Below, piece after piece: positions 1 to 64,000 of a stretch of DNA of 64,000 nucleotides (position 1 is the first letter of the stretch; each line of letters opens with the position of its first letter). The notes below the pieces were generated by a model that was not told the DNA's origin, did not search any database, and saw nothing but the letters and a program-made list of their open reading frames with translations. The position numbers were made by a program, and so were the translations under genes. The DNA is taken from assembly GCF_018613415.1 (NCBI RefSeq), contig NZ_JAGGQG010000002.1:62001-126000 (forward strand), in the 5' to 3' direction. The DNA is from Bacillus sp. ISL-18 (lineage in GTDB: Bacteria > Bacillota > Bacilli > Bacillales > Cytobacillaceae).

Positions 1-1
1 G

Positions 2-529
2 TTACTAATGAATGAAGGATCAAAAAATTTCAAACGATGGAAAGCGAATGGGGTGGGCGTGGATTTAAACAGACAATATCCCGCAGGCTGGAAACAGCTT
101 AATCATCAACCCTCAAACCCCAGCTATGCATTTTATAAAGGTAAACGTCCTTTAGAAGCTAAGGAAGTGATCGCTTTAACCGAATTTATTAAGGAGATAA
201 AGCCCTCGATTGCAGTTGCGTATCATACGGCAGGAAGGGAGATTTTTTGGAATTATAAAAATGGGAAATATCTGGACCGTGATTATAAGATTGCAAAGAG
301 GATCTCTAGACTAACCAACTATAAACTATCTAAACCTGACACCGAGGCAATCGGCGGGGGATTTACAGATTGGTTTATTACAACTTATCACAAACCAGCA
401 CTGACCATAGAAATCAGTTACTTAGTTGGGGATACAAGTCCACCCTTGTCCGTTTTTAAAAAGGAATGGAAAAGGAATAAATATGTCGGTTTGCTTCTTG
501 CAAGGGAAGCAAAAAAGATGGACCGATAA
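2..529 (+). CDS. M14 zinc carboxypeptidase family protein, C-terminal part
   Basis: The 3' part of a zinc peptidase gene; the frame is open to the window edge, so the true start and the first zinc ligands (HxxE) lie outside. Visible hallmarks are VDLNRQYP (the Asn-Arg substrate-carboxylate motif of M14), a third zinc-ligand histidine in AVAYHTAG, and the catalytic Glu in LTIEIS near the C terminus. M14 members in Bacillus include cell-wall gamma-D-glutamyl-diaminopimelate peptidases and carboxypeptidases; which it is cannot be told from this fragment. The family assignment is firm, the substrate is not known. Confidence 0.8.
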   Translation, partial: LLMNEGSKNFKRWKANGVGVDLNRQYPAGWKQLNHQPSNPSYAFYKGKRPLEAKEVIALTEFIKEIKPSIAVAYHTAGREIFWNYKNGKYLDRDYKIAKRISRLTNYKLSKPDTEAIGGGFTDWFITTYHKPALTIEISYLVGDTSPPLSVFKKEWKRNKYVGLLLAREAKKMDR

Positions 530-658
530 GCTTATACGGTTAAAATTGGAGTAAAATCACAAAAAACCATAAGGCTTGCAATTGTTTTTTGGCCATCTCC
601 CTCATCAATCCCGCCTTTTCTTCATACATTGTGTTAAGAGGAAAAGGGGGAGTGAGGA

Positions 659-2074
659 ATGAACATAGAAGATCGGAAGAAGCTTGAAAGAGCCATAAGT
701 GAAATTACTGAAATTGCCACTGGTTTTGGACTGGATTTTTATCCAATGCGTTATGAAATTTGTCCAGCTGAAATTATTTATACATTTGGTGCTTATGGTA
801 TGCCAACACGATTTTCTCATTGGAGCTTTGGAAAGCAATTTCACAAAATGAAACTGCACTATGACTTAGGGCTAAGTAAAATTTATGAGCTCGTTATAAA
901 CTCAAACCCTTGTTATGCATTCTTGCTTGATTCAAACACCCTGATACAAAATAAGTTAATTGTTGCACACGTGTTGGCTCACTGTGATTTCTTTAAAAAT
1001 AATGTCCGTTTTCAAAATACCAAGCGGGATATGGTGGAAAGCATGGCGGCTACTGCTGAACGAATCCATAAATATGAGATTCAATATGGGAAAAAGGAAG
1101 TCGAAACCTTTTTAGATGCCATCCTGGCGATTGATGAACATATTGATCCTTCGCTTATGCGGCCAAAGCTTTCTTGGTCCATTGGCGATGATGAGGAGGA
1201 CGAAGAATTAGATCCCATTGCTGTAACGCCTTACGATGATCTCTGGAAACTGGACGAAAAAGATCAAAAGGTAAACCATCAACCGAAGAAAAAGAAATTC
1301 CCGCCACGGCCTGAAAAGGATCTTTTGTTATTTATTGAAACTTACTCTAGAGAGTTGGAAGATTGGCAGAGGGATATCTTAACGATGATGCGTGAGGAAA
1401 TGCTTTACTTCTGGCCGCAGCTTGAAACGAAAATCATGAATGAAGGCTGGGCTTCCTTTTGGCATCAACGAATCTTAAGGGAACTGGACTTAACTAGTGG
1501 TGAAGCAATTGAATTTGCCAAGTTGAATGCTGGGGTTGTCCAACCATCAAAAACGGGAATAAACCCTTATTATCTGGGTATTAAAATTTTTGAGGATATC
1601 GAAGAGCGATATAATAATCCAACAGAGGAAATGAAACGAAGAGGAGTTCAACCCGGATCAGGCAGGGAAAAAATGTTTGAAGTTCGTGAAGTGGAATCAG
1701 ATATTTCCTTCCTGCGTAATTACTTAAATAAGGACCTTGTTATGAGAGAAGATATGTATCTTTTCCAAAAGCAAGGGAGGGATTACAAAGTCGTTGATAA
1801 AGAGTGGGAGCATATTCGAGATCAACTAGTAAATATGCGGGTTAACGGAGGATTTCCATATATTACTGTTAATGATGGCGACTTCTTGAAAAATGGTGAA
1901 CTATACTTAAAGCACTGGTATGAAGGTGTCGAATTAGATGTGAAATACCTTGAAAAAGTACTTCCCTACATTCACCAGCTTTGGGGCAGACCGGTTCATA
2001 TAGAAACCATGATTGAAGAAAGAAAAATGCTGTTTTCCTATGATGGAAAGGGTGTTCATCGGAAGTATTTATAA
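659..2074 (+). CDS. spoVR: SpoVR family stage V sporulation protein
   Basis: A 471-residue protein close to the 468 residues of Bacillus subtilis SpoVR, which is needed for normal spore cortex formation; its biochemical role is unresolved. The whole protein is the soluble SpoVR domain, with typical stretches such as [12 protein letters not shown] (about residues 101-112), NEGWASFWH (about residue 260) and a basic-aromatic C-terminal region. The ATG follows a GGGGGAGTGAGG ribosome site. It is a single-gene unit closed by a strong palindromic terminator shared with the convergent ald gene. Confidence 0.95.
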
Positions 2075-2075
2075 A

Positions 2076-2114
2076 GCAAAGGCAGCTATCAATTGATAGC
2101 TGCCCTTTGTTTTA
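2076..2114. terminator. Bidirectional rho-independent terminator between spoVR and ald
   Basis: A perfect 24-base palindrome (GGCAGCTATCAA and its complement) flanked by AAAG/CTTT and T-rich tails on both strands. It sits between convergent spoVR and ald and can serve both. Confidence 0.85.
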
Positions 2115-2140
2115 TCTACATTATGTTTGATAATTTATAT

Positions 2141-3274
2141 TTAGATTGAAGCAAGTTCCTTTACCAATGCTTCTTCTACCGGTACATATGGATAATCTAA
2201 ATCCTTTGCCACTGCTTCATAAGTAATTTCTCCATTTGCCACATTTACGCCAAGTTTTAAAGCTGCATTTTCTGAAATAGCTTTTAATACCCCTTTATTA
2301 GCAATTTGTAATGCGTAGGGAACGGTTACATTTGTCAGGGCAATGGTAGATGTTCTAGGAACCGCACCAGGCATGTTGGCCACTGAATAGTGAACCACCC
2401 CATGTTTTACAAAAGTAGGGTTATCATGTGTTGTTACATGGTCACTAGTTTCGACAATTCCACCTTGGTCAATCGCAACATCGACAATAACAGAAACTGG
2501 CTTCATTGATTTCACCATGTCTTCTGTTACTAGCTTTGGAGCCTTAGCTCCTGGAATTAACACAGCTCCAATGAAAAGATCAGCTTCCGCAACCGCCTCT
2601 GCGATATTAAATGGATTAGACATGAGCGTTTTAACTTGATTTCCAAAGATATCATCAAGCTGGCGTAAACGGTCCGCACTTAAATCGATGATTGTCACAT
2701 CTGCACCTAGACCAATGGCCATCTTTGCTGCATTCGTTCCGACAATACCACCGCCGAGAATGGTTACCTTACCACGATTAACACCTGGAACACCAGCTAA
2801 AAGGATTCCTTGACCTCCGTTATTCTTTTGTAAAAATTGTGCACCAATTTGTGCAGCCATACGTCCTGCAACTTCACTCATTGGAGTTAACAGCGGCAGG
2901 GTGTTATTGACGGAGACTGTTTCATAGGCAATGGCAAGTACACCTTTATCTTTTAGTGCTTGTGCAAGTGCAGGTTCTGCAGCAAGGTGTAAATAAGTAA
3001 ATAAGATTAATCCTTCGCGGAAATACTGATATTCACTTTCTAAAGGCTCTTTTACCTTCATAATCATTTCTGATTTTGACCAGACATCTTTACGATCTTC
3101 TATAATTTTCGCGCCAGCCTCTAAATATTGTTCATTAGTGAAACCGCTTCCATTTCCAGCGTCCTTTTCGATTAATACCGTATGACCAGCTTTAACTAAT
3201 GTAACCACACCTGCTGGAGTAAGTGCTACACGACTTTCGTTATTTTTAATCTCTTTAGGTACACCAATAAACAT
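2141..3274 (-). CDS. ald: Alanine dehydrogenase
   Basis: NAD-dependent oxidative deamination of L-alanine to pyruvate and ammonia; in Bacillus it lets cells use alanine as carbon and nitrogen source and supports sporulation. The 377-residue length is standard. The N terminus [10 protein letters not shown] is typical, with substrate Lys75 in KVKEP and His96 in YLHLAAEP. The Rossmann motif [10 protein letters not shown] is mid-protein, and the catalytic Asp lies in the VDVAIDQGG segment. The start has AGGGAGG 8 bases upstream. It follows adeR in the same direction after about 130 bases containing a weak promoter, consistent with activator-dependent expression. Confidence 0.97.
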
Positions 3275-3389
3275 ATCTAAATTCCTCCCTAATACTGTAA
3301 AATATCCTTGCTATGGGTAAAGTATAAGACGTTTTTTGCAAAAATACTTTGTTTAGAAAGGAAAAAATTTTTTATCCCTTTTGGGGATT

Positions 3390-3404
3390 TTCACAAAATG
3401 TTCA
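3390..3404. promoter_or_regulatory. Candidate AdeR operator, copy 1 (ald promoter side)
   Basis: The sequence TTCACAAAATGTTCA lies in the adeR-ald interval about 115 bases upstream of the ald start. A near copy (TTCACAAAAATGTTAA) lies in the adeR/permease intergenic region. Its function as an AdeR site is inferred from position and recurrence only. Confidence 0.35.
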
Positions 3405-3407
3405 TAT

Positions 3408-4640
3408 CTATTTGTATTTCTCAAGCTTTAGGTCAAGATACAGAAGCATTTTCTGGTTTGGATCTTTGAGATTCACATCGCCAATTTCAGAGATACGCTT
3501 TAGCCGATAATTAAGGGTGTTGGCATGAACATTTAGTTCCTTAGCGGCATCATTTATATTGTTATCTTTATTTAAGAAGACTTCTAGTGTTTCAACTAAA
3601 TTACTATGATGTTTCTGGTCATATTCTTGCAGTTTTTTTAATGAATCATTTTCATATGCTTCACTTTGTCTTTTTTCCAAAATGAGTTCAAATAGTTGGT
3701 AAATCCCCAGCTTGTGATAATTAAAAATATTTTCTGTTTCGAATGGGAATTTTTCTTTAATTGTTAAAACTTTTAATGTTTCCTGATAGGCTTGGCCGAT
3801 TTTTTGATAATCTGCATAAATGCTGCTGTATACAGGAGTGATTCCCTTGATATCGTACCGCTCGTTCATGGTTAATACAAAAGTTTGGACAAAGCGATTA
3901 AATTCCTGATAAGGCTCTTTAATAGTATCAGCAGAGAGTAAGATGATTAATTGATTACAGTCAATGGTATAAAGCAGAATTTTCATTAGTTGGCCTGTTT
4001 TTAATAAATACGAGATGTTTTGCTCTACTTTATTTGTTATGTTTTCAGGAAATTGAAATACTGCAATAGCAAAAGAAGCTGAGGGTGTAATTTTTAGCGC
4101 CTGAAATCGTTCATATATTTCCCTTTCACCTTTCAAATGTCCTGTTAGTAGTTTCCAAAAGAATTCCTGCGAATGTTCTTCCTTTTTATTTTTTCTGGTT
4201 TGAAGCTGTAAAAGTTTATTTTTTGCGGAATCTGCTGCTTTTTTGAGTAAGTCAAAATCTTTTTCTGTTAAGATCTTGTCAATCTCGATCGCCCAAATAA
4301 AGCCTAATACTTCATCTTGTTTCCAAATAGAGATAGCCACTCGATTATGAAGTCCGATCTCATCCATATTTTTAACTCGTACTGGTTCACGAGTTTGCAG
4401 CAGTGCAGGAATGGTTCCTTCTTTCCATAATTGATTGATCACTTTTTCAGGCACTCTTCTTCCAATGATGGTATAGATCCTTGCAGGATCTGTCCGTTCA
4501 TCATGTGTGCTATAAGCAAGTAGTCGATGGTTTGCATCCTCAATCGTAATGGGGCAATTTAAAACTTGGCTTATCAGATCAACAAATTCTTCTAAACTAT
4601 CAAAAGCCGCTTTAAATGGATCATGGTGTCTAGTATTCAA
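3408..4640 (-). CDS. adeR: PucR-family transcriptional activator of ald (AdeR-like)
   Basis: A 410-residue regulator. The N-terminal half is a GAF-like sensor region (YSTHDERTDP, VAISIWKQDEVLGFIWA). The C terminus carries the PucR-type helix-turn-helix NINDAAKELNVHANTLNYRL (about residues 360-380). In Bacillus subtilis a protein of this family, AdeR, lies beside ald and activates it in response to alanine; the same adjacency here supports the name. It is divergent from an APC amino acid permease, so it may control both sides. The effector itself cannot be read from the sequence. Confidence 0.85.
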   Translation of the reverse strand: MNTRHHDPFKAAFDSLEEFVDLISQVLNCPITIEDANHRLLAYSTHDERTDPARIYTIIGRRVPEKVINQLWKEGTIPALLQTREPVRVKNMDEIGLHNRVAISIWKQDEVLGFIWAIEIDKILTEKDFDLLKKAADSAKNKLLQLQTRKNKKEEHSQEFFWKLLTGHLKGEREIYERFQALKITPSASFAIAVFQFPENITNKVEQNISYLLKTGQLMKILLYTIDCNQLIILLSADTIKEPYQEFNRFVQTFVLTMNERYDIKGITPVYSSIYADYQKIGQAYQETLKVLTIKEKFPFETENIFNYHKLGIYQLFELILEKRQSEAYENDSLKKLQEYDQKHHSNLVETLEVFLNKDNNINDAAKELNVHANTLNYRLKRISEIGDVNLKDPNQKMLLYLDLKLEKYK

Positions 4641-4950
4641 AATAGTAACCTCCAGAAAATCTGTCAGGATAAGATTATATGCTTTAGTATAATTCTACAA
4701 AAAGTTACGGTAAATTTCTCGTTTTTCAACAAAAAAAGATTGTTCACAAAAATGTTAAAATTATGTCAGAAAATGTTCTAAAAAAATTAAATAAATTTGA
4801 AAACGCTAACAATTTGAAAAAGGGGAGGATATGCTGTCGCATAATTTACGGATAAGTAGTATCATATTTATTCATAAATTATTTTATTTAAAGTCATGAA
4901 CAAGTGGATGCATGGGGAAATTGAAGTTTTGATCAGGAGGAGATTCATAG
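4641..4950. promoter_or_regulatory. adeR/permease divergent intergenic region
   Basis: 310 AT-rich bases holding both promoters. It includes the second TTCACAAAAATGTTAA motif (4743-4758) and a short inverted repeat TATGC-TGTC-GCATA (4830-4843) just after an AGGGGAGG string. A 22-codon ORF could start there but the site is too close to its ATG to be convincing. No RNA switch was recognised. Confidence 0.4.
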
Positions 4951-6351
4951 ATGAGTAAAGGCACTCAGGACAAAGAACTTCATCGCGGTTTAGAGGAAAG
5001 ACATATAACGTTAATGTCTCTCGGCGCAGCTATTGGGGTAGGATTATTTCTTGGTTCAGCGTCAGCTATTAAAATGGCGGGACCAGGTATCTTAGTCGGT
5101 TACGCATTTAGTGGGTTAATCATGTTTTTAATAATGAGAGCCTTAGGGGAAATGGCTATTCAAAAGCCGGTAGCAGGGTCATTTAGTAAATATGCTCGCG
5201 ATTATTTAGGACCGCTGGCTGGGTACATAACAGGTTGGAATTATTGGTTTTTATGGGTTGTTACCTGTATGGCGGAAATTACAGCCATTGGTATCTATAT
5301 GGAGTACTGGTTTCCGTCTGTTCCAAGATGGATTTGGGCGTTGGCGGCACTAGTCATCATGGCGGGAGTAAACTTTCTTGCTGTTAAAGCCTATGGGGAA
5401 TTAGAATTTTGGTTTGCTTTAATTAAGATTGTTACCATCATCGCCATGATTCTCATCGGGGCCGGGATGATTATCTTTGGACTTGGTAATGGTGGAATGG
5501 CAACGGGTATCAAGAATTTATGGGAACATGGAGGTTTCTTCCCGAATGGGATAAAAGGTGTGCTATTATCCTTGCAAATGGTTATGTTTGCCTACCTGGG
5601 AATTGAAATGATTGGCGTTACAGCAGGAGAAGTGAAAAATCCTCAAAAGTCGCTTGCACGTGCAATCGATACAGTATTTTGGCGGATTCTTCTCTTCTAT
5701 GTGGGGGCATTATTTGTGATTATGGCGATTTATCCATGGGAAGAAATTGGTACAAAAGGCAGTCCGTTTGTCCTTACTTTTGAAAAAATTGGTATCCCAG
5801 GGGCAGCGGGAATTATAAACTTTGTTGTTCTAACTGCTGCTCTTTCATCTTGTAATAGTGGTATTTTTAGTACTGCACGGATGCTATTTAACCTGGCAGA
5901 GCATGGGGAGGCCCCTAAAAACTTTGGGAAAATTACAAAAAGCGGGGTTCCTGGAATAGCCGTCCTTGCTTCGGCAGCTGCTCTATTAATTGGTGTGGTC
6001 CTTAACTATATTGTTCCTGCAAAGGTCTTTACTTGGGTGACGAGTATTGCGACGTTTGGGGCCATTTGGACTTGGGGAGTCATTCTTTTATCACAAATTC
6101 GCTATCGTAAAACCCTAGATATGCGGGAAGTTAAGGCTCTTAAATATAAAATGCCGCTATTCCCCTTTACATCTTATCTAGCTCTAGCCTTTTTAGCGTT
6201 TGTAATTGGTTTAATGGCTTATAATTCTGATACGAGAATTGCCATAGTTATTGGTCCATTATTTCTTGTCTTCCTAGTGGCGGTTTATTATATAAAAGGC
6301 TTCCATAAAAGAGATAATATAAAAACCACTGTGAAAAAACGAATTATATAA
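4951..6351 (+). CDS. APC superfamily amino acid permease (alanine permease candidate)
   Basis: A 466-residue secondary transporter with about 12 membrane helices. The first helix carries the family signature GAAIGVGLFLGSASAIK, followed by GPGILVGYAFSG and the RALGEMA motif. It is the AAT-type subgroup of the APC superfamily (relatives: Bacillus subtilis AlaP/YtnA, AapA, RocE, HutM), which import amino acids with protons. It has its own RBS (CAGGAGGAG) and a terminator directly downstream. Its position opposite adeR-ald makes alanine the most economical substrate guess; that is context, not a specificity motif. Confidence 0.85.
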   Translation: MSKGTQDKELHRGLEERHITLMSLGAAIGVGLFLGSASAIKMAGPGILVGYAFSGLIMFLIMRALGEMAIQKPVAGSFSKYARDYLGPLAGYITGWNYWFLWVVTCMAEITAIGIYMEYWFPSVPRWIWALAALVIMAGVNFLAVKAYGELEFWFALIKIVTIIAMILIGAGMIIFGLGNGGMATGIKNLWEHGGFFPNGIKGVLLSLQMVMFAYLGIEMIGVTAGEVKNPQKSLARAIDTVFWRILLFYVGALFVIMAIYPWEEIGTKGSPFVLTFEKIGIPGAAGIINFVVLTAALSSCNSGIFSTARMLFNLAEHGEAPKNFGKITKSGVPGIAVLASAAALLIGVVLNYIVPAKVFTWVTSIATFGAIWTWGVILLSQIRYRKTLDMREVKALKYKMPLFPFTSYLALAFLAFVIGLMAYNSDTRIAIVIGPLFLVFLVAVYYIKGFHKRDNIKTTVKKRII

Positions 6352-6362
6352 AGAGAATGGAG

Positions 6363-6395
6363 CAGCAAGTCTATGATGGACTTGCTGTTTTTTTT
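6363..6395 (+). terminator. Rho-independent terminator after the permease
   Basis: The stem CAGCAAGTC/GACTTGCTG with a 7-base loop is followed by an uninterrupted T run. Confidence 0.9.
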
Positions 6396-6448
6396 GCGGA
6401 AATCGGAGACTCACAAAAATTTTAACCACCAATACTAGGAAATTGGCT

Positions 6449-8521
6449 CTAATACTTTTCACTCAAATAACACGCCAATAGTACCGTTAGCCAATCCTCC
6501 GGGTCGTTGAGGTCAACCTCTAGTGCGTCCTCAATTTTCCTTAATCGATGGTAAAGTGTATTTGAGTGAATATGCAACCGGTCTGCTGTCATAGAAACCG
6601 AACGATTGGTATCTATGTATGTTTTAAGTGTTAACTCCAAGTCGCCGGCTTTCGCCTTTGGTGATTGGAGTGAAGATAAAACTTCCAAGATAAACTGCTC
6701 AATATCCTTAGGATCTTGATTTAAAAATAATCGGTTAATCCCAATTTTTTCATATTGCAATATACCGGAAATATCTCGATTTAAGAGATAGGATAGTGAT
6801 TTATTAGCTTCCTCAGCACTTTTCGCAATATACTCAAGACCCGTATAAAATCTTCCCACCCCACCGCGGAGGACCGTTGAACGGTTATTTTTCCACAGGC
6901 TTCCACCTGCTTTTATTTTTGTAATAATGTTCTCCCGGCCCGCCTCATTCTCAGCATGAATGATCATGGTTACTTTATTTTGAAAACCGAAGAGAAGATG
7001 GTCAGACTGTTTAAGCGCTTTATTAAGGGAAGCGATTAGCTGTCTCATATGAGTCTCCCGTTTCTGTATGTTATCACCCTTTTCCTTAATCTGTAATACA
7101 GCCACAAAAAAGGGCTTCTCAGGAGATAGACCATATTCTTTCGATTGATCCATTAGTAATTTTGGTTCACGATATAGTAAGAGCTCATTAAAAAACTCAT
7201 AGATTTTTTCATAATACATATCTGTCAATGAGTAAGTATTAACCATTTTTAGAGCTACTAAAGCTCCAGCCTGCTCTAACACGACCGTATCAAGAGGATG
7301 TAAAGACCTACGTAACTCAACTGTAAAATAGCCAATTGGAAAACCCTCATTTGCAATTGGATACAAATGGAAGTCTATTTCGTTAGCCGTAATCGATAAA
7401 GTTTTCACCCCATTTCCCAAATCCTCAGATAGTATCGTATCTTCAAGTTGTAAAAGTTTATCTGAGGAACGTGGTTGCCATTCGTTTTTGGTTAAATCGA
7501 AAAGAAAAACCGGCAGACCAACCAGGCGTTCAACCGTTTGCACGATCTTTACCAAATCGGCATTTTTCAAAGAAAGGTTAGTAAAAACTTCATGAATTTG
7601 ATTCCGTTTTATCAAATATTCATTTTTTTCACGGAGCTCGGAAAATAGCCTGGCATTCGATATGGCGATTGCCGCCTGATCGGCAAAGCCTTGTATTCGG
7701 CGTAAATCTTTGCTAGTCAGCCCTCGAGTATTTCTTTTCGTTTGGTGGACAACCATTACACCGTGCTTTTCTTTATTCATTCTGACAGGAACTGCCATTA
7801 CAGGTGATATTAGTTCCGGGCCTCCAGCGGCCTTCATTAAGTTTTTATAGTTTTCCTCCTTTATATTGCTTATTCCTTCTATGACTTGTTCCGGATTGTA
7901 AATGTTCCCTTTATCATCTAGGAAAACTTTTCCGGCAATCCCCTCACCGATCTCGGTTTTAAAATCATAAATCGAGTCTCCCATGCCAATGGCTGCTTTC
8001 GGTACAAGCCTTCGAAGCTCTGGGTCATAAAGTGTAAAAAAACCTTTATCCACTATTGGAATGGCGATCAGAGCGTTTTGCATGATATTATGCAAAAGCT
8101 CATTCAAATCTAGATTTGAAGTAAGTGAATTCAAGCCTTGAAGCCATGCGTCATGCTCTTTCCAATACCGCTTAAGAGATTGCTGAACAAGCATATAATC
8201 AATCTGCATGACAAAATTCTCAGATTCCGCTTCCGAAAGCTGTTTTTCGGAGTGAATTAAGGCATGGACTGTCATTGACTCCGGAGAGTCTGTTTCAAAG
8301 GTGAACAATTGACATTTTTTTTGCGGGTCGTACCATGATGCAAAACATTTCTCATTTTGTATTTCCGGCCATTTTAATTTTTGATAAACTTGCTCCTCCT
8401 CCATAGACAGTTGAACTCCGCAAACATGAACCCAATTCATATAAGAATTTAATGTCCAAACATGTAGTGATGAACGACTGAACTTTTTTTCTATCGAGGG
8501 ATTATTGTTGTTATATAACAA
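6449..8521 (-). CDS. GAF-domain PucR-family transcriptional regulator
   Basis: A large regulator of about 690 residues. An N-terminal region of unclear fold is followed by a GAF domain (from NELLHNIMQNALIAIP to AAIAISNARLF). Next come a second sensor-like segment and a C-terminal PucR helix-turn-helix (RSVSMTADRLHIHSNTLYHR). I chose the TTG at 8521 because AAAGGAG lies 9 bases upstream; a GTG at 8596 extends the frame by 25 residues but has no ribosome site. It is divergent from the MFS carrier and M20 hydrolase genes and probably controls them. The ligand is unknown. Confidence 0.8.
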   Translation of the reverse strand: MLYNNNNPSIEKKFSRSSLHVWTLNSYMNWVHVCGVQLSMEEEQVYQKLKWPEIQNEKCFASWYDPQKKCQLFTFETDSPESMTVHALIHSEKQLSEAESENFVMQIDYMLVQQSLKRYWKEHDAWLQGLNSLTSNLDLNELLHNIMQNALIAIPIVDKGFFTLYDPELRRLVPKAAIGMGDSIYDFKTEIGEGIAGKVFLDDKGNIYNPEQVIEGISNIKEENYKNLMKAAGGPELISPVMAVPVRMNKEKHGVMVVHQTKRNTRGLTSKDLRRIQGFADQAAIAISNARLFSELREKNEYLIKRNQIHEVFTNLSLKNADLVKIVQTVERLVGLPVFLFDLTKNEWQPRSSDKLLQLEDTILSEDLGNGVKTLSITANEIDFHLYPIANEGFPIGYFTVELRRSLHPLDTVVLEQAGALVALKMVNTYSLTDMYYEKIYEFFNELLLYREPKLLMDQSKEYGLSPEKPFFVAVLQIKEKGDNIQKRETHMRQLIASLNKALKQSDHLLFGFQNKVTMIIHAENEAGRENIITKIKAGGSLWKNNRSTVLRGGVGRFYTGLEYIAKSAEEANKSLSYLLNRDISGILQYEKIGINRLFLNQDPKDIEQFILEVLSSLQSPKAKAGDLELTLKTYIDTNRSVSMTADRLHIHSNTLYHRLRKIEDALEVDLNDPEDWLTVLLACYLSEKY

Positions 8522-8773
8522 AGATGTTTTCTCCTTTGTTAATGAATTTTTTAAATACGTATCTTTACTATAATTACATGAATTATGTGAATACACAACT
8601 ATTTTCAGAATACATTGTGTATTTAACCAGTGATTTTTTGAAAATTCTTATTTATTATTTAAATTAACTTCATTGACAAGGAGAGTGAAAAAAGTAAGGG
8701 CTTACATTTTGTGATAGCAATATGGGAAAAGGATGTATATGATGTATGTGATAATTAATAAGGAGCGTGTTGT

Positions 8774-10009
8774 ATGAAGGATAAAATTAAGGCCCCAAAT
8801 GGAAACAGTATTTTATTAGCACTTTATTTCACCTGGATTGTATCATACATTGACCGGACTACCATTAATCTTTCCATTGTACAAATGGGTAAGGATTTAT
8901 CACTGGATGCTTCACAATTAGGGATTATCTTGAGTGCCTTTTTCTTTGGATATGCCTTAATGCAGATTCCCGGTGGCTGGCTTGCGGATCGTTTTGGCTC
9001 ACGGAATGTAATTGTAGTAGCCATTTTGATGTGGTCCATATTTACCGCATTAACTGGCTTTTCCTGGTCGCTAACTTCATTATTTATCATCCGGCTTTTA
9101 TTCGGACTAGGGGAAGGCGCGTTCCCTGCAGGTAGTACTAAGGCAATTTCTGATTATTTTTCAAAAGAGAAAAGGACGAAGGCACAATCAACAATGATGT
9201 CCTCCAATGGCCTTGGGGCAGCTATTGCACCAATTCTAGTTGCACCACTGCTCGTTTGGCTTGGGTGGCGCCATGTCTTTTTGGCTATATCAGTGCTAGG
9301 TATCATCTCAATCATTTGGTTTCTCTTTTCAACAAGAACGAAAGGTGAATTTGCTGATTCTGAAAAAGCGCAAAAGCCAAGTAAAGAAGAGTACCAAAAG
9401 CTTCTTCGAAACTCCTATGTATGGAAAGTCTTGATAATTTTCTTTTTTGTTAATATTACAAGCTGGGGCCTAATGTCGTGGATGCCTTCCTACTTGATGC
9501 AGGTTCTGGGAATCAATCTTAAATCGGTTGGATTTTTAAGCGCTATCCCTACTTTGTTCTTAACTATCGGCATGATTATTAGCGGCAGAATTATAAATAG
9601 GTTTGGTTCTTATGCAAAGGCTGGAGTTCTAACCGGTATCATTATTATGGGGATTTCGCTTTATCTGATGGCACAATCTACAACCATTTTTCAAGTTATT
9701 TTATTCCAGTCCATTGCGTTTACTTTCTTGTCATATATTTTTAGCTTCATTTTTACTCTGCCTCACCGTGCATTGGAGCCGAAAATTGTAGGTACCGCCT
9801 TTGGTATCATTAATTTTGGCGGACAAGCAGCAGGTATTTTTTCCCCAATTATAATGGGAGCACTTATTTCGGCTTCTGGTGGCTCCTATAAAAGTGCGTT
9901 CATGTTTTTAACAATATGCTGCGTAGTTGCTGGCGTGATTACATTATTTTTACCGTCTACAAAAAAACAGGCCGTCGTAGTCAATGGTGCTGAAAAAACA
10001 GTAAGCTAA
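8774..10009 (+). CDS. MFS transporter, anion:cation symporter (ACS) type
   Basis: A 411-residue, 12-helix major facilitator. SYIDRTTINLSI in helix 1, GGWLADRFGSR in the loop 2-3 signature and RLLFGLGEGAFPAG in helix 4 are typical of the ACS family, which imports organic anions such as hexuronates, tartrate, phthalate or 4-hydroxyphenylacetate with protons. AAGGAG precedes the ATG. It is followed after 60 bases by the M20 amidohydrolase, so the pair probably imports and then hydrolyses an acyl-amino acid or amide-linked organic acid. Exact cargo unknown. Confidence 0.85.
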   Translation: MKDKIKAPNGNSILLALYFTWIVSYIDRTTINLSIVQMGKDLSLDASQLGIILSAFFFGYALMQIPGGWLADRFGSRNVIVVAILMWSIFTALTGFSWSLTSLFIIRLLFGLGEGAFPAGSTKAISDYFSKEKRTKAQSTMMSSNGLGAAIAPILVAPLLVWLGWRHVFLAISVLGIISIIWFLFSTRTKGEFADSEKAQKPSKEEYQKLLRNSYVWKVLIIFFFVNITSWGLMSWMPSYLMQVLGINLKSVGFLSAIPTLFLTIGMIISGRIINRFGSYAKAGVLTGIIIMGISLYLMAQSTTIFQVILFQSIAFTFLSYIFSFIFTLPHRALEPKIVGTAFGIINFGGQAAGIFSPIIMGALISASGGSYKSAFMFLTICCVVAGVITLFLPSTKKQAVVVNGAEKTVS

Positions 10010-10069
10010 ATAACTTATTTGTCTTATTTATGTTTTTACAAAAGATAATTTGAAAAGAGGTAATAAGAA

Positions 10070-11497
10070 GTGGGAAAAAATGATATTGTAAGCTGGATTG
10101 AGGAGAACGAATCAAAATTCGTCGATGTGGCAAAACAAATTTGGAATCATCCTGAAGTGGGCTATACGGAAAGTTTCGCATCTGCCTTACAAATTAAAGT
10201 GTTGGAGGAAGCTGGTTTTACAATTACTGCCGGGGTCGGAGATATCCCAACAGCCTTTATCGCAGAATATGGTACCGGTAAACCAGTCATTGGGATCCTT
10301 GGTGAATTCGATGCACTGCCGGGGTTGTCTCAGCAAGTATGTCCGGAATATTCACCAGTTGTTCCGTATGGGCCGGGTCATGGCTGTGGACATAACTTAT
10401 TAGGAACATCAGGAGTAGAGGCAGTTATTGCTCTTAAGGTGCAGATGGAAGGGGAAAAGCTTTCCGGAACAATCCGTTATTACGGCTGTCCAGCAGAGGA
10501 GTTACTTTCCGGAAAAACATATATGGCCCGATCAGGTGTATTTGATGATTTAGATTGTGCGCTGACCTGGCATCCTTGGACATATAACAGTACAGCCAAT
10601 GCCAGTATGCAGGCATTAACAGCTGTTGAGTTTTTCTTTTCAGGAAGAACATCCCATGCCGGAGCGGCTCCACATCTTGGCCGCAGCGCACTGGATGCGG
10701 TTGAACTGATGAATGTAGGTGCCAATTATTTACGGGAACATGTTCCAGATGGATCTAGAATTCAATATCAGATTACAAATGGCGGGGCAGCACCAAACAT
10801 AGTACCAGACGCAGCCAGTGTCTATTATTTCTTGCGCGCAAGCGACCGTAAGCAAGTAGGTGAGATAGAAGAGAGATTAATAAAAGTAGCGCAAGGGGCA
10901 GCGATGATGACTGAAACTTCTGTCCGCTGGGAGATCAAATCCAGTTGCTATGATACATTGCCAAATAAAACCCTTAATGAGCTCATGTTTAAACAAGTGG
11001 AAGCAGAAGGACAAATTACGTACACCACCGAAGAAGAGAAATTTGCCGAGGAACTCGTTCAAACAATCGATCCATCTGTTATAGCTGCAGTAAAACGTCA
11101 AATGTCGGGCAAGAATTCAGATACCCTGCTCAATTCACATTTTTATCACGATACAAATCAGTTTGGGACAACTATGGGTGGATCATCTGATGTAGGTGAT
11201 GTTTCGTGGATTGCACCGTTGGGACAAATCATGACCACCTGTGCACCACTAGGGGTTCAACTGCATTCATGGCAGGCTACCGCTTCATTCGGCTCAACCA
11301 TTGGCATGAAGGGAATGCATTACTCGGCAAAAATAATGGCATTATCCGCCTACGAACTGCTTCTTGATCCGAATGGTATTCTTGAAAAAGCAAAAGAAGA
11401 ATTTGCTGCAAGTACAAAAGGAGTGGTATACAAGGCAGGTATTCCGGCCGAGGTGAAACCACCCGTATCAAATATGGATGCTGTTTTAGAGCATTAG
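10070..11497 (+). CDS. M20 family amidohydrolase, AbgB-like
   Basis: A 475-residue metallo-amidohydrolase with the M20D metal motif GPGHGCGHNLLG, the catalytic Glu pair in CPAEELLSGK, and the lid-domain histidine in GRTSHAGAAPH. Length and motifs match the B subunit of p-aminobenzoyl-glutamate hydrolase (AbgB). Plant and bacterial IAA-amino acid hydrolases belong to the same M20D family. No AbgA partner is visible, so it either acts alone or pairs with a protein elsewhere. Start is GTG with GAGG 9 bases upstream. Probably cotranscribed with the preceding carrier; it likely frees an aromatic or acyl acid from an amino acid conjugate. Confidence 0.85.
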   Translation: MGKNDIVSWIEENESKFVDVAKQIWNHPEVGYTESFASALQIKVLEEAGFTITAGVGDIPTAFIAEYGTGKPVIGILGEFDALPGLSQQVCPEYSPVVPYGPGHGCGHNLLGTSGVEAVIALKVQMEGEKLSGTIRYYGCPAEELLSGKTYMARSGVFDDLDCALTWHPWTYNSTANASMQALTAVEFFFSGRTSHAGAAPHLGRSALDAVELMNVGANYLREHVPDGSRIQYQITNGGAAPNIVPDAASVYYFLRASDRKQVGEIEERLIKVAQGAAMMTETSVRWEIKSSCYDTLPNKTLNELMFKQVEAEGQITYTTEEEKFAEELVQTIDPSVIAAVKRQMSGKNSDTLLNSHFYHDTNQFGTTMGGSSDVGDVSWIAPLGQIMTTCAPLGVQLHSWQATASFGSTIGMKGMHYSAKIMALSAYELLLDPNGILEKAKEEFAASTKGVVYKAGIPAEVKPPVSNMDAVLEH

Positions 11498-11707
11498 TAG
11501 AAGCAAAATCAGTTGCACAAATTGTCTGCAGTTATTTTGAATAAAAGAGGAACGGACATAAATTCTGTGAGGGTTGCGTTTTCCAAGGTTTCGTAACTTC
11601 CATAAATCCGGCAATAAGCTGCAAAATGGTATTGTAAAAAACTTTGTTATTTTGTGGATAATTCAGTAAACTGTAATGAAAGAGTCTAAAATAATGAGGG
11701 TGAAATT

Positions 11708-13600
11708 GTGAGTATTAAAGCAAGCGATTTAAGTTTAGATCACTTTATGCGTATTTCGGAAAGAACTGGCATGAAAATGCGGGAACTTCAATTATTGCTT
11801 ACGAGTGCTGATGCTCAGGGAATGCTTTGTAAAGATCTAATTACTGCCCTAGGAATTGAGCGTGCTAAGAGATTTCTACTCCGATATGGTTATCATTGTG
11901 GTGTCCATGAGGCACGTTTGTTAAAAGATTCTGTCCAATGGCAAAGCGACCTTGAATGGTTAATTGCCGGTTCCAAAATGCATCAAATTACTGGGAGAGT
12001 GTTTTCCTACCCGGAGAAATTTCGTGTGGATATGGAAAAAGGGATCTTTGATGTGGCTGGATACTGGAACGACTCCTTTGAGGCGACGCAATACTTAAAG
12101 TACTTTCCGCTGCATAATGAACCCATTTGTTATTATATGGTTGGTTATGCAAGCGGATACAATACTGAATGTATGGGGAAAAAGATTATTTTCAGAGAGA
12201 CGAAATGCAGGGGTAAAGGTGATGATCACTGCTGCTATGTCGGAAAAACGTTGGAACAATGGGGAGACGAAATCAAAGACGATCTTCTGTTCTTTGAGGA
12301 TGATGATATGTCTGCCGAGCTGGATCAGATGTATAGAAAAGTAGAGCAGGAAAAAGAAAAATTAAAGATTGGTTATGCCCTAAGTCGCCATTTAACGCAA
12401 GCCATGCTGCAAGGAAAAGGGTTTAAGACCTTTGCGAAGCTTTTAGGAGATAGTCTTAATTGTCCAGTTTTAATAGAAAGTAATAATTTTGAACCCCTTG
12501 CGCAGTACGGAGAAATCCCTGGGTTGGTTAATGACATGACTGTTAAAGGCCAGCAAGAGAAGATAGAAAAGGTGTTCCGGCGTAAATCGATTTTTAAAAG
12601 GGAACCGGAAAATAAACCGATAAAGTTTCTAACAACGGCCATTATGATAAAAGATAAAATACATGGTTATGTAACGATTGCTTCAGTGCAAAGATTTACT
12701 GACTTTCATTCTGACCTCCTAGAACGAACAGCCACAACAACGGCATTATACATGCAAAACGAACAGGTTGCCTTGGAAACGGAACAACGTTTAAAGGGTG
12801 ATCTTCTAGAAGAGTTAATTAATAATAAAGAAGCAAAAGCAGAAGATATTCATGCTCGCCTCGCCATCCTTGGATATGATATTAGAGAGCCGCATTATGT
12901 AATTCATTTTGAAGTGAAAGAGAAAAATAAAGAGAAAGCATCCTCTTTAAATTCCGATTATTTGAAAATATACAATAAGTTTAACGATATTTTTAAATTT
13001 GTTATTAATAGAAATGGTCCTACCGCACTCATGCTTCCTAAATTAGATACAGTCCAGGCTATCATTTCTAAAAAATATATTGATGCTGAACATATGACCG
13101 TCAAAAAGTTCGGTGAAAGGCTACTAAGGGAGCTCGGGGGAAATAATCATAGGGTGTATATCGGGATTAGTGAGGAAACTAGTACCCTATCAGACTTCTA
13201 TCAAAAAGCAGTAGAAGCAAAGAAAGCTGTCGAATTGGCGAAGGTAAGATCCTCTGATTCTAAAGTGGTTTTAGCAAGTGAACTGGGACATTTAACATTG
13301 TTTTTAAATGCAAGGGCTCCCGAGGAATTAGAAGCGTTTGCTATTGGAAAATTGCAAAGTCTCTTGGATTATGATGAAAAAAAGAATGCGGACCTACTTT
13401 TGACACTGTTTTACTATTCTCAAAATGAATTCAATTTACATAAAACAGCGCGAGGTATGACCATTTCTATCAGTGGAATGAGATATCGTCTTCAAAAAAT
13501 AGAAGATTTACTGAACATTGACCTTTCGAATTCAAATGATCGATTTGAAATACAACTTGCACTGCAAATACTTTTATTGTTGGGGAAAATCAATCTATAG
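11708..13600 (+). CDS. Aromatic-sensing regulator: XylR_N + V4R sensor fused to PucR-type HTH
   Basis: A 630-residue protein with unusual architecture. Residues about 20-115 match the XylR_N domain and 120-185 the V4R domain, which in MopR/DmpR/XylR form the phenol/aromatic sensor. All structural-zinc ligands of that sensor are present with the same spacing (Cys141, Glu164, Cys167, Cys175), as are the ligand-pocket His92 and Trp120. Instead of the sigma-54 AAA+ domain, the rest is a PucR-like linker and a C-terminal HTH (HKTARGMTISISGMRYRLQK). GTG start behind GAGGGTG. It probably activates the neighbouring oxidative genes in response to an aromatic. A paralogue lies 3.7 kb downstream. Confidence 0.88.
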   Translation: MSIKASDLSLDHFMRISERTGMKMRELQLLLTSADAQGMLCKDLITALGIERAKRFLLRYGYHCGVHEARLLKDSVQWQSDLEWLIAGSKMHQITGRVFSYPEKFRVDMEKGIFDVAGYWNDSFEATQYLKYFPLHNEPICYYMVGYASGYNTECMGKKIIFRETKCRGKGDDHCCYVGKTLEQWGDEIKDDLLFFEDDDMSAELDQMYRKVEQEKEKLKIGYALSRHLTQAMLQGKGFKTFAKLLGDSLNCPVLIESNNFEPLAQYGEIPGLVNDMTVKGQQEKIEKVFRRKSIFKREPENKPIKFLTTAIMIKDKIHGYVTIASVQRFTDFHSDLLERTATTTALYMQNEQVALETEQRLKGDLLEELINNKEAKAEDIHARLAILGYDIREPHYVIHFEVKEKNKEKASSLNSDYLKIYNKFNDIFKFVINRNGPTALMLPKLDTVQAIISKKYIDAEHMTVKKFGERLLRELGGNNHRVYIGISEETSTLSDFYQKAVEAKKAVELAKVRSSDSKVVLASELGHLTLFLNARAPEELEAFAIGKLQSLLDYDEKKNADLLLTLFYYSQNEFNLHKTARGMTISISGMRYRLQKIEDLLNIDLSNSNDRFEIQLALQILLLLGKINL

Positions 13601-13617
13601 GAGAAAAGTACATGGAT
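13580..13617 (+). repeat. 38-bp direct repeat, copy 1 (end of regulator gene)
   Basis: It covers the last codons of the V4R-PucR regulator (LGKINL stop), a CTATAGGAG ribosome site and an ATGGAT start that opens only a 5-codon frame. It matches copy 2 at 16273-16310 at 34 of 38 positions with no gaps. In copy 2 the same ribosome site serves the flavin reductase gene. Confidence 0.85.
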
Positions 13618-13909
13618 GAAAAATAAAAGAAAGTGATTTGCATAAAAGGGATAGTCTCATATTAAAGTATCTGGGATCCGCAAAACACCTATTTAGTAAC
13701 CATTATGATCAGTTACTAGAAATCGTTCTGCGGTGACAGGTACTTTTTTTTGAGATTTCCTTTTTTTTACTTTCGGTACTAATAGTACAAAATTTATAGA
13801 ATATTCAAACCTAACTTGCTGTGGTTAAAGTTTTTTAAATATTCTACTATTATTATAGTGATTATGTGAACTATAGGATTTTTATTTTTTTGAAAAGGAG
13901 AGGAATATA
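13618..13909. promoter_or_regulatory. Regulator-SDR intergenic region with hairpin and palindrome
   Basis: About 290 bases without a gene. A structured segment (13678-13751) has outer arms CCGCA/TGCGG, an inner hairpin TAGTAAC/GTTACTA and a T run, and could terminate the regulator transcript. It is followed by a 13-base palindrome GTACTA-A-TAGTAC (13776-13788), a good operator candidate for the SDR-monooxygenase operon. AT-rich promoter-like sequence follows. Confidence 0.45.
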
Positions 13910-14665
13910 ATGCAAATGAGTGATCAAAGAGTCGCAATCGTTACTGGAGCAAATAAAGGGCTCGGGTTAGCCATTGCTGAAAATTTTGTGAATGAAGGAA
14001 AAAAAGTCGTTTTCGTGATAAGAAACAAGGAGAATCTTGAACAAACAAAGCAGCGATTTCAACCGGAAGTCGTAGAGGAGCAAATGATGTTCATCCAATT
14101 GGATGTATCTAGTATTAACGGTATTAAAGAGGCAGTCAACCAAGTTTTAAACAAATGGGGGAGAATCGATATTCTCGTGAATAATGCAGGAATTCGATTT
14201 GAAACCCCGATAGAAGAGATCAATGAGGAAGAATGGGATCAAGTTTTATCTGTAAATTTAAAAAGCACATTCTTTTTTTCACAAGCTGTCATTCCTCCCA
14301 TGAAAGAACGAGGGTGGGGACGAATCATTAATATGTCCTCAATTGGAGGACAGGCTGGTCCATTATCTTCTGGCGCTCATTATTCTGCTTCTAAAGCCGG
14401 ACAAATTGCCTTGAGTAAATCCTTTGCTAGATCGTTAGCGGCTGATGGCATTACAGTTAATGCCGTTGCGCCAGCCTCTGTTCGTACACCAGAGATGGAT
14501 AAAATGGATCCGGATAAATTAGCCCAAATGATAGAGACGATTCCACTCAAACGTGTCGGAGAGCCACAAGAGGTTGCTGACTTAGTATCCTATTTAGCCT
14601 CTGATTCTGGTGGATTTACCACCGGTGCCACATTTGATTTAAATGGCGGCAGGTTTATGAGATAA
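13910..14665 (+). CDS. Short-chain dehydrogenase/reductase (FabG/IacE-like)
   Basis: A 251-residue classical SDR that oxidises or reduces an alcohol/ketone with NAD(P). The cofactor motif TGANKGLG is at 13-20, NNAG at 91-94, and the catalytic Ser143/144, Tyr158 and Lys162 (YSASK) are present. AGGAGAGG precedes the ATG. It is the first gene of a likely operon with the monooxygenase-like gene, flavin reductase and IacB-like gene. In iac (indole-3-acetate) and iif (indole) clusters an SDR works beside the flavin monooxygenase, a role suggested here by context only. Confidence 0.88.
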   Translation: MQMSDQRVAIVTGANKGLGLAIAENFVNEGKKVVFVIRNKENLEQTKQRFQPEVVEEQMMFIQLDVSSINGIKEAVNQVLNKWGRIDILVNNAGIRFETPIEEINEEEWDQVLSVNLKSTFFFSQAVIPPMKERGWGRIINMSSIGGQAGPLSSGAHYSASKAGQIALSKSFARSLAADGITVNAVAPASVRTPEMDKMDPDKLAQMIETIPLKRVGEPQEVADLVSYLASDSGGFTTGATFDLNGGRFMR

Positions 14666-14766
14666 CGCAGCCAAACGTTTCATCACTTAGATGAATCGCC
14701 TTTGTCCTATTATAGAGAACCACTAATCATTTAATGAAAATACAAAAGATGTAGGGAGGAAAAAAC

Positions 14767-15894
14767 ATGACTGTTGAAATGCAACGTAAAGACCTGCTCA
14801 ATCATGTGTTAACTGAAATCCGCACCCGCCGGGACGAATTCGAGGCGAAGCGACACGTGCCTCGGGACATGGTCGAACAACTAAAGCAACTGGGTGTCTA
14901 TCGTGCGCACACACCGCGTTGCTTTGGCGGCGATGCCCTCTCGCCTTCTGAGTTTCTCAAACTGATTGAGTCCATCTCCGAAGCTGACGGATCCGCCGGA
15001 TGGGTAGCAAGCTTTGGCTCTGCTTCACTCTATCTTGCAGCACTCCCTAAGGATACACTCGCACGTCTTTACGCAAATGGTCCGGATGTTGCCTTCGCGG
15101 GCGGCCTGTTTCCGGTCCAGCCTGCAGAAAAGGTTGAAGGTGGCTGGCTTGTTAACGGTCTCTGGAGGTTCGCAAGTGGCTGTAAGGGTGCAGACATTCT
15201 TGGTGTCGGTATTGGCGCCGGAGAAGGTGGCAAACCACTTACCGCTGTGCTTAGACCTGAGGACGTGGAAATCATTGAGAACTGGGAAGTGATCGGGATG
15301 CGCGGAACGGGCAGCCATGACTTGCAGGTGAAAGACGCCTTTGTCTCTGACGAATGGACCTTTGTCCGTGGCGGTGTGCCTTCTATTGAAGAACCGATCT
15401 ACCAATATCCATCTATCGCATATGCAGCACAGGTACTTGCAGTGGTCAATCTTGGCATAGCCCGTGCTGCGCTTGATGAAGTGACTCAGATGGCCGGTGG
15501 CCGTTCGAGCATTACTGGCGCACCGAAGATGGCTGATCGTGCTTACTTACGAATTTCTTTAGCAAAGGCAGAAGCATCATTAAGATCAGCCCGCGCTTTC
15601 TTCTATGAGACCACTGATTCCGTTTGGGCTTCGATCCTACGGGGTGACGGTGTTTCTCCTGAACAAACAAGTATGCTGCGCCTGGCGGCCACTCAAGTTG
15701 CCCGTGAAGGTGCAAGCGCTGTGCAGTCAGCCTACCTGCTTTCGGGCACCGCCGCGATCTACGATGGGCACCCAATTCAGCGTTATCTGCGCGACGCGAT
15801 GGTCGTGACACAGCACGCATTCCTCAATGAAAGCATGTACGAAGGAGCCGGATCGGTATTACTGGGTGTGCCGCCGATGCGTGGTTACATCTGA
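14767..15894 (+). CDS. Acyl-CoA-dehydrogenase-fold flavin monooxygenase (group D; IacA/HsaA-like)
   Basis: A 375-residue protein of the acyl-CoA dehydrogenase fold, lacking a recognisable acyl-CoA dehydrogenase catalytic-base context. Such proteins next to a flavin reductase are FADH2-dependent aromatic hydroxylases (HpaB-type C2, HsaA, indole oxygenases, IacA). Motifs: LKQLGVYRAHTPRCFGGD in the N-terminal domain, EADGSAGWVASFGSA, GLWRFASGCKGAD, and the C-terminal GAGSVLLGVPPMRGYI. A GGGAGG site precedes the ATG. Codon use is strikingly GC-rich (many CGC, GGC, GCC codons) compared with neighbours, which points to acquisition from a higher-GC bacterium. The likely reductant is supplied by the flavin reductase 410 bases downstream. 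Substrate not established. Confidence 0.8.
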   Translation: MTVEMQRKDLLNHVLTEIRTRRDEFEAKRHVPRDMVEQLKQLGVYRAHTPRCFGGDALSPSEFLKLIESISEADGSAGWVASFGSASLYLAALPKDTLARLYANGPDVAFAGGLFPVQPAEKVEGGWLVNGLWRFASGCKGADILGVGIGAGEGGKPLTAVLRPEDVEIIENWEVIGMRGTGSHDLQVKDAFVSDEWTFVRGGVPSIEEPIYQYPSIAYAAQVLAVVNLGIARAALDEVTQMAGGRSSITGAPKMADRAYLRISLAKAEASLRSARAFFYETTDSVWASILRGDGVSPEQTSMLRLAATQVAREGASAVQSAYLLSGTAAIYDGHPIQRYLRDAMVVTQHAFLNESMYEGAGSVLLGVPPMRGYI

Positions 15895-15981
15895 TCCTGC
15901 TAATCAATACCGGAGCCTAGATCTCCAATCTGCATAGAACAGCATGTTTTCAAAATATAGAAACGAGGTGTTTAAAGTAAA

Positions 15982-16269
15982 ATGGAGCGAAATTTAAGCG
16001 TTGTTAAGGAACCATTATATTTCAATCTTCCTGACAAAAATTTCTTTGATCTATGTAATGTCCGTTATGGGATCAACAGGGGTGTCTATAATGTGATCGA
16101 TCATTGGTTCTTTCTCAATGGATTTCAAGATATTAAATCAAGAAGGGGTACCATTCTTAAATTTTTAACTTTTTTGCATAAACATCAAATTAAAAAGTTT
16201 GGTAAAGGCGGAGTTAAAAAAAGTCTGGAATTATTTTTGGCAAATCGAAGGGCAAAAGAGGTAGGTTGA
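15982..16269 (+). CDS. Uncharacterised 95-residue protein in the monooxygenase operon
   Basis: A small basic protein I do not recognise. It has an aromatic-rich middle (VYNVIDHWFFLNGF) and a lysine-rich C-terminal half (HKHQIKKFGKGGVKKS), with no signal peptide or clear membrane helix. The ATG has GAGGTG 10 bases upstream, and the reading frame lies between the monooxygenase-like and flavin reductase genes on the same strand, so expression is plausible. It ends just before the 38-bp repeat copy 2. It could be a genuine small gene or a fragment left by the rearrangement marked by that repeat. Confidence 0.5.
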   Translation: MERNLSVVKEPLYFNLPDKNFFDLCNVRYGINRGVYNVIDHWFFLNGFQDIKSRRGTILKFLTFLHKHQIKKFGKGGVKKSLELFLANRRAKEVG

Positions 16270-16272
16270 CTC

Positions 16273-16310
16273 TTGGGAAAAATTATTCTATAGGAGGAAA
16301 GTACATGGAT
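16273..16310 (+). repeat. 38-bp direct repeat, copy 2 (flavin reductase start)
   Basis: Identical in length to copy 1 and 34/38 identical. It can be read as the last codons of a V4R-PucR regulator (LGKIIL stop) running into the ribosome site and ATG of the flavin reductase. It marks the right boundary of the SDR/monooxygenase segment. Confidence 0.85.
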
Positions 16311-16793
16311 CCGCGTCAATTTAGAAACACACTTGGACATTTTGCAACTGGGGTAACGGTTATTACAACTAAGAAAGAAGAAGAATTAATTGGTTTAACA
16401 GCTAATGCATTCTCATCGCTTTCATTAGACCCGCCGTTAATCCTAGTTTGTATTGATAAAAAGGCTGGTAGTTTATCGGCTTTTAAACAGGGGCATTCCT
16501 TTGTCGTTAACATTCTTCAGGAAGGACAGGAAGAAGAATGCTGGAGATTCGCAAAAAGATCAGAAGATAAGTTTGCGAATTCAAGTTATACCTTATCAAG
16601 TCATGGCATTCCTGTTTTAAATGATAATCTTGCTACGCTTGAATGCACCATAGCGGAACTCCTTGAAGGAGGGGACCACATTATTGTAACAGGGAAGGTT
16701 GAAGCCGTTTCTTATGATGAAGAAAAGAGTCCGCTGTTATTTTTCCGTGGAAAGATTGGCCAAATGAAAAAGGAAGAACAATTAATCAAATAG
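16305..16793 (+). CDS. Flavin reductase (HpaC/IacG-like)
   Basis: A 162-residue NAD(P)H:flavin oxidoreductase of the FMN-binding split-barrel family. Signature segments are FRNTLGHFATGVTVITTK, GLTANAFSSLSLDPPLILVC, and SFVVNILQEGQEE, with GDHIIVTGKVEAV near the C terminus. The ATG follows an ideal TAGGAGGAAAGTAC ribosome site. It should deliver reduced flavin to the acyl-CoA-dehydrogenase-fold oxygenase of the same operon, as HpaC, HsaB and IacG do in their systems. Its start region carries the 38-bp repeat also found at the end of the upstream regulator gene. Confidence 0.9.
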   Translation: MDPRQFRNTLGHFATGVTVITTKKEEELIGLTANAFSSLSLDPPLILVCIDKKAGSLSAFKQGHSFVVNILQEGQEEECWRFAKRSEDKFANSSYTLSSHGIPVLNDNLATLECTIAELLEGGDHIIVTGKVEAVSYDEEKSPLLFFRGKIGQMKKEEQLIK

Positions 16794-16807
16794 AAGGAGG
16801 AATATAA

Positions 16808-17170
16808 ATGGGAGAGATTAAGCACGGAGCACCACAAGTGCCAAGCCCGCTTCGAGTATTCATTACATTTGAATCCACAGGCTGGTTTGATACGACACAA
16901 CAACAAAAGGAAAAAGAACTTTTACCACTGTTGAAAACTGTTTTAGAAGAGTGGAGAAGCAATGGCTCGGAGTTGCTTGGAACCTTCGATCGTGATATTT
17001 TAACAGCGGGTCATTCGGGCCCGACATTTTGGCACGCATGCTTTTTATACAATGTACCTAATTTGCAAACGGTTGCAGATATGACGCATTCATTTCGAGC
17101 AACAGGCCTTGACCGCTATTTTCGACTAGAAGCATCCATTGGACGACCATTTTTCTTGCTGGAACAATAA
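16808..17170 (+). CDS. IacB-like small protein
   Basis: A 120-residue protein without a well-known catalytic motif. Its pattern (RVFITFESTGWFDT at the start, then LLGTFDRD, GPTFWHACFLYNVPNLQTV, and DRYFRLEASIGRPF) resembles, from memory, the small IacB proteins of indole-3-acetate degradation clusters. That resemblance needs a profile search. AAGGAGG lies just upstream of the ATG and the gene is 14 bases after the flavin reductase stop, so it is cotranscribed. It is the last gene before a terminator. Possible role: accessory or isomerising factor acting on the oxidised aromatic product. Confidence 0.55.
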   Translation: MGEIKHGAPQVPSPLRVFITFESTGWFDTTQQQKEKELLPLLKTVLEEWRSNGSELLGTFDRDILTAGHSGPTFWHACFLYNVPNLQTVADMTHSFRATGLDRYFRLEASIGRPFFLLEQ

Positions 17171-17185
17171 ATAAATATAGAAAAG

Positions 17186-17225
17186 AAAACGAAGAGAAAA
17201 AGTCTTGTTTCTCTTCGTTTATATA
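17186..17225 (+). terminator. Terminator of the SDR-monooxygenase operon
   Basis: The stem AAACGAAGAGAAA/TTTCTCTTCGTTT with an 8-base loop closes the plus-strand operon. Confidence 0.85.
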
Positions 17226-17227
17226 CG

Positions 17228-17263
17228 AAAAGAGGGGGCAGTCATGAAAGAGACAGCCCCCTC
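17228..17263 (-). terminator. Terminator of the second V4R-PucR regulator
   Basis: A GC-rich stem GAGGGGGC/GCCCCCTC followed on the minus strand by TTTTC, directly after the regulator stop codon. Confidence 0.8.
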
Positions 17264-17273
17264 CTTATCTTTC

Positions 17274-19205
17274 TTAATCTAAATGAATCGATGTCAGTTT
17301 GCCAAAGGCTAGATAGATGTCTAAGGCCATTTGGACTTCACGGCGAGTAGTAGAATTCATCATATCTATGTTAAATCGCTCTTTTAAACTAGCAAGGCGA
17401 TAACGCATTCCGCCAATTGAATAATTCATGCAGCGTGCTGTTTTATGCAAATTACATTCATTATACATATAAAAATAAAGAGTTTTTAATAGTTCCGTTG
17501 ATTTCTCAATATCATAGGCATAGATTGGGCCTAGAATTTGATCGGCATAGTTCTCCAATTCCTTTGGATTTCGTGCATCTAATAAAATGGAAATATGTCC
17601 AATAGATGAAAATAAAATGACTTGTTGTTTCTGATTATTAAATTGAGTAATTTCCAACGCTTTTTTAGCTTGTTTATACCCTTCATGAATTTCAGTAATT
17701 TGGGTGCAAATATTACTTATTCCGATTAATAATTGGGAAGAAGGAAACTTTTTCTTAACTTCTTTCAATAGGATCTCTCCAAATTTTTTAGGACTCCAAT
17801 TATGTGTAGATAAAAAGTCTTCGGAGATTAGTGCCTGAATTTGTTCAAACGAATGGGAAACGAGCATATTTTCTTTTGCAATAGCGGCATATCTTCTTAG
17901 GGTATTAGTAATAAGATCCTTTTCTACATCTAAAGATTCAGTTTGTTGATAGTCTTGATTTTGCAAGCGAAAAATAAACAAATAATGTGGTTTGTTAAGA
18001 TTATATCCTAAAAAGGTTAATTTTTTCATAATGTTGGAATCTAATTTGTTCTGAAGAATGATTTCGTCTAGTAATTCCCCTTTCATTCGTTGTTCTGTAT
18101 CAATCGCTGTTTTTTCATTTAAGATATGGAGAGCGCAAATATTTGCTGCCCGTTCTATTAAAGAGGATTCAAGTTCTTCAATTTCCTTCGAATTTTTAAT
18201 TATTGATATATATCCATAAACATTGTTTTGGACAATAATTGGGGTAATTAACGGATAATGTAAAAGGCCATGTTCTTCTAAAAAATTTAGCTGAATGGTT
18301 ATTCGATTCGTAATCATTTTATTGATTTTTTTTCTGTCAGAGGCGTTAAATATATGCTGATTTTCAACAATGTCTTTTAGAGAATAGTCGACTGCTTGTC
18401 CATATTCTGTAATTGTTTCAAAATGCTTATTGGATATAACAATGCCGTAGCCAAGGCTTCGTCCAAGTGTTTGAGCAATCGAATCTAGTCCTTTTCCTTG
18501 TAAGACAATTTGAGTTAATTGGTTACTTATCAAATTCCCGCGTTTAAGAATTTCACTTTGCCTTTCAATTCGTTTATAAGCCCTGTCTAACTCATCTCCA
18601 ATATCTTCTCGTGCGTAATCAACCTCTTCTGGAGAAATTTCGTCTCCCCATAAATCCAGTGTTTTGCCTACGAAATGACAATGCGGATCACCCTTACCGA
18701 TACATTCAACTTCTTTAAAAACAACTTTTTTTCCTAAAGAAGTACTGCAATAACCGCTAGCATACCCTTCTAAAAAATAGCAAACTGGCTCAGAATGAAC
18801 AGGAAAATGTTGTAAGTATTGTTTGGCTTCATAAGAATTATGCCAGAAACCTTCTACGTCAAATTCTTTTGTTTCTGGATTAATATTGGCCTTTATGGGA
18901 ACGGATGTGGATCGGCCTGATAAACCATGCATGGTAACACCGCCCATGATCCATTCCTTCGTATTTTCCCAATTAAACATATTTTTTAACATCATGGCCT
19001 CATGTTTCCCACACTGATATCCATAACGTAATAAAAAATGTTTTGCTCGTTCAATTCCGAGTGCTAAAACTAAATCCTTGATTAAGGCTCCCCAAGCATC
19101 TGCACTAGAAATAAACATTCTTTGAGACTGTAGAAAGTTATTCTTCTTGGTATCAACGCCAAATAAATCGCTTAAGGTAATAGTGTTTGCTTTTATTGTA
19201 GACAT
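17274..19205 (-). CDS. Second XylR_N + V4R sensor / PucR-type HTH regulator
   Basis: A 643-residue paralogue of the regulator at 11.7-13.6 kb, with the same order: XylR_N about 25-118, V4R about 120-188, linker, and a C-terminal HTH (HKTARCMNYSIGGMRYRLAS). The sensor keeps the MopR-type zinc set (Cys142, Glu165, Cys168, Cys176) and the pocket residues His93 and Trp121. Differences around the pocket (GGVTMHGLSG versus GSKMHQITG) suggest a different ligand. ATAGGAGG precedes the start. It is transcribed away from the MHS carrier gene and probably governs that gene and the downstream aromatic operons. Confidence 0.88.
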   Translation of the reverse strand: MSTIKANTITLSDLFGVDTKKNNFLQSQRMFISSADAWGALIKDLVLALGIERAKHFLLRYGYQCGKHEAMMLKNMFNWENTKEWIMGGVTMHGLSGRSTSVPIKANINPETKEFDVEGFWHNSYEAKQYLQHFPVHSEPVCYFLEGYASGYCSTSLGKKVVFKEVECIGKGDPHCHFVGKTLDLWGDEISPEEVDYAREDIGDELDRAYKRIERQSEILKRGNLISNQLTQIVLQGKGLDSIAQTLGRSLGYGIVISNKHFETITEYGQAVDYSLKDIVENQHIFNASDRKKINKMITNRITIQLNFLEEHGLLHYPLITPIIVQNNVYGYISIIKNSKEIEELESSLIERAANICALHILNEKTAIDTEQRMKGELLDEIILQNKLDSNIMKKLTFLGYNLNKPHYLFIFRLQNQDYQQTESLDVEKDLITNTLRRYAAIAKENMLVSHSFEQIQALISEDFLSTHNWSPKKFGEILLKEVKKKFPSSQLLIGISNICTQITEIHEGYKQAKKALEITQFNNQKQQVILFSSIGHISILLDARNPKELENYADQILGPIYAYDIEKSTELLKTLYFYMYNECNLHKTARCMNYSIGGMRYRLASLKERFNIDMMNSTTRREVQMALDIYLAFGKLTSIHLD

Positions 19206-19472
19206 TGGAAACCTCCTATAAAAATAAGGTTATCATAAACTATCACTCATTATTATATTACACATTGGTACAGAATAATTTAAATTTTCCAACAGTATAT
19301 GCGGGATACAAATAGAGTGAAATCTTTGTATAATCAATTTTACAACATATCTATAGTGGAAAGGGGAGGAGTATTAAAATATAAAGTTAACCTTAATAGA
19401 AAGGCCCACATTAATAGTAAAAAGTGGGTACCCCTTGACTGCAAATGTAAGAATCTATCGGAGGTGTAAATT

Positions 19473-20795
19473 GTGTCTAGCAATAATTCAAATAGTATTT
19501 TAGATAAAAAAATGGCAAGAAGAGCACTAATTGGTTCTACTTCTGGTGCCATTATTGAATGGTATGATTTTTCGCTTTATGCCACTGCTTCTGCTTTAAT
19601 CTTTCCCAAACTGTTTTTTCCCAATACAGATCCATTTATCGCAACAATCCTGTCATTCGCAACTTTTGCAACCGGTTTCTTAGCAAGACCAATAGGAGCT
19701 ATTATTTTCGGACATTTTGGTGATCGAATCGGACGGAAGAACGCATTAATTGTTACTTTATGGATGATGGGGTTAAGCAGTGCCGCTATGGGATTAATTC
19801 CTAGCCATGCTTCTATTGGAATATGGGCTCCCATCCTGCTTGTTTTGTTGAGATTAATCCAAGGAGTTGGAGTTGGAGGAGAATGGGCAGGATCCATACT
19901 ATTATCAATGGAATGGGGAAAGAAAAAGCAGCAAGGATTTATGGCAAGTATCCCAAATGCCGGGGTAGGAGCGGGGATGTTACTATCTTCAGCGGTTGTA
20001 GGATTGTGTATCACTTTAGCAGGGGACAGTTTCTACGTGTGGGGATGGAGAATTCCCTTTTTAGGAAGTTTATTGCTATTAGTTGCAGGCCTTATTATTC
20101 GCTCAAAAATTATTGAAACACCGTCATTTCGTAAAGTTCAAGAGGGCAAAACAGTATCAAAATTACCGGTTATAGATGTTATGAAACAACATCCAAAGCA
20201 GATTCTCTATACAGGTTTTGCTAAATTAGTAGAGCATACACCGTTTGTTATCTACACTACCTTTTTGATTAATTTTGCTATCAATAATTACCATGTTAGT
20301 TCGTCCTTTATGGTTAATACCAATACTTTGGCAAGTTTCTTATTATGTATTTTGATCCCATTCTTTGGGTACCTTTCTGATAAAGTTGGAATTAAACGTC
20401 TATTTATGATTGGTATCGCTGCAACATTTGTTTGGGGATTTGTTTTTGTTGGTTTAGTTGATACAGGTGCGCCGGCTTTTATCGCAACGGCCATGCTCAT
20501 TTCAATGCTTCCGTTTTGTATGCTAACGGGTGCACTTCCAGCTTTAGCTTCACAGGCATTCCCTGCTCGTTTACGGTATAGTGGTGCTTCACTGGGGACA
20601 CAAATCCCAGCTATCTTTGCAGGCGGTATTGCCCCGATGGTCTGTACGTATTTGATACAGGCAACTGGAAAGATTTATTCAATTGGAATTTATATAGCTA
20701 TTGTGTCTATTCTGGGCTTTATAGGTACAAGTAAACTTAAGAATTTTTCAAGCGAACATGAAGGTGATGTAAGTGCTAACAATAGAAATGCTTGA
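19473..20795 (+). CDS. MHS-family MFS transporter
   Basis: A 440-residue, 12-helix transporter of the metabolite:H+ symporter family. The signature SGAIIEWYDFSLYATASALIFP opens helix 1, followed by RPIGAIIFGHFGDRIGRKNAL, VGVGGEWAGSILLSMEW and QAFPARLRYSGASLG. Relatives import shikimate, ketoglutarate, proline/betaine and aromatic acids. GTG start behind GGAGGTG. Its neighbour is the divergent V4R-PucR regulator, so an aromatic acid is a sensible cargo. It is clearly paralogous to the carrier at 31.5-32.8 kb, suggesting two related substrates in the same island. Confidence 0.88.
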   Translation: MSSNNSNSILDKKMARRALIGSTSGAIIEWYDFSLYATASALIFPKLFFPNTDPFIATILSFATFATGFLARPIGAIIFGHFGDRIGRKNALIVTLWMMGLSSAAMGLIPSHASIGIWAPILLVLLRLIQGVGVGGEWAGSILLSMEWGKKKQQGFMASIPNAGVGAGMLLSSAVVGLCITLAGDSFYVWGWRIPFLGSLLLLVAGLIIRSKIIETPSFRKVQEGKTVSKLPVIDVMKQHPKQILYTGFAKLVEHTPFVIYTTFLINFAINNYHVSSSFMVNTNTLASFLLCILIPFFGYLSDKVGIKRLFMIGIAATFVWGFVFVGLVDTGAPAFIATAMLISMLPFCMLTGALPALASQAFPARLRYSGASLGTQIPAIFAGGIAPMVCTYLIQATGKIYSIGIYIAIVSILGFIGTSKLKNFSSEHEGDVSANNRNA

Positions 20796-21240
20796 TATTA
20801 AATACCCCGGAAGGTGTAAAAGAATAATAGTTGTTCAGAAAATAAGGGGATTTTTCCATTAAAAAAGTTGGTTCACATTTCAGCAATTTAAAAAATATCC
20901 TTCATCAAGGCGATGAAGAATATTTTATTACAAACGAATGTTGAATTATAGGTCCTGTATGATTCGGTTGTAAAAATTATTTTTTTCCGCCTAAAAGTAA
21001 ATTGTTTTAATTTCCTTCTATTAATAATATGTAAATATAAGTTTTCTGAATAATTTTTCAAAATGCGTTAATGGATATCCTTATCCGTGTGTTGTTATGA
21101 ATGGATTTCAACAAAGTACGTTTTGGTTACCTAGTTTATTTAGATAAACTACTGAAAAGTAAAAATCTTATACGGTATTGTTTGTTAAACTTTATGTTGT
21201 GCTGTTCGTGGTATGTTGAAAATAAAGGGGTATAACAATC
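20796..21240. promoter_or_regulatory. Intergenic region: terminator plus shared catabolic promoter element, copy A
   Basis: 445 bases without a gene. At 20893-20926 a hairpin (CTTCATC/GATGAAG extended by AT pairs) ends the MHS carrier transcript. At 20955-21011 lies a 57-base element matching the Rieske-operon upstream region at 45 of 57 positions with no gaps. It includes the invariant block TCGGTTGTAAAAAT and ends in a TTGTTTT -35-like box. A TAATAT -10-like box follows 17 bases after TTGTTT. The rest is AT-rich with nothing recognised. Confidence 0.6.
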
Positions 21241-22617
21241 ATGGGTACATTTTCTTCATGGATGGATGGGCATATATATATTCTATATGCCCTTACTTTT
21301 TCGTTTTACATGTATACGATTTTTTTTCCAAATGAAATTATCCAATACTTCCTTGGAGTAATGGCCATTATTCTCGTATTTGTCTCCTTCAAAAAAGCAA
21401 GTAAACTATTTAAAATTTTATGTATCATTTTTAGTTTAACGGGTCTGCTATTTTTTATGTATGCAGAAATCCCTATTGTTCATATTCCGCTATATATGTC
21501 CTCAAACATGTCACTGTTGGTTTTGTTAACCGTTCTACCTTTTATGACAAGTGTTGTGCATGCAGGCAGATTTGACCGAAGACTAAATGAATTAATAAAA
21601 GGGAAGGTGGGGAATTTAGGAAATTTATATATTAGGAGTTCGATGACAACCTATCTTTTAACAGTATTTATTAATATATCTGCATTAACACTATCTCAGG
21701 AAGTATTACATTCAAGTTTACAAAATATCCCGCAAAAAATAAGAAAAGTCTTTATTAGTAGGACGACACTTAGAGCTCTAGCTGTAGCATTAATCTGGAG
21801 CCCGACGGAAATAATTGTGGCAATAACAGTGGATTCCACAGGTATCAGTTATTTATCCCTAATACCATGGCTATTACTCTGTTCCTTTATTGTTATTTCT
21901 TTTGATTGGTTTATCGGGAAACAAAGGTTTCGTTCTATAACCATTGATTACGATGAAGGTATAGATCAAAGGATAAATTTCAAAAAACTGACGGTTCAAA
22001 TTATAAAATTAGTAATGGCTCTAGCCATTTTTTTAATTGTTGTTGTGCTAATCGGGAGTATGTTGCACCTTAGTTTTATTTTATCTGTCTCACTTGTGAT
22101 TCCAGTGTTTTCAATATGTTGGGCCCTTTTTTTGAAGAGATGGAAAAGCTTTAGGGTAATTGGTCTGAGAAATTGGCTGGAACGAACCAATAAAATGCAG
22201 AATTTTGTTGTGTTGTTTCTTTCCCTTTCTCTATTTTCCGGCGGATTAAAAGAGACTTCCTTTCAAGATGTTTTAAAACAACCATTCTTTGCCTTTAGTG
22301 ATTACCCCCTTATGATTTTAATTTTTATTCAAGCTGTATTTTTGCTGGGCGGATTAATCGGTGTACATGCCATCGCTACTATTGGTGTTTTATTTGAAGT
22401 GATCCAGCCTTTAAATGGGGTAATTAATCCAATTAGTATCGCTATCGTGGTGATTACAAGTGCACTGGCAACCGCAACAGTCGGAGCTTACGGGGTTACA
22501 GTTACCATGACTTCTGCGGCAACCCAGCAAAACCCCTACAGGATTACATTAAATAATTTGCCTTTTTCCTTACTTTTTGGAGCCATTGGCATATCAATCG
22601 GATATATTCTGTTGTAA
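21241..22617 (+). CDS. Predicted multi-pass membrane transporter
   Basis: A 458-residue integral membrane protein with roughly 11-13 hydrophobic helices. I do not recognise the family with certainty. The arrangement resembles ion-transporter-superfamily organic anion carriers, with a conserved-looking small-residue segment near the C terminus (TSALATATVGAYGVTVTMTS) that could be a second hairpin/translocation motif. AAAGGGG is 10 bases before the ATG. It is followed after 31 bases by the M19 dipeptidase gene, so it likely carries a dipeptide-like or N-acyl amino acid substrate. Transcription should start from the shared promoter element upstream. Confidence 0.6.
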   Translation: MGTFSSWMDGHIYILYALTFSFYMYTIFFPNEIIQYFLGVMAIILVFVSFKKASKLFKILCIIFSLTGLLFFMYAEIPIVHIPLYMSSNMSLLVLLTVLPFMTSVVHAGRFDRRLNELIKGKVGNLGNLYIRSSMTTYLLTVFINISALTLSQEVLHSSLQNIPQKIRKVFISRTTLRALAVALIWSPTEIIVAITVDSTGISYLSLIPWLLLCSFIVISFDWFIGKQRFRSITIDYDEGIDQRINFKKLTVQIIKLVMALAIFLIVVVLIGSMLHLSFILSVSLVIPVFSICWALFLKRWKSFRVIGLRNWLERTNKMQNFVVLFLSLSLFSGGLKETSFQDVLKQPFFAFSDYPLMILIFIQAVFLLGGLIGVHAIATIGVLFEVIQPLNGVINPISIAIVVITSALATATVGAYGVTVTMTSAATQQNPYRITLNNLPFSLLFGAIGISIGYILL

Positions 22618-22648
22618 TAAAATCATATGAAATTTTGGAGGAAGAAAG

Positions 22649-23884
22649 ATGTATAAGACGCCGCAAAAAAGTAAATTGAAAAGTATAATTGTAAAAAACT
22701 TTGATGGATACCTATCCTTTCAATACTTGATACCAGGAAAACATTATAAACCATTCCAACTGCCGCAGTTAGAAAAATATCGACAGACAGAAGAAATAAA
22801 ACTGAGAGAAGATCAGGAAAGGATTTTTGAAACGTTATTGAAATACTACCCAATTGTGTCCCTTAGAGATCATGGCTTTGTGGTGCCAAAGAACCAAGAA
22901 GATATTATTCCTTATTGCCGTCAGCTCCATACAGTGTATGATTACGAAGGATTAGCCTTATCTGGAATAGACGTACTATTCGAAAACTTCATGGATGGAA
23001 TCTCTATTTTGACTTCAACAAATGGGTTAAAGTGGGATGACGTGATTTTAACATTAGGCATTCGATATTGTGATATTACCAAACAAAATACAGCCTATAT
23101 TGCTAAAAATTATCATGATTTAACTGAGGCAAAAAAGACAAAGCGAATCGCGATTCTGCCCGCATTGGAAGCAGCAAGTATTTTAGAGAATGAAGTGGAC
23201 CGTGTAGATGTTTTATATGGATTAGGGATTCGTTGCATGGGTATTACCTATAATGAAGCTAATACATTAGGAGCAGGTCTAATCGAAAAAAATGACAGTG
23301 GATTAACTAAATTTGGTTACAAAGTAGTCGAAAGGATGAATCTGCTGGGAATGGTAATCGATATCTCGCATTGTGGTGATCAGACAAGCCTGGATGTTAT
23401 TGAAGCAAGTCGAGCCCCTGTCTTTATTACACATGCAGGAGCGCGTACAATCTGGAACTCACCACGAATGAAATCTGATGAGGTATTAAAAGCCTGTGCA
23501 GCTAAAGGTGGTATAATCGGTGTATGTGCAGCTCCCAATACTACGCTGTCATCCAAGAATCCTAATGAGCACAGCATTGAGTCTGTTATGGAACATTTAG
23601 AATACCTAATTGATCTTGTTGGAATTGATCATGTTGGACTTGGTCCCGATACATTTTTTGGAGACCACGTCGGACTGCAGCACGCATTTGACGATATGTT
23701 GTCCCTTAGTGAATCACATGGAGAAAGTTTTGAAGAATCTCCATATGTTAAAGGTTTAGAAAATCCGACAGAAGCAATGAAAAATATGATCAAATGGATG
23801 ATTAAACATGACTATAAAATTCAAGATATTCAAAAAATTATTGGCGGTAATGCGATGCGGGTTTTAAGGGGAATTTTAAACTAA
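22649..23884 (+). CDS. Membrane dipeptidase (peptidase M19) family protein
   Basis: A 411-residue renal-dipeptidase-like amidohydrolase. Recognisable M19 elements are the bridging Glu in LPALEAASIL, the metal histidine in VIDISHCG, a second histidine in PVFITHAGAR, and the Asp in VGLGPDTFFGD. The first metal motif, normally DGHxD, appears as SLRDHGFVVP (His75), with no Asp two residues after the His, so activity or metal content may be altered. GGAGGAAG precedes the ATG. It forms an operon with the upstream carrier and probably cleaves a dipeptide-like or D-residue substrate. Confidence 0.75.
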   Translation: MYKTPQKSKLKSIIVKNFDGYLSFQYLIPGKHYKPFQLPQLEKYRQTEEIKLREDQERIFETLLKYYPIVSLRDHGFVVPKNQEDIIPYCRQLHTVYDYEGLALSGIDVLFENFMDGISILTSTNGLKWDDVILTLGIRYCDITKQNTAYIAKNYHDLTEAKKTKRIAILPALEAASILENEVDRVDVLYGLGIRCMGITYNEANTLGAGLIEKNDSGLTKFGYKVVERMNLLGMVIDISHCGDQTSLDVIEASRAPVFITHAGARTIWNSPRMKSDEVLKACAAKGGIIGVCAAPNTTLSSKNPNEHSIESVMEHLEYLIDLVGIDHVGLGPDTFFGDHVGLQHAFDDMLSLSESHGESFEESPYVKGLENPTEAMKNMIKWMIKHDYKIQDIQKIIGGNAMRVLRGILN

Positions 23885-23962
23885 GGGGTATCAAGTAGAA
23901 AAGTACAGTTGGTCATGTATTATTTGTTTTACAGAAAAGATAAATCTTTAATAAATTACTGG

Positions 23963-23995
23963 AACATCTCTGTTTAGTGGAGATGTTTTTTTTTT
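23963..23995 (+). terminator. Terminator of the carrier-dipeptidase operon
   Basis: The stem AACATCTC/GAGATGTT with a short loop is followed by a run of about 10 T residues. Confidence 0.9.
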
Positions 23996-24037
23996 ATCAA
24001 TATTTTCCGGATTTAATATTGAGTGGATGATTCCATA

Positions 24038-24094
24038 CTGTACGAATCGGTTGTAAAAATGAAAATTTTAGACCTAAACTTAAATTGTTTTGAT
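24038..24094 (+). promoter_or_regulatory. Shared catabolic promoter element, copy B (Rieske operon)
   Basis: The counterpart of the element at 20955-21011: same length, 45/57 identical, with the block TCGGTTGTAAAAAT and the distal CCTAAA fully kept. TTGTTT at its right end is a plausible -35, with TATCAT about 18 bases further as the -10. The conserved block therefore sits just upstream of the -35, where an activator such as a V4R-PucR protein would bind. Confidence 0.6.
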
Positions 24095-24173
24095 ATGCCG
24101 GGATTTATTATCATGTAGATAGTGGAAATTGGAATTTTTGAAAAATTCACAGTATGGTTAGGGGGATTTTCAC

Positions 24174-25451
24174 ATGTTATCAAAAGAAGATAATCATTTA
24201 TTAACACGCACGGGACCAGGTACACCAATGGGCGAGCTGTTTCGTAGATATTGGATTCCAGCACTAAAGTCAGATGAATTAAAAAGTGATGGTAAACCAC
24301 AACGGGTCAAACTGCTTGGCGAGGAGCTAATTGCTTTTCGTGATACTAAAGGAACTGTTGGGCTAATTGAAGAAAGTTGTCCTCATCGCGGAACTTCACT
24401 TTACTATGGGATTAATGAAGGATGTGGAATCCGCTGTATGTACCACGGTTGGAAATTTGATACGAATGGCGATTGTACAGAAATCCCATCCGAAGAAGGC
24501 GATCCAAAGTTTAGGACAAAAATTAAGATAAAAAACTATCCTGTTAAAGAGGTAAAAGGGATTGTCTGGACTTATATGGGGCCGCTTGAAAAACAGCCTC
24601 CATTTCCAGAATTTTATTGGGTGGGATTGCCAGATGAAAATACAATGGCTGAACGTGTATGGCAGGAATGTAATTACGCTCAGGTAATGGAAAATGATCT
24701 AGACTATGTACATGCCGCTTTTCTTCATAAAGCACATGGAAAACAGGAAACGGGTGAAGGGATTTTAAGTACGGATTTAGGAATTGATCCTGATCATCCA
24801 CTTGTGAGAAATCCGCCTGTAAAACAAGATGTTGAAGACGCAAATTATGGGAAACGCTGCGTGGCTGTCGGGATTGGGAATGAAACCGAAAATGCATTTA
24901 TGGAAATTCATTATATCTTTCCATTTTATACATTCCCCCCTAGATTTGGCGGTGAGGATGGTATGTGGCACGCATTTATTCCGAGAGATGACTACAGTAC
25001 ATGGTCTTGGGATGTACAATTTGCCCACAATCGTCCGATTGATGTAAAAGCAAATTATGAGCGCCGCGGCTTAAAGTTAGATGAGAATTTCAAAAAACGA
25101 ATTAACATTGAAAATGAGTATGAACAAAGCCGTGAGTTACAAAAAACAGGAAACTTTACCGGCATTCGCGGGATAGCCAATCAGGATCATGCTGCAACTG
25201 AAACCATGGGAGCCATAGTGGATCGTTCAAAAGAGCATCTTGGAACAAGTGATTTACCGATTATCCATATGCGACGTCTATTGCTTCAACAGGTTAAAGC
25301 TTTCCAAGCAGGAATGGAGCCGTTCCAGTTAGATAATGATTCATTAAAAACATTGTTCAGTGACGGTATCTATGATGAAAACCATAAAACTTGGCAAGAA
25401 GCCTTTCCAATGAAAGAACAGTTTCAAAAAAGTACGACAGTAAAATCTTGA
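24174..25451 (+). CDS. Rieske non-haem iron oxygenase (phthalate 4,5-dioxygenase/LigXa-type)
   Basis: A 425-residue alpha-only ring oxygenase. The Rieske [2Fe-2S] ligands are Cys69/His71 (CPHRG) and Cys88/His91 (CMYHGW). The mononuclear iron site is Asp177-x2-His180-x4-His185, with the bridging Asp. The N terminus (LLTRTGPGTPMGELFRRYWIP) and the segment TMGAIVDRSKEHLGTSD are typical of the phthalate 4,5-dioxygenase/LigXa subgroup of homo-oligomeric oxygenases. AGGGGG lies 8 bases before the ATG. It is the first gene of a run of about ten same-strand genes. It hydroxylates or O-demethylates an aromatic. No ferredoxin reductase is in the window, so the electron path is incomplete. Confidence 0.92.
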   Translation: MLSKEDNHLLTRTGPGTPMGELFRRYWIPALKSDELKSDGKPQRVKLLGEELIAFRDTKGTVGLIEESCPHRGTSLYYGINEGCGIRCMYHGWKFDTNGDCTEIPSEEGDPKFRTKIKIKNYPVKEVKGIVWTYMGPLEKQPPFPEFYWVGLPDENTMAERVWQECNYAQVMENDLDYVHAAFLHKAHGKQETGEGILSTDLGIDPDHPLVRNPPVKQDVEDANYGKRCVAVGIGNETENAFMEIHYIFPFYTFPPRFGGEDGMWHAFIPRDDYSTWSWDVQFAHNRPIDVKANYERRGLKLDENFKKRINIENEYEQSRELQKTGNFTGIRGIANQDHAATETMGAIVDRSKEHLGTSDLPIIHMRRLLLQQVKAFQAGMEPFQLDNDSLKTLFSDGIYDENHKTWQEAFPMKEQFQKSTTVKS

Positions 25452-25479
25452 TAAAACTTATAGCGAAAGAAGGGGTTGG

Positions 25480-25596
25480 ATGTCCTTAGATGAGTATTTG
25501 AAAATGATTCTAGAGGATGGGGAAATAGATATTGTCAACGTAGAACCTGCCTTTTCTTTTAATCTAGAAAGTTATGAGGTTTCAGACAATGACTGA
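25480..25596 (+). CDS. Small 38-residue ORF between Rieske oxygenase and amidase
   Basis: A short acidic frame starting MSLDEYLKMILEDGEID, with AAGGGG just upstream of its ATG. Its stop overlaps the amidase start by 8 bases, the geometry of translational coupling. No family is recognised. It could be a real small protein or only a leader that couples amidase translation to the upstream gene. Confidence 0.4.
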   Translation: MSLDEYLKMILEDGEIDIVNVEPAFSFNLESYEVSDND

Positions 25597-26998
25597 TATT
25601 CTCTTTGAGCCGATTGAAACGGTAGTGACTCATATTAAAAATAAACAGTTATCACCAGTCGAATTAACGCAATTAACCATCAACCAAATTCACGAACATG
25701 AACCTAGGTTAAATGCCTTCATTACTGTTATGGAGGAAGAGGCAATGGTTCAGGCGAAACAGCTTGAAAGAGAGATGGAGAATAATCAAATTAGGGGTCC
25801 ATTGCATGGGATTCCTATTGCTGTAAAAGATATTTTGCAAACAATGGGTGTTCAAACGACCAACGGCTCTAAAATTTTTGAAGGATGGATCCCTGACGAA
25901 GATGCTGCAGCGGTTCAAAAATTAAGAGAAGCTGGTGCTATTATCATTGGGAAGGCAAACTTGCATGAATTCGCAATGGGGGCAACTACAGAAAATCCGC
26001 ATTATGGAAGTACCAAAAATCCTTGGGATGGCACTAGAATTCCCGGAGGTTCAAGTGGCGGATCTGCAGTAGCAACTGCAACGGGTATGGCCTTTGGAGC
26101 GGTGGGTACTGATACAGCTGGTTCCATTCGCCTCCCAGCAGCAATGTGCGGAACTGTCGGATTAAAACCAACCTATGGTTTGGTTAGCAGGGCTGGCTGT
26201 CTACCTTTCAGTTGGTCATTGGACCATGTTGGCCCGATGACAAGGACGGTAAAGGATGCTGCAATTATACTTGAAGTTATGAAAGGGCACGATCCTAGAG
26301 ACCGTTCAACGGTAAAAAGAAATGATTCAATATTATTTAAACCATTAACCGATTTAAAAGGCGTAAAGTTTGGTTTTTACGAGCCATATATGTTCTCAGG
26401 GATAGATGATGGAGTTAAGAATGTCATTGAACAAGCCTTTCGTCAATTAGAATTGCTTGGAGCAGAAATTGTGCCAATTGATCTGCCTGGAATCGAACAA
26501 GCTTTAGATGCTCTTAAGGCTATTGCACAAGCAGAGGTTGTCTCTGTTCATAAGCCAATGTTAAAGAAATTTAGTCATCTATATGGAGATGATTTAAAGT
26601 ATCGCTTTGAATATGGAAGTGAAGTTTCAGCCGCCACTTATATTCATGCTCAAAGAAGTAGAGATCAGTTCGTTAGAGGAACTCTCAAACAATTGAGTTG
26701 TCTTGATGCTTTAATTGGACCGACGAATGTTAAAATACCATTTGAAATCGGTACAATGGTTCCAGAAATGGCCATTAGCAACATGTTTACACTGGGGAAA
26801 ACTCCACTTGCAAATATTTTAGGCTTCCCCGCTTTATCGGTTCCATGTGGATTCACAACAGAAAACCTTCCTGTTGGACTGCAATTCATTGGAAAGCCTT
26901 TCACAGAGCAAAGGCTGTTGCAAGTCGGTGATTGCTATGAGCAGTCAGAGCATTGGTTCAAGGCATTAAAAAACAAATTTACAAGGGAAGCTGTTTAG
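25589..26998 (+). CDS. Amidase (amidase signature family)
   Basis: A 469-residue amidohydrolase with the full Ser-cisSer-Lys triad: Lys80 (AVKDIL), Ser155 in GGSSGGSA and nucleophile Ser179 in TDTAGSIRLPA. Chain length and motifs are near GatA and the IacH-type amidases of indole-acetate clusters; without GatB/GatC neighbours it is not the tRNA amidotransferase. I used the ATG at 25589, coupled to the small upstream ORF, rather than the one 15 bases earlier, which lacks a ribosome site. It probably hydrolyses an amide produced in, or feeding, the aromatic pathway. Confidence 0.88.
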   Translation: MTDILFEPIETVVTHIKNKQLSPVELTQLTINQIHEHEPRLNAFITVMEEEAMVQAKQLEREMENNQIRGPLHGIPIAVKDILQTMGVQTTNGSKIFEGWIPDEDAAAVQKLREAGAIIIGKANLHEFAMGATTENPHYGSTKNPWDGTRIPGGSSGGSAVATATGMAFGAVGTDTAGSIRLPAAMCGTVGLKPTYGLVSRAGCLPFSWSLDHVGPMTRTVKDAAIILEVMKGHDPRDRSTVKRNDSILFKPLTDLKGVKFGFYEPYMFSGIDDGVKNVIEQAFRQLELLGAEIVPIDLPGIEQALDALKAIAQAEVVSVHKPMLKKFSHLYGDDLKYRFEYGSEVSAATYIHAQRSRDQFVRGTLKQLSCLDALIGPTNVKIPFEIGTMVPEMAISNMFTLGKTPLANILGFPALSVPCGFTTENLPVGLQFIGKPFTEQRLLQVGDCYEQSEHWFKALKNKFTREAV

Positions 26999-27070
26999 CT
27001 TCCTTCGTGCCCTTAAGAATCAGCGATAGTACTAATTTGAAATGTAGATAAGTGGTTAGGAGAACAAACT

Positions 27071-27517
27071 ATGATTAGTAAAATGGAGCATGTAGCTATA
27101 ATCGTTAAGGACTTGGAGCAGTCCATTCGATTTTATTCGGAAATATTTGGGTTTAGGGTTCGCCTTCGCGGAAGTAAGCCGGATAGAGAAATGGCTTTTT
27201 TATTTCTTGAATCACAGTCAGACATAGAGATCGAATTAATACAAGAGATGAACGTAACGATTGAAACTAGCGAAAATGGAATCGTAAATCATCTTGCATT
27301 CACGGTAGAAGATATTGAAACGACAATAAACTATTTAAAAGAAAAAAATATAAAATTTACTTCTGATGAAGTTAAATCCACTCTTGAAGGGGGGCGAATG
27401 ATCTTATTTTGGGGGCCAAACCGAGAATTACTACAACTTGTTGAACGTTTACAGCCCATTTTTGAAAGTGATTTTGATTTAAAAGAATACAAGCTAGATG
27501 TTAATCTCTTTAAATAA
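27071..27517 (+). CDS. VOC (glyoxalase/extradiol) superfamily protein
   Basis: A 148-residue single VOC unit. The beta-alpha-beta pattern starts KMEHVAIIVKDLEQSIRFYSEIFGF, with a possible metal His in MEHVAI, a second His in NHLAFTVEDIE and a Glu in RELLQLVE, the usual metal triad. TTAGGAGAA lies before the ATG. It directly precedes the catechol 2,3-dioxygenase gene. Enzymes of this fold include glyoxalases, epimerases and small extradiol dioxygenases; the sequence alone does not choose. It may act on a pathway intermediate. Confidence 0.8.
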   Translation: MISKMEHVAIIVKDLEQSIRFYSEIFGFRVRLRGSKPDREMAFLFLESQSDIEIELIQEMNVTIETSENGIVNHLAFTVEDIETTINYLKEKNIKFTSDEVKSTLEGGRMILFWGPNRELLQLVERLQPIFESDFDLKEYKLDVNLFK

Positions 27518-27539
27518 CTTTTGAGCAGGAGGAAATAGA

Positions 27540-28454
27540 ATGGGGAGAGTATTACGTATTGGTCGAGTAGAATTAAAAGTCTTGGACTTAGAAAAATCAG
27601 TAGACTACTATACAAATATTATTGGTTTAGAAGAAACAGGTCGTATGGGTGACAGTGTCTATTTAAAAGCATGGGATGAGTTTGATCATCATAGCGTTAT
27701 TTTGACAAAATCAAATTCGCCTGGATTAGCACATATGGCCTTTAAAGTTGAGACAATGGATGATCTAGCTTATTACGAGAAGAAAGTCGAAGAGTTTGGA
27801 TGTACAACGACAAGAATTTCAAATAATACAAGACTAGCTGAAGGGGAAGCTGTTCATTTTATTTTACCAACAGGCCATCATTGTGAACTTTATCATGAAA
27901 TTGGTTTCCTTGGTACCGCAGTTGGATTTAGAAATCCTCATCCATGGCCATTAGGCTGGAAAGGAATTGCACCACACCGATTAGATCATATTCTATTAAC
28001 GGGAAATGATTTGAAAACGGTTACTAGATTCTTTGTGGAAGCGCTTAACTTTAGGCAAAGTGAAAAAGTTGTAACGGAAGGTGAAGAAGAATTACTCGGA
28101 AGCTTCTTATTTACAACAAATAAAGCTCATGATATTGCCTTTGTTAAGGGGCCTGATGCTAAACTCCATCATGCAGCATTCCATGTTGATTCTGTTCATG
28201 ATGTCTTTAAAGCTGCTGATCTTTTGTCTATGTATAATGTTCCATTTGATGTCACCCCTACCCGCCATGGTATTTCAAGAGGGGAAACGATTTATTTCTT
28301 TGATCCGTCTGGAAATCGTAACGAAGCCTTTGCCAACGGATATATGAGCTATGCAGATATGCCAACAATTACTTGGGACGCTGCTAAAATTGGAACTGGT
28401 ATTTTCTATCATGCAAGAGAATTATCAGAATCATTTATGAAGGCGTTGACTTGA
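27540..28454 (+). CDS. Catechol 2,3-dioxygenase (XylE/DmpB type)
   Basis: A 304-residue two-domain extradiol dioxygenase that opens catechol to 2-hydroxymuconic semialdehyde. The C-terminal half follows XylE closely: iron ligands His150 (RLDHILL), His211 (KLHHAAFH) and Glu262 (RNEAFANGY), with acid-base His197, His243 (TRHG) and Tyr252 (TIYFFDPSGN). AGGAGG precedes the ATG. The XylT-type ferredoxin gene follows, as in TOL-like operons. It identifies catechol or a substituted catechol as a central intermediate of this island. The later meta-pathway enzymes (semialdehyde dehydrogenase or hydrolase) are not in view. Confidence 0.93.
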   Translation: MGRVLRIGRVELKVLDLEKSVDYYTNIIGLEETGRMGDSVYLKAWDEFDHHSVILTKSNSPGLAHMAFKVETMDDLAYYEKKVEEFGCTTTRISNNTRLAEGEAVHFILPTGHHCELYHEIGFLGTAVGFRNPHPWPLGWKGIAPHRLDHILLTGNDLKTVTRFFVEALNFRQSEKVVTEGEEELLGSFLFTTNKAHDIAFVKGPDAKLHHAAFHVDSVHDVFKAADLLSMYNVPFDVTPTRHGISRGETIYFFDPSGNRNEAFANGYMSYADMPTITWDAAKIGTGIFYHARELSESFMKALT

Positions 28455-28502
28455 TAAATATTATGAATTATTGGAAATAGCAAAAACATAGGGGGTAATC
28501 GA

Positions 28503-28829
28503 ATGTATAAAGTAACTTTAAATGCTAGGGGGCAACAATTTGAATATAACACTTTGCCTGACCAATCGCCTCTTCAAGCAGCTCGAAATGAATTTATACC
28601 TTTTCCAACTGGATGCAGGCGAGGGGGATGTGGCCTATGCAAGGTTAAGGTATTAAGTGGTGAATACAAACAAGAATTGATTCGATCGCATGAGGCGCTT
28701 CCCGATGAAGATTTAGAAAATGCCTTTGCCTTAGCATGTTGTATGACTCTTAAGAGTGATGTTGAGCTCGTTACAATGGAGGACTATCAAAAATCTATGC
28801 AGCCAGCTGCTTTGATAGAGACTAAATAA
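28503..28829 (+). CDS. Plant-type [2Fe-2S] ferredoxin (XylT-like)
   Basis: A 108-residue ferredoxin with cluster ligands Cys38-x4-Cys43-x2-Cys46 and a distal Cys79 in FALACCMTLK. The spacing is that of plant-type ferredoxins. In TOL and dmp operons such a protein (XylT, DmpQ) sits next to catechol 2,3-dioxygenase and re-reduces its oxidised iron; the same neighbour here supports that role. It could also pass electrons to the Rieske oxygenase of the operon. GGGGGTAA precedes the ATG. No cognate reductase gene is visible. Confidence 0.9.
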   Translation: MYKVTLNARGQQFEYNTLPDQSPLQAARNEFIPFPTGCRRGGCGLCKVKVLSGEYKQELIRSHEALPDEDLENAFALACCMTLKSDVELVTMEDYQKSMQPAALIETK

Positions 28830-28831
28830 CA

Positions 28832-29266
28832 ATGTTATATCAAAAATATGCATTAACCCAGTCACTAGCTTTAAGAATTATCGATGCCGTTACGAGCGAA
28901 GCGGAAAAATTACAAATTACAATCAATGTGGCAGTAGTAGATGAAGGGTCAAATTTAAAGGCATTCATTCGGATGGATGAAGCTCCCTTGCTTAGTGGAA
29001 CAATTGCACAAAACAAAGCTTATACATCTGCAGCCTTTGGTAAACCTACCCATGAATGGTATTCGATGATTAAAGACGACCCGGCCTTATTAACCGGAAT
29101 TGTCCATACAGATAGACTAGTCGTATTTGGGGGAGGAATTCCACTAATTTTTAAAGGGATAATTGTTGGAGGAATCGGGGTTTCAGGCGGTACAGCTGAT
29201 CAAGATCTCCAATGTGCGCTATCTGGTTTAAAAGTATTTGAAGAAGATTGTCAAAAAGAAGAATAG
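28832..29266 (+). CDS. GlcG/HbpS family haem-binding-like protein
   Basis: A 144-residue protein of the GlcG/HbpS (DUF336) family: ALRIIDAVTSEAEKLQ at the start, VAVVDEGSNLKAFIRMD, NKAYTSAAFGKPT, and the glycine-rich PLIFKGIIVGGIGVSGGT. It starts two bases after the ferredoxin stop, so translation is probably coupled. Members occur beside oxidative catabolic operons and in haem or redox sensing; some bind haem or glycolate-related ligands. Precise role unknown. Confidence 0.85.
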   Translation: MLYQKYALTQSLALRIIDAVTSEAEKLQITINVAVVDEGSNLKAFIRMDEAPLLSGTIAQNKAYTSAAFGKPTHEWYSMIKDDPALLTGIVHTDRLVVFGGGIPLIFKGIIVGGIGVSGGTADQDLQCALSGLKVFEEDCQKEE

Positions 29267-29364
29267 TCTGTTTAGATGCCAATTTAGTAGGAGTATTTCT
29301 ACCGGTAAAAAAGTCAACATGATCTACACATTAATAAATCATATTGAGAATGGGGATGAAGTAA

Positions 29365-30465
29365 TTGGAAATTTCTGTACTTGGCGGTGGAAACGGCTCC
29401 TATGCAGCCGCGGTAGATTTAACTGAACAGGGTCATAATGTAAGGCTGTGGAGAAGGGATGCAGAAGCATTTCAGGAAGTACTAGCAAAACAGCAGATCC
29501 TGTTAAAAGATCACAACGGCTCAAAAATGGTTACCCTGAAACTAGCAAGCACTGATTTAAAGGAAGTAATCCAAGGAGCAAAGCTAATCGTGATCCCGCT
29601 TCCAGCTTTCGCCCAGCAGGCATTAGCGAAGCAGCTGGCACCCGTACTTGAAGATGGACAGGTTCTTTTCTTGCCGCCAGGAACCTTTGGCAGTTTCCTG
29701 ATGGCCAAAGTTTTGGAAGAAGAAGGTTGTAAAGCAAGGGTAAGTTTCGCTGAGACTGGCACCCTTCCATATCTTGCTAGGAAATACGATGAACAATCGG
29801 TTTCGATTTCAGGGCGGGCGACTCGTCTTCCAACAGGTGTTTTTCCTAGTAATCAATCAGATGAAGCATTTGAAATCTTGAAAACAGCGTTTCCAGCCAT
29901 CGAGCCGATTCAAGATGCACTTGATGGTGCCTTGATGAATGCCGGATCGATCATCCACCCGCCGCTCATTTTAATGAATGCCGGTCCGATCGAACATTTT
30001 GATCGGTGGGACATTCATAATGAAGGAACCCAACCTTCGATACGAAATGTTCATCGGGCTTTGGATGAAGAAAGAGTGAGAGTACGTGAAGCTTTGGGCT
30101 ATTTAGCGCCACATTTTCCACTTGACGATCATTATAATCCAGAGGGAGAAGAATGGATGTATGGGAATGGGGCCCATGAGAAACTCGTGGATGGAAAGGA
30201 CTGGTTTGAGCCACTGAATTTATACAACCATCGTTATATGAGGGAGGATATTGCCTGCGGATTAGCATTTCTCGTTTCGCTAGGAGAATGGCTGGGTGTT
30301 CCTGTCCCAACGGCAGCTGGGCTGCTACAAATCGCATCTGCAGTGATTGGTGAAGATTTGAGAAGCACAGGAAGAACATTGGAAAATCTTAATCTGGCAT
30401 CCAAAACAAAAGAGGAATTGAAAGAAATTTTGAACAAGGGGCTACACCATTATGAACTTAGCTAA
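29365..30465 (+). CDS. NAD/NADP octopine/opine dehydrogenase family protein
   Basis: A 366-residue protein with an N-terminal Rossmann domain (VLGGGNGSYAAAVDL) and a C-terminal opine-dehydrogenase domain. The catalytic-His segment NAGSIIHPPLILMNAG matches the position used in octopine and norvaline-opine dehydrogenases. Family enzymes reversibly join an amino acid to a 2-oxo acid by reductive amination. TTG start, because the only nearby ATG runs into a stop. Its 3' end overlaps the next gene by 14 bases. In a catabolic operon it more probably oxidises an opine-like secondary amine than makes one. Confidence 0.85.
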   Translation: MEISVLGGGNGSYAAAVDLTEQGHNVRLWRRDAEAFQEVLAKQQILLKDHNGSKMVTLKLASTDLKEVIQGAKLIVIPLPAFAQQALAKQLAPVLEDGQVLFLPPGTFGSFLMAKVLEEEGCKARVSFAETGTLPYLARKYDEQSVSISGRATRLPTGVFPSNQSDEAFEILKTAFPAIEPIQDALDGALMNAGSIIHPPLILMNAGPIEHFDRWDIHNEGTQPSIRNVHRALDEERVRVREALGYLAPHFPLDDHYNPEGEEWMYGNGAHEKLVDGKDWFEPLNLYNHRYMREDIACGLAFLVSLGEWLGVPVPTAAGLLQIASAVIGEDLRSTGRTLENLNLASKTKEELKEILNKGLHHYELS

Positions 30466-31447
30466 AGAGCCCATTTTTATTGCGGGCGCCGGGCGAATGG
30501 GCCGAGGTATTGCGGTTGCATTTGCCTATCAAGGGCATGAAGTTAGGCTGATCGATATTAAAAAAAGAAATCAGGAAGAATTTGAAGAATTAACGTCAGC
30601 TGTCAAGGCTGAAATAAACAGCCATTTGAAATTTCTAGCCGTTTCCGATGTAGTACCGAAGGAGATGGTTCTGCCTATTACCGAACGGATCAAAGTGTAT
30701 CGTATGGAGGATCAGTCGAATATATGGAATCAAGCAAACATCATCTTTGAGGCTGTCCCGGAAGTGGCAGAAATAAAGAAAGAAGTGTTCAGTCGGATTT
30801 GCGCAGGGGTTTCAAAGGATGCTCTGATTGCATCGACAACTTCCTCTTTTTTAGTAAATGAATTAGCTGAATTCGTAACCCATAAAGGGCGATTTATAAA
30901 TACACATTGGTTGAATCCTGCCTATTTGATGCCATTGGTAGAAGTAAGTCCCGGGAGTGAAACGAGGGAAGACAAGACAAATCAGATGATCCAATTGTTA
31001 GAAAGCATTGGAAAGGTGCCAGTGAAATGTGCGCCATCTCCAGGATTTATTGTGCCAAGAATACAGGCGCTTGCCATGAATGAGGCAGCTCGGCTCATGG
31101 AGGAGGGAGTTGCCTCTGTTGAAGATATTGATAAAGCGTCCAGGATTGGCTTTGGGCTTCGGTTTGCCGTGTTAGGACTTTTAGAATTTATTGATTGGGG
31201 AGGTGCTGACACGCTTTTCCATGCCAGCCATTATTTAAAGCAATCCTTAAATTCCGATCGTTTTTCGCCACCTCCAATTGTCGAAGAAATGATGGAAAGT
31301 GGGAATATTGGTTTAAAAACAAAATCAGGTTTTTATGATTTTGATAGTACCAAGATTGATGAATATCAATTGGAAACCCTGAAGAAGTTTATTGACTTAT
31401 TACAACATCTTGGGCTTCTTTCTACTCCTAAAGAACATGTATTATGA
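30452..31447 (+). CDS. 3-hydroxyacyl-CoA dehydrogenase family protein
   Basis: A 331-residue NAD-dependent dehydrogenase. The N-terminal Rossmann domain has GAGRMGRGIAVAF and EAVPEVAEIKKEVF, the catalytic His-Asn pair lies in NTHWLNPAYLMPLVEV, and the C-terminal 3HCDH domain ends in GLKTKSGFYDF. Its size is that of the stand-alone FadB2/PaaH/lambda-crystallin type rather than a fused FadB. It overlaps the opine dehydrogenase gene, implying coupled translation. The substrate may be a hydroxyacyl-CoA or a free hydroxy acid from ring degradation. Confidence 0.88.
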   Translation: MNLAKEPIFIAGAGRMGRGIAVAFAYQGHEVRLIDIKKRNQEEFEELTSAVKAEINSHLKFLAVSDVVPKEMVLPITERIKVYRMEDQSNIWNQANIIFEAVPEVAEIKKEVFSRICAGVSKDALIASTTSSFLVNELAEFVTHKGRFINTHWLNPAYLMPLVEVSPGSETREDKTNQMIQLLESIGKVPVKCAPSPGFIVPRIQALAMNEAARLMEEGVASVEDIDKASRIGFGLRFAVLGLLEFIDWGGADTLFHASHYLKQSLNSDRFSPPPIVEEMMESGNIGLKTKSGFYDFDSTKIDEYQLETLKKFIDLLQHLGLLSTPKEHVL

Positions 31448-31518
31448 TCTTTTTAGTTTTTTGAAAAATTCAAATAATGCATAAAAGTCTATAACAAAAC
31501 AATCTTAGGAGGAAACAA

Positions 31519-32838
31519 ATGGAAAATAAATCTAATCAAAAAATGGGAAAAAAAGCAGCGGTTGCTGCCACGATCGGCTCGGTTATTGAATGGTATGATT
31601 TTTTTCTTTATGCAACAGCTTCTGCATTAATCTTTCCAAAAGTATTCTTTCCTTCGGCTGATCCATATTTAGCCATGCTGCAATCTTTTGGCGCATTTGC
31701 CATCGGTTTTATTGCCCGTCCGATTGGAGCTGCCATTTTTGGTCATTTCGGAGACCGTATTGGCCGTAAAACAGCCCTTGTGTTAACCATGTTTTTAATG
31801 GGGTTAAGCAGTTTAGCGATTGGACTGCTTCCGTCTTATGACAAAATTGGATTTTGGGCACCAACTTTGATTGTGATATTGCGTTTAATTCAAGGGATTG
31901 GCGTAGGCGGCGAGTGGGGCGGAGCTGTCCTCCTTTCAATGGAATGGGGACAAAAGAAAAGACAGGCTCTTATGGCAAGCTGGCCGCAAATGGGAGTTTC
32001 CGCAGGACTTTTAGTATCGTCCATTATGGTTTCAGTGTTTATGACTATATCCGGTAATGGATTCTATACGTGGGGATGGCGCATCCCATTTCTGTTTAGT
32101 TTTGTCCTTCTCATTTTCGGTTTGATTATCCGGGCAAAGATACCTGAGACACCATCATTTCAAAATGTTCAAGAGGAGAACCAAGTTTCTCGGTTTCCTG
32201 TATTAGAGGTAATCAAGAAGCATCCTAAAGAGATTCTTTTAGCTGCTTTAGTAAGACTATCTGAAAACGGTCCATTTTATGTATATACTGTGTTGATGAT
32301 AAATTATGCGATGGATAATTTTTCGATAAATAAGCAGTTTATAGTCAATGCGAATACTGCTGGTGGCGTGGTAATGGCATTTTGTATTCCGCTCTTTGGT
32401 TATTTGGCAGATCGATTTGGTATTAGAAAAATGTATTTGATTGGGGTTGGAGCTACTCTTTTATGGGCTTTTCCATACATTGGACTTATTAATACGGGAA
32501 TTCCAATGGTTGTTTTCTTGGCAACGGCATTGGCAATGATTCCCCACAGTATGCAAGTTGGTCCCCAAGGTGCCTTTGTCGCCCAAAGTTTCCCAGCGAG
32601 GCTAAGGTATAGCGGCCTATCCTTAGGGTCCCAGTTTGGATCGATTATTGCCGGAGGAATCGCACCGTTAATTTGTACGTTTCTGTTGCATAAATTTGGC
32701 ACTTCATATGTGATTAGCTTCTATATTATATTCGCCGCGATCATTACCTTTAGTGCTTCTCTTTTAGTCAAAGCATGCCCAGAGGAGGAAGAGGACAATG
32801 CTGATACTGAATTAAGTGCGGTTTCCTCGACGATCTAA
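31519..32838 (+). CDS. MHS-family MFS transporter (second copy)
   Basis: A 439-residue, 12-helix metabolite:H+ symporter. It shares the same blocks as the carrier at 19.5-20.8 kb: SVIEWYDFFLYATASALIFP, RPIGAAIFGHFGDRIGRKTAL, GGEWGGAVLLSMEWGQKK and SFPARLRYSGLSLG. AGGAGG precedes the ATG. It closes the long Rieske/catechol operon before a terminator, so it is likely an importer of the pathway substrate or of a related aromatic acid. Confidence 0.9.
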   Translation: MENKSNQKMGKKAAVAATIGSVIEWYDFFLYATASALIFPKVFFPSADPYLAMLQSFGAFAIGFIARPIGAAIFGHFGDRIGRKTALVLTMFLMGLSSLAIGLLPSYDKIGFWAPTLIVILRLIQGIGVGGEWGGAVLLSMEWGQKKRQALMASWPQMGVSAGLLVSSIMVSVFMTISGNGFYTWGWRIPFLFSFVLLIFGLIIRAKIPETPSFQNVQEENQVSRFPVLEVIKKHPKEILLAALVRLSENGPFYVYTVLMINYAMDNFSINKQFIVNANTAGGVVMAFCIPLFGYLADRFGIRKMYLIGVGATLLWAFPYIGLINTGIPMVVFLATALAMIPHSMQVGPQGAFVAQSFPARLRYSGLSLGSQFGSIIAGGIAPLICTFLLHKFGTSYVISFYIIFAAIITFSASLLVKACPEEEEDNADTELSAVSSTI

Positions 32839-32925
32839 TCACCAATCGTTTTTAATATAAAAGATCTTAAGAATGAAAATTTTCAAGATTTCAAAGAGAG
32901 ATTGATTCTGTTAAAATGGCTGGAA

Positions 32926-32956
32926 AAAAGGAACTGCGTAGCAGCTCCTTTTTTTG
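32926..32956 (+). terminator. Terminator of the Rieske/catechol operon
   Basis: The stem GGAACTGC-GTA-GCAGCTCC with one mismatch is followed by seven T residues. It is the first convincing terminator after the start of the Rieske gene, so one transcript could span about 8.6 kb. Confidence 0.8.
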
Positions 32957-33110
32957 TGCCTAACTAACGTTTCATTTAGATGATTTTACATTTAGATTTT
33001 AAAGGAACAGCCCTTATTTTTTAAAATGATAATTTTCCAATTTAAAATACTTAGGTTTTATCCTTCTTTCACATACTAATATTGGTCAAACATTCAAGGA
33101 GGTTATCATA

Positions 33111-33929
33111 ATGAAAGGGAAGATTATTTGGATGGTCCTTGTTTTATTAGGACTTTTTATTAACGGTATTACGGTAAAGGCTGCAACACAAGGCAGCCCA
33201 TCACAAAACTTGTATGAGCAAAATACCATGTCCGTACTTTGGTTTCAAAACTCAGCCGAGGCAAAAGCATTATATTATCAAGGTTATAACATTGGCAGAA
33301 TGAGATTAGATGAATTATTAAGGGACCGACCAAAGATAAACAAATTAAAACCTGCCATCGTCCTTGACATTGACGAGACAATACTTGATAACAGTCCTCA
33401 TCAGGCGTGGTTTGTTCTTTATGGCAAAGGAATCCCGTTCGGCTGGAATGGATGGTTTAACCGTGGAGAAGCAAAAGCCTTGCCAGGTGCAATAGAATTT
33501 CTGCAATATGCCAATGCAAGGGGAGTAGCTATTTTCTACATATCTAACCGCAACGAAGCACAAAAAGAACCAACGATGAAAAATTTAATCAATGTTGGTG
33601 CTCCTCAAGTTAATAGTGAGCATGTATTATTACAACAGCCTGGTGAAAAGGGAAAGGAAACCCGTCGCATTCAAGTCGCAAAAACTCACGATGTTCTTTT
33701 GTACTTTGGTGACAACTTAGGTGATTTTAGCGGTTTTGAGGGTCTATCGGTTTCAGAAAGATCTAAAGAGGCAGACAAACGCCAAGCGGAGTTTGGCCGT
33801 AAACTAATCGTTTTCCCTAATCCAATGTACGGTGATTGGGAGGGTGCTATTTACCAATACGACTATAGAAAGACAAATGAAGAAAAGGACAAACTAAGAA
33901 AACAGTTATTAGAAATTTATAAAAGGTAA
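33111..33929 (+). CDS. Secreted class B/e(P4)-type acid phosphatase
   Basis: A 272-residue HAD-superfamily phosphatase of the acid phosphatase/5'-nucleotidase e(P4) family. It has an N-terminal signal sequence (about 25 residues, ending VKAATQ) but no lipobox Cys, the nucleophile motif IVLDIDETILDN, the ISNRNE motif and YFGDNLGDF. Outside the membrane it would release phosphate from nucleotides or small phosphoesters. CAAGGAGG precedes the ATG. Monocistronic, ended by a hairpin. Unrelated to the catabolic genes upstream. Confidence 0.9.
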   Translation: MKGKIIWMVLVLLGLFINGITVKAATQGSPSQNLYEQNTMSVLWFQNSAEAKALYYQGYNIGRMRLDELLRDRPKINKLKPAIVLDIDETILDNSPHQAWFVLYGKGIPFGWNGWFNRGEAKALPGAIEFLQYANARGVAIFYISNRNEAQKEPTMKNLINVGAPQVNSEHVLLQQPGEKGKETRRIQVAKTHDVLLYFGDNLGDFSGFEGLSVSERSKEADKRQAEFGRKLIVFPNPMYGDWEGAIYQYDYRKTNEEKDKLRKQLLEIYKR

Positions 33930-33937
33930 TTTTAATT

Positions 33938-33965
33938 AAGAAGACACCATTTCGGTGTCTTCGCT
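33938..33965. terminator. Hairpin after the acid phosphatase gene
   Basis: A perfect stem GAAGACACC/GGTGTCTTC with a 5-base loop, but only a weak T tail; it lies between convergent genes. Confidence 0.6.
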
Positions 33966-33995
33966 TATGTTAGAAGAGAAATATAGAAATGTTCA

Positions 33996-34359
33996 TCACT
34001 TTACATTTTTCAAGATATTTATCGCAAAGACAATAATCGCAATTACCATTAATGTCCCGCCAACAGCAACTACTGGGCCGGCACTTTCTACACCAGAGAC
34101 CAAAAGTGCAAGCCCGATCATCATAATGGGAAGTGAAATATTATGAAGCCAAAAATGAACCTTCGCAAGTTTGGTTTCAGCTGCATTTGGAAATCCCAGA
34201 TAAAATAAAGCCGGCTAGTGCTAGTGACATCCATCCTAATAAATTAATATGCACATGTACGGGTGTAAAATCAAAGGCTTCTGTCATCGACATATACATG
34301 CCAATGAGCACTCCTATAACAAAATAAACTACAGAAATCTTAATCAGCTTTACAGCCAT
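33996..34359 (-). pseudogene. Frameshifted cytochrome-oxidase-subunit-I-like small membrane protein
   Basis: The first 60 codons, with an AAGGGGG ribosome site, encode two membrane helices and HVHINLLGWMSLALAGF, resembling the haem-binding helix of cytochrome oxidase subunit I-like small proteins. The frame stops at 34177. The matching continuation (FPNAAETKLAKVHFWLHNIS and a final helix ending FAINILKNVK) is in another frame up to the stop at 33996. One extra base, most simply in the GGG at about 34195, explains the break. Either a real inactivated gene or a sequencing error in a G run. Confidence 0.7.
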
Positions 34360-34454
34360 TTTTCTGCCCCCTTATTTCGTAAAAAATATGACTATAGTAC
34401 TAAATATGAAGGGGGAATCTGAAAAAGAACTATTTTTTTACTGATGGTTGATCA

Positions 34455-34482
34455 CAAAAAAAAGCCTTATTAACTAAGGCAA
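34455..34482 (-). terminator. Terminator of the DUF445 gene
   Basis: The stem GCCTTA/TAAGGC is followed on the minus strand by eight T residues, directly past the stop codon. Confidence 0.85.
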
Positions 34483-34483
34483 T

Positions 34484-35740
34484 TTAAAAGAAAGCTCTAA
34501 TACCTACTAAAATAAGACCAATCAAAAATCCGCACACTGCTCCATTTACTCTTATCCATTGCAGGTCTTTGCCAACGTTCGTTTCGACCATGTTAATCAA
34601 TGTTTTATCATCCAATCTGTCTAAATTCTCTTTAACAAGTTTGCCTATTTTGGAATGATTTTTATCCACAAAGGATGAGAGTTTTGATTTCAACCAAGTA
34701 TCTATTGTCTCTACTTTTTCTTGGTTGTTTTTTAATGCAATTAGATTGTCATTTATAAAAGGAAGTAAGTAATCATTTAAGAAGGCAGGTTCTCCAACAA
34801 AATTAATTACTTTTAGCTGAAACTTTTCTAATATATCATTAATTTGCTCTTGTGGTTCCCATTTAGTAATGGCATGTGATTTCAAATTCGAAAGCTCTTC
34901 ATAGATCTTTTCGTCTGTTTTGATTGATTCAAGCTTGTTCTCAATATGAATTAATAATGTTTGCCGATTTGGATTGTATGGATCGCGGTAACTGGAAACA
35001 CCTTTTTGAATCAAGTTTTGGATGATATTACCTAATTTTTCCTCGTTAACAAGATTACTAAAAGATTTTAAGGCAAACTGCATAAATCCATCTGCCTTAA
35101 TGTTTTCCACCGCGTCCACTGCCATTCCGCCCAGTTTATATTTAGTGGAATCCTTCGAAGCCCATTCATCAATTTCCTTAAGAATATAATCAAGGGTCTT
35201 TTCGTGATATTTTCGTGCTGTTACTTGATCAATAAGTAAGGGAAGATATTTTTTTATATCCCAGTCCATTAATTTTGCTTTTAATTCTTTTTCGATAATT
35301 GGTGTTAATTTCCTTACCTCTATTTTTCTAATCAAATGTTGGGCAAACTTAACAATATTTTTTTGTACTGATTCGGAGCTGTTTTCAGCCTCGACGATGT
35401 CTGCTAACTTATTTGTAAAGCCAATCGAATTAATTTTTTTGTTAATACTTTCTTTTGTAAGCCAATCATTTTCAAGCATAGAAATAATTCCTTCAGTAAT
35501 TCTTTGCCGGTTCTTAGGCAGCAATGCAGTATGCGGAATAGGAATGCCAAGCGGATGCCGAAAAAGAGCTGTTACCGCAAACCAATCTGCTAATCCCCCG
35601 ACTAGACCTGCTTCAAAACCACCTTGGAGGATATTCCCCCAGAATGAATCTTGTAAGGGAAGTGTAGCAACAAATCCAATTCCCATGATTGCGAGAGAAA
35701 TAGTCGCTAAATGCTGCGATTTATTTTTCTGTTTTATCAT
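34484..35740 (-). CDS. DUF445 family membrane protein
   Basis: A 418-residue protein with an N-terminal membrane segment, the DUF445 signature GGFEAGLVGGLADWFAVTALFRHP, a long helical soluble middle and a C-terminal membrane anchor (VNGAVCGFLIGLILVGI). E. coli YjiN and Bacillus YheB belong to the same family; function is not established. I used the ATG at 35740 (MIKQKN) because GAGGGG stands 7 bases upstream, while the ATG 15 bases earlier has no ribosome site. Monocistronic. Confidence 0.85.
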   Translation of the reverse strand: MIKQKNKSQHLATISLAIMGIGFVATLPLQDSFWGNILQGGFEAGLVGGLADWFAVTALFRHPLGIPIPHTALLPKNRQRITEGIISMLENDWLTKESINKKINSIGFTNKLADIVEAENSSESVQKNIVKFAQHLIRKIEVRKLTPIIEKELKAKLMDWDIKKYLPLLIDQVTARKYHEKTLDYILKEIDEWASKDSTKYKLGGMAVDAVENIKADGFMQFALKSFSNLVNEEKLGNIIQNLIQKGVSSYRDPYNPNRQTLLIHIENKLESIKTDEKIYEELSNLKSHAITKWEPQEQINDILEKFQLKVINFVGEPAFLNDYLLPFINDNLIALKNNQEKVETIDTWLKSKLSSFVDKNHSKIGKLVKENLDRLDDKTLINMVETNVGKDLQWIRVNGAVCGFLIGLILVGIRAFF

Positions 35741-36182
35741 CTTTGTACCCCTCATTTTTATATTATTATTAAATAGTTTAGTGCTATTATCTCAATATTG
35801 TTGAAAGAAAAGCAAAAAAAACCATCCGAAAGAAAAAAAATTCCTCTCAGAGTTGAGAGGAGTTTTTATTCTTAGGCTTAACATGTGTAATGAGTCCATC
35901 TAGGTCGGTAATGTAAAATTCCGTAACAGTAAAAAATTCATTATTGTATCATATTTCAACTTATGACTATTTATTTTGAAAAACATAGTTTACATGCTTG
36001 GGTATAGCAGTAATGGTGGATACATACTACACATTGTTTTACAGAGTATAGGAATTACTTCAATATATTTTCAAGGATAATATCAAAAATTATTATTTAG
36101 GAAACATATTTTTACTTTTCTCTTAACATGAAATGATGTAAAATAGTCAAGGCATTAAAAAGAGAAAATGGGGGAAAAACGG
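35741..36182. other. Intergenic region with an isolated hairpin
   Basis: About 440 AT-rich bases between divergent genes. A terminator-like hairpin (CCTCTCA/TGAGAGG, 35841-35868) has A/T tails on both sides but no obvious transcript to end, since flanking genes point away. It might end a short antisense or lost transcript. The promoter of the lipoprotein gene should lie near 36100-36150; nothing else was recognised. Confidence 0.35.
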
Positions 36183-36716
36183 ATGAAGAAATTTTTATTA
36201 TCCTTATCTGCCTTAACAATGGCCATAGGGTTAGCTGCTTGTTCAGCAAATGACGAGTCAAAAACAGATAAGAAGGAAACAACGAATGACACAGCTGCAT
36301 CTAAAGTGGATGTTAAAAAGGAATTAGTTAAATTTTATATAGAAATTGGCAACAAGGTTAATGCAAAAGATCCTGATTTAAATTCATATATGGCAAAAGC
36401 AACTAAGGAAGACGCGTCGCCTGAAGAATTGCCAACTGTTGAGGAGAAGACAAAAGCGAGTGCATCTGCTGCTGCCGTTGCCGAAGAATTAAACAATATT
36501 CAAGTTCCTGCGGGGCTAAAGGATCAAAAAGCTGGTCTTGAGGGAGCATTAAAGGACTATGCTGCATCCTATCAAGCAAAAGCAGATGAATTGAAAAAAG
36601 ATACACCTTCACTTACTGCAGGCGATGATCTTTTCGCACAGGGTGAAGAGAAACTTGGAAAAGTTTTTGAAAGCGCAAAATTATTTGCCCCAACCTTAGG
36701 TAAGCAAGTAAACTAG
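36183..36716 (+). CDS. Putative lipoprotein
   Basis: A 177-residue exported protein: MKKFLLSLSALTMAIGLAAC is a textbook lipoprotein signal with lipobox LAAC, followed by a charged low-complexity linker and a helical domain rich in Ala, Lys and Glu. No enzyme motif is seen. GGGGG stands before the ATG at 36183; an upstream in-frame ATG adds five residues without improving the signal. Own terminator downstream. Function unknown. Confidence 0.8.
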   Translation: MKKFLLSLSALTMAIGLAACSANDESKTDKKETTNDTAASKVDVKKELVKFYIEIGNKVNAKDPDLNSYMAKATKEDASPEELPTVEEKTKASASAAAVAEELNNIQVPAGLKDQKAGLEGALKDYAASYQAKADELKKDTPSLTAGDDLFAQGEEKLGKVFESAKLFAPTLGKQVN

Positions 36717-36725
36717 CAGTAGAAT

Positions 36726-36760
36726 AAAAGACCAGCCATTTTAAAACGGCCGGTCTTTTA
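36726..36760 (+). terminator. Terminator after the lipoprotein gene
   Basis: The stem AAAAGACCAGCC/GGCCGGTCTTTT with one mismatch and a T-rich tail; it may also serve the convergent HesB-like gene. Confidence 0.85.
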
Positions 36761-36762
36761 TT

Positions 36763-37068
36763 TTACTGGATGGCTGATGTTTCCTTATAGTTAATTTGAA
36801 TTTCCTCTATTGCATCATTAAAAGATAAGTATGTCTCGGTATCTTCAAAAAACCAAATGTCATTTCCCTCTACATAAAAGGTTATTCCGTTCAATTCTTG
36901 TGTGTATCCGACATTGCCGGGCTGCTCAGCTGAAAAAGCAAGACTAAATCCCTTATTCTTTTCCCCAAAGCCGGCATATTGGGGAAATAGACGAATATTG
37001 ATTGGCTTATTCATTTCAAATTCCTTCATGAACCATAATGCAGCTTTTTCATCGATCGATATGAACAT
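36763..37068 (-). CDS. yneR: HesB/IscA-like protein (YneR family)
   Basis: A 101-residue protein with the HesB/IscA fold pattern (ISIDEKAALWFMKEF, INIRLFPQYAGFGEKNKGFSLAF), but it lacks the three cysteines that bind Fe-S clusters in true A-type carriers. It matches the Bacillus YneR type of unknown function. Short monocistronic gene convergent with the lipoprotein gene. Confidence 0.75.
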   Translation of the reverse strand: MFISIDEKAALWFMKEFEMNKPINIRLFPQYAGFGEKNKGFSLAFSAEQPGNVGYTQELNGITFYVEGNDIWFFEDTETYLSFNDAIEEIQINYKETSAIQ

Positions 37069-37348
37069 ATTTTTACACCAACCTTTTCAAGTTAAAAATC
37101 CGTTATAAGGATAGAGAGGTTAAGATAAAAAGGTAAGGATCCCTCCGCCTTATAATCTAAGATTACAATATTTATAGTACAAATAATGTGATAATATACA
37201 CGTTGATATCAGTATTAAATAAATGTTCATTTTTTCGTTGCAGAATGTTCAAAAGTTTAAATGGTATAATGACTGTACTGTTTTTGTAACATTATAATAG
37301 TGAAAATGATGTTAAGATATAAGTATTAAAGGAAGGGAGGTTTGTTCA

Positions 37349-37645
37349 ATGGAAAAAGAATTTGTAAAATTACCAGAGAACGAACTGGATTTAAAACGGT
37401 TAATTCAAACATTTAACACTACATTGGAAACCATTGAAAAAAGGCTCTCACGATTAGAAAAAATGGATAGTATTGAACATAGAGTAGAAGTTAATCAAAT
37501 TGATTTGTCAGATATTAAAGATTCACTTCAGCGTATTGAGGAGTCACATAATAATGAGCTTCAGCATGTTAATCGCCGCCTGGATTCTCATTTAGTTAAA
37601 ATAGCCAAGTTAGAAGAAGAGCTGATTATTTCAATAAAAAAATAA
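37349..37645 (+). CDS. Coiled-coil hypothetical protein
   Basis: A 98-residue, entirely helical protein with heptad patterns (LETIEKRLSRLEKM, IKDSLQRIEESHNNELQ). It has no membrane segment or catalytic motif. A strong GGAAGGGAGG site precedes the ATG and a clean terminator follows. It probably oligomerises as a coiled coil. Family not recognised. Confidence 0.7.
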   Translation: MEKEFVKLPENELDLKRLIQTFNTTLETIEKRLSRLEKMDSIEHRVEVNQIDLSDIKDSLQRIEESHNNELQHVNRRLDSHLVKIAKLEEELIISIKK

Positions 37646-37652
37646 TGATAGT

Positions 37653-37690
37653 GGAGACTGTTTAGCGTAAACAGTCTTTTTATTTAAAGA
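37653..37690 (+). terminator. Terminator after the coiled-coil gene
   Basis: The stem AGACTGTTTA/TAAACAGTCT with a 3-base loop and a T-rich tail. Confidence 0.9.
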
Positions 37691-37726
37691 TAAGAAAGTA
37701 TAAAAGTTTTGACTTTGAGAATTGTC

Positions 37727-37872
37727 TAGCTCCAGCGCCCTAGCGGCTAGTGTCCTTCGCGCTCCGCCCTACGATAAGTCAACATCGAATCGCTAACGCT
37801 CTTCGTGTTTCCTTTATCTCAGTTGGAGCACTCCAGGCCATACGCCGCTGACCAGGGCGCTTTCGCTTTTCT
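37727..37872. repeat. Bacillus-type intergenic palindromic repeat, family 1
   Basis: A GC-rich block with complementary ends (CCAGCGCCCTAG and CCAGGGCGCTTTCGCTTTTC) in AT-rich surroundings. A related copy lies at 52228-52336 and a remnant at 61795-61840. It has no ORF with coding character and is typical of dispersed intergenic repeats in Bacillaceae. Confidence 0.75.
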
Positions 37873-37885
37873 TATGAATATAACC

Positions 37886-37918
37886 CAAAAAAATAGACCG
37901 ATCGATTCGGCCTATTTT
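37886..37918 (-). terminator. Terminator of the first CNNM/CBS gene
   Basis: The hairpin AATAGGCCGA/TCGGTCTATT, read on the minus strand, is followed by a T run. Confidence 0.85.
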
Positions 37919-37919
37919 T

Positions 37920-39272
37920 CTATGAGAGGACTTCTGAATTTGTTACTTGTACTTGTTGGGATGTTGATTCCTCATTATTTGCATTTTTTGATACCTCAAT
38001 GTACTTGATATGATGTTCTTCCATATCGAGAATTTTAAAGGTATAGGAATCATGAAGAATGATGTCGCCTTCTTGGGCTTCGTAATTCTCGGTTAGAATC
38101 CAACCACCGATTGTATCGACATCTTCATCATCAATTTCAACCCCTAGTAAATCATTAATCTCACTCACTAAAACCTTTGAATCGATGATGTAATGGTTTT
38201 CCTTCACCTTTCGGATTTCTGGAATCTCATCCATATCAAATTCATCTCGAATTTCACCAACAATTTCCTCTAGGATATCCTCGACCGTAACAACTCCTGA
38301 AGTTCCACCATATTCATCCATTAAAACAGCCATATGAACACGGTCTTTTTGCATCTTCACTAATAAGTCATGGATTGGAATTGTTTCTATTACTCTAATA
38401 ATTGGACGAGTATAACTTTCTAGTGTTTGTGATGAAAGATTTTCATTGCCTATTAAATCAGTCATGACTTCTTTGATATTGATTAACCCAATTATATGGT
38501 CTTTATCTCCATCAATAACAGGATATCTAGTAAACTTTTCTTCTCGTAAGACCTGAAGAAATGTTTCTAACGAATCGTCCTTTGATAAAGAAACCATCTC
38601 TGTTCGAGGTACCATAATTTCTTTGGCAATTCGATTGTCAAATTCAAAAATTTTATTTACATACTTAAACTCTGATTGGTTAATTTCGCCACTTTTATAG
38701 CTTTCAGACAGGATAATTCGAAGTTCTTCCTCAGTATGGGCAATTTCATTTTCCGACACCGGCTTTAGCCCGAAAATACTGGAAACAATCCGTGCAGATT
38801 TATTTAATACCCAAATAAAAGGGTACATAATTTTATAAAACATGATAAGCGGACGCGAAACAAGCAAGGTAATTAGCTCTGCCTTTTGAATAGCAAGTGT
38901 CTTAGGAGCTAATTCTCCAACAACTACATGCAGGAAGGTAATAAGAGCAAAAGCAATTCCGACCGATAATATTTGAGTCACGCTCTCAGGGATGTTAAGT
39001 CTTAGAAAAAGCGGACCTAGAATATGTTCAATGGTCGATTCCCCAATCCAGCCTAATCCTAATGCAGTTATCGTAATACCTAATTGACAGGCAGACAAAT
39101 ACTCATCTAAATTCGATATTACTTTTTTTGCCGGTACTGCCTTCGAATTTCCTTCCTCAATTAACTGATCAATTCTTGAACTTCTAATTTTGACAATAGC
39201 AAATTCCGAAGTTACAAAAAAGGCAGTTAAGGCAATTAAAATGGCTATAATAACCAAGTTAAATATGTCCAA
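37920..39272 (-). CDS. CNNM/CBS-domain membrane protein (YhdP/MpfA-like)
   Basis: A 450-residue protein. The N-terminal DUF21 (CNNM) domain has about 4 helices (about 1-190), a CBS pair contains KEIMVPRTEMVSLSKDD, and the C-terminal CorC/HlyC domain is entered at MDEYGGTSGVVTVEDILEEI. Bacillus MpfA (YhdP) of this family exports magnesium; older names call it haemolysin. TTG start with AAGGG 7 bases upstream. A hairpin leader precedes it. It is paralogous to the gene at 39.9-41.2 kb, with the MerR gene between, as in the yhdP-yhdQ-yhdT neighbourhood of B. subtilis. Confidence 0.9.
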   Translation of the reverse strand: MDIFNLVIIAILIALTAFFVTSEFAIVKIRSSRIDQLIEEGNSKAVPAKKVISNLDEYLSACQLGITITALGLGWIGESTIEHILGPLFLRLNIPESVTQILSVGIAFALITFLHVVVGELAPKTLAIQKAELITLLVSRPLIMFYKIMYPFIWVLNKSARIVSSIFGLKPVSENEIAHTEEELRIILSESYKSGEINQSEFKYVNKIFEFDNRIAKEIMVPRTEMVSLSKDDSLETFLQVLREEKFTRYPVIDGDKDHIIGLINIKEVMTDLIGNENLSSQTLESYTRPIIRVIETIPIHDLLVKMQKDRVHMAVLMDEYGGTSGVVTVEDILEEIVGEIRDEFDMDEIPEIRKVKENHYIIDSKVLVSEINDLLGVEIDDEDVDTIGGWILTENYEAQEGDIILHDSYTFKILDMEEHHIKYIEVSKNANNEESTSQQVQVTNSEVLS

Positions 39273-39280
39273 ATAAGTTC

Positions 39281-39320
39281 CCTTATCCCGCTGTTAGACG
39301 GGTAAGGTGTCACCTCCCAG
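39281..39320 (-). promoter_or_regulatory. 5' leader element of the first CNNM/CBS gene
   Basis: Read on the minus strand: GGGAGGTGACACCTTACCC, then a stem closing with GGGATAAGG. A similar string (GAGGTGGCATACCTTACCC) occupies the same place before the second CNNM gene. Confidence 0.45.
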
Positions 39321-39333
39321 TTATTTAAAAAAA

Positions 39334-39752
39334 TTAAGTCGTAACACTTAAAAGTGATTTCATTAGAACTGCTGTAAGCAGACTAAGATTGTTTGTCAGC
39401 TTTTCTTTCTGTTCCTCATCCAATTTTTCTAAAATAGGGATGAGGTCAAATAAGTCGCTATGCAGCTGTTTCATTTGCTGCGTTACAACACTTACATGCT
39501 TTTCAACCTCAGATTCACGAAGGTTTTTTTCTTTACGCATCTCTAGTTTTCTTTTAATCTCGTCTAATGGAAAGTGCAGACATTTACATTCCTCTATAAA
39601 TCTCAAATCATCCAGTGCTTCATCTGAATAAATGCGGTAATTTGATTTAGAGCGTTCTGCCTTTAACAAGCCAATTGACGTATAATAATCAATCGTGCGT
39701 TTTGATAAGTGCGCAATTTCCGCTATTTCACCAATCCGATAAACAGCCCCAT
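39334..39752 (-). pseudogene. MerR-family regulator with a probable N-terminal frameshift
   Basis: The intact frame from a TTG at 39669 gives 111 residues beginning in the middle of the MerR domain (LKAERSKSNYRIYSDEAL). The missing first half is present upstream in the same frame (YRIGEIAEIAHLSKRTIDYY), but no start codon precedes it before a stop. A well-placed ATG at 39752 with AGAGG 7 bases upstream is out of frame by one base. Adding one G to the GGGG after that ATG restores a complete MerR protein. It lies between two CNNM genes, like yhdQ. Real decay or a G-run read error. Confidence 0.7.
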
Positions 39753-39909
39753 CTTACCACCTCTACAATTTACAATTTAATAATAATTATAAAGAAATTA
39801 AACCGTACAGTCAAACGTTCTAGTTTAGTTAGTAGTATATACTCATATTTTATGGAAAAAAGCAGTAAATATGAACGAAAAACGAAGGATTACAAAAATG
39901 ATGCCTAAT

Positions 39910-39938
39910 GAAAAACGCCCCACTATTTGGAGGCGCTG
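39910..39938 (-). terminator. Terminator of the second CNNM/CBS gene
   Basis: Minus-strand hairpin CGCCTC/GGGGCG with TTTTT following; it overlaps the stop codon. Confidence 0.7.
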
Positions 39939-41233
39939 TTATTATTCTTACTAACTTCAATAAAGACGATATGATGCCCTTCATTTTCTTTTATTTGGAA
40001 CGTGAAGCCTTCCATATCAATTGAATCCCCTTTTTTGACATCAAATTTTTGTGTTAAAAACCAGCCGCCAATTGTGTCTACTTCCTCTTCTTCAAGTGCT
40101 GTTCCCAGGAGATCATTTACCTCGCTAATTAGAACTTTCCCATCCAAAATGTAGTGATTCTCTCCCTTTTTTTGAATAAGGGGAAGCTCATCCATATCAA
40201 ATTCATCACGAATTTCCCCGACTATTTCCTCGAGAATATCTTCAACGGTGACAATTCCAGCCGTACCACCATATTCATCGGATAAAACCGCCATATGAGA
40301 GCGGTTCTTTTGTAATTTCACTAAAAGCTCCTGGATTGGAATATTTTCAATTACATGGATTACGGGTTTGATATAGGGGAGAAGAGGTTGTTCCCCTGTA
40401 CATTTCTGCTGAATACAATCGGTAAGGACCTCTTTAATATTGACTACGCCTAGAATATTATCTTTATCCCCATCAATGAGGGGATATCGTGTATATTTCT
40501 CCTCACGGACAATGTTGATAATTTCATCCATAGTGGCATTTTTTGAAAGGGTGATGATTTCAGTCCTTGGCACCATTATTTCCTTTGCGATTCGATCGTC
40601 AAATTCAAAAATATTATTCATATAACTGTATTCGGAATGATTGATTTCGCCGCTTTCATAGCTTTGAGAGAGGATCATGCGCAGTTCTTCCTCTGATAAA
40701 ACAATCTCTTGCTCTGAAGTTGGTTTAATCCCGAAAAGGCCAGTTACAAACCGAGCAGACCGGTTAAGAATCCAAATAAAGGGATACATCAACCGATAAA
40801 AAAGGATCAATGGCTTTGCAAATCGCATAATGATTTGTTCTGACTTTTGAATGGCAAACGTTTTTGGTGCTAATTCACCAATAACAACATTGAAGAAGGT
40901 AATGATCGAAAAGGCAAGAATAAAAGAGATCACTTGTTCCAATGATTGCGGTAAATCGATCCAAGTGAAAATTGGTTCTAAAATCCCGCGAATGGTTGGC
41001 TCTCCCAACCAACCTAGGATGAGAGAAGTAATCGTAATTCCGACCTGTGTGGCCGATAAATACCCATCTAAATTAGAAATGACTTTTTTGGCTGCTTCCG
41101 CTTTTTTATTACCTTCTGCCATTAATTGATCTATTCTAGTCGTTCGTACCTTTACCATAGCAAATTCAGATGCAACAAAAAATGCGGTAAAGGTAATCAG
41201 GATAACAATAATTAAAACATTCATCCAAATCAT
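39923..41233 (-). CDS. CNNM/CBS-domain membrane protein (YhdT-like)
   Basis: A 436-residue paralogue of the gene at 37.9 kb. It has the DUF21 membrane domain (FFVASEFAMVKVRTTRIDQL at the start), CBS pair (AKEIMVPRTEIITLSKN) and the C-terminal CorC/HlyC domain beginning near SDEYGGTAGIVTVEDIL. Probably a divalent cation (Mg2+) exporter or its regulator at the membrane. The ATG has AAGG six bases upstream, inside a hairpin-forming leader, so structure may hide the ribosome site. Confidence 0.9.
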   Translation of the reverse strand: MIWMNVLIIVILITFTAFFVASEFAMVKVRTTRIDQLMAEGNKKAEAAKKVISNLDGYLSATQVGITITSLILGWLGEPTIRGILEPIFTWIDLPQSLEQVISFILAFSIITFFNVVIGELAPKTFAIQKSEQIIMRFAKPLILFYRLMYPFIWILNRSARFVTGLFGIKPTSEQEIVLSEEELRMILSQSYESGEINHSEYSYMNNIFEFDDRIAKEIMVPRTEIITLSKNATMDEIINIVREEKYTRYPLIDGDKDNILGVVNIKEVLTDCIQQKCTGEQPLLPYIKPVIHVIENIPIQELLVKLQKNRSHMAVLSDEYGGTAGIVTVEDILEEIVGEIRDEFDMDELPLIQKKGENHYILDGKVLISEVNDLLGTALEEEEVDTIGGWFLTQKFDVKKGDSIDMEGFTFQIKENEGHHIVFIEVSKNNNSASK

Positions 41234-41237
41234 TTAG

Positions 41238-41270
41238 TACCTTACAAAGGGTAAGGTATGCCACCTCACT
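41238..41270 (-). promoter_or_regulatory. 5' leader element of the second CNNM/CBS gene
   Basis: On the minus strand GAGGTGGCATACCTTACCC is followed by GTAAGGTA, forming a hairpin (TACCTTAC/GTAAGGTA) whose right arm holds the AAGG ribosome site. It resembles the leader before the first CNNM gene. Confidence 0.5.
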
Positions 41271-41391
41271 TACTTTTAACTGTATGTAATAATTATTCCC
41301 GATAAATCGAAAATCTAACTTTGTTAAATTGGTCAAGTTTCCTTATATTATTTCAAAGATGATACTTAATAGCAAATAAGCTATCATTTTA

Positions 41392-41416
41392 ACAAAAAAA
41401 ACAGCCGCTTTGGCTG
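41392..41416 (-). terminator. Terminator of the GNAT gene
   Basis: Minus-strand stem CAGCC/GGCTG followed by eight T residues. Confidence 0.85.
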
Positions 41417-41442
41417 CTGCTCGATTTCTGTTTTGTTGGGGG

Positions 41443-41994
41443 TTAAATCTGCACAGGATTCCATTCCCGTGCCAGCATACTATAAATAATGAGGTCATGA
41501 AAATGTCCATTTAAATGTTCTCCATCACGGACTGTCCCTTCTCTGACAAACCTCAAACGTTCTGGGATTGCCCGGCTTTTTTTATTTTTTACCCCACAGC
41601 GAATTTCAATCCGGTTTAAACCTAATTGAAAAAAGCAATAATTCAGTAGTGCTTTAACAGAACGGGTAATGACTCCATGACCTTCCGCTTTTTTAGCTAA
41701 ATAATAACCGATACTTGCCATGCTGTTATACCAATCAATTTGGTGTAAACCTAAGGAACCGACAAGTTCCCCCCGATATTGAATGCCCACATTAAGGCCG
41801 CTGTTCTCTGCAAATTGATTAAGCCATATGGGGATTACAGCTTCAATTTGATACGGAGTGCTCATACTATCCACCCAGGGCATCCATTCCCGCAAATGCT
41901 CGCGATTTTCCTCAATAAGTTGGAATAACGATAAAGAATGATGCTGTTGAAACAATTGAAGCTCGATTTCATGATCCACTTTTAATGTAAACAT
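41443..41994 (-). CDS. ydaF: GNAT N-acetyltransferase, RimJ/RimL type (YdaF-like)
   Basis: A 183-residue acetyltransferase whose length and layout equal Bacillus YdaF. It has NREHLREWMPWVD in the substrate arm, the acetyl-CoA region GYYLAKKAEGHGVITRSV, LNRIEIRCGVKNKKSRAIPERLRF, and RDGEHLNGHFHDLIIYSML at the end. Family members acetylate protein N-termini or small molecules with acetyl-CoA; the target here is not known. Confidence 0.88.
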   Translation of the reverse strand: MFTLKVDHEIELQLFQQHHSLSLFQLIEENREHLREWMPWVDSMSTPYQIEAVIPIWLNQFAENSGLNVGIQYRGELVGSLGLHQIDWYNSMASIGYYLAKKAEGHGVITRSVKALLNYCFFQLGLNRIEIRCGVKNKKSRAIPERLRFVREGTVRDGEHLNGHFHDLIIYSMLAREWNPVQI

Positions 41995-42091
41995 AGGCCT
42001 ATTCTCCCGATGATGATTTTTGGTACATCATATGCGCAGTTGGCCCAAAACGGGAGGAAGAATTTAAAAGAAAGGTTGTGTTAATCTTGAA

Positions 42092-42287
42092 TGTTGATTT
42101 CCGCTCCAGGCGGCTTCGCTTTCCGCGGGCGTGCCGGGGACCTCCTCGGCGCACTTGCGCCTGTGGGGTCTCCCCTGCCCCGTACTCCCGCAGGACTTTG
42201 AATTTACATCCTTGAATCCGCCCACGCACGAAGGAAATGCGATAGCATTTTCGAGGAGTCTTCGCCGCCTTCCGTTCCAATCAACAT
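42092..42287. repeat. Bacillus-type GC-rich intergenic repeat, family 2, with internal insertion
   Basis: Flanked by TGTTGATT/AATCAACA inverted ends and matching the 131-bp copy at 61603-61733. This copy is longer: a segment of about 62 bases (42196-42257) interrupts it just after CCCGCAGGA, and GGA is repeated at the far edge. A 93-codon frame across it has no coding character. Confidence 0.75.
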
Positions 42288-42321
42288 GTTAAAACTCAAC
42301 AAGAACGTTTACACAGCCAAA

Positions 42322-42357
42322 AGAAAAAAATCCCTGCTTTTTAAAAAGGGGGATTTG
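42322..42357 (-). terminator. Terminator of the histidine kinase gene
   Basis: Minus-strand stem AATCCC/GGGATT followed by a T run. Confidence 0.75.
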
Positions 42358-42363
42358 ATGATT

Positions 42364-43521
42364 TCACGATAGATTAATTTCAGGCTCGTCAATTTGGTCT
42401 AAAACTACTGGCAAGAATATAGAAAAGGTAGTCTTATCTTCTGAAGAATCACAGGTTAATTTTCCTTTGTGTTTCTCAATAATTTCTTTACAGACAAACA
42501 ACCCCAGACCTGTTCCCAGTTTTTTTGTGGTGAAAAATGGTTCAAAAATGGTTTTATGCAATTCGGAAGGAATGACTGGCCCATTATTTGAAATACTTAT
42601 TTTAATCGTCGTAACATTTTCTAATGAACTTTTTATCTCAATGGTTGGTAGGGAGACCTCATGATGATTTAAAACATCAATCGCATTGAAAATGATATTG
42701 ATAAAAACTTGTCTTATTTCATCTGCATAGCCAATCAAGGTGAAATCACCGGTCAAATGATTTTGAATTTTAACTTTGCCATCCAAGATGCTCGGGTAGA
42801 GGAAATTTAAAACCTCATCTATTAGGTTATTTAATTTGAAGTATACCTTCTCCTTGCCAATTAACTCTTTTTTTGATAGCAACAAAAACTGTGAGATACG
42901 AAAATTCAGCTGATCTAATTCGCTTGAGATAATATCTAAATATCTCATATTTGGATAATCAGCCTTAAGTAATTGTATAAATCCTTGTACAGATGTAAGC
43001 GGGTTTCTAAATTCATGAATAAAGCTTGAGGTCATTTGGCCGAGAAGTGTTAAGCGATCTTGATGGGTTGAATCAATAAACATCGTCTTTTCTTCAATAA
43101 TTTTATTTTTTGCTTCAGAGTAATGAGATACAGCAAAATATAAAAATTTATCAAAACAAAAATTAATATCATTAATGGATTTCTGCAGTTCGGACCAGGT
43201 GAGTCCTGTTGTACTTAAATAGTTATATAAAACGGTCCTGCCAGTATTGACATTGTAAACAAAATCACCAATGTTAATGTCTGCCAAAACGCGTTCCTTT
43301 GATATATCAATGGCAATCTTTTCAATAACAGTTAATAATTCTTCTTTTGATAAGGTGTGCATCGTAAGAATGACATCAAATAGGGCTTCGGCATTTTCAC
43401 GAATTTTACCTTTAAAAGGATCACCGTCATAAATCAATATTGTTTTTTCCCATTCTTTTACTAATTGCTGTTTGTTCTGAGCAAAAAAGGCGACTAAATC
43501 CGTTTGTTCTCCGGTAGACAT
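42364..43521 (-). CDS. Cytoplasmic sensor histidine kinase (HisK_N type)
   Basis: A 385-residue kinase without membrane helices. The N-terminal 140 residues form a helical sensor similar to the HisK_N domain of Bacillus sporulation-type kinases. The phosphoacceptor His169 lies in SSFIHEFRNPLTSVQGF, and the HATPase domain has NIIFNAIDVLNHH (N box), SNNGPVIP (G1), FFTTKKLGTGLGLFV (F/G2). No partner response regulator is adjacent, which fits an orphan kinase feeding the Spo0 phosphorelay; that is inference. Confidence 0.87.
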   Translation of the reverse strand: MSTGEQTDLVAFFAQNKQQLVKEWEKTILIYDGDPFKGKIRENAEALFDVILTMHTLSKEELLTVIEKIAIDISKERVLADINIGDFVYNVNTGRTVLYNYLSTTGLTWSELQKSINDINFCFDKFLYFAVSHYSEAKNKIIEEKTMFIDSTHQDRLTLLGQMTSSFIHEFRNPLTSVQGFIQLLKADYPNMRYLDIISSELDQLNFRISQFLLLSKKELIGKEKVYFKLNNLIDEVLNFLYPSILDGKVKIQNHLTGDFTLIGYADEIRQVFINIIFNAIDVLNHHEVSLPTIEIKSSLENVTTIKISISNNGPVIPSELHKTIFEPFFTTKKLGTGLGLFVCKEIIEKHKGKLTCDSSEDKTTFSIFLPVVLDQIDEPEINLS

Positions 43522-43649
43522 GTTGTTTCCCCCTATTGGTTTTAACCAAACTGATTACCATGATAATTCGCTGATGATTGTAAAAATCCTTTTTAAAATT
43601 GTAGAAATATTTTTTATCTAGTAAAATGTTGATAATTATATATAATTTA

Positions 43650-43674
43650 GAAGCAAATTGATAATATTTGCTTC
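43650..43674. promoter_or_regulatory. Hairpin upstream of thiT
   Basis: Inverted repeat GAAGCAAA/TTTGCTTC about 50 bases before the thiT start and just after a TATAAT-like box. It is an operator or attenuator candidate. No TPP-riboswitch core (CTGAGA, ACCTGA) is visible in this interval. Confidence 0.4.
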
Positions 43675-43722
43675 AACAAAAATCTTGTTTAATTAGCGAA
43701 CATTATAATGGGGGAGAATTTG

Positions 43723-44313
43723 GTGTATCAAACTAGAAGTAATACATTATTTATCGCAGAGGTTGCTGTATTTACTGCACTGGCTTATTTATTAGATTTT
43801 GTAGCAGGGATGGTTTCTTTAAAGATCTGGCCGCAGGGTGGGTCCATCTCGATTGCGATGGTACCGATATTTCTGATTGCCTATCGTTGGGGGATAAAAG
43901 GAGGACTGTTAACAGGCTTTTTATTAGGTTTACTTCAGTTTATTATGGGGTTTTCACAAGTTTATACGATTGTTCAAGGAATTATTGATTACTTTATTGC
44001 ATTTGCAGCAGTTGGGACCTCAGGAATTTTTGCTTCAGCCATCAAAAAAGCTCTGAATCAACAGAACAAAGGGAAATGGATGACGTATGTAATAATGGGG
44101 GCATTTTTGGGAAGTGCGCTAAGATATATTTGTCATGTGATTTCCGGGATTGTCTTTTTCGGTGAGTATGCTCCTAAAGGCCAGCCGGTAGCTATCTACT
44201 CCTTACTTTATAATGGGACTTATATGCTGCCGAATTTCATAATAAGTGCGATCATCGCCGTTTTGTTAATCAGTGCGCTACCAAAGAAAATGGTTTTGCA
44301 AAAGAGTTTATAA
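43723..44313 (+). CDS. thiT: Thiamine ECF transporter substrate-binding subunit ThiT
   Basis: A 196-residue membrane S-component with six helices: TRSNTLFIAEVAVFTALAYLL starts helix 1 and SLKIWPQGGSISIAMVPIF holds the typical thiamine-pocket segment. The later part has GIIDYFIAFAAVG and the loop with YSLLYNGTYMLPNFIIS. It works with shared EcfA/A'/T subunits encoded elsewhere. I take the GTG at 43723, six bases after GGGGGAG, over the ATG 15 bases upstream that overlaps that site. In B. subtilis the homologue (YuaJ) is under a TPP riboswitch; none is seen here. Confidence 0.92.
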   Translation: MYQTRSNTLFIAEVAVFTALAYLLDFVAGMVSLKIWPQGGSISIAMVPIFLIAYRWGIKGGLLTGFLLGLLQFIMGFSQVYTIVQGIIDYFIAFAAVGTSGIFASAIKKALNQQNKGKWMTYVIMGAFLGSALRYICHVISGIVFFGEYAPKGQPVAIYSLLYNGTYMLPNFIISAIIAVLLISALPKKMVLQKSL

Positions 44314-44318
44314 GAACA

Positions 44319-44353
44319 AAAAAAGGAAAGTATCTACTTTTCCTTTTTTTTTC
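44319..44353 (+). terminator. Terminator of thiT
   Basis: The stem AAGGAAAGTA/TACTTTTCCTT with one bulge, followed by a T run. Confidence 0.85.
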
Positions 44354-44424
44354 GTGTTTTTTTCGAACTTTTGTCAAATTTATTATGCTTATTAACCCAA
44401 AAAAGTGCTAAAATACATTTAGAA

Positions 44425-44439
44425 AGATAATCATTCTCA
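44425..44439. promoter_or_regulatory. Fur box upstream of feoAB
   Basis: AGATAATCATTCTCA matches the TGATAATNATTATCA Fur consensus at 13 of 15 positions, just before feoA, implying iron-dependent repression of the operon. Confidence 0.75.
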
Positions 44440-44463
44440 ATTAACATAGATAGGGTGATATAC

Positions 44464-44688
44464 ATGTTTAGTGCATTAAAAGCAGGAGATAAAGGGAAAA
44501 TAATTGATCTATCTCATGTTGGTCACCTCGTTCAAAGACGCTTACTTGATTTAGGAATTACTGAAGGATCTGAGGTCTGTGTAAAATGTGTTATGCCATT
44601 TGGCGGACCGATTATGATAGAATCATCCGGCCAGTGTGTAGGCCTGCGGCGGAAAGAAGCAGTTCAGATCGAAGTGGAGAGACTATAA
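44464..44688 (+). CDS. feoA: Ferrous iron transport protein A
   Basis: A 74-residue SH3-like FeoA protein (VQRRLLDLGITEGSEVCV, then a C-terminal GLRRKEAVQIEVERL). It modulates the FeoB iron channel on the cytoplasmic side. The ATG at 44464 has GGGTG 6 bases upstream. Its stop overlaps the feoB start by one base, and a Fur box lies upstream. Confidence 0.92.
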   Translation: MFSALKAGDKGKIIDLSHVGHLVQRRLLDLGITEGSEVCVKCVMPFGGPIMIESSGQCVGLRRKEAVQIEVERL

Positions 44689-46691
44689 TGGAAATCGCTC
44701 TAATTGGAAACCCGAATACTGGAAAAACCTCATTATTTAATAATTTAACAGGTTCCTATGAGTATGTTGGTAACTGGAGCGGTGTAACAGTTGAAAAGAA
44801 AGTCGGCGTTTTCAAGAATAATATTGGACAATTAATAGATTTACCTGGCGTATATACACTTAACCCTTTATCAAAGGATGAGGGAGTTGTTACCTCGTTC
44901 TTTTTGAATGAATCTGTTGACCGATTATTAAATATTTTAGATGCATCACAATTAGAACGCAATTTACATTTAACGTTGCAATTGCTTGAGTTTGAGAAGC
45001 CTGCCCTTATCGGTTTAAATATGATTGATGTAGCTAATAAGCGGGGTATTCAGATTGATGTGTCAAAGCTTGCCGAGGCACTGGGGGTTCCAGTTGTGCC
45101 TGTAGTGGCCCGAAGCGGAAAAGGCTGTGACAAGCTTGTTGAGGTAATCTCTACAAAATCAATTCAGTCTGTTAATAAACATCTTGTGTATTATGGTAAA
45201 GAAGTGGAGGAGGGGATTTCTTCCTTTACCGGAGAGATCAGTGGCAAGACTAGCCACTCTACACGTTTTCTAGCCATTCAATATTTTGAAGGAAATCAAT
45301 ACGTTCAAAATTATGTTAACAGTATTGCCAATCCTCTAAGAATAAACGAAATTGTAAACAACTTGGAAAACAAGCTGCAAGCACAGTTGGATAAGAAATC
45401 ACTTGCCAATTATATTTATTTAAAACGCAGAGAAGTGATTGAAAAAATTGTTGCTGAAGTAGCAAGCAAAAGTAACTCTGGTTTACCACTTTCTGAAAAA
45501 ATAGATAGCTTAGTAACAAATCGCTTTCTAGGGATGCCTATTTTTCTTTTGCTAATGTATTTCATGTTTATGCTGACATTCGATTGGCTCGGAACACCTC
45601 TATCAAATATACTTGATGCCTTTCTAACGGGACCAATTACTTCTGGCTTTGAGGCAGTCTTGAGTGCCGTTCATGCTTCAGATTTTATTCACGCCTTAAT
45701 TATAGAAGGATTAGTAGCAGGTGTTGGCGGTGTACTGGTGTTTGTACCGCAAATTTTTATCCTTTTTTTCTTTATTTCCTTATTAGAAGACTCTGGTTAC
45801 ATGGCACGTGTTGCCCTTGTAATGGATCGCATAATGGAATCGGTAGGATTAAATGGCAAAGCGTTTATCCCGATGATGATTGGTTTTGGCTGTAATGTAC
45901 CAGGGATTATGGCTGCTAGAACGATTGAGACACCTAGGGAGAGACTATTAACCATCCTTTTAACACCACTAATGTCATGTTCAGCACGGTTACCGGTATA
46001 CGCTTTATTTGTAGGGGCCTTTTTTGCAGGACATAGGGCATTCGTTGTCCTTAGCCTATACGTGTTGGGAATTGTAGTGGCATTAACGTTAGCCAAAATC
46101 TTTTCTAAAACACTACTAAAATCAGAAACATCCTTATTTGTAATTGAACTCCCTCCATACAGACTTCCACAGTTTCAATCATTATGGAGAAGTACGTGGG
46201 ATAAAGGGAAAGGATTTGTTAGAAAGGCTGGAACCTTTATATTTGCCGGTTCCGTCTTTATCTGGCTGTTATCATATGCAGGTCCTGATGGTTTAAAGGT
46301 TGATATGGATCATAGTTATTTGGCTGCCATTGGAAATATCATCGCACCTATTTTTGATCCAATTGGATTTGGCACCTGGCAGGCAACTGCTTCCTTAATA
46401 ACCGGCTTCTTGGCAAAAGAAGCGATCATTTCAACCATGAATATTATTTACTTTGTTCCAAATGATGCAAGCCTGCAGGGGTTATTGGCTCATTACTATA
46501 CCCCGCTTGCCGCCTATAGCTTCATGGTCTTTATCCTCTTGTATATACCTTGCTTGGCAACGACGGCAACGATTTATAAAGAAACAGGTTCTAAAAAATG
46601 GACGGCTTTTGCCATGATATATGCGTTTGTGATTGCCTACGTATTATCCTTGATCATCTATCAAGGCGGTAAATTAGTTGGATGGATGTAA
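44688..46691 (+). CDS. feoB: Ferrous iron transport protein B
   Basis: A 667-residue Fe2+ transporter. The N-terminal GTPase domain has GNPNTGKTSLFN (G1), IDLPG (G3) and NMID (G4), followed by a guanine-dissociation-inhibitor helical segment. The membrane domain carries the gate repeats GFGCNVPGI and LMSCSARLPVY. ATG start overlaps the feoA stop. Imports ferrous iron under Fur control with FeoA and the small Cys-rich protein encoded next. Confidence 0.96.
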   Translation: MEIALIGNPNTGKTSLFNNLTGSYEYVGNWSGVTVEKKVGVFKNNIGQLIDLPGVYTLNPLSKDEGVVTSFFLNESVDRLLNILDASQLERNLHLTLQLLEFEKPALIGLNMIDVANKRGIQIDVSKLAEALGVPVVPVVARSGKGCDKLVEVISTKSIQSVNKHLVYYGKEVEEGISSFTGEISGKTSHSTRFLAIQYFEGNQYVQNYVNSIANPLRINEIVNNLENKLQAQLDKKSLANYIYLKRREVIEKIVAEVASKSNSGLPLSEKIDSLVTNRFLGMPIFLLLMYFMFMLTFDWLGTPLSNILDAFLTGPITSGFEAVLSAVHASDFIHALIIEGLVAGVGGVLVFVPQIFILFFFISLLEDSGYMARVALVMDRIMESVGLNGKAFIPMMIGFGCNVPGIMAARTIETPRERLLTILLTPLMSCSARLPVYALFVGAFFAGHRAFVVLSLYVLGIVVALTLAKIFSKTLLKSETSLFVIELPPYRLPQFQSLWRSTWDKGKGFVRKAGTFIFAGSVFIWLLSYAGPDGLKVDMDHSYLAAIGNIIAPIFDPIGFGTWQATASLITGFLAKEAIISTMNIIYFVPNDASLQGLLAHYYTPLAAYSFMVFILLYIPCLATTATIYKETGSKKWTAFAMIYAFVIAYVLSLIIYQGGKLVGWM

Positions 46692-46712
46692 AATCTGGAA
46701 GGGGTGGAACGA

Positions 46713-46865
46713 ATGATTGCCAGTATCATAATCGGTGTGGCTATTTTTGGATATGCAGCCTGGGCTTTAGTTAAGTTTATCAATAAATCCAAAAAGGGAA
46801 AATGCGCCGCCTGTGATTTGAAAAATTCTTGTTCAAGTCAGTGCGATATTCCACCACAAATATAG
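46713..46865 (+). CDS. FeoB-associated Cys-rich membrane protein
   Basis: A 50-residue protein with one N-terminal membrane helix (MIASIIIGVAIFGYAAWALV) and a cytoplasmic tail with four cysteines (CAACDLKNSCSSQCDI). This is the typical FeoB-associated Cys-rich small protein placed after feoB in Firmicutes. GGAAGGGGTGG lies before the ATG and the gene begins 21 bases after the feoB stop. The Cys set may bind or shuttle iron. Confidence 0.85.
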   Translation: MIASIIIGVAIFGYAAWALVKFINKSKKGKCAACDLKNSCSSQCDIPPQI

Positions 46866-46932
46866 AAAATCTTAAGCACCAGGTTCAGTAGATAATGCCT
46901 GGAGCAGGATCATTTTAAAAGAATAGGTACTT

Positions 46933-46966
46933 AAAACTGCTATAGTGATTTATAGCAGTTTTTTAT
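46933..46966 (+). terminator. Terminator of the feo operon
   Basis: The stem AAAACTGCTATA/TATAGCAGTTTT with a short loop followed by T residues. Confidence 0.9.
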
Positions 46967-47037
46967 TGTTTGAAATTTGAATACTCCTATAATCTTGTGT
47001 AAAATTACACTAGAGGAATTTGAAGGAAGGGCTTACT

Positions 47038-47493
47038 GTGACCAGAGATGAAATTATAATGCAGGTTTCTGTGAAACTTCGGCTAATCAGGGCGGAAGCA
47101 GGTTATACCCAGGATAAGATGGCTGATATTATTGGTGTCTCGAAGAAAACCCTTGTTCAAATTGAAAAAGGGAGGGTTTTAGCTGGCTGGTCGACGGTTG
47201 TTTCAATTTGTGCCCTTTTCCGAGAAACGGAGACGGTTCAATTTTTATTTGGAAATGAGCCCCTTGAGGTATTAGAGACAGTTGCCTTAAACGGAATTGA
47301 TCTTCGTAAAACAAAAACGCTTGGAGGCCGAGTTTGGTGGAGGGTTATTTCACAAAAAAACGGCTTTATTCTCCAGCAAAATATTTTAAGTAAGCATTTT
47401 CGGATTCTAGATGAGCAAAACTATCGTATCTTTTCAAGCTTCGATGAAAAGCTTTCCAAACAACGCTTTAAAGAACTGGTAAAAAGTGAATAA
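47038..47493 (+). CDS. XRE-type helix-turn-helix regulator
   Basis: A 151-residue protein with an N-terminal XRE HTH (LRLIRAEAGYTQDKMADIIG, SKKTLVQIEKGR), followed by an uncharacterised domain containing GGRVWWRVISQKNGFILQQN. The GTG at 47038 has AAGGAAGG 7 bases upstream; an upstream TTG adds six residues over that site. Own terminator. The targets are unknown; it precedes a penicillin-binding protein gene on the same strand. Confidence 0.8.
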   Translation: MTRDEIIMQVSVKLRLIRAEAGYTQDKMADIIGVSKKTLVQIEKGRVLAGWSTVVSICALFRETETVQFLFGNEPLEVLETVALNGIDLRKTKTLGGRVWWRVISQKNGFILQQNILSKHFRILDEQNYRIFSSFDEKLSKQRFKELVKSE

Positions 47494-47500
47494 TAGAAGT

Positions 47501-47533
47501 AAAAAAAGATGTGGTCCTGACCCATCTTTTTTT
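47501..47533 (+). terminator. Terminator of the XRE gene
   Basis: The stem AAAAAGATG/CATCTTTTT with a small loop and T run. Confidence 0.85.
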
Positions 47534-47630
47534 GATAAAAATATTACTATCCCCAAGCCGTTATAAAGCCGAATAAATCATCGGAAAAGTATACCTTTAA
47601 AAGAGACTACAGCTAAAGGATGTCATCATA

Positions 47631-49655
47631 ATGGTATTTACTAATAAAGTAATCGGGCTCTTTAAACAGCTGAAAAAGTGGCATTTATTTCAAGTGATGG
47701 TGTTGTTGATACTAATTCTAGTGCTTTCCTTTTTCGGATTCCTTTTCTTTTTTACAAAAGATGCAGATATATCAGGGTTAAAGAATGAGCTGCCGCAGCC
47801 AACTGTTTTTTATGATGTTAATGGAAAAATGGCTAGCAAAGTATCCGCAAATAAGAATGAAGGTGTACCCATTAAGGTAGTCCCCGCTTCCTTAAAGAAT
47901 GCTATTATAGCGATTGAAGACCATCGCTTTTACAAGCATAATGGGGTTGATTTAATCGGGACTACACGTGCGCTCTTTCGAGACCTGAAAGCAGGCGGGA
48001 TGGTTGAGGGAGGCAGTACGATAACACAGCAATTAACGAAAAATACCATTCTTACGTCTGAAAAGACCTTAAAAAGAAAGATGCAAGAGGTATTTTTAGC
48101 TATTGCAGTTGAACGTAAATATTCTAAATCAGAAATCCTGCAAATGTACATGAATCAAATCTATTTCGGCGATGGAGCCTATGGAATTAAACAAGCAGCC
48201 AGCAAATATTTTGCCAAAGATGTACAGGATTTATCCGTAAGTCAATCGGCTTTACTTGCCGGCTTAATTAAAGCACCTTCAGCCCTAAATCCCTATAAGC
48301 ATATGGAAAAGGCAACGGAAAGACGAAATTTAGTCTTGGCTGCAATGAAGGAACAAGGCTATATCACTAACGGTCAGTATCAAAAGGCAAAAACAGAAAA
48401 GATTGTCTTAAATGATAACGGCGGTGATCCATTCCGTGGAAAATATCCCTATTATGTCGATCAAGTTTTAGATGAGGCCATTAAACGATACGGTTTTACA
48501 CAGGATGAATTATTAACAGGCGGCTTCCGAATTTATACGGAATTAAATCCAAAGATGCAAGCGGCAATAGAAGAAACCTATCAAGATAATTCCCTCTTCC
48601 CTAAAAGTATCGACCGCCTTGTCCAGAGCGGCGGAGTATTACTTGACCCAAAAACAGGCGGAGTCAGGGCTATTATTGGTGGTAGAGGGGAGCATACCTT
48701 CAGAGGTTATAACCGTGCCTCACAATTAAAGGCACAGCCCGGCTCATCCTTTAAGCCGATAGCTGTTTATACACCAGCGCTAGAGGAAGGCTGGAAAATT
48801 ACCGATATGCTTAAAGACGAACCAATGAAATTTGGGTCTTATCAGCCTAGTAATTATGACCACCAGTATGCTGGCGAGGTCCCAATGTACGAAGCGGTAA
48901 AGGAATCAAAAAATGTTTCTGCCGTGTGGCTCTTAAATGAAATAGGAATGGATAAGGGAGTGGATTCTGTTAAGCGGTTTGGCATTCCGTTTGATAAAGT
49001 AGATGAAAATTTATCAATGGCGCTAGGCGGTTTGCATAATGGAGTTTCTCCTTTAGAAATGGCCGAAGCATTTTCAGTCTTCCCTAATAAAGGAAGCAGA
49101 ATCGAAGCACATGTGATTAAAAAAATCGTTGATCCAGAGGGGAAAGTAGTCGCCGAGTGGAAGGGGAAAAAGGTGAGGGTAACTACGAAGGCTGTATCGG
49201 ATCATATGACGACTATGCTCCTTGGTGTAGTGGAAGCAGGAACGGGAAAAGCAGCAAAAATCCCTGGAAGGGAAACTGCTGGAAAGACAGGATCTACCCA
49301 GGTGCCAATCAAAGGGATCAATGGCTTAAAGGATCAGTGGTTTGTCGGTTATACGCCACAGTTAGTCGGTTCGTTCTGGGTTGGGTATGATCAAACAGAT
49401 GCGTACCATTACCTGACCCCAACTAGCGGAAAGGGGGCTGCTGTTGTCTTTAGTAAGGTGATGGAAAAGTCATTAAGGGGCGCCTCGAATCAAAGTTTCA
49501 ATGTCCCACATATTGCCCCCTTGATAGAAAAAAGAAAAAAAGAAGAAGAAAAAAGTGATTTTCAAGAGCATTTCAACAATGAAGTTCAAAGATGGGAAGA
49601 CAAGTGGAATCAACAAATCGAAAAATGGAGGAATAAACTAAAAGGTCGGGACTAA
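47631..49655 (+). CDS. pbpF: Class A penicillin-binding protein (PbpF-like)
   Basis: A 674-residue bifunctional peptidoglycan synthase anchored by one N-terminal helix. The GT51 glycosyltransferase carries EDHRFYKHNGVD and GGSTITQQLTKN. The transpeptidase domain has the nucleophile Ser in PGSSFKP, the SKN motif (KESKNVSAVW) and AGKTGST. A charged coiled-coil tail follows. Outside the membrane it polymerises and cross-links glycan. The size and genomic zone resemble Bacillus PbpF (PBP2c), a sporulation-linked enzyme; the name is by resemblance. Confidence 0.88.
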   Translation: MVFTNKVIGLFKQLKKWHLFQVMVLLILILVLSFFGFLFFFTKDADISGLKNELPQPTVFYDVNGKMASKVSANKNEGVPIKVVPASLKNAIIAIEDHRFYKHNGVDLIGTTRALFRDLKAGGMVEGGSTITQQLTKNTILTSEKTLKRKMQEVFLAIAVERKYSKSEILQMYMNQIYFGDGAYGIKQAASKYFAKDVQDLSVSQSALLAGLIKAPSALNPYKHMEKATERRNLVLAAMKEQGYITNGQYQKAKTEKIVLNDNGGDPFRGKYPYYVDQVLDEAIKRYGFTQDELLTGGFRIYTELNPKMQAAIEETYQDNSLFPKSIDRLVQSGGVLLDPKTGGVRAIIGGRGEHTFRGYNRASQLKAQPGSSFKPIAVYTPALEEGWKITDMLKDEPMKFGSYQPSNYDHQYAGEVPMYEAVKESKNVSAVWLLNEIGMDKGVDSVKRFGIPFDKVDENLSMALGGLHNGVSPLEMAEAFSVFPNKGSRIEAHVIKKIVDPEGKVVAEWKGKKVRVTTKAVSDHMTTMLLGVVEAGTGKAAKIPGRETAGKTGSTQVPIKGINGLKDQWFVGYTPQLVGSFWVGYDQTDAYHYLTPTSGKGAAVVFSKVMEKSLRGASNQSFNVPHIAPLIEKRKKEEEKSDFQEHFNNEVQRWEDKWNQQIEKWRNKLKGRD

Positions 49656-49769
49656 AAAGAAATATATTCACAAAGAAGTCACATCCAGGTCACAAAAGTG
49701 TAATTTTTATCACTTGCTGCATCTGATCTTTATGATATTTTTAAATAAAAATCATAGGGTGGGATGTAT

Positions 49770-49853
49770 ATGTCAGAATACTCCATTGTTTTAGCAATTG
49801 GCAGTTTTTTAATTCTTTCTTACTTTATCGGTTATACACTCATTAAATCATAA
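49770..49853 (+). CDS. 27-residue single-helix membrane peptide
   Basis: [20 protein letters not shown] continues to GYTLIKS and forms one hydrophobic helix. It has GGTGGG just upstream of the ATG and its own strong terminator 2 bases after the stop, which argues for a real small gene. Family and role not recognised. Confidence 0.5.
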
Positions 49854-49854
49854 G

Positions 49855-49884
49855 CTGCAGACAAAGTGTCTGCAGTCTTTTTAT
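49855..49884 (+). terminator. Terminator after the small membrane ORF
   Basis: The stem CTGCAGACA/TGTCTGCAG with a 3-base loop, followed by TCTTTTTATTTTT. Confidence 0.9.
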
Positions 49885-49968
49885 TTTTACAAAAATAATG
49901 TGAAGTTTATAAATAAGTCAACAATGGATATATATATTGAAGTAAGCGAAATTGTGAGGTGGATAATT

Positions 49969-51348
49969 ATGGAGAAGTATAGGATTGAAAAGGACACGCT
50001 CGGAGAAATCCGAGTCCCTGAAGAAATGTATTGGGGAGCGCAAACACAGCGAAGTAAGGAAAATTTTAAAATTAGTGAAGAAAAAATGCCGCTAGAAGTG
50101 GTTTATGGTTTGGTCTTGATTAAAAAAGCAGCTGCAGTCGTGAATTGTCAATTAGGTAAGCTAAGCGAAGTCAAAATGAACGCTATCGTAAAGGTATGTA
50201 ATGACATAAATAATGGAGATTATGATCAACATTTCCCATTACTAGTCTGGCAAACAGGTAGTGGAACGCAATCCAATATGAATGTGAATGAAGTGATTGC
50301 AAACCGGGCAAACCATTGGCTAGCCGAAAAGGGGAGTAAGGAGACGGTTCACCCTAATGATGATGTCAATATGTCACAAAGCTCAAATGATACGTTTCCA
50401 ACTGCTATGCATATTTCCGCCTATATCAAAATTACTGACTCACTAATACCAGCGATTGTAGAACTGAAAAAAACATTTCAGGAAAAAGAGAGAGCTTTTG
50501 CTGACATTGTAAAAATCGGCAGAACTCATTTGCAAGATGCAACACCTCTTACCCTCGGCCAGGAAATCAGCGGCTGGAGGGCAATGCTGGATAAAAATGA
50601 ACAAATGATTAAGGAATCGAGTCAGCATTTATTGAATTTAGCGATTGGGGGAACAGCGGTAGGGACAGGAATTAATGCCCACCCACAATTCGGACAGATG
50701 GCGGCAGAAGAACTCAGAAAGATAACGGGTTATTCCTTCAAATCGTCAAATAATAAATTTCATGCCCTGACAAGTCATGATGAAATTGTTTTTGTTCATG
50801 GAGCTTTAAAAGCATTAGCCGCTGATTTAATGAAAATTGCCAATGATGTCCGTTGGCTCGCTAGCGGTCCGCGCAGTGGAATAGGTGAGATTAATATTCC
50901 CGCGAATGAACCAGGAAGTTCGATTATGCCAGGAAAGGTTAATCCCACACAAAGTGAGGCCTTGACGATGGCAGCTTGTCAGATTTTTGGAAATGATGCC
51001 GCTATTAGCTTTGCTGCCAGCCAAGGCAATTTCGAGTTAAATGTCTATAAACCAGTCATCATTTATAATCTCATTCAATCGATACGACTTCTTGGTGATG
51101 GGATTCGTTCCTTTAATAAAAACTGTGCAATAGGAATAGAAGTGAATGTTGAAAGAATTAAAAACAACCTAGAGCGCTCGTTAATGTTAGTTACAGCACT
51201 TAATCCGCATATCGGGTATGAAAAAGCGGCGGAGATTGCTAAGCTTGCGTTTAAGGAAAATAGTACGTTAAAAGAAGCAGCCCTTAAAAGTGGTTATGTA
51301 ACGGCTGAGCAATTTGCTGACTGGATTCAGCCTGAAAAAATGGTGTAA
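49969..51348 (+). CDS. fumC: Class II fumarate hydratase
   Basis: A 459-residue fumarase that interconverts fumarate and L-malate in the TCA cycle. Substrate motifs are [44 protein letters not shown] and the mobile signature [16 protein letters not shown]. The true start is the ATG at 49969, with GAGGTGG ahead of it; an upstream in-frame ATG adds 23 residues without homology. A perfect GC-rich hairpin follows. Confidence 0.96.
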
Positions 51349-51359
51349 TTGAACAGTGA

Positions 51360-51387
51360 AAGCCCCCTCCGTAAAAGGAGGGGGCTC
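51360..51387. terminator. GC-rich hairpin between fumC and the SASP gene
   Basis: The stem AGCCCCCTCC/GGAGGGGGCT, 6-base loop. T-tails are weak on both strands, but it sits between convergent genes. Confidence 0.7.
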
Positions 51388-51426
51388 AGCCATATTATTA
51401 ATTTGTCCAATAAAGTTTGTTAAAGA

Positions 51427-51633
51427 TTAGCGTTGGAATCCGCCGCCAAGTTGAGATTCTGCCATAGCTACAAGACGCTTTGTAATTTCTCCTCCGACAG
51501 AACCGTTTGCACGTGAAGTAGTATCTGCACCAAGATTTACACCGAATTCTTGAGCGATTTCATACTTCATTTGGTTAAGAGCCTGTTCTACGCCTGGTAC
51601 TAAAAGGTTGTTAGAGTTGTTGTTACTTGCCAT
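51427..51633 (-). CDS. Alpha/beta-type small acid-soluble spore protein
   Basis: A 68-residue SASP that coats and protects spore DNA and is degraded at germination. The germination-protease site EFGVNLG and the second conserved block [15 protein letters not shown] are intact. A GAGGAG site precedes the ATG. On the minus strand a forespore sigma-G-type promoter lies about 200 bases upstream, leaving an unusually long, structured leader. Confidence 0.95.
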
Positions 51634-51660
51634 AGTTGAATAACACTCCTCTTATTAATT

Positions 51661-51805
51661 TTGGGGTCAGTATGGAATTGAACCATAATATTGCCACCTG
51701 GCCTAACCCATATTATCAATTGATTTGATAAAGAATATTAGTAATTGGAGATGGTTGGATGATCCGGAGTTGCACCGGATATTACCCTTGTTGGCTTCAT
51801 CCATC
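51661..51805 (-). promoter_or_regulatory. Structured 5' leader of the SASP gene
   Basis: On the minus strand two stem-based modules precede the gene. Module A (51750-51805) has outer arms GATGGATG and CATC/CCATC around hairpin ATCCGG-TGCAACT-CCGGAT. Module B (51661-51714) has arms TGGGTTAG/CTGACCCCA enclosing hairpins GCCAGGTGGC and TATGG-TTCAATT-CCATA. Both terminal hairpins have 7-base loops like tRNA T-arms. An alternative long pairing (AATTGA..AATAT with ATATT..TCAATT) would compete with module B, suggesting a switch. Confidence 0.5.
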
Positions 51806-51830
51806 GGTGTAATTGTTGCTTTGTAATCTT

Positions 51831-51860
51831 TATTATGATTAATTTTTAAAGTTCTATTCA
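51831..51860 (-). promoter_or_regulatory. Sigma-G/F-type promoter of the SASP gene
   Basis: On the minus strand TGAATA and CATAATA separated by 17 bases match the forespore sigma-G/F consensus. Transcription should begin near 51823, about 190 bases ahead of the SASP start. Confidence 0.65.
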
Positions 51861-51949
51861 AAAAAAACAACTAGAAATTTATTCCATTACATACGAAGTT
51901 TAAGTTAACGCAAACTAACAATATCTTATAAATAAAAGGGTGAACTATA

Positions 51950-52192
51950 TTGGCGATATGCCCAGTTTGTAATGGTTTAAGAGAAGTTTATTTAATGTGT
52001 ACGAATTGCGGGGAACCAATGTCAGAAAGCGGGCGTCTCATTGATTTTTTTGATGATTACAGTCCCTATATGGAAATTGATTTAATGAAACTCGAGGATG
52101 GTTATCCTGATACGAATTCAGGCCAAAAGTGTCCACACTTGTATAGATGCCCTAGCTGTCACAGTGATGAGGTGATTTTTATAAAAGAATAA
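51950..52192 (+). CDS. Small double zinc-ribbon protein
   Basis: An 80-residue protein with three CxxC motifs: CPVC near residue 4, CTNC near 17, and CPSC near 68, plus a further Cys-His pair (KCPH). This spacing suggests two zinc knuckles. TTG start, with AAGGGTG upstream. A hairpin terminator follows. Family not recognised; a role in protein or nucleic-acid binding is only a guess. Confidence 0.7.
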   Translation: MAICPVCNGLREVYLMCTNCGEPMSESGRLIDFFDDYSPYMEIDLMKLEDGYPDTNSGQKCPHLYRCPSCHSDEVIFIKE

Positions 52193-52222
52193 CCCCGTTA
52201 CCTAGATAACGGGGCCGATTCT
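52192..52222 (+). terminator. Terminator after the zinc-ribbon gene
   Basis: A perfect stem CCCCGTTA/TAACGGGG with a 6-base loop; tail only weakly T-rich. Confidence 0.7.
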
Positions 52223-52227
52223 CTATA

Positions 52228-52336
52228 TAAGGAATTGTCCAGCTACAGCGCCTAGGAGCTCGGGGTCATAAGCCAATCCATCAAGAAGGCTCGTCTTATG
52301 CCTGTCGCCCCTGGTCAAGGCGCTTCCGCTTTTCTA
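52228..52336. repeat. Bacillus-type intergenic palindromic repeat, family 1 (second copy)
   Basis: It begins TCCAGCTACAGCGCCTAG and ends AAGGCGCTTCCGCTTTTC, matching the ends of the repeat at 37727-37872 but with a different middle. Confidence 0.7.
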
Positions 52337-52337
52337 T

Positions 52338-53450
52338 TTATCTTTCATTTACTGTTCTAATGCGTGATTCAGATTCGGTATCAAAGAAATGCGCCTTATT
52401 TAAGTCGAAAGCAAGTTCAATCGCATCTCCAGGCTGAACTTCTGCACGGGAATCTAAACGGGCAACGAAATCCTGTCCGCCAATGCTAGAATAAACCATC
52501 ATTTCTGCACCAGTTAACTCGGCAACATCAACATTTGCTTTAATTTTTGTACCAGCTGATGCTTCGATAAAGACAGGTTCATCATGGATATCTTCTGGAC
52601 GTACACCAAGGATGATTTCTTTTCCAACATAACCTTGTTCACGAAGAAACTTCATTTTTCCTTCTGGAACTGCAATTGAAGTATTGCCAATCACGAATTT
52701 TCCATCTTGAAGTTTTCCATTAAAGAAGTTCATAGCAGGTGAACCGATAAAGCCGCCAACAAAGACATTTTCAGGCTTTTCATACACTTCTTTAGGTGAA
52801 CCGACCTGCTGAATGACGCCGTCCTTCATAACAACTAGACGTGTTGCCATTGTCATCGCTTCTGTTTGGTCGTGGGTAACGTAAATAGTAGTAGTATCAA
52901 GACGGCGGTGAAGTTTGGCAATCTCAGCACGCATCGCAACACGAAGCTTAGCATCCAAGTTTGATAAAGGCTCGTCCATTAAGAAAACTTTTGCATCACG
53001 AACAATTGCACGGCCGAGGGCAACACGCTGACGCTGACCGCCTGATAGTGCTTTTGGTTTACGAGTTAAGTAAGCTTCTAAACCAAGGATTTTTGCTGCT
53101 TCTTTAACACGGCGGTCGATTTCATCTTTTGGAAATTTACGTAATTTTAATCCGAATGCCATATTATCATATACAGTCATGTGCGGGTAAAGAGCGTAGT
53201 TTTGGAAAACCATCGCGATATCACGGTCTTTAGGAGCAACATCGTTTACTCTTTTTCCATCAATGTAAAAGTCACCTTTTGAAATATCTTCAAGTCCTGC
53301 AATCATTCGAAGTGTTGTAGATTTACCGCAGCCTGATGGACCTACGAACACGATAAATTCCTTATCTTCGATATGCAAGTTGAAATCCTGTACAGCCGTT
53401 ACTTTATTATCGTAAATTTTATAAATATGATCTAATTTTAATTCAGCCAT
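52338..53450 (-). CDS. msmX: ABC transporter ATPase MsmX (multi-sugar importer)
   Basis: A 370-residue sugar-importer ATPase with Walker A GPSGCGKST, the Q-loop MVFQNYALYPHM, signature LSGGQRQRVALGRAI, Walker B VFLMDEPLSNLDAKL and switch His in YVTHDQTEAM. The C-terminal TOBE-type domain is that of the UgpC/MalK/MsmX group. In Bacillus, MsmX energises several sugar permeases; no permease or binding-protein genes lie here, which fits that shared role. Two cre-like sequences lie upstream. Same strand as the yxkF-like regulator, as in B. subtilis. Confidence 0.93.
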   Translation of the reverse strand: MAELKLDHIYKIYDNKVTAVQDFNLHIEDKEFIVFVGPSGCGKSTTLRMIAGLEDISKGDFYIDGKRVNDVAPKDRDIAMVFQNYALYPHMTVYDNMAFGLKLRKFPKDEIDRRVKEAAKILGLEAYLTRKPKALSGGQRQRVALGRAIVRDAKVFLMDEPLSNLDAKLRVAMRAEIAKLHRRLDTTTIYVTHDQTEAMTMATRLVVMKDGVIQQVGSPKEVYEKPENVFVGGFIGSPAMNFFNGKLQDGKFVIGNTSIAVPEGKMKFLREQGYVGKEIILGVRPEDIHDEPVFIEASAGTKIKANVDVAELTGAEMMVYSSIGGQDFVARLDSRAEVQPGDAIELAFDLNKAHFFDTESESRIRTVNER

Positions 53451-53495
53451 TTGTGTTACCTCCCTGAATAAGTTGTATCTTTAGTGTACAGGGAA

Positions 53496-53509
53496 TGAAA
53501 ACATTTACA
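53496..53509. promoter_or_regulatory. cre-like site upstream of msmX (copy 1)
   Basis: TGAAAACATTTACA matches the CcpA consensus TGWAANCGNTNWCA at 13 of 14 positions, missing the central G. Confidence 0.45.
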
Positions 53510-53531
53510 TATAGACAGGTTGCACAAAAAG

Positions 53532-53545
53532 TGAAAACGCTTTTT
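53532..53545. promoter_or_regulatory. cre-like site upstream of msmX (copy 2)
   Basis: TGAAAACGCTTTTT keeps the central CG and matches 12 of 14 consensus positions; it lies just past the yxkF-like stop. Confidence 0.4.
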
Positions 53546-53556
53546 TGGGCATGTTG

Positions 53557-54459
53557 TCATTTCTGCTGTTCATATAGCAGACAAGCTAGGAAGACAGTAA
53601 AAGCCCCATAGAAATCCTTAAGACCGATCCCTGACTTTTCGATAAATTTATCAATTCGATACTGTAGTGTATTTCGATGAATATATAATTTTTTTGCTGT
53701 CATACTGGCATTCAAATTGTTTTCAAGAAAGACTTTGATCGTGGCAAACATTTCATGATCTTCTTTGAATAGCTCAACGATTTCTTGGCTAACCTTATTT
53801 TTTAATTCGAGCGGCAGGTGAAAAGCTAAATACGCAGGAAAAACCCGTTCAAAAGTAAAGATATTCGACGGACCCATTCGTGAAACAGCGAAAGAAAAAT
53901 ACTCCTTCTCTTGAAGAAATTTACTTGGTAACTGCTCGGTAAATCCTCTTGGTTTACCGATGTAAAAAGAAATTTTTACATAAAAGTCGCTTTCAAGTGT
54001 TTCAGACATGGAAAGAATCTCTTCCTCTGAGAGGGCCATGGTATTCTTCTCTTCAATGACAATCCCTCTGCTTCCGCTTTCCCAAATAATCATAATGTCT
54101 TCCGTGAAAAAACCTTTTAAAGCGGATTCTATTTCAGGTTGATTGGTTTCAGCTCCGTTTATATGGAACTGGATAATTCTAAGTGTATTTCCAGCTATGT
54201 GGTTTGGTAACGGACCATTTGAATATAGAAAATCATGCCATATTTTTACAGTCGGATGAAGGCTCGAGTTCTGGAATTCTACTAAAGAATAGAGTGTTTT
54301 AAGGAGGCTCACTTCTCGTTCATTGAGCTCAGTTTTAGGAATCCCAATCCATTCCTCCTCTGCTTCACTGCAGAAATATAGATAGCGATCTGATGGATTT
54401 TCGGGCTTGCTGGGAAAAAGGATCGAATTTTGGTAGAGTGACATTATTTTATTTATCAT
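53557..54459 (-). CDS. yxkF: PucR-family regulator (YxkF-like)
   Basis: A 300-residue regulator. A sensor region of about 230 residues has no clear named domain. It is followed by a C-terminal HTH (NASMTAKKLYIHRNTLQYRI) of the CdaR/PucR type. It is directly upstream of msmX on the same strand, the arrangement of yxkF and msmX in B. subtilis, so it may tune sugar uptake. The ligand is unknown. Confidence 0.75.
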   Translation of the reverse strand: MINKIMSLYQNSILFPSKPENPSDRYLYFCSEAEEEWIGIPKTELNEREVSLLKTLYSLVEFQNSSLHPTVKIWHDFLYSNGPLPNHIAGNTLRIIQFHINGAETNQPEIESALKGFFTEDIMIIWESGSRGIVIEEKNTMALSEEEILSMSETLESDFYVKISFYIGKPRGFTEQLPSKFLQEKEYFSFAVSRMGPSNIFTFERVFPAYLAFHLPLELKNKVSQEIVELFKEDHEMFATIKVFLENNLNASMTAKKLYIHRNTLQYRIDKFIEKSGIGLKDFYGAFTVFLACLLYEQQK

Positions 54460-54536
54460 GTATGATTTCCCCGTTATTAAAGATTTTCAGGCTTTAGGCA
54501 ATATTATACCAATAGTATGGCAGAGCATAAAAGATA

Positions 54537-54578
54537 AATGGCTGCACCCAACTTAATTATTAGGTACAGCCATTTCAA
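54537..54578 (-). terminator. Terminator of the small acidic ORF
   Basis: Long stem AAATGGCTGTACC/GGGTGCAGCCATTT with one mismatch. The T tail is weak. Confidence 0.6.
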
Positions 54579-54580
54579 CT

Positions 54581-54766
54581 TTATTCAATTTCAGCTGGTG
54601 GTTCTTCTTTAGGAAGGTCATGTGCTTCCTCAATATTCGCCGCATCTTCGCGGGCATGGACTGAACCGCCGGACAATCCTTCATTGATCATACGGTCTAC
54701 ATCTACGAAAGCCTTATCTCTGCCTTCGAAGGCAGATTCCTTAGTAGAGAGATTATCTCTCATCAT
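54581..54766 (-). CDS. Small acidic hypothetical protein
   Basis: A 61-residue hydrophilic protein rich in Glu and Asp (EGRDKAFVDVDRMINEG, then HAREDAANIEEAHDLPKEEP). Its composition is that of small spore-associated Bacillus proteins, but I do not recognise the family. The ATG at 54766 has AGGAAAGG 9 bases upstream; a GTG three codons earlier overlaps that site. Own terminator. Confidence 0.6.
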   Translation of the reverse strand: MMRDNLSTKESAFEGRDKAFVDVDRMINEGLSGGSVHAREDAANIEEAHDLPKEEPPAEIE

Positions 54767-54900
54767 GTGAGTCACCCTTTCCTCTAATACAAATGAACCA
54801 GCAGACTTTTCTATTTTGGCCGCGGGTTTAATCTCATCGCATAAGAAGAGATGATGATCTTATTGTGCGGGAAAATGTAAAGTTTCATGCATTTTTTACG

Positions 54901-55116
54901 CTATTCATAAACATGATAAAGCATTAACTCATGAATCTGGCTCGTTACTACTTCAAGGTCCTCCTGTTCAGGTGCCTCACTCATCCATTCAATGGCACCC
55001 GTTTGGTGGTAGGTTCCCGTATATCGTTTTTTCTTGAAATAAAAGGAAATAGTCCAGCCCGGAATATGTTGATTTGAAAAAAGTGGTTTATATTGAAAGT
55101 GTAAAATCATCAGCAT
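54901..55116 (-). CDS. yheE: YheE family protein
   Basis: A 71-residue protein (ILHFQYKPLFSNQHIPGWTI, FKKKRYTGTYHQTGAIEW) of the YheE type (DUF5342). It lies next to the yheD/yheC genes, as in B. subtilis. Start behind AAGGAGGAG; a second ATG two codons in is also possible. Function unknown, presumed sporulation-linked by neighbourhood. Confidence 0.8.
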   Translation of the reverse strand: MLMILHFQYKPLFSNQHIPGWTISFYFKKKRYTGTYHQTGAIEWMSEAPEQEDLEVVTSQIHELMLYHVYE

Positions 55117-55160
55117 CCTCTCCTCCTTAAAGACTAATATACATATAGCTTACCTTGTCT

Positions 55161-56234
55161 TTAAGAAGAGGGAAATCTTTTCTTTCCGGCTGAGGAGGAT
55201 TCTTCAATGAGTTGAAGAAATAAGCGACATAGGTTTTCAATTTTCTTTTTCTCAATCTCTTCTTCATCAAAGCTCATGGGTTTTGAATTTACCTCGTAAA
55301 TATAATATCTTCCTGTTTTACTTACTCCGGCGTCAATGGTAAACTCACCGAAGTATCCAAAATAGTTGGATAGTGATTTACCGATACTAGGAATAATTGT
55401 CTGAAAAAACACATCATGCTCTTTTGATTTTAGCAGCTGATAGGGAAGGAGGCTTCCCCCTGACGGGATATGAGTTGTGATTTCTTGTTCCTGAGAAAGG
55501 CGAACCCCAACTCCTGAAAGGGTGTAATCATCATGATTGGCATGTGCTAGGATTCGAAAATCAAAACGTTTGCCTTCATACTCTGCTGATCGAACTTCTT
55601 CCTGTGCTATATATCGTTTCTTTAATAGTTCTTCGTTCCATTCTTCCCAAAAATGAGTAAAGGATGAGTAGGTTTCTTGTTTAAGAATGCTATCCAATTG
55701 TATTCCCGAGGGACCGTCCATCCGTAGACGTACAATACCTTTTCCCTTTGAAGATTGAGTGGGTTTTAAATAAATCCCTCCGAATTCCATGAGAAATTCT
55801 AATAATTCGTTATGCCCCTGTACAAGGATGGTTTTCGGCAAATAATACTGCAGGATATCATCACCTTTTAATAGTTGATACAGTTCATATTTGTCGATAA
55901 AACAAGGATTAAAAAAAGGTATTTTCTTTTTCTTTAAAAGTGAAAATAACCATTGGCTCTTTTCTTCCTGTTCTGAAGCACGAAACGGGATACGGTTATA
56001 GACTAAATCCGGGAAGGGGAAGGACTTCTTTTTCCAACGGTTTTCCTCAGGTGAATAAAAATAGCCGTATATATAATCATCCTTCACATCTTCCGGTATG
56101 AATACAAAGCTTAGTCCATTTAGTGAAATAAGCTTTTTTTGGATGTTAATAAATAGTGGACCATTTCCAGCAATGGTGTCCTCTGATTTCCTTGCTGTCA
56201 AGATACCAATCAATGGTGTGCCATCGGTTTTCAT
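55161..56234 (-). CDS. YheC/YheD-family ATP-grasp protein (extra paralogue)
   Basis: A 357-residue ATP-grasp enzyme-like protein of the coat-associated YheC/D family. Features are LVYNRIPFRASEQ, the ATP loop YLKPTQSSKGKGIVRL, FDFRILAHAN and the metal motif IYEVNSKPMSFDEEE. It overlaps the yheD stop by 4 bases (ATGA) and is the last gene of the four-gene run. B. subtilis has only yheC and yheD here. Substrate unknown; ATP-grasp enzymes usually ligate a carboxylate to an amine. Confidence 0.85.
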   Translation of the reverse strand: MKTDGTPLIGILTARKSEDTIAGNGPLFINIQKKLISLNGLSFVFIPEDVKDDYIYGYFYSPEENRWKKKSFPFPDLVYNRIPFRASEQEEKSQWLFSLLKKKKIPFFNPCFIDKYELYQLLKGDDILQYYLPKTILVQGHNELLEFLMEFGGIYLKPTQSSKGKGIVRLRMDGPSGIQLDSILKQETYSSFTHFWEEWNEELLKKRYIAQEEVRSAEYEGKRFDFRILAHANHDDYTLSGVGVRLSQEQEITTHIPSGGSLLPYQLLKSKEHDVFFQTIIPSIGKSLSNYFGYFGEFTIDAGVSKTGRYYIYEVNSKPMSFDEEEIEKKKIENLCRLFLQLIEESSSAGKKRFPSS

Positions 56235-57595
56235 TTAAAGATTTCCTCAGGGTGTAATAAGGCTTGCTCAGTTAGAAAAACGGCAAACGCAATGGATAAT
56301 TTCCGGGTTAATAAATCAAATTCCTTTAATTCCGGATGACTAAAGATGGATCTTCCTGGTTTCGAATTAGCTTCAAACAGCCAAACATCACCGTTTCGAT
56401 CAATTCCTAAATCAAAGCCAATCTCTCCAATAATACCCTCAATAGTAAGATCGAGTGCCTTACTTAGCAAAAGAGCGGCCTCACTTAGTTTTTCACTGAA
56501 GGTTTCAGCTTCTTGTTTAGGGAAAATTTCACCAACTGTCTTTATTTCCCCGCCGCTTCGTGTATGGGTGGTGACGCTGCCTTGCCCAGCAATTTTTCCA
56601 GCAATGGCTGTTATCTGCCATTCACCATGTTCGTCTTTATTTGTATGGACGCGGAAATCAACTGGACGTTGATTGATTCTAAGCAGATGAATCCCTTGCT
56701 GGACTAACATTCTATCGAGTGATTGCGTTGCAAACACCGATTGAAATAATCGTTCCAAACTGGCGTATTTTCGTAATCGATTAGTTCCTGTGTCGTCTTG
56801 ATACCGGCAATAATAATCGTTTGTGTGTTTGTCGAAGATAACTTGATGAACCCCATGACCTAGACTGCCATTCTTGGGCTTTATAACAACATGACCAAAC
56901 TTGGAAAGCATGGTTTCAATTGAGGAAAAGGATGTAAACGGATAGGTCTCAGGTAAATAGGCTGTAACAGATGAGTCTTGCTGCAGTCTTTCATAAATAT
57001 CAAGTTTATTAAAGAATCCAGGGTTGTACCATGGAATCAGATATTCTTTTTGGAGGCGATTTCTCACTTTAATTAATTTTGGATTTTCCTCACTTTTTCG
57101 ATTCGGGAGGCGGTCATAGATCACATTGGGGAAAGGAACTTCAACTGTTAGCCAAGCATTATCCTGAAAGAAATATCCTTCCATCGTTCCCTGCTCCCAA
57201 TTAATATGCTGTTCCCCAAAAACAAAGGCATGCGCACCGACAGATTGATTGACAGAAAGCAGCTTCGAAAAAAATAAGGTCCGTTCACCAATTGGCTGTT
57301 CTGGGTACGAAGTAAATCCAGCCGTAAAGATCCCAACTAATGGACCAATATAAAGAACCTCATCCTCTAGAAAGGCATGTAAAGGAACTCTAAAATAAGG
57401 ATACTGGATCATCTCTTGGATTTTCCTGCTGATGACAATTCGGTCATCTTTGTCCGGATGGGGAAAAAATTCAACTTCCATTGATTTTGAGCCAAAAGCG
57501 ATTTTTTTAATTTCTTTACCCTGAAGCAGCTTAGAAGGACAAAAGACAATTAACTGATCATTTTGTGCCACTTCAATGAGATAATGTTTTCTCAT
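56231..57595 (-). CDS. yheD: Endospore coat-associated ATP-grasp protein YheD
   Basis: A 454-residue protein close to the size of B. subtilis YheD. An N-terminal domain of about 180 residues is followed by an ATP-grasp domain (HVVIKPKNGSLGHGVHQV, VDFRVHTNKDEHGEW, IGEIGFDLGIDRNG, WLFEANSKPGRSIF). The ATG at 57595 follows GGAAAGGAAGG and overlaps the yheC end by 23 bases; an upstream extension of 54 codons is only the out-of-frame yheC end. Associated with the spore coat in B. subtilis; chemical role unknown. Confidence 0.9.
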   Translation of the reverse strand: MRKHYLIEVAQNDQLIVFCPSKLLQGKEIKKIAFGSKSMEVEFFPHPDKDDRIVISRKIQEMIQYPYFRVPLHAFLEDEVLYIGPLVGIFTAGFTSYPEQPIGERTLFFSKLLSVNQSVGAHAFVFGEQHINWEQGTMEGYFFQDNAWLTVEVPFPNVIYDRLPNRKSEENPKLIKVRNRLQKEYLIPWYNPGFFNKLDIYERLQQDSSVTAYLPETYPFTSFSSIETMLSKFGHVVIKPKNGSLGHGVHQVIFDKHTNDYYCRYQDDTGTNRLRKYASLERLFQSVFATQSLDRMLVQQGIHLLRINQRPVDFRVHTNKDEHGEWQITAIAGKIAGQGSVTTHTRSGGEIKTVGEIFPKQEAETFSEKLSEAALLLSKALDLTIEGIIGEIGFDLGIDRNGDVWLFEANSKPGRSIFSHPELKEFDLLTRKLSIAFAVFLTEQALLHPEEIFK

Positions 57596-58676
57596 AATAG
57601 ACCTTCCTTTCCGTTTGATCATGCTCTGAAAGGTATTTTCCGTAAAGGAGCGGTTTGGTGTAAAGGGACTCTTGTAATTCTGGGTTCGTCGATAAAAGCA
57701 CTTTCCTGCCTGGTTTAGAGTTAATATCAAGTATCCAAATTGAACCGTCTTTGGCAATGCCGATATCTATTCCAATTTCAAATAGAGGCATAAACGCATG
57801 TTCCAGAGGAGAGGGGAGACTGGAAAGAATAAAATTTAGCTCCTGCTGTAAATATTCAGCTTTAGCAGGTGGAAGGGAAATAAGCCAGTCTTTAAAATTG
57901 ATTACATTCCCTCCTGCAGCTAAGTTTGATAGAATTCCGCCTGTCGTTCCCATCCGTATTCCCCGCCCTTGTTCTCCCCATACTCCCTGTTCATTTTTTT
58001 GCAAAAGAATCCGAATATCAAAGGGCTTGTGGTCTTTATTTGAAAGTTCCAAATACGGCTGCAATAAATAACTTCGCTGTTTTAATAGAAGCTTGAGCCA
58101 TTGACTAAGCTTTGCTTCATTTGGAAAGATTCGAGCAATAATTCTTTTTTGTTTTTCTGTTTTAACATGTATCGTTTTTTCATTTTTCTTTAAATAGTAA
58201 ATACCGTACCCTTGGGAACCATTAATCGGTTTTAAAATTATTTTTTTCCTAAGTGTAAGTTCCGTCAAGATGCCTTCAACATCTGAAACTGCCTGTGTTG
58301 AAGGTAAATAGGATGCTAGTTTAGTCGTTTTTAAAGTTTGATATAGTTCCCATTTATTCGGTAATCCATAGCCTAAAAAGGTAATATCATTTCGGCTTTT
58401 TAACCATGTGACAATAGTCAGGCATTGTTTAGAATGTTCATCTTCTCCGTAAAAACAACGATCATAAATAATAGTTGGGATTGGAACGGTGCATTCCAAC
58501 CAAGAAGCTGTACTTGAATCAAACTTCGCCCCTTTAACGTGGAGATTATGTGGATCTATATCGGAAGGAATAAACCTGAAAACCTCCATCTCCAATGACT
58601 CAGCACGGTTAGCCAATTCATTTATATATGCATTTTCACTTTCCCTATTTAATGTCATAATTCCAAATGTTAACAA
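57573..58676 (-). CDS. yheC: Endospore coat-associated ATP-grasp protein YheC
   Basis: A 367-residue protein, near the length of B. subtilis YheC, with the characteristic PTIIYDRCFYGEDEHS, ATP-grasp segment KIILKPINGSQGYGIYYL, PFDIRILLQKN and WILDINSKPGRKVL. TTG start at 58676, with AAGGAGG 9 bases upstream that overlaps the stop of the preceding gene. Part of the four-gene ATP-grasp run and followed by yheD. Confidence 0.9.
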   Translation of the reverse strand: MLTFGIMTLNRESENAYINELANRAESLEMEVFRFIPSDIDPHNLHVKGAKFDSSTASWLECTVPIPTIIYDRCFYGEDEHSKQCLTIVTWLKSRNDITFLGYGLPNKWELYQTLKTTKLASYLPSTQAVSDVEGILTELTLRKKIILKPINGSQGYGIYYLKKNEKTIHVKTEKQKRIIARIFPNEAKLSQWLKLLLKQRSYLLQPYLELSNKDHKPFDIRILLQKNEQGVWGEQGRGIRMGTTGGILSNLAAGGNVINFKDWLISLPPAKAEYLQQELNFILSSLPSPLEHAFMPLFEIGIDIGIAKDGSIWILDINSKPGRKVLLSTNPELQESLYTKPLLYGKYLSEHDQTERKVYYEKTLSH

Positions 58677-58677
58677 T

Positions 58678-60060
58678 TTACATTTCCTCCTTAATAACGG
58701 CTGTATCAAATGCAAGAATGGTACAGAACTGGATAATGGCCTTGGCAGAGGGTCTGATTTTTGTTAAACCATCCTCAAAGTTTTTGGATGGCTTAGAATT
58801 CACCTCGATTAACCATGGTTTTCCATCTTGATCAACGCCAATGTCGATCCCAAGTTCCCCAATAATGCCTTGTGAATTTCGGTTTAAAATCGAGGCAGTT
58901 TCGAGTGCTAATTCTTTCATTTGGGCTAGTACTTCTATAGCTTTGTTACCACTTATGCACGTTCTTAATGCATTTAATGGTCGTGTAAGGGTGCCGCCTC
59001 TTGCTAAATTTGAGACAAACTCTTGATCCGCGGCAATCCTTGCTACAGTTGAGGTTACCATCCAATCGTTATCCAAATTTTGATGGCATAGAACTCTGAA
59101 ATCCATCAAAGCTGACTGATAGGACAACAATGGAATTCCTTGTTGAATAATATAAATCCGATCGTGGATAAATGGCTTGATTTGTTGATATAGTTCATCT
59201 AACGAAAAAGGCCCCCCTTGTTTAGCAGCCAAGGATTTTAACGAGGTTTCAAAAGTGTAAAGAGAATCCTGGGCACGAGTTACTTTAAAAATATTTCGGC
59301 CTTGACTTCCATGAATAGGCTTTAGAAAAAGGGTGTGATGTTTTTGTGCCAGGTCATAAAAATGTTTTTTCGAAAATAGTTTTGTTTCAGGTAGATAAGA
59401 ATCTAGATTCTTTTCATATTTTAGGTGTTCGTAAACTTCCCACTTCGAAAGAAAGCGGTCGTTAAAGAACGGTATCAATAATTGCGCAACTTTTTCTCGA
59501 AAATGTTTAAAGTCCTTTTTATACTCCCGTGCTCTGGAATGGATCCGGTTATAAATAACATCCGGGACAGGCAGCTGTGCAGCGGTCCATTTTCCATCTT
59601 CGCAATAATATCCTTGACTACTTAAAAACTGTTCATAGGAAAAAACGTAGAAGAATCCACCATTCTCACTAAATCCTTGTTGAAGTTCCTCACAAAACAA
59701 ATGGATGGAGCGAAATTTCGGTCCAGTGTTTTTGTTTTCAATTGAATCTGTCAATAAAGCTGCCACAGGTCCGAGCTTTAAGGTTTGACACTCAGGAAGA
59801 ACCATTGCTTGAAATTTAATGGGATGAATGGGGAGAAAAAAGGATTCCATAAAATCTTCTGAAAAATGAATCGTATGATCTGGTAAGTCTTCGGTTTGAA
59901 CGATCGCAGGAATGGTTTTTCTACCGATCGAGATGTTTAGCTCACTGAGCTGATTTAATTGTAGCTGCTTGCACAATTGCGCAGACATTTGGATAACATT
60001 CTTATCTTTGTCTGTTAATTTTTTCGGTACAATTAGGATCGAGGTTAATGAAAATGACAT
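58678..60060 (-). CDS. YheC/YheD-family ATP-grasp protein (first of four)
   Basis: A 460-residue YheD-type protein: N-terminal domain, DVIYNRIHSRARE, ATP-grasp TLFLKPIHGSQGRNIFKV, MDFRVLCHQN, IGELGIDIGVDQDG, PWLIEVNSKPSKNF. The ATG at 60060 has GAGGGG five bases upstream; a GTG two codons earlier overlaps it. First gene of the operon and divergent from yheA. Extra compared with the B. subtilis yheC-yheD pair. Confidence 0.87.
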   Translation of the reverse strand: MSFSLTSILIVPKKLTDKDKNVIQMSAQLCKQLQLNQLSELNISIGRKTIPAIVQTEDLPDHTIHFSEDFMESFFLPIHPIKFQAMVLPECQTLKLGPVAALLTDSIENKNTGPKFRSIHLFCEELQQGFSENGGFFYVFSYEQFLSSQGYYCEDGKWTAAQLPVPDVIYNRIHSRAREYKKDFKHFREKVAQLLIPFFNDRFLSKWEVYEHLKYEKNLDSYLPETKLFSKKHFYDLAQKHHTLFLKPIHGSQGRNIFKVTRAQDSLYTFETSLKSLAAKQGGPFSLDELYQQIKPFIHDRIYIIQQGIPLLSYQSALMDFRVLCHQNLDNDWMVTSTVARIAADQEFVSNLARGGTLTRPLNALRTCISGNKAIEVLAQMKELALETASILNRNSQGIIGELGIDIGVDQDGKPWLIEVNSKPSKNFEDGLTKIRPSAKAIIQFCTILAFDTAVIKEEM

Positions 60061-60210
60061 ACTCACCCCTCATTTTCTTGGATATTGGGCATTAGTTGAT
60101 ATAAGTAATTTATGTAAAGGCTTGAGAAATGGTGATTTGAACATTCTCGCAATAAATAGAATAGTTTGTTATAGTTGTGAAGATGTTTATACAAAAAGGA
60201 GTGGCTTAAA

Positions 60211-60558
60211 ATGGCAGTTAATTTATATGATTCAGCCTACGCATTAGAAACAGCAATTCGTCAAAGCAATGAGTATATACAATTACAGCAGGCTTATAGC
60301 GAAGTAAATGCAGACCCTCAAGCAAAACAAATGTTTGATCAGTTTAGACAAATGCAAATGAATTTGCAGCAAAAACAAATGATGGGCCAAAATATTTCTG
60401 AGCAGGAAATCCAGCAGGCTCAATCAACCGTTGGCCTTGTTCAGCAGAATCAAAAAATTGCCCGTCTAATGGAAGCAGAACAGCGAATGAGCATGGTGAT
60501 TGGCGAATTAAACAAAGTTATTATGAAGCCATTGGAAGATTTATACGGAAACCTCTAA
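60211..60558 (+). CDS. yheA: YlbF/YmcA-family protein YheA
   Basis: A 115-residue helical protein of the YlbF family (MAVNLYDSAYALETAIRQS, QMFDQFRQMQMNLQQKQMMG, VIGELNKVIMKPLEDLYGNL). It matches YheA, a small paralogue of the YlbF/YmcA/YaaT RNA-processing factors, but its own role is not defined. GGAGTGG precedes the ATG. Confidence 0.93.
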   Translation: MAVNLYDSAYALETAIRQSNEYIQLQQAYSEVNADPQAKQMFDQFRQMQMNLQQKQMMGQNISEQEIQQAQSTVGLVQQNQKIARLMEAEQRMSMVIGELNKVIMKPLEDLYGNL

Positions 60559-60567
60559 AATGAATTG

Positions 60568-60605
60568 AAAGCCTTCGGTCGCAAAACCGAAGGCTTTCTC
60601 TTTTT
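60568..60605 (+). terminator. Terminator of yheA
   Basis: A perfect stem AAAGCCTTCGGT/ACCGAAGGCTTT, 5-base loop and T-rich tail. Confidence 0.92.
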
Positions 60606-60675
60606 GTTCTATATACCCCCAAAAAATCATAAAAGTGTTATAAAGGTAATTTCACCAAGAACAGGGGGCAACATA

Positions 60676-61545
60676 ATGATTTATCGCTTGCTTGCGCTAA
60701 ATATTGATGGCACGCTACTCCAATCGAATGGGAAAATCCATAAATCAACTAGGGAAGCAATTGAATATGTTCAGCAAAAAGGGATTTATGTAACATTGGT
60801 TACATCGCGAAGCTTCCCCTCAGCTAAGAAGGTGGCGAAGGCGTTAAAAATAACCGCACCCCTTATTACCCACCAAGGAGCATTTATTGCCAGTACAGTG
60901 GAGAAGCCTGTTTATGTTAAAAGAATTGATGAAGACATCACGTATGATGCGATTCGTTTTTTAGAAGCATTGCCGTGTCAAATCAGGCTAGTTCATGAGC
61001 AATTTTCATTAGCCAATAAATTAAAGCTTAATAATCAGTTACTGGCTAAAACTGTATTTACTTCAGGAGATCCCGTTTTCTATTCCCAGCAATTTGTGTC
61101 TTCTTTAAGCGAGTATCTACATGACCAGCCAGTAACATCTCCTAAAATAGAGGTGTACTTTGAAGATGAGCGGGACCTTAGCGATGCAGTTCAGGCATTA
61201 AGAAAAATGTTTACAGAAATTGATGTGATCCAATTGGATTCTTTGAGATTAGATATTGTTCCGGCCGGTGTTTCTAAGCTGGCTGGATTATCATACTTAG
61301 GCAGCCAACTGGGGATCAAGCGAAGTGAAATGGTTTATATTGGTGATGGGCTGGATGATATTCCATTAATCGCAGCAGCAGGGCTAGGGGTGGCAATGTG
61401 GAATGCCGATTTTGAAGTAAAGAAGGCTTCCGATTGGGTAACCAGATCGAAAAATGAACATGGTGTTGCCTACATGGTAAAAGAACACTTCCGCAAGCAG
61501 CAGCCAATTGAATTTTTAAGGAAAATGAAGATCATCAAAAATTAA
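60676..61545 (+). CDS. yhaX: Cof-type HAD hydrolase family protein YhaX
   Basis: A 289-residue Cof-type HAD protein. Motif I reads LLALNIDGTLL, with Asn replacing the nucleophile Asp of DxDGT; I recall the same change in B. subtilis YhaX. TLVTSRSFPSAKKV (motif II), Lys in GVSKLAG and YIGDGLDDIPLI (motif IV) are kept. The ATG at 60676 follows AGGGGGC; an earlier in-frame ATG lies inside the yheA terminator. The missing nucleophile suggests a binding or altered catalytic role. YhaX is linked to sporulation in Bacillus. Confidence 0.9.
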   Translation: MIYRLLALNIDGTLLQSNGKIHKSTREAIEYVQQKGIYVTLVTSRSFPSAKKVAKALKITAPLITHQGAFIASTVEKPVYVKRIDEDITYDAIRFLEALPCQIRLVHEQFSLANKLKLNNQLLAKTVFTSGDPVFYSQQFVSSLSEYLHDQPVTSPKIEVYFEDERDLSDAVQALRKMFTEIDVIQLDSLRLDIVPAGVSKLAGLSYLGSQLGIKRSEMVYIGDGLDDIPLIAAAGLGVAMWNADFEVKKASDWVTRSKNEHGVAYMVKEHFRKQQPIEFLRKMKIIKN

Positions 61546-61550
61546 AATAT

Positions 61551-61590
61551 GAAGGTGTCCCAAAAGTTTTAGGGATACCTTCTTTTTTAC
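61551..61590 (+). terminator. Terminator of yhaX
   Basis: The stem AAGGTGTCCC/GGGATACCTT with one mismatch, followed by CTTTTTT. Confidence 0.85.
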
Positions 61591-61602
61591 ATTAAACTAG
61601 TC

Positions 61603-61733
61603 TGTTGATTTCCGCTCCAGGCGCTTCGCTTTCCGCGGGCGGTACGGGGAGCCTCCTCGTCGCTTCGCTCCTGCGGGGTCTCCCCTGCCCCGTACTCCCG
61701 CAGGAGTCTTCGCGCCTTCCGCTTCATTCAACA
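61603..61733. repeat. Bacillus-type GC-rich intergenic repeat, family 2 (compact copy)
   Basis: A 131-base GC-rich element beginning TGTTGATTTCCGCTCCAGG and ending TTCAACA. It contains several nested hairpins and is the uninterrupted counterpart of 42092-42287. Confidence 0.8.
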
Positions 61734-61794
61734 GGTGTGCAAATTTAGTCATCAACCATCTTTAGGGTCGGCCTCTTTTTGTAAGAACTTTGAA

Positions 61795-61840
61795 AATTGT
61801 CCGCTCCAGCAACTGGGGGTCAAGACGCTTCCTTTTTCCA
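61795..61840. repeat. Remnant of the family 1 intergenic repeat
   Basis: TTGTCCGCTCCAGCA ... GGTCAAGACGCTTCC keeps parts of both ends of the family 1 repeat with the middle mostly deleted. Confidence 0.45.
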
Positions 61841-61946
61841 TTTGACCTTGTTTTCTTGATTTTGTACACTTAAGAGAGTTTAGAAATGTCTAGCATAAGC
61901 AGCAGAAGAAGGATTCTTGTGCTTTTTATATGAAAGGTGATTAACT

Positions 61947-63458
61947 TTGCGAATTTCAATTATTGGGATAGAGGATGAAAGATTTAACCGGCAATTGCAG
62001 CTTATTGCCAATTTGTTTTTTGAGGAATCTGAAGTTTTTATGGGGATTCAAAGCGATGAAGATGTTCACATAAAGTTTTCGCTACAGGTCCAAGATCTTA
62101 TAACTGTAGAAGCTGAATTAAAGGATCAGAATGGAAAAGTACTGTTCACTAATTATCAGAAAAAAATGATTATATCAGATACTGAAAAGGAACAGTTTAA
62201 ACAAATTAAGAATGCAGTAGCTCATGTTTATTTAACATTACTCCAGGACTGGACAGGCATTATACAAAAATGGGGGATTTTAACAGGGGTTAGACCTACA
62301 AAATTACTTCATCGGAAAGTGCAGGAAGGCATACCGCAAGAAGAGGCGCATCAGCAATTAAAAGAGGATTACTTAATTAGCGATGAAAAGATTGAGTTGA
62401 TGCAGCATATTGTTGACCGCCAGCTTGCAGTTGTTCCTGACCTATATTCGCTGCAAAAAGAAGTCAGTATTTATATCGGTATCCCGTTTTGTCCAACCAA
62501 ATGCGCCTATTGCACCTTTCCTGCTTATGCTATTAATGGCAGGCAAGGTTCTGTCGATTCTTTCTTGGGGGGCCTTCATTATGAAATGCAAAAGGTTGGT
62601 GTTTGGCTAAAGGAAAAAGGTGTCAGAATCACAACGGTTTACTATGGTGGAGGCACCCCCACTAGTATTACAGCGGAAGAAATGGATATGCTTTACGAAG
62701 AAATGTATACTTCGTTTCCTGATGTTGAGCACATTCGTGAAATTACAGTAGAGGCGGGGCGCCCTGATACGATTACACCTGAAAAATTAGAAGTCCTAAA
62801 AAAGTGGAATATTGATCGGATTAGTATAAATCCACAATCTTATACTCAAGAGACTTTAAAGGCGATCGGAAGACATCACACCGTTACCGAAACAATTGAA
62901 AAATACCATTTGGCGCGTCAAATGGGCATGAATAATATTAATATGGACTTAATTATCGGTTTACCGGGTGAGGGGTTGGATGAATTTACCCATTCCTTAA
63001 CAGAAACAGAAAAATTAATGCCTGAGTCGCTGACCGTTCATACGCTGTCATTCAAGAGAGCCTCAGAAATGACAAAAAATAAAGACAAATATAAGGTTGC
63101 TCCGCGTCAAGAAGTAGAAAAAATGATGGAGCTTGCTGAAAATTGGACTAAAGCTCATAGCTATGTACCCTATTACTTATACCGTCAAAAGAATATCCTT
63201 GGAAATCTTGAGAATGTCGGGTATTCATTCCCTAATCAAGAAAGCATCTATAATATTATGATTATGGAAGAGCAGCAAACCATTATAGGACTTGGCTGTG
63301 GTGCTGCAAGTAAATTTATTAATCCGGTAACTGGGAAGATTACGCATTTTGCCAATCCGAAGGACCCTAAATCGTATAATGACAACTTTGAAAAATACAC
63401 GCAAGATAAACTTACGATTCTAGAAGAATTATTCTCAGAAGAAGGTTCCCCTGCTTAA
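61947..63458 (+). CDS. hemZ: Coproporphyrinogen III dehydrogenase-like radical SAM protein HemZ
   Basis: A 503-residue radical SAM protein of the HemN/HemW group. An N-terminal extension of about 170 residues is followed by YIGIPFCPTKCAYCTF (CxxxCxxC cluster) and YGGGTPTSI. HIREITVEAGRPDTI and INMDLIIGLPGEG come after these. In Bacillus HemZ is annotated as an oxygen-independent coproporphyrinogen oxidase. TTG start with AAAGGTG upstream. It lies between yhaX and a yhaR-like gene. Confidence 0.92.
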   Translation: MRISIIGIEDERFNRQLQLIANLFFEESEVFMGIQSDEDVHIKFSLQVQDLITVEAELKDQNGKVLFTNYQKKMIISDTEKEQFKQIKNAVAHVYLTLLQDWTGIIQKWGILTGVRPTKLLHRKVQEGIPQEEAHQQLKEDYLISDEKIELMQHIVDRQLAVVPDLYSLQKEVSIYIGIPFCPTKCAYCTFPAYAINGRQGSVDSFLGGLHYEMQKVGVWLKEKGVRITTVYYGGGTPTSITAEEMDMLYEEMYTSFPDVEHIREITVEAGRPDTITPEKLEVLKKWNIDRISINPQSYTQETLKAIGRHHTVTETIEKYHLARQMGMNNINMDLIIGLPGEGLDEFTHSLTETEKLMPESLTVHTLSFKRASEMTKNKDKYKVAPRQEVEKMMELAENWTKAHSYVPYYLYRQKNILGNLENVGYSFPNQESIYNIMIMEEQQTIIGLGCGAASKFINPVTGKITHFANPKDPKSYNDNFEKYTQDKLTILEELFSEEGSPA

Positions 63459-63477
63459 ATCTAAGCGGGGTTTTTTG
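63447..63477 (+). terminator. Terminator of hemZ
   Basis: The hairpin CCCCTGCTTA/TAAGCGGGG overlaps the stop codon and runs into a T run. Confidence 0.88.
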
Positions 63478-63571
63478 TATAAGGAATAGGAAAATTTACT
63501 TAGAGTACTGTCTGGATCAAGCCTTCCTTAAGAAAATTCAATATATTTTGAATGCTTATTTTTATTGTTGT

Positions 63572-63594
63572 CAATTCCATATATAATGGAATTG
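63572..63594. promoter_or_regulatory. 23-base palindrome in the enoyl-CoA hydratase promoter
   Basis: Perfect 9-base arms CAATTCCAT/ATGGAATTG around ATATA, about 25 bases before the start codon and covering a TATAAT-like -10. It is well placed as a repressor operator; the regulator is not identified. Confidence 0.5.
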
Positions 63595-63619
63595 AATGAA
63601 TAAAAGGGGGGAGATGCGG

Positions 63620-64000
63620 ATGTCTATTAATTTTGTAACGGATAAGGTGAATTTGCGAGTAAATGGCCGTGTTGCCACGATTGAATTAAACCGGCCGGAG
63701 GCATTAAATGCAATGGACACAGATGTTATAAAGGGGCTGGTTTGCAAGCTGAAGGAGATTAGTGAGTCTGATGAAATCGATATAGTAGTCCTAACAGGAA
63801 AAGGAAAAGCCTTTTCAGCCGGCGGCGATATTAAAACCATGCTGTCCAATATGAATGAGGCGGATTTCTTTCCAGTGATGGATTACATCAGCGAATTAAT
63901 TATTACTTTATACAGCCTGCCAAAACTAACAATTAGTGCTGTTTCTGGTGCAGCTGCCGGTTTAGGATTTAGTTTGGCGCTAGCGACCGATTATATTATC
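63620..64000 (+). CDS. Enoyl-CoA hydratase/isomerase family protein, N-terminal part (YhaR-like)
   Basis: The frame runs off the window end after 127 codons. Crotonase hallmarks visible are RVATIELNRPEALNAMD, the oxyanion-hole segments FSAGGDIKTM and SGAAAGLGFSLALATD. GGGGGGAG lies six bases before the ATG. It follows hemZ as yhaR does in B. subtilis. It hydrates or isomerises an acyl-CoA; specificity cannot be told. Confidence 0.9.
   Translation, partial: MSINFVTDKVNLRVNGRVATIELNRPEALNAMDTDVIKGLVCKLKEISESDEIDIVVLTGKGKAFSAGGDIKTMLSNMNEADFFPVMDYISELIITLYSLPKLTISAVSGAAAGLGFSLALATDYII

Follow-up and report, generated by a model that had tools for sequence, protein, structure and literature searches.

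Does the region at positions 13910-32838 of the 64,000-nucleotide stretch analysed here (the window), from the Neobacillus relative Bacillus sp. ISL-18, encode a pathway for the degradation of indole-3-acetate (IAA), and how does it compare with the iac clusters of Pseudomonas, Acinetobacter, Klebsiella, Caballeronia, Cupriavidus and Streptomyces, which take IAA via dioxindole-acetate to catechol? A first-pass annotation had read the region as a possible indole-type catabolic island with catechol meta-cleavage, and the genes that it named are real open reading frames (ORFs) where it had placed them. Orthologues of IacA, IacB, IacE and IacG are encoded together here, and we judge from sequence, with a probability of about 0.6, that they belong to a Bacillota-type cluster for the aerobic catabolism of IAA or of a closely related 3-substituted indole acid.

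Four Iac orthologues encoded together

The SDR (13910-14665, plus strand, as for all features below unless stated) is an IacE orthologue by identity (41% to its counterpart in the iac cluster of A. baumannii) and by rank, being the top of 47 genome matches to A. baumannii IacE at 187.5 bits, versus 137.1 for the runner-up; the motifs TGxxxGxG, NNAG and YxxxK were found by motif scan. Likewise, the flavin reductase (16305-16793; Flavin_Reduct, 143.8 bits) heads the 6 genome matches to A. baumannii IacG, with 123.6 versus 84.5 bits. Its start is assumed to be the likelier ATG at 16305, the ORF itself opening at a TTG at 16266. Both assignments had been proposed by the first-pass annotation and are borne out genome-wide. 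A conserved 95-residue protein (15982-16269) has no Pfam or NCBIfam match, and its homologues adjoin a regulator gene in the related loci L010, L016, L017, L018, L020 and L027.

Identity and phylogeny make the ACAD-fold flavin-dependent monooxygenase (14767-15894) an IacA orthologue, as had been suspected: it is 77% identical to the enzyme of the Cupriavidus P-10 iac cluster, and sister to it (support 97/95) in a tree for which plasmid and megaplasmid records were sampled for homologues. Its gene, with a GC of 0.543 versus 0.382 for the window, was probably acquired horizontally. Since IacA-like proteins 55-57% identical to it are also encoded at L050 and L053, which are not iac clusters, IacA alone is insufficient to fix the substrate.

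The 120-residue protein encoded at 16808-17170 matches no Pfam or NCBIfam family, and the first-pass annotation had held that an absence of IacB kinship would speak against its reading. That kinship is present: an HMM built from 7 IacB sequences recovered the protein from 1810 searched ORFs (E 5.2e-9), and hhalign against IacB gave 98.5% (E 3.1e-15), making it a divergent IacB homologue. The structure model (pLDDT 80.8) has a predicted ferredoxin-like alpha/beta fold. Searches of solved structures by sequence, with single sequences or profiles, gave no credible match, and Foldseek returned many middling matches to the model (chlorite dismutase, coproheme decarboxylase, ribosomal S6, muconolactone isomerase), none with E under 0.001, so that we read no function from the fold.

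Among 200 near relatives, the IacB homologue (E <= 1e-3) and the monooxygenase (E <= 1e-40) occur in the identical 8 genomes, a match beyond chance, with the proviso that kinship makes these genomes non-independent. The Rieske enzyme discussed below (E <= 1e-100) was found in 9 of the 200, including 7 of those 8; the other, G049, has IacB and IacA and no Rieske match at this threshold. A phylum-wide draw yielded an IacB relative in 1 of 398 genomes, that of the window itself.

A different set of downstream enzymes

The first-pass annotation had also listed a Rieske oxygenase and an amidase as Iac counterparts, and here its reading stands in part. The Rieske enzyme (24174-25451; Pfam Rieske and LigXa_C) is indeed an alpha-only oxygenase of the LigXa/phthalate type, with the Rieske ligands and the D..H....H motif found by motif scan and a putative phthalate 4,5-dioxygenase as its best solved relative (262 bits). 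It is not IacC, to which it is 20-23% identical over the N-terminal part only. Elsewhere in the genome, the best matches to canonical iacC reach just 31-35%. No reductase for the Rieske enzyme was seen nearby. The amidase-signature hydrolase (25574-26998; Amidase, 412.7 bits; motifs GGSSGG and AVKD by motif scan) is likewise real; as an IacH candidate it ranks only fourth among genome matches to Klebsiella IacH, the best lying elsewhere. IacH itself varies among iac clusters, with just 28.6% identity between two of them according to the available part of PMC11373566.

Beyond these, the island encodes an M19-family protein (22649-23884; Peptidase_M19, 227.9 bits), a candidate lactam or amide hydrolase whose N-terminal part has diverged. 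Considering that the Peptidase_M19 match covers residues 145-407 only, and that the one H.D pattern tried was not found, this may be something other than an ordinary M19 hydrolase. The catechol 2,3-dioxygenase (27540-28454) that had been reported for the island is upheld by TIGR03211, at 409 bits over a cut-off of 320.2. Beside it lies a plant-type [2Fe-2S] ferredoxin (28503-28829; Fer2, 61.3 bits; four cysteines by motif scan), which by analogy probably keeps the dioxygenase iron reduced; we take it to be XylT-like by its position, a literature search on this parallel having found nothing. The remaining products are a VOC-fold protein (27071-27517; Glyoxalase_4, 64.8 bits), an HbpS/GlcG-like protein (28832-29266; HbpS-like, 127 bits), an octopine/nopaline-dehydrogenase-like NAD(P) enzyme (29365-30465; Octopine_DH, 104.8 bits) and a 3-hydroxyacyl-CoA-dehydrogenase-like enzyme (30452-31447; 3HCDH_N, 146.9 bits; PRK08269, 454.5 bits, passing the cut-off of 427).

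Pfam was run on 20 ORFs. Among these 20, no Rieske beta subunit (IacD), PDR/VanB reductase (IacF), SnoaL-type protein (IacI) or MarR-family regulator (IacR) was found, in keeping with the first-pass annotation, which had not seen IacD, IacF and IacI and had described the regulators as unlike those of Pseudomonas iac operons; they are of XylR_N/V4R/PucR types. In terms of the iac-like definition in the available part of PMC9613470, the cluster has all of IacA, IacB, IacE and IacG, but neither adjacent iacC and iacD homologues nor an in-cluster IacF, IacI or MarR-family IacR. As these are missing and other enzymes stand instead, with the Rieske enzyme in the place of IacCD, the island is not an iac locus as published, yet it probably works like one.

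Related loci and an apparent displacement of the first enzyme

We found 25 related loci in Bacillota, 22 of which share the neighbourhood of the island. M19-family homologues are present in 20/25, and the Rieske enzyme and the amidase in 18/25 each, two of the Rieske genes being fragments at contig ends; octopine-dehydrogenase-like homologues occur in 12/25, one at just 28% identity. A nearby catechol 2,3-dioxygenase is missing from 20/25, several of the loci being cut by contig ends, and the ferredoxin occurs in the same 5 loci as the dioxygenase. In L031, from a GC-rich Bacillota MAG, the genes for an SDR, an amidase, an IclR regulator, an M19-family protein, a luciferase-like (LLM) oxygenase, a Rieske enzyme, IacB, a ferredoxin, a catechol 2,3-dioxygenase and both dehydrogenases are consecutive on one strand, which argues that in L031 the catechol enzyme is part of the pathway.

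The LLM oxygenase of L031 (Bac_luciferase, 192 bits) is one of several: an LLM gene is present in 9/25 loci, in 8 of which no IacA-type gene accompanies it, and the nearest NCBIfam models score below their cut-offs for these enzymes. When the genomes of 24 of the 25 loci were searched for ACAD and LLM enzymes (L025, a 3.1-kb contig, was left out), all 22 genomes of the shared-neighbourhood loci had iacA or an LLM monooxygenase, and two had both. This count leaves out G222 and G223 (L032, L033), in which IacB lies in another neighbourhood and which both carry a 46% LLM homologue, as well as a weak extra IacA-type match in G210 (28%).

The iacA genes have a GC of 0.46-0.62 versus locus means of 0.38-0.43, and in L010 the decayed start of an LLM gene lies directly upstream of iacA; on these sequence grounds, IacA thus seems to have taken the place of a native LLM enzyme. 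Most deep-branching relatives retain the predicted LLM monooxygenase. We looked for relics next to iacA in parts of the window, L009, L010, L012, L013, L021, L022 and L026, and L010 gave the only one, besides the intact gene of L026, the other matches being weak; the best LLM homologue elsewhere in the genome of the window reaches just 28%. We would go further, at slightly worse than even odds: aerobic Bacillales may have their own third architecture for the degradation of auxin and indole acids, in which the native first enzyme is an LLM oxygenase, for which some lineages have substituted an IacA that has an unrelated fold and came by horizontal transfer, and in which an alpha-only Rieske enzyme and other hydrolases replace IacCDFI between dioxindole-acetate and catechol.

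A proposed route to catechol

According to the accessible text of PMC7225977, the biochemistry of IacA and IacE has been shown for homologues; the same paper treats the conversion of dioxindole-3-acetate into catechol, and what IacB does, as unsettled. By extension, the acid would be taken up by the MFS symporter, and the IacA-type monooxygenase, supplied with reduced flavin by the flavin reductase, would oxidise the indole ring to 2-oxo-indole-3-acetate, from which the IacE-type SDR would form dioxindole-3-acetate, both steps being published for homologues. IacB would assist a step of the route.

The identity of the substrate and all that lies between dioxindole-acetate and catechol are inferred: the lactam would be opened by the amidase, the M19-family protein or both, and the alpha-only Rieske enzyme would dihydroxylate the ring carbon that bears the amino group and the carbon next to it, giving catechol with release of ammonia and the side chain. 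Anthranilate-dioxygenase chemistry is the model for this proposed step. Meta-cleavage would then begin with catechol 2,3-dioxygenase, whose activity the neighbouring ferredoxin would maintain, and could apparently be completed by another locus in this genome (G000:C40) that holds lower meta-pathway genes. This locus has an HpaB-like gene and a dehydrogenase that scores best with HpaE, and may for these reasons serve 4-hydroxyphenylacetate instead.

Alternative readings

The most serious alternative, which we consider unlikely though worth keeping in view, is that the same enzymes and chemistry serve another natural indolic substrate, be it skatole, indole-3-lactate, indole-3-propionate, oxindole or an amino-acid conjugate, with the dehydrogenases and amide-type hydrolases trimming the side chain. 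Indeed, IacA and IacE of C. glathei take many 3-substituted indoles (PMC7225977, in the part available), and two NAD-dependent dehydrogenases and an M19-family protein go beyond canonical iac. Yet the closest non-Bacillota IacA relative in the tree sits in an iac cluster, and the transporters suit an acid: the MFS protein is 2A0106-like, and a TRAP DctP protein is found in a relative.

Less probable still is a non-indolic aromatic acid, amide or phenol, handled by the phthalate-type Rieske enzyme, the amidase and the XylR_N regulators, with the IacA, IacB, IacE and IacG homologues acting on a different ring. The LigXa/phthalate kinship of the Rieske enzyme would fit, as would the XylR_N and MobR-like N-terminal parts of the regulators and the native LLM oxygenases of relatives, for which a literature search found no paper making a link to IAA degradation or an indole role. 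Four Iac orthologues standing together, and the occurrence of IacB and IacA in exactly the same relatives, argue for an indolic substrate.

It is very improbable that two unrelated pathways adjoin here, with iacABEG-like genes in one operon (13910-17170) and the Rieske and catechol genes in another (22649-32838). The pair of regulators, of which one runs in reverse between the halves, and the insertion of an MFS/permease block would suit such a division; L031, however, has genes of both halves in one apparent operon, and the M19, Rieske, SDR, IacB and amidase genes are close neighbours in many other loci. Finally, a steroid (HsaAB) or 4-hydroxyphenylacetate (C1/C2) monooxygenase system is scarcely credible: among NCBIfam families, the monooxygenase and reductase do score best with HsaA and p-hydroxyphenylacetate hydroxylase models, but the monooxygenase reaches 155.9 bits with HsaA (cut-off 450) and 122.2 with the hydroxylase C2 model (cut-off 650), and HsaA, a related hydroxylase and Rv3094c fall outside the IacA grouping in the tree. 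The clustering with HsaA that the first-pass annotation had said would refute its reading is not seen.

Relation to known indole and auxin systems

An IAA-type cluster of this kind shares with iac its four orthologues, an amidase and a catechol dioxygenase in the cluster; the latter is a 1,2-dioxygenase in the Streptomyces iac cluster L034 and a 2,3-dioxygenase here, that is, ortho versus meta cleavage. Unlike iac, the island is without iacC, iacD, iacF, iacI and a MarR gene, and has an alpha-only phthalate-type Rieske enzyme, M19-family, octopine-dehydrogenase-like, HCDH-like and VOC proteins and XylR_N/PucR regulators; some of its relatives have an LLM oxygenase in place of IacA. The iad clusters of Variovorax and Bradyrhizobium, which are aerobic and convert IAA to anthranilate with Rieske-type iacCD homologues (PMC9613470, available part), differ in their IadDE pair, absent from the 20 scanned ORFs, and the island has a catechol dioxygenase. 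The iif operon for indole degradation in Acinetobacter follows the same logic of flavin monooxygenase, reductase and SDR; IifC is a group E and IacA a group D monooxygenase (PMC7225977, available part), and the comparison with IifC that the first-pass annotation had suggested is therefore moot.

The survey of bacterial auxin degradation in PMC9613470 takes neighbouring iacC and iacD homologues, together with marker genes for each type, as its starting point, and the LLM-type Bacillota clusters, having neither iacCD nor iacA, would probably be missed by such a survey. In our literature search of open-licence papers we recognised no description of this Bacillota cluster. If IacB and, mostly, the SDR are retained in a pathway in which the first oxygenase and the Rieske step are exchanged, the possible roles of IacB become fewer, and other enzymes become available as candidates for the missing steps. 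Were the LLM enzyme indeed displaced by a flavin enzyme unrelated to it, leaving a relic, this would clearly exemplify non-orthologous gene displacement inside a single pathway.

Regulators, transporters and flanking sequence

Regulator 1 (11708-13600; Pfam XylR_N at 68.5 bits, V4R, GGDEF_2 and HTH_30), of XylR_N, V4R and PucR-HTH architecture, is presumed to be an aromatic-sensing activator of the SDR-iacA operon, and regulators of its family occur in 13/25 related loci. Regulator 2, of the same Pfam architecture, lies on the minus strand between the two halves of the island (17274-19205). The MFS metabolite/H+ symporter (31519-32838; TIGR00883, 403 bits, under the cut-off of 443) presumably imports the acid substrate. 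It is 35.6% identical to the product of a split MFS gene that follows the flavin reductase gene of an iac-type cluster of Klebsiella aerogenes, a cluster with no IacB match.

A block at about 19301-22624 (MFS1 and a 458-residue permease) is nearly wholly missing from L009 of Neobacillus drentensis, otherwise 93-97% identical, and is for that reason probably outside the core of the island. An M20 amidohydrolase (10070-11497) belongs to an inserted block and was set aside. Promoter-like sites are no commoner than in shuffled sequence (59 found, 60.5 expected). A hairpin at 23961-23989, 5' of the Rieske gene, may mark a transcript end ahead of it.

Orthologues of four Iac enzymes in a new setting

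The cluster at 13910-32838 represents a new arrangement. Its front end is of the iacABEG type and is itself apparently in part a replacement; the back end to which it is joined includes meta-cleavage and is specific to Bacillota. All the genes listed by the first-pass annotation are present as open reading frames (ORFs) with the expected families. The left half encodes an SDR, an ACAD-fold monooxygenase (14767-15894), a 95-aa protein, a flavin reductase and a 120-aa protein (16808-17170); the right half begins with an M19-family protein, an alpha-only Rieske oxygenase, an amidase, a VOC protein, a catechol 2,3-dioxygenase scoring above its equivalog cut-off and a ferredoxin, the rest being an HbpS-like protein, octopine-DH-like and HCDH-like dehydrogenases and an MFS symporter. 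Regulators of the XylR_N/V4R/PucR type are encoded at 11708-13600 (forward strand) and at 17274-19205 (reverse strand). The host, a Neobacillus relative, has an assembly of 6.24 Mb, of which the window is G000:C22:62001-126000, and N. drentensis JC05 encodes a 120-aa protein 98% identical to that of the window.

References for iac were drawn from twelve plasmid records. The iac gene order is visible in the annotation of A. baumannii and Streptomyces, where we assigned the genes ourselves, and one K. pneumoniae protein is annotated as IacB. The unannotated Cupriavidus P-10 locus has ORFs matching A, B, H, C and E; Pfam identifies a further two as a SnoaL-type protein and an IacF-type reductase. 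Three of the twelve (L036, L050 and L053) gave no IacB match, in settings that are other or unclear, and neither did the decayed iac cluster L055. The two Caballeronia loci among these, L050 and L053, carry an IacA-like monooxygenase and a flavin reductase in non-iac settings.

Judged by sequence, four iac enzymes, IacA, IacB, IacE and IacG, have orthologues in the cluster, as the first-pass annotation had proposed. The monooxygenase is 77%, 62% and 47% identical to the Cupriavidus, Streptomyces and A. baumannii enzymes, respectively, and a tree of 23 rows groups all eight Bacillota monooxygenases as sister to the Cupriavidus enzyme (support 97/95), with HsaA, another hydroxylase and Rv3094c outside the group. 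Pairwise, the 120-aa protein resembles IacB weakly (29-35%, E 3e-7 to 1e-4); an HMM built from seven IacB proteins of iac-type clusters finds it at E 5.2e-9 and matches nothing but IacB-like proteins among the 1810 ORFs searched, and profile comparison relates the two at 98.5% (E 3e-15). Genome-wide, the window SDR ranks first of 47 matches to A. baumannii IacE, and the flavin reductase first of 6 to IacG. The suggested amidase and Rieske counterparts fared less well: both genes are there, but the amidase ranks only fourth for Klebsiella IacH, and the Rieske enzyme, which aligns with IacC over the N-terminal domain only, is not IacC.

In PMC9613470, these four enzymes are the ones tied to the first two steps, leading to dioxindole-3-acetate, although the need for IacB in them is disputed in PMC7225977. 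The predicted structure of IacB, a ferredoxin-like fold (pLDDT 80.8, pTM 0.73) with only middling structural matches, would suit either a small enzyme without cofactor or an accessory protein, yet is not evidence for either.

The published definition of an iac-like locus requires adjacent iacC and iacD (PMC9613470), which the cluster does not have, and we therefore do not class it as one. The first-pass annotation was right about the observation and identified the relatives correctly; most likely, the cluster works like an iac locus, its substrate being presumed.

A putative exchange of the first oxygenase

Among 25 Bacillota loci encoding an IacB relative (one scan), a luciferase-like monooxygenase (LLM) of about 360 residues occurs in nine and the IacA type in seven, both being found in one locus, L026; the LLM member of L031 is a Bac_luciferase by Pfam. 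Across 24 whole genomes, the IacA type (at least 80% identity) is found in 15 and the LLM type (at least 67%) in nine. Leaving aside two genomes whose IacB sits in another neighbourhood, none of the remaining 22 lacks both, and two (those of L014 and L026) have both. The IacA gene exceeds the mean GC of its locus by 0.08-0.22 in all seven loci (0.54 versus 0.38 overall in the window, 0.62 versus 0.40 in L010), and the nine LLM genes differ from their locus means by no more than 0.03. In L010, the decayed start of an LLM gene, its first sixty or so codons (2375-2558), immediately precedes the start of IacA (E 2e-8 when eight short stretches were searched). In a tree of IacB, Rieske and SDR proteins, midpoint-rooted, with some open forks and six rows under half filled, the deep-branching lineages bear the LLM type, except for L028, which has the IacA type; elsewhere the IacA type appears at more than one point. 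From this distribution, the GC excess, the remnant and the tree, we read a horizontally acquired IacA as having displaced a native LLM oxygenase. The gene seems to have been transferred by itself, since the Cupriavidus IacB, SDR and nearest flavin reductase are only 28-39% identical to the window counterparts.

A conserved back end in Bacillota

Each of the 25 loci except L025, L032 and L033 has at least one further core gene in common with the cluster. As minima, several loci ending at contig ends, M19 homologues occur in 20 loci, Rieske, amidase and (clearly) SDR in 18 each, octopine-DH-like proteins in 12 and HCDH-like proteins in 10, a few of these last two being fragments or weak. A family with one TRAP DctP member is found in 16 loci, usually followed by two ORFs of DctQ and DctM size. 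Catechol 2,3-dioxygenase is nearby in five of the 25, and ferredoxin in the same five. The strongest argument for assigning both halves of the cluster to a single pathway that ends with the cleavage of catechol is the order in L031, a GC-rich MAG, where SDR, amidase, an IclR regulator, M19, LLM oxygenase, Rieske, IacB, ferredoxin, catechol 2,3-dioxygenase, octopine-DH-like and HCDH-like genes follow one another on a single strand. Among 200 relatives, the eight genomes with IacB are precisely the eight with the monooxygenase (these genomes are related, so hypergeometric figures overstate the association); the Rieske enzyme occurs in nine, including seven of those eight.

The M19 assignment of the window protein is shaky, its Pfam match being limited to residues 145-407 and a motif scan finding no H.D motif. 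In Siminovitchia thermophila, M19 is split into two ORFs (L018, 8671 and 9321), as is regulator 1 in the N. drentensis locus L009 (4904 and 5969), by frameshift or assembly error in either case.

A block at window 6431-11565, read from sequence as a 715-aa regulator (reverse strand), an MFS transporter and an M20 AbgB-like amidohydrolase, is probably an inserted module, because it is missing from the otherwise nearly identical L009. L009 also lacks MFS1 and a 458-aa permease that matches no Pfam family (about 19301-22624); L014 and L022 have relatives of the permease close to the cluster, and L017 has fragmentary ones.

In Brevibacillus panacihumi (L032 and L033), the IacB homologue, around 10001, has different neighbours. 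Those in L032 are an SSF symporter, a cucumopine-synthase C-domain protein and an NAD-binding dehydrogenase, so that the setting may be opine-like. The 46% LLM match of these two genomes contains one TAA.

A possible route through catechol

According to PMC7225977, homologous IacA oxidises indole-3-acetate and other 3-substituted indoles, and homologous IacE yields dioxindole-3-acetate, IacB not being needed in that work. The onward route to catechol is assigned to iacCDF and possibly iacI, with intermediates described as unknown, in PMC9613470. In the window, the lactam could be opened by the amidase or the M19-family protein. In the manner of anthranilate dioxygenase, the Rieske enzyme might then attack the carbon that bears the amino group together with the adjacent one; ammonia would be lost, and a retro-aldol step would give oxaloacetate and catechol.

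The genome can apparently complete meta-cleavage, as a second locus (G000:C40, L049) encodes lower-pathway enzymes: another catechol 2,3-dioxygenase, an acetaldehyde dehydrogenase and a 4-hydroxy-2-oxovalerate aldolase exceed their cut-offs; proteins resembling a hydratase, a decarboxylase and a semialdehyde dehydrogenase are also encoded, with scores under theirs. Since it also has an HpaB-like gene and a dehydrogenase leaning to HpaE, its own substrate could possibly be 4-hydroxyphenylacetate. A further MobR-like regulator (3755-5635 and following) precedes the HpaB-like gene and the catechol 2,3-dioxygenase meta pathway of that locus.
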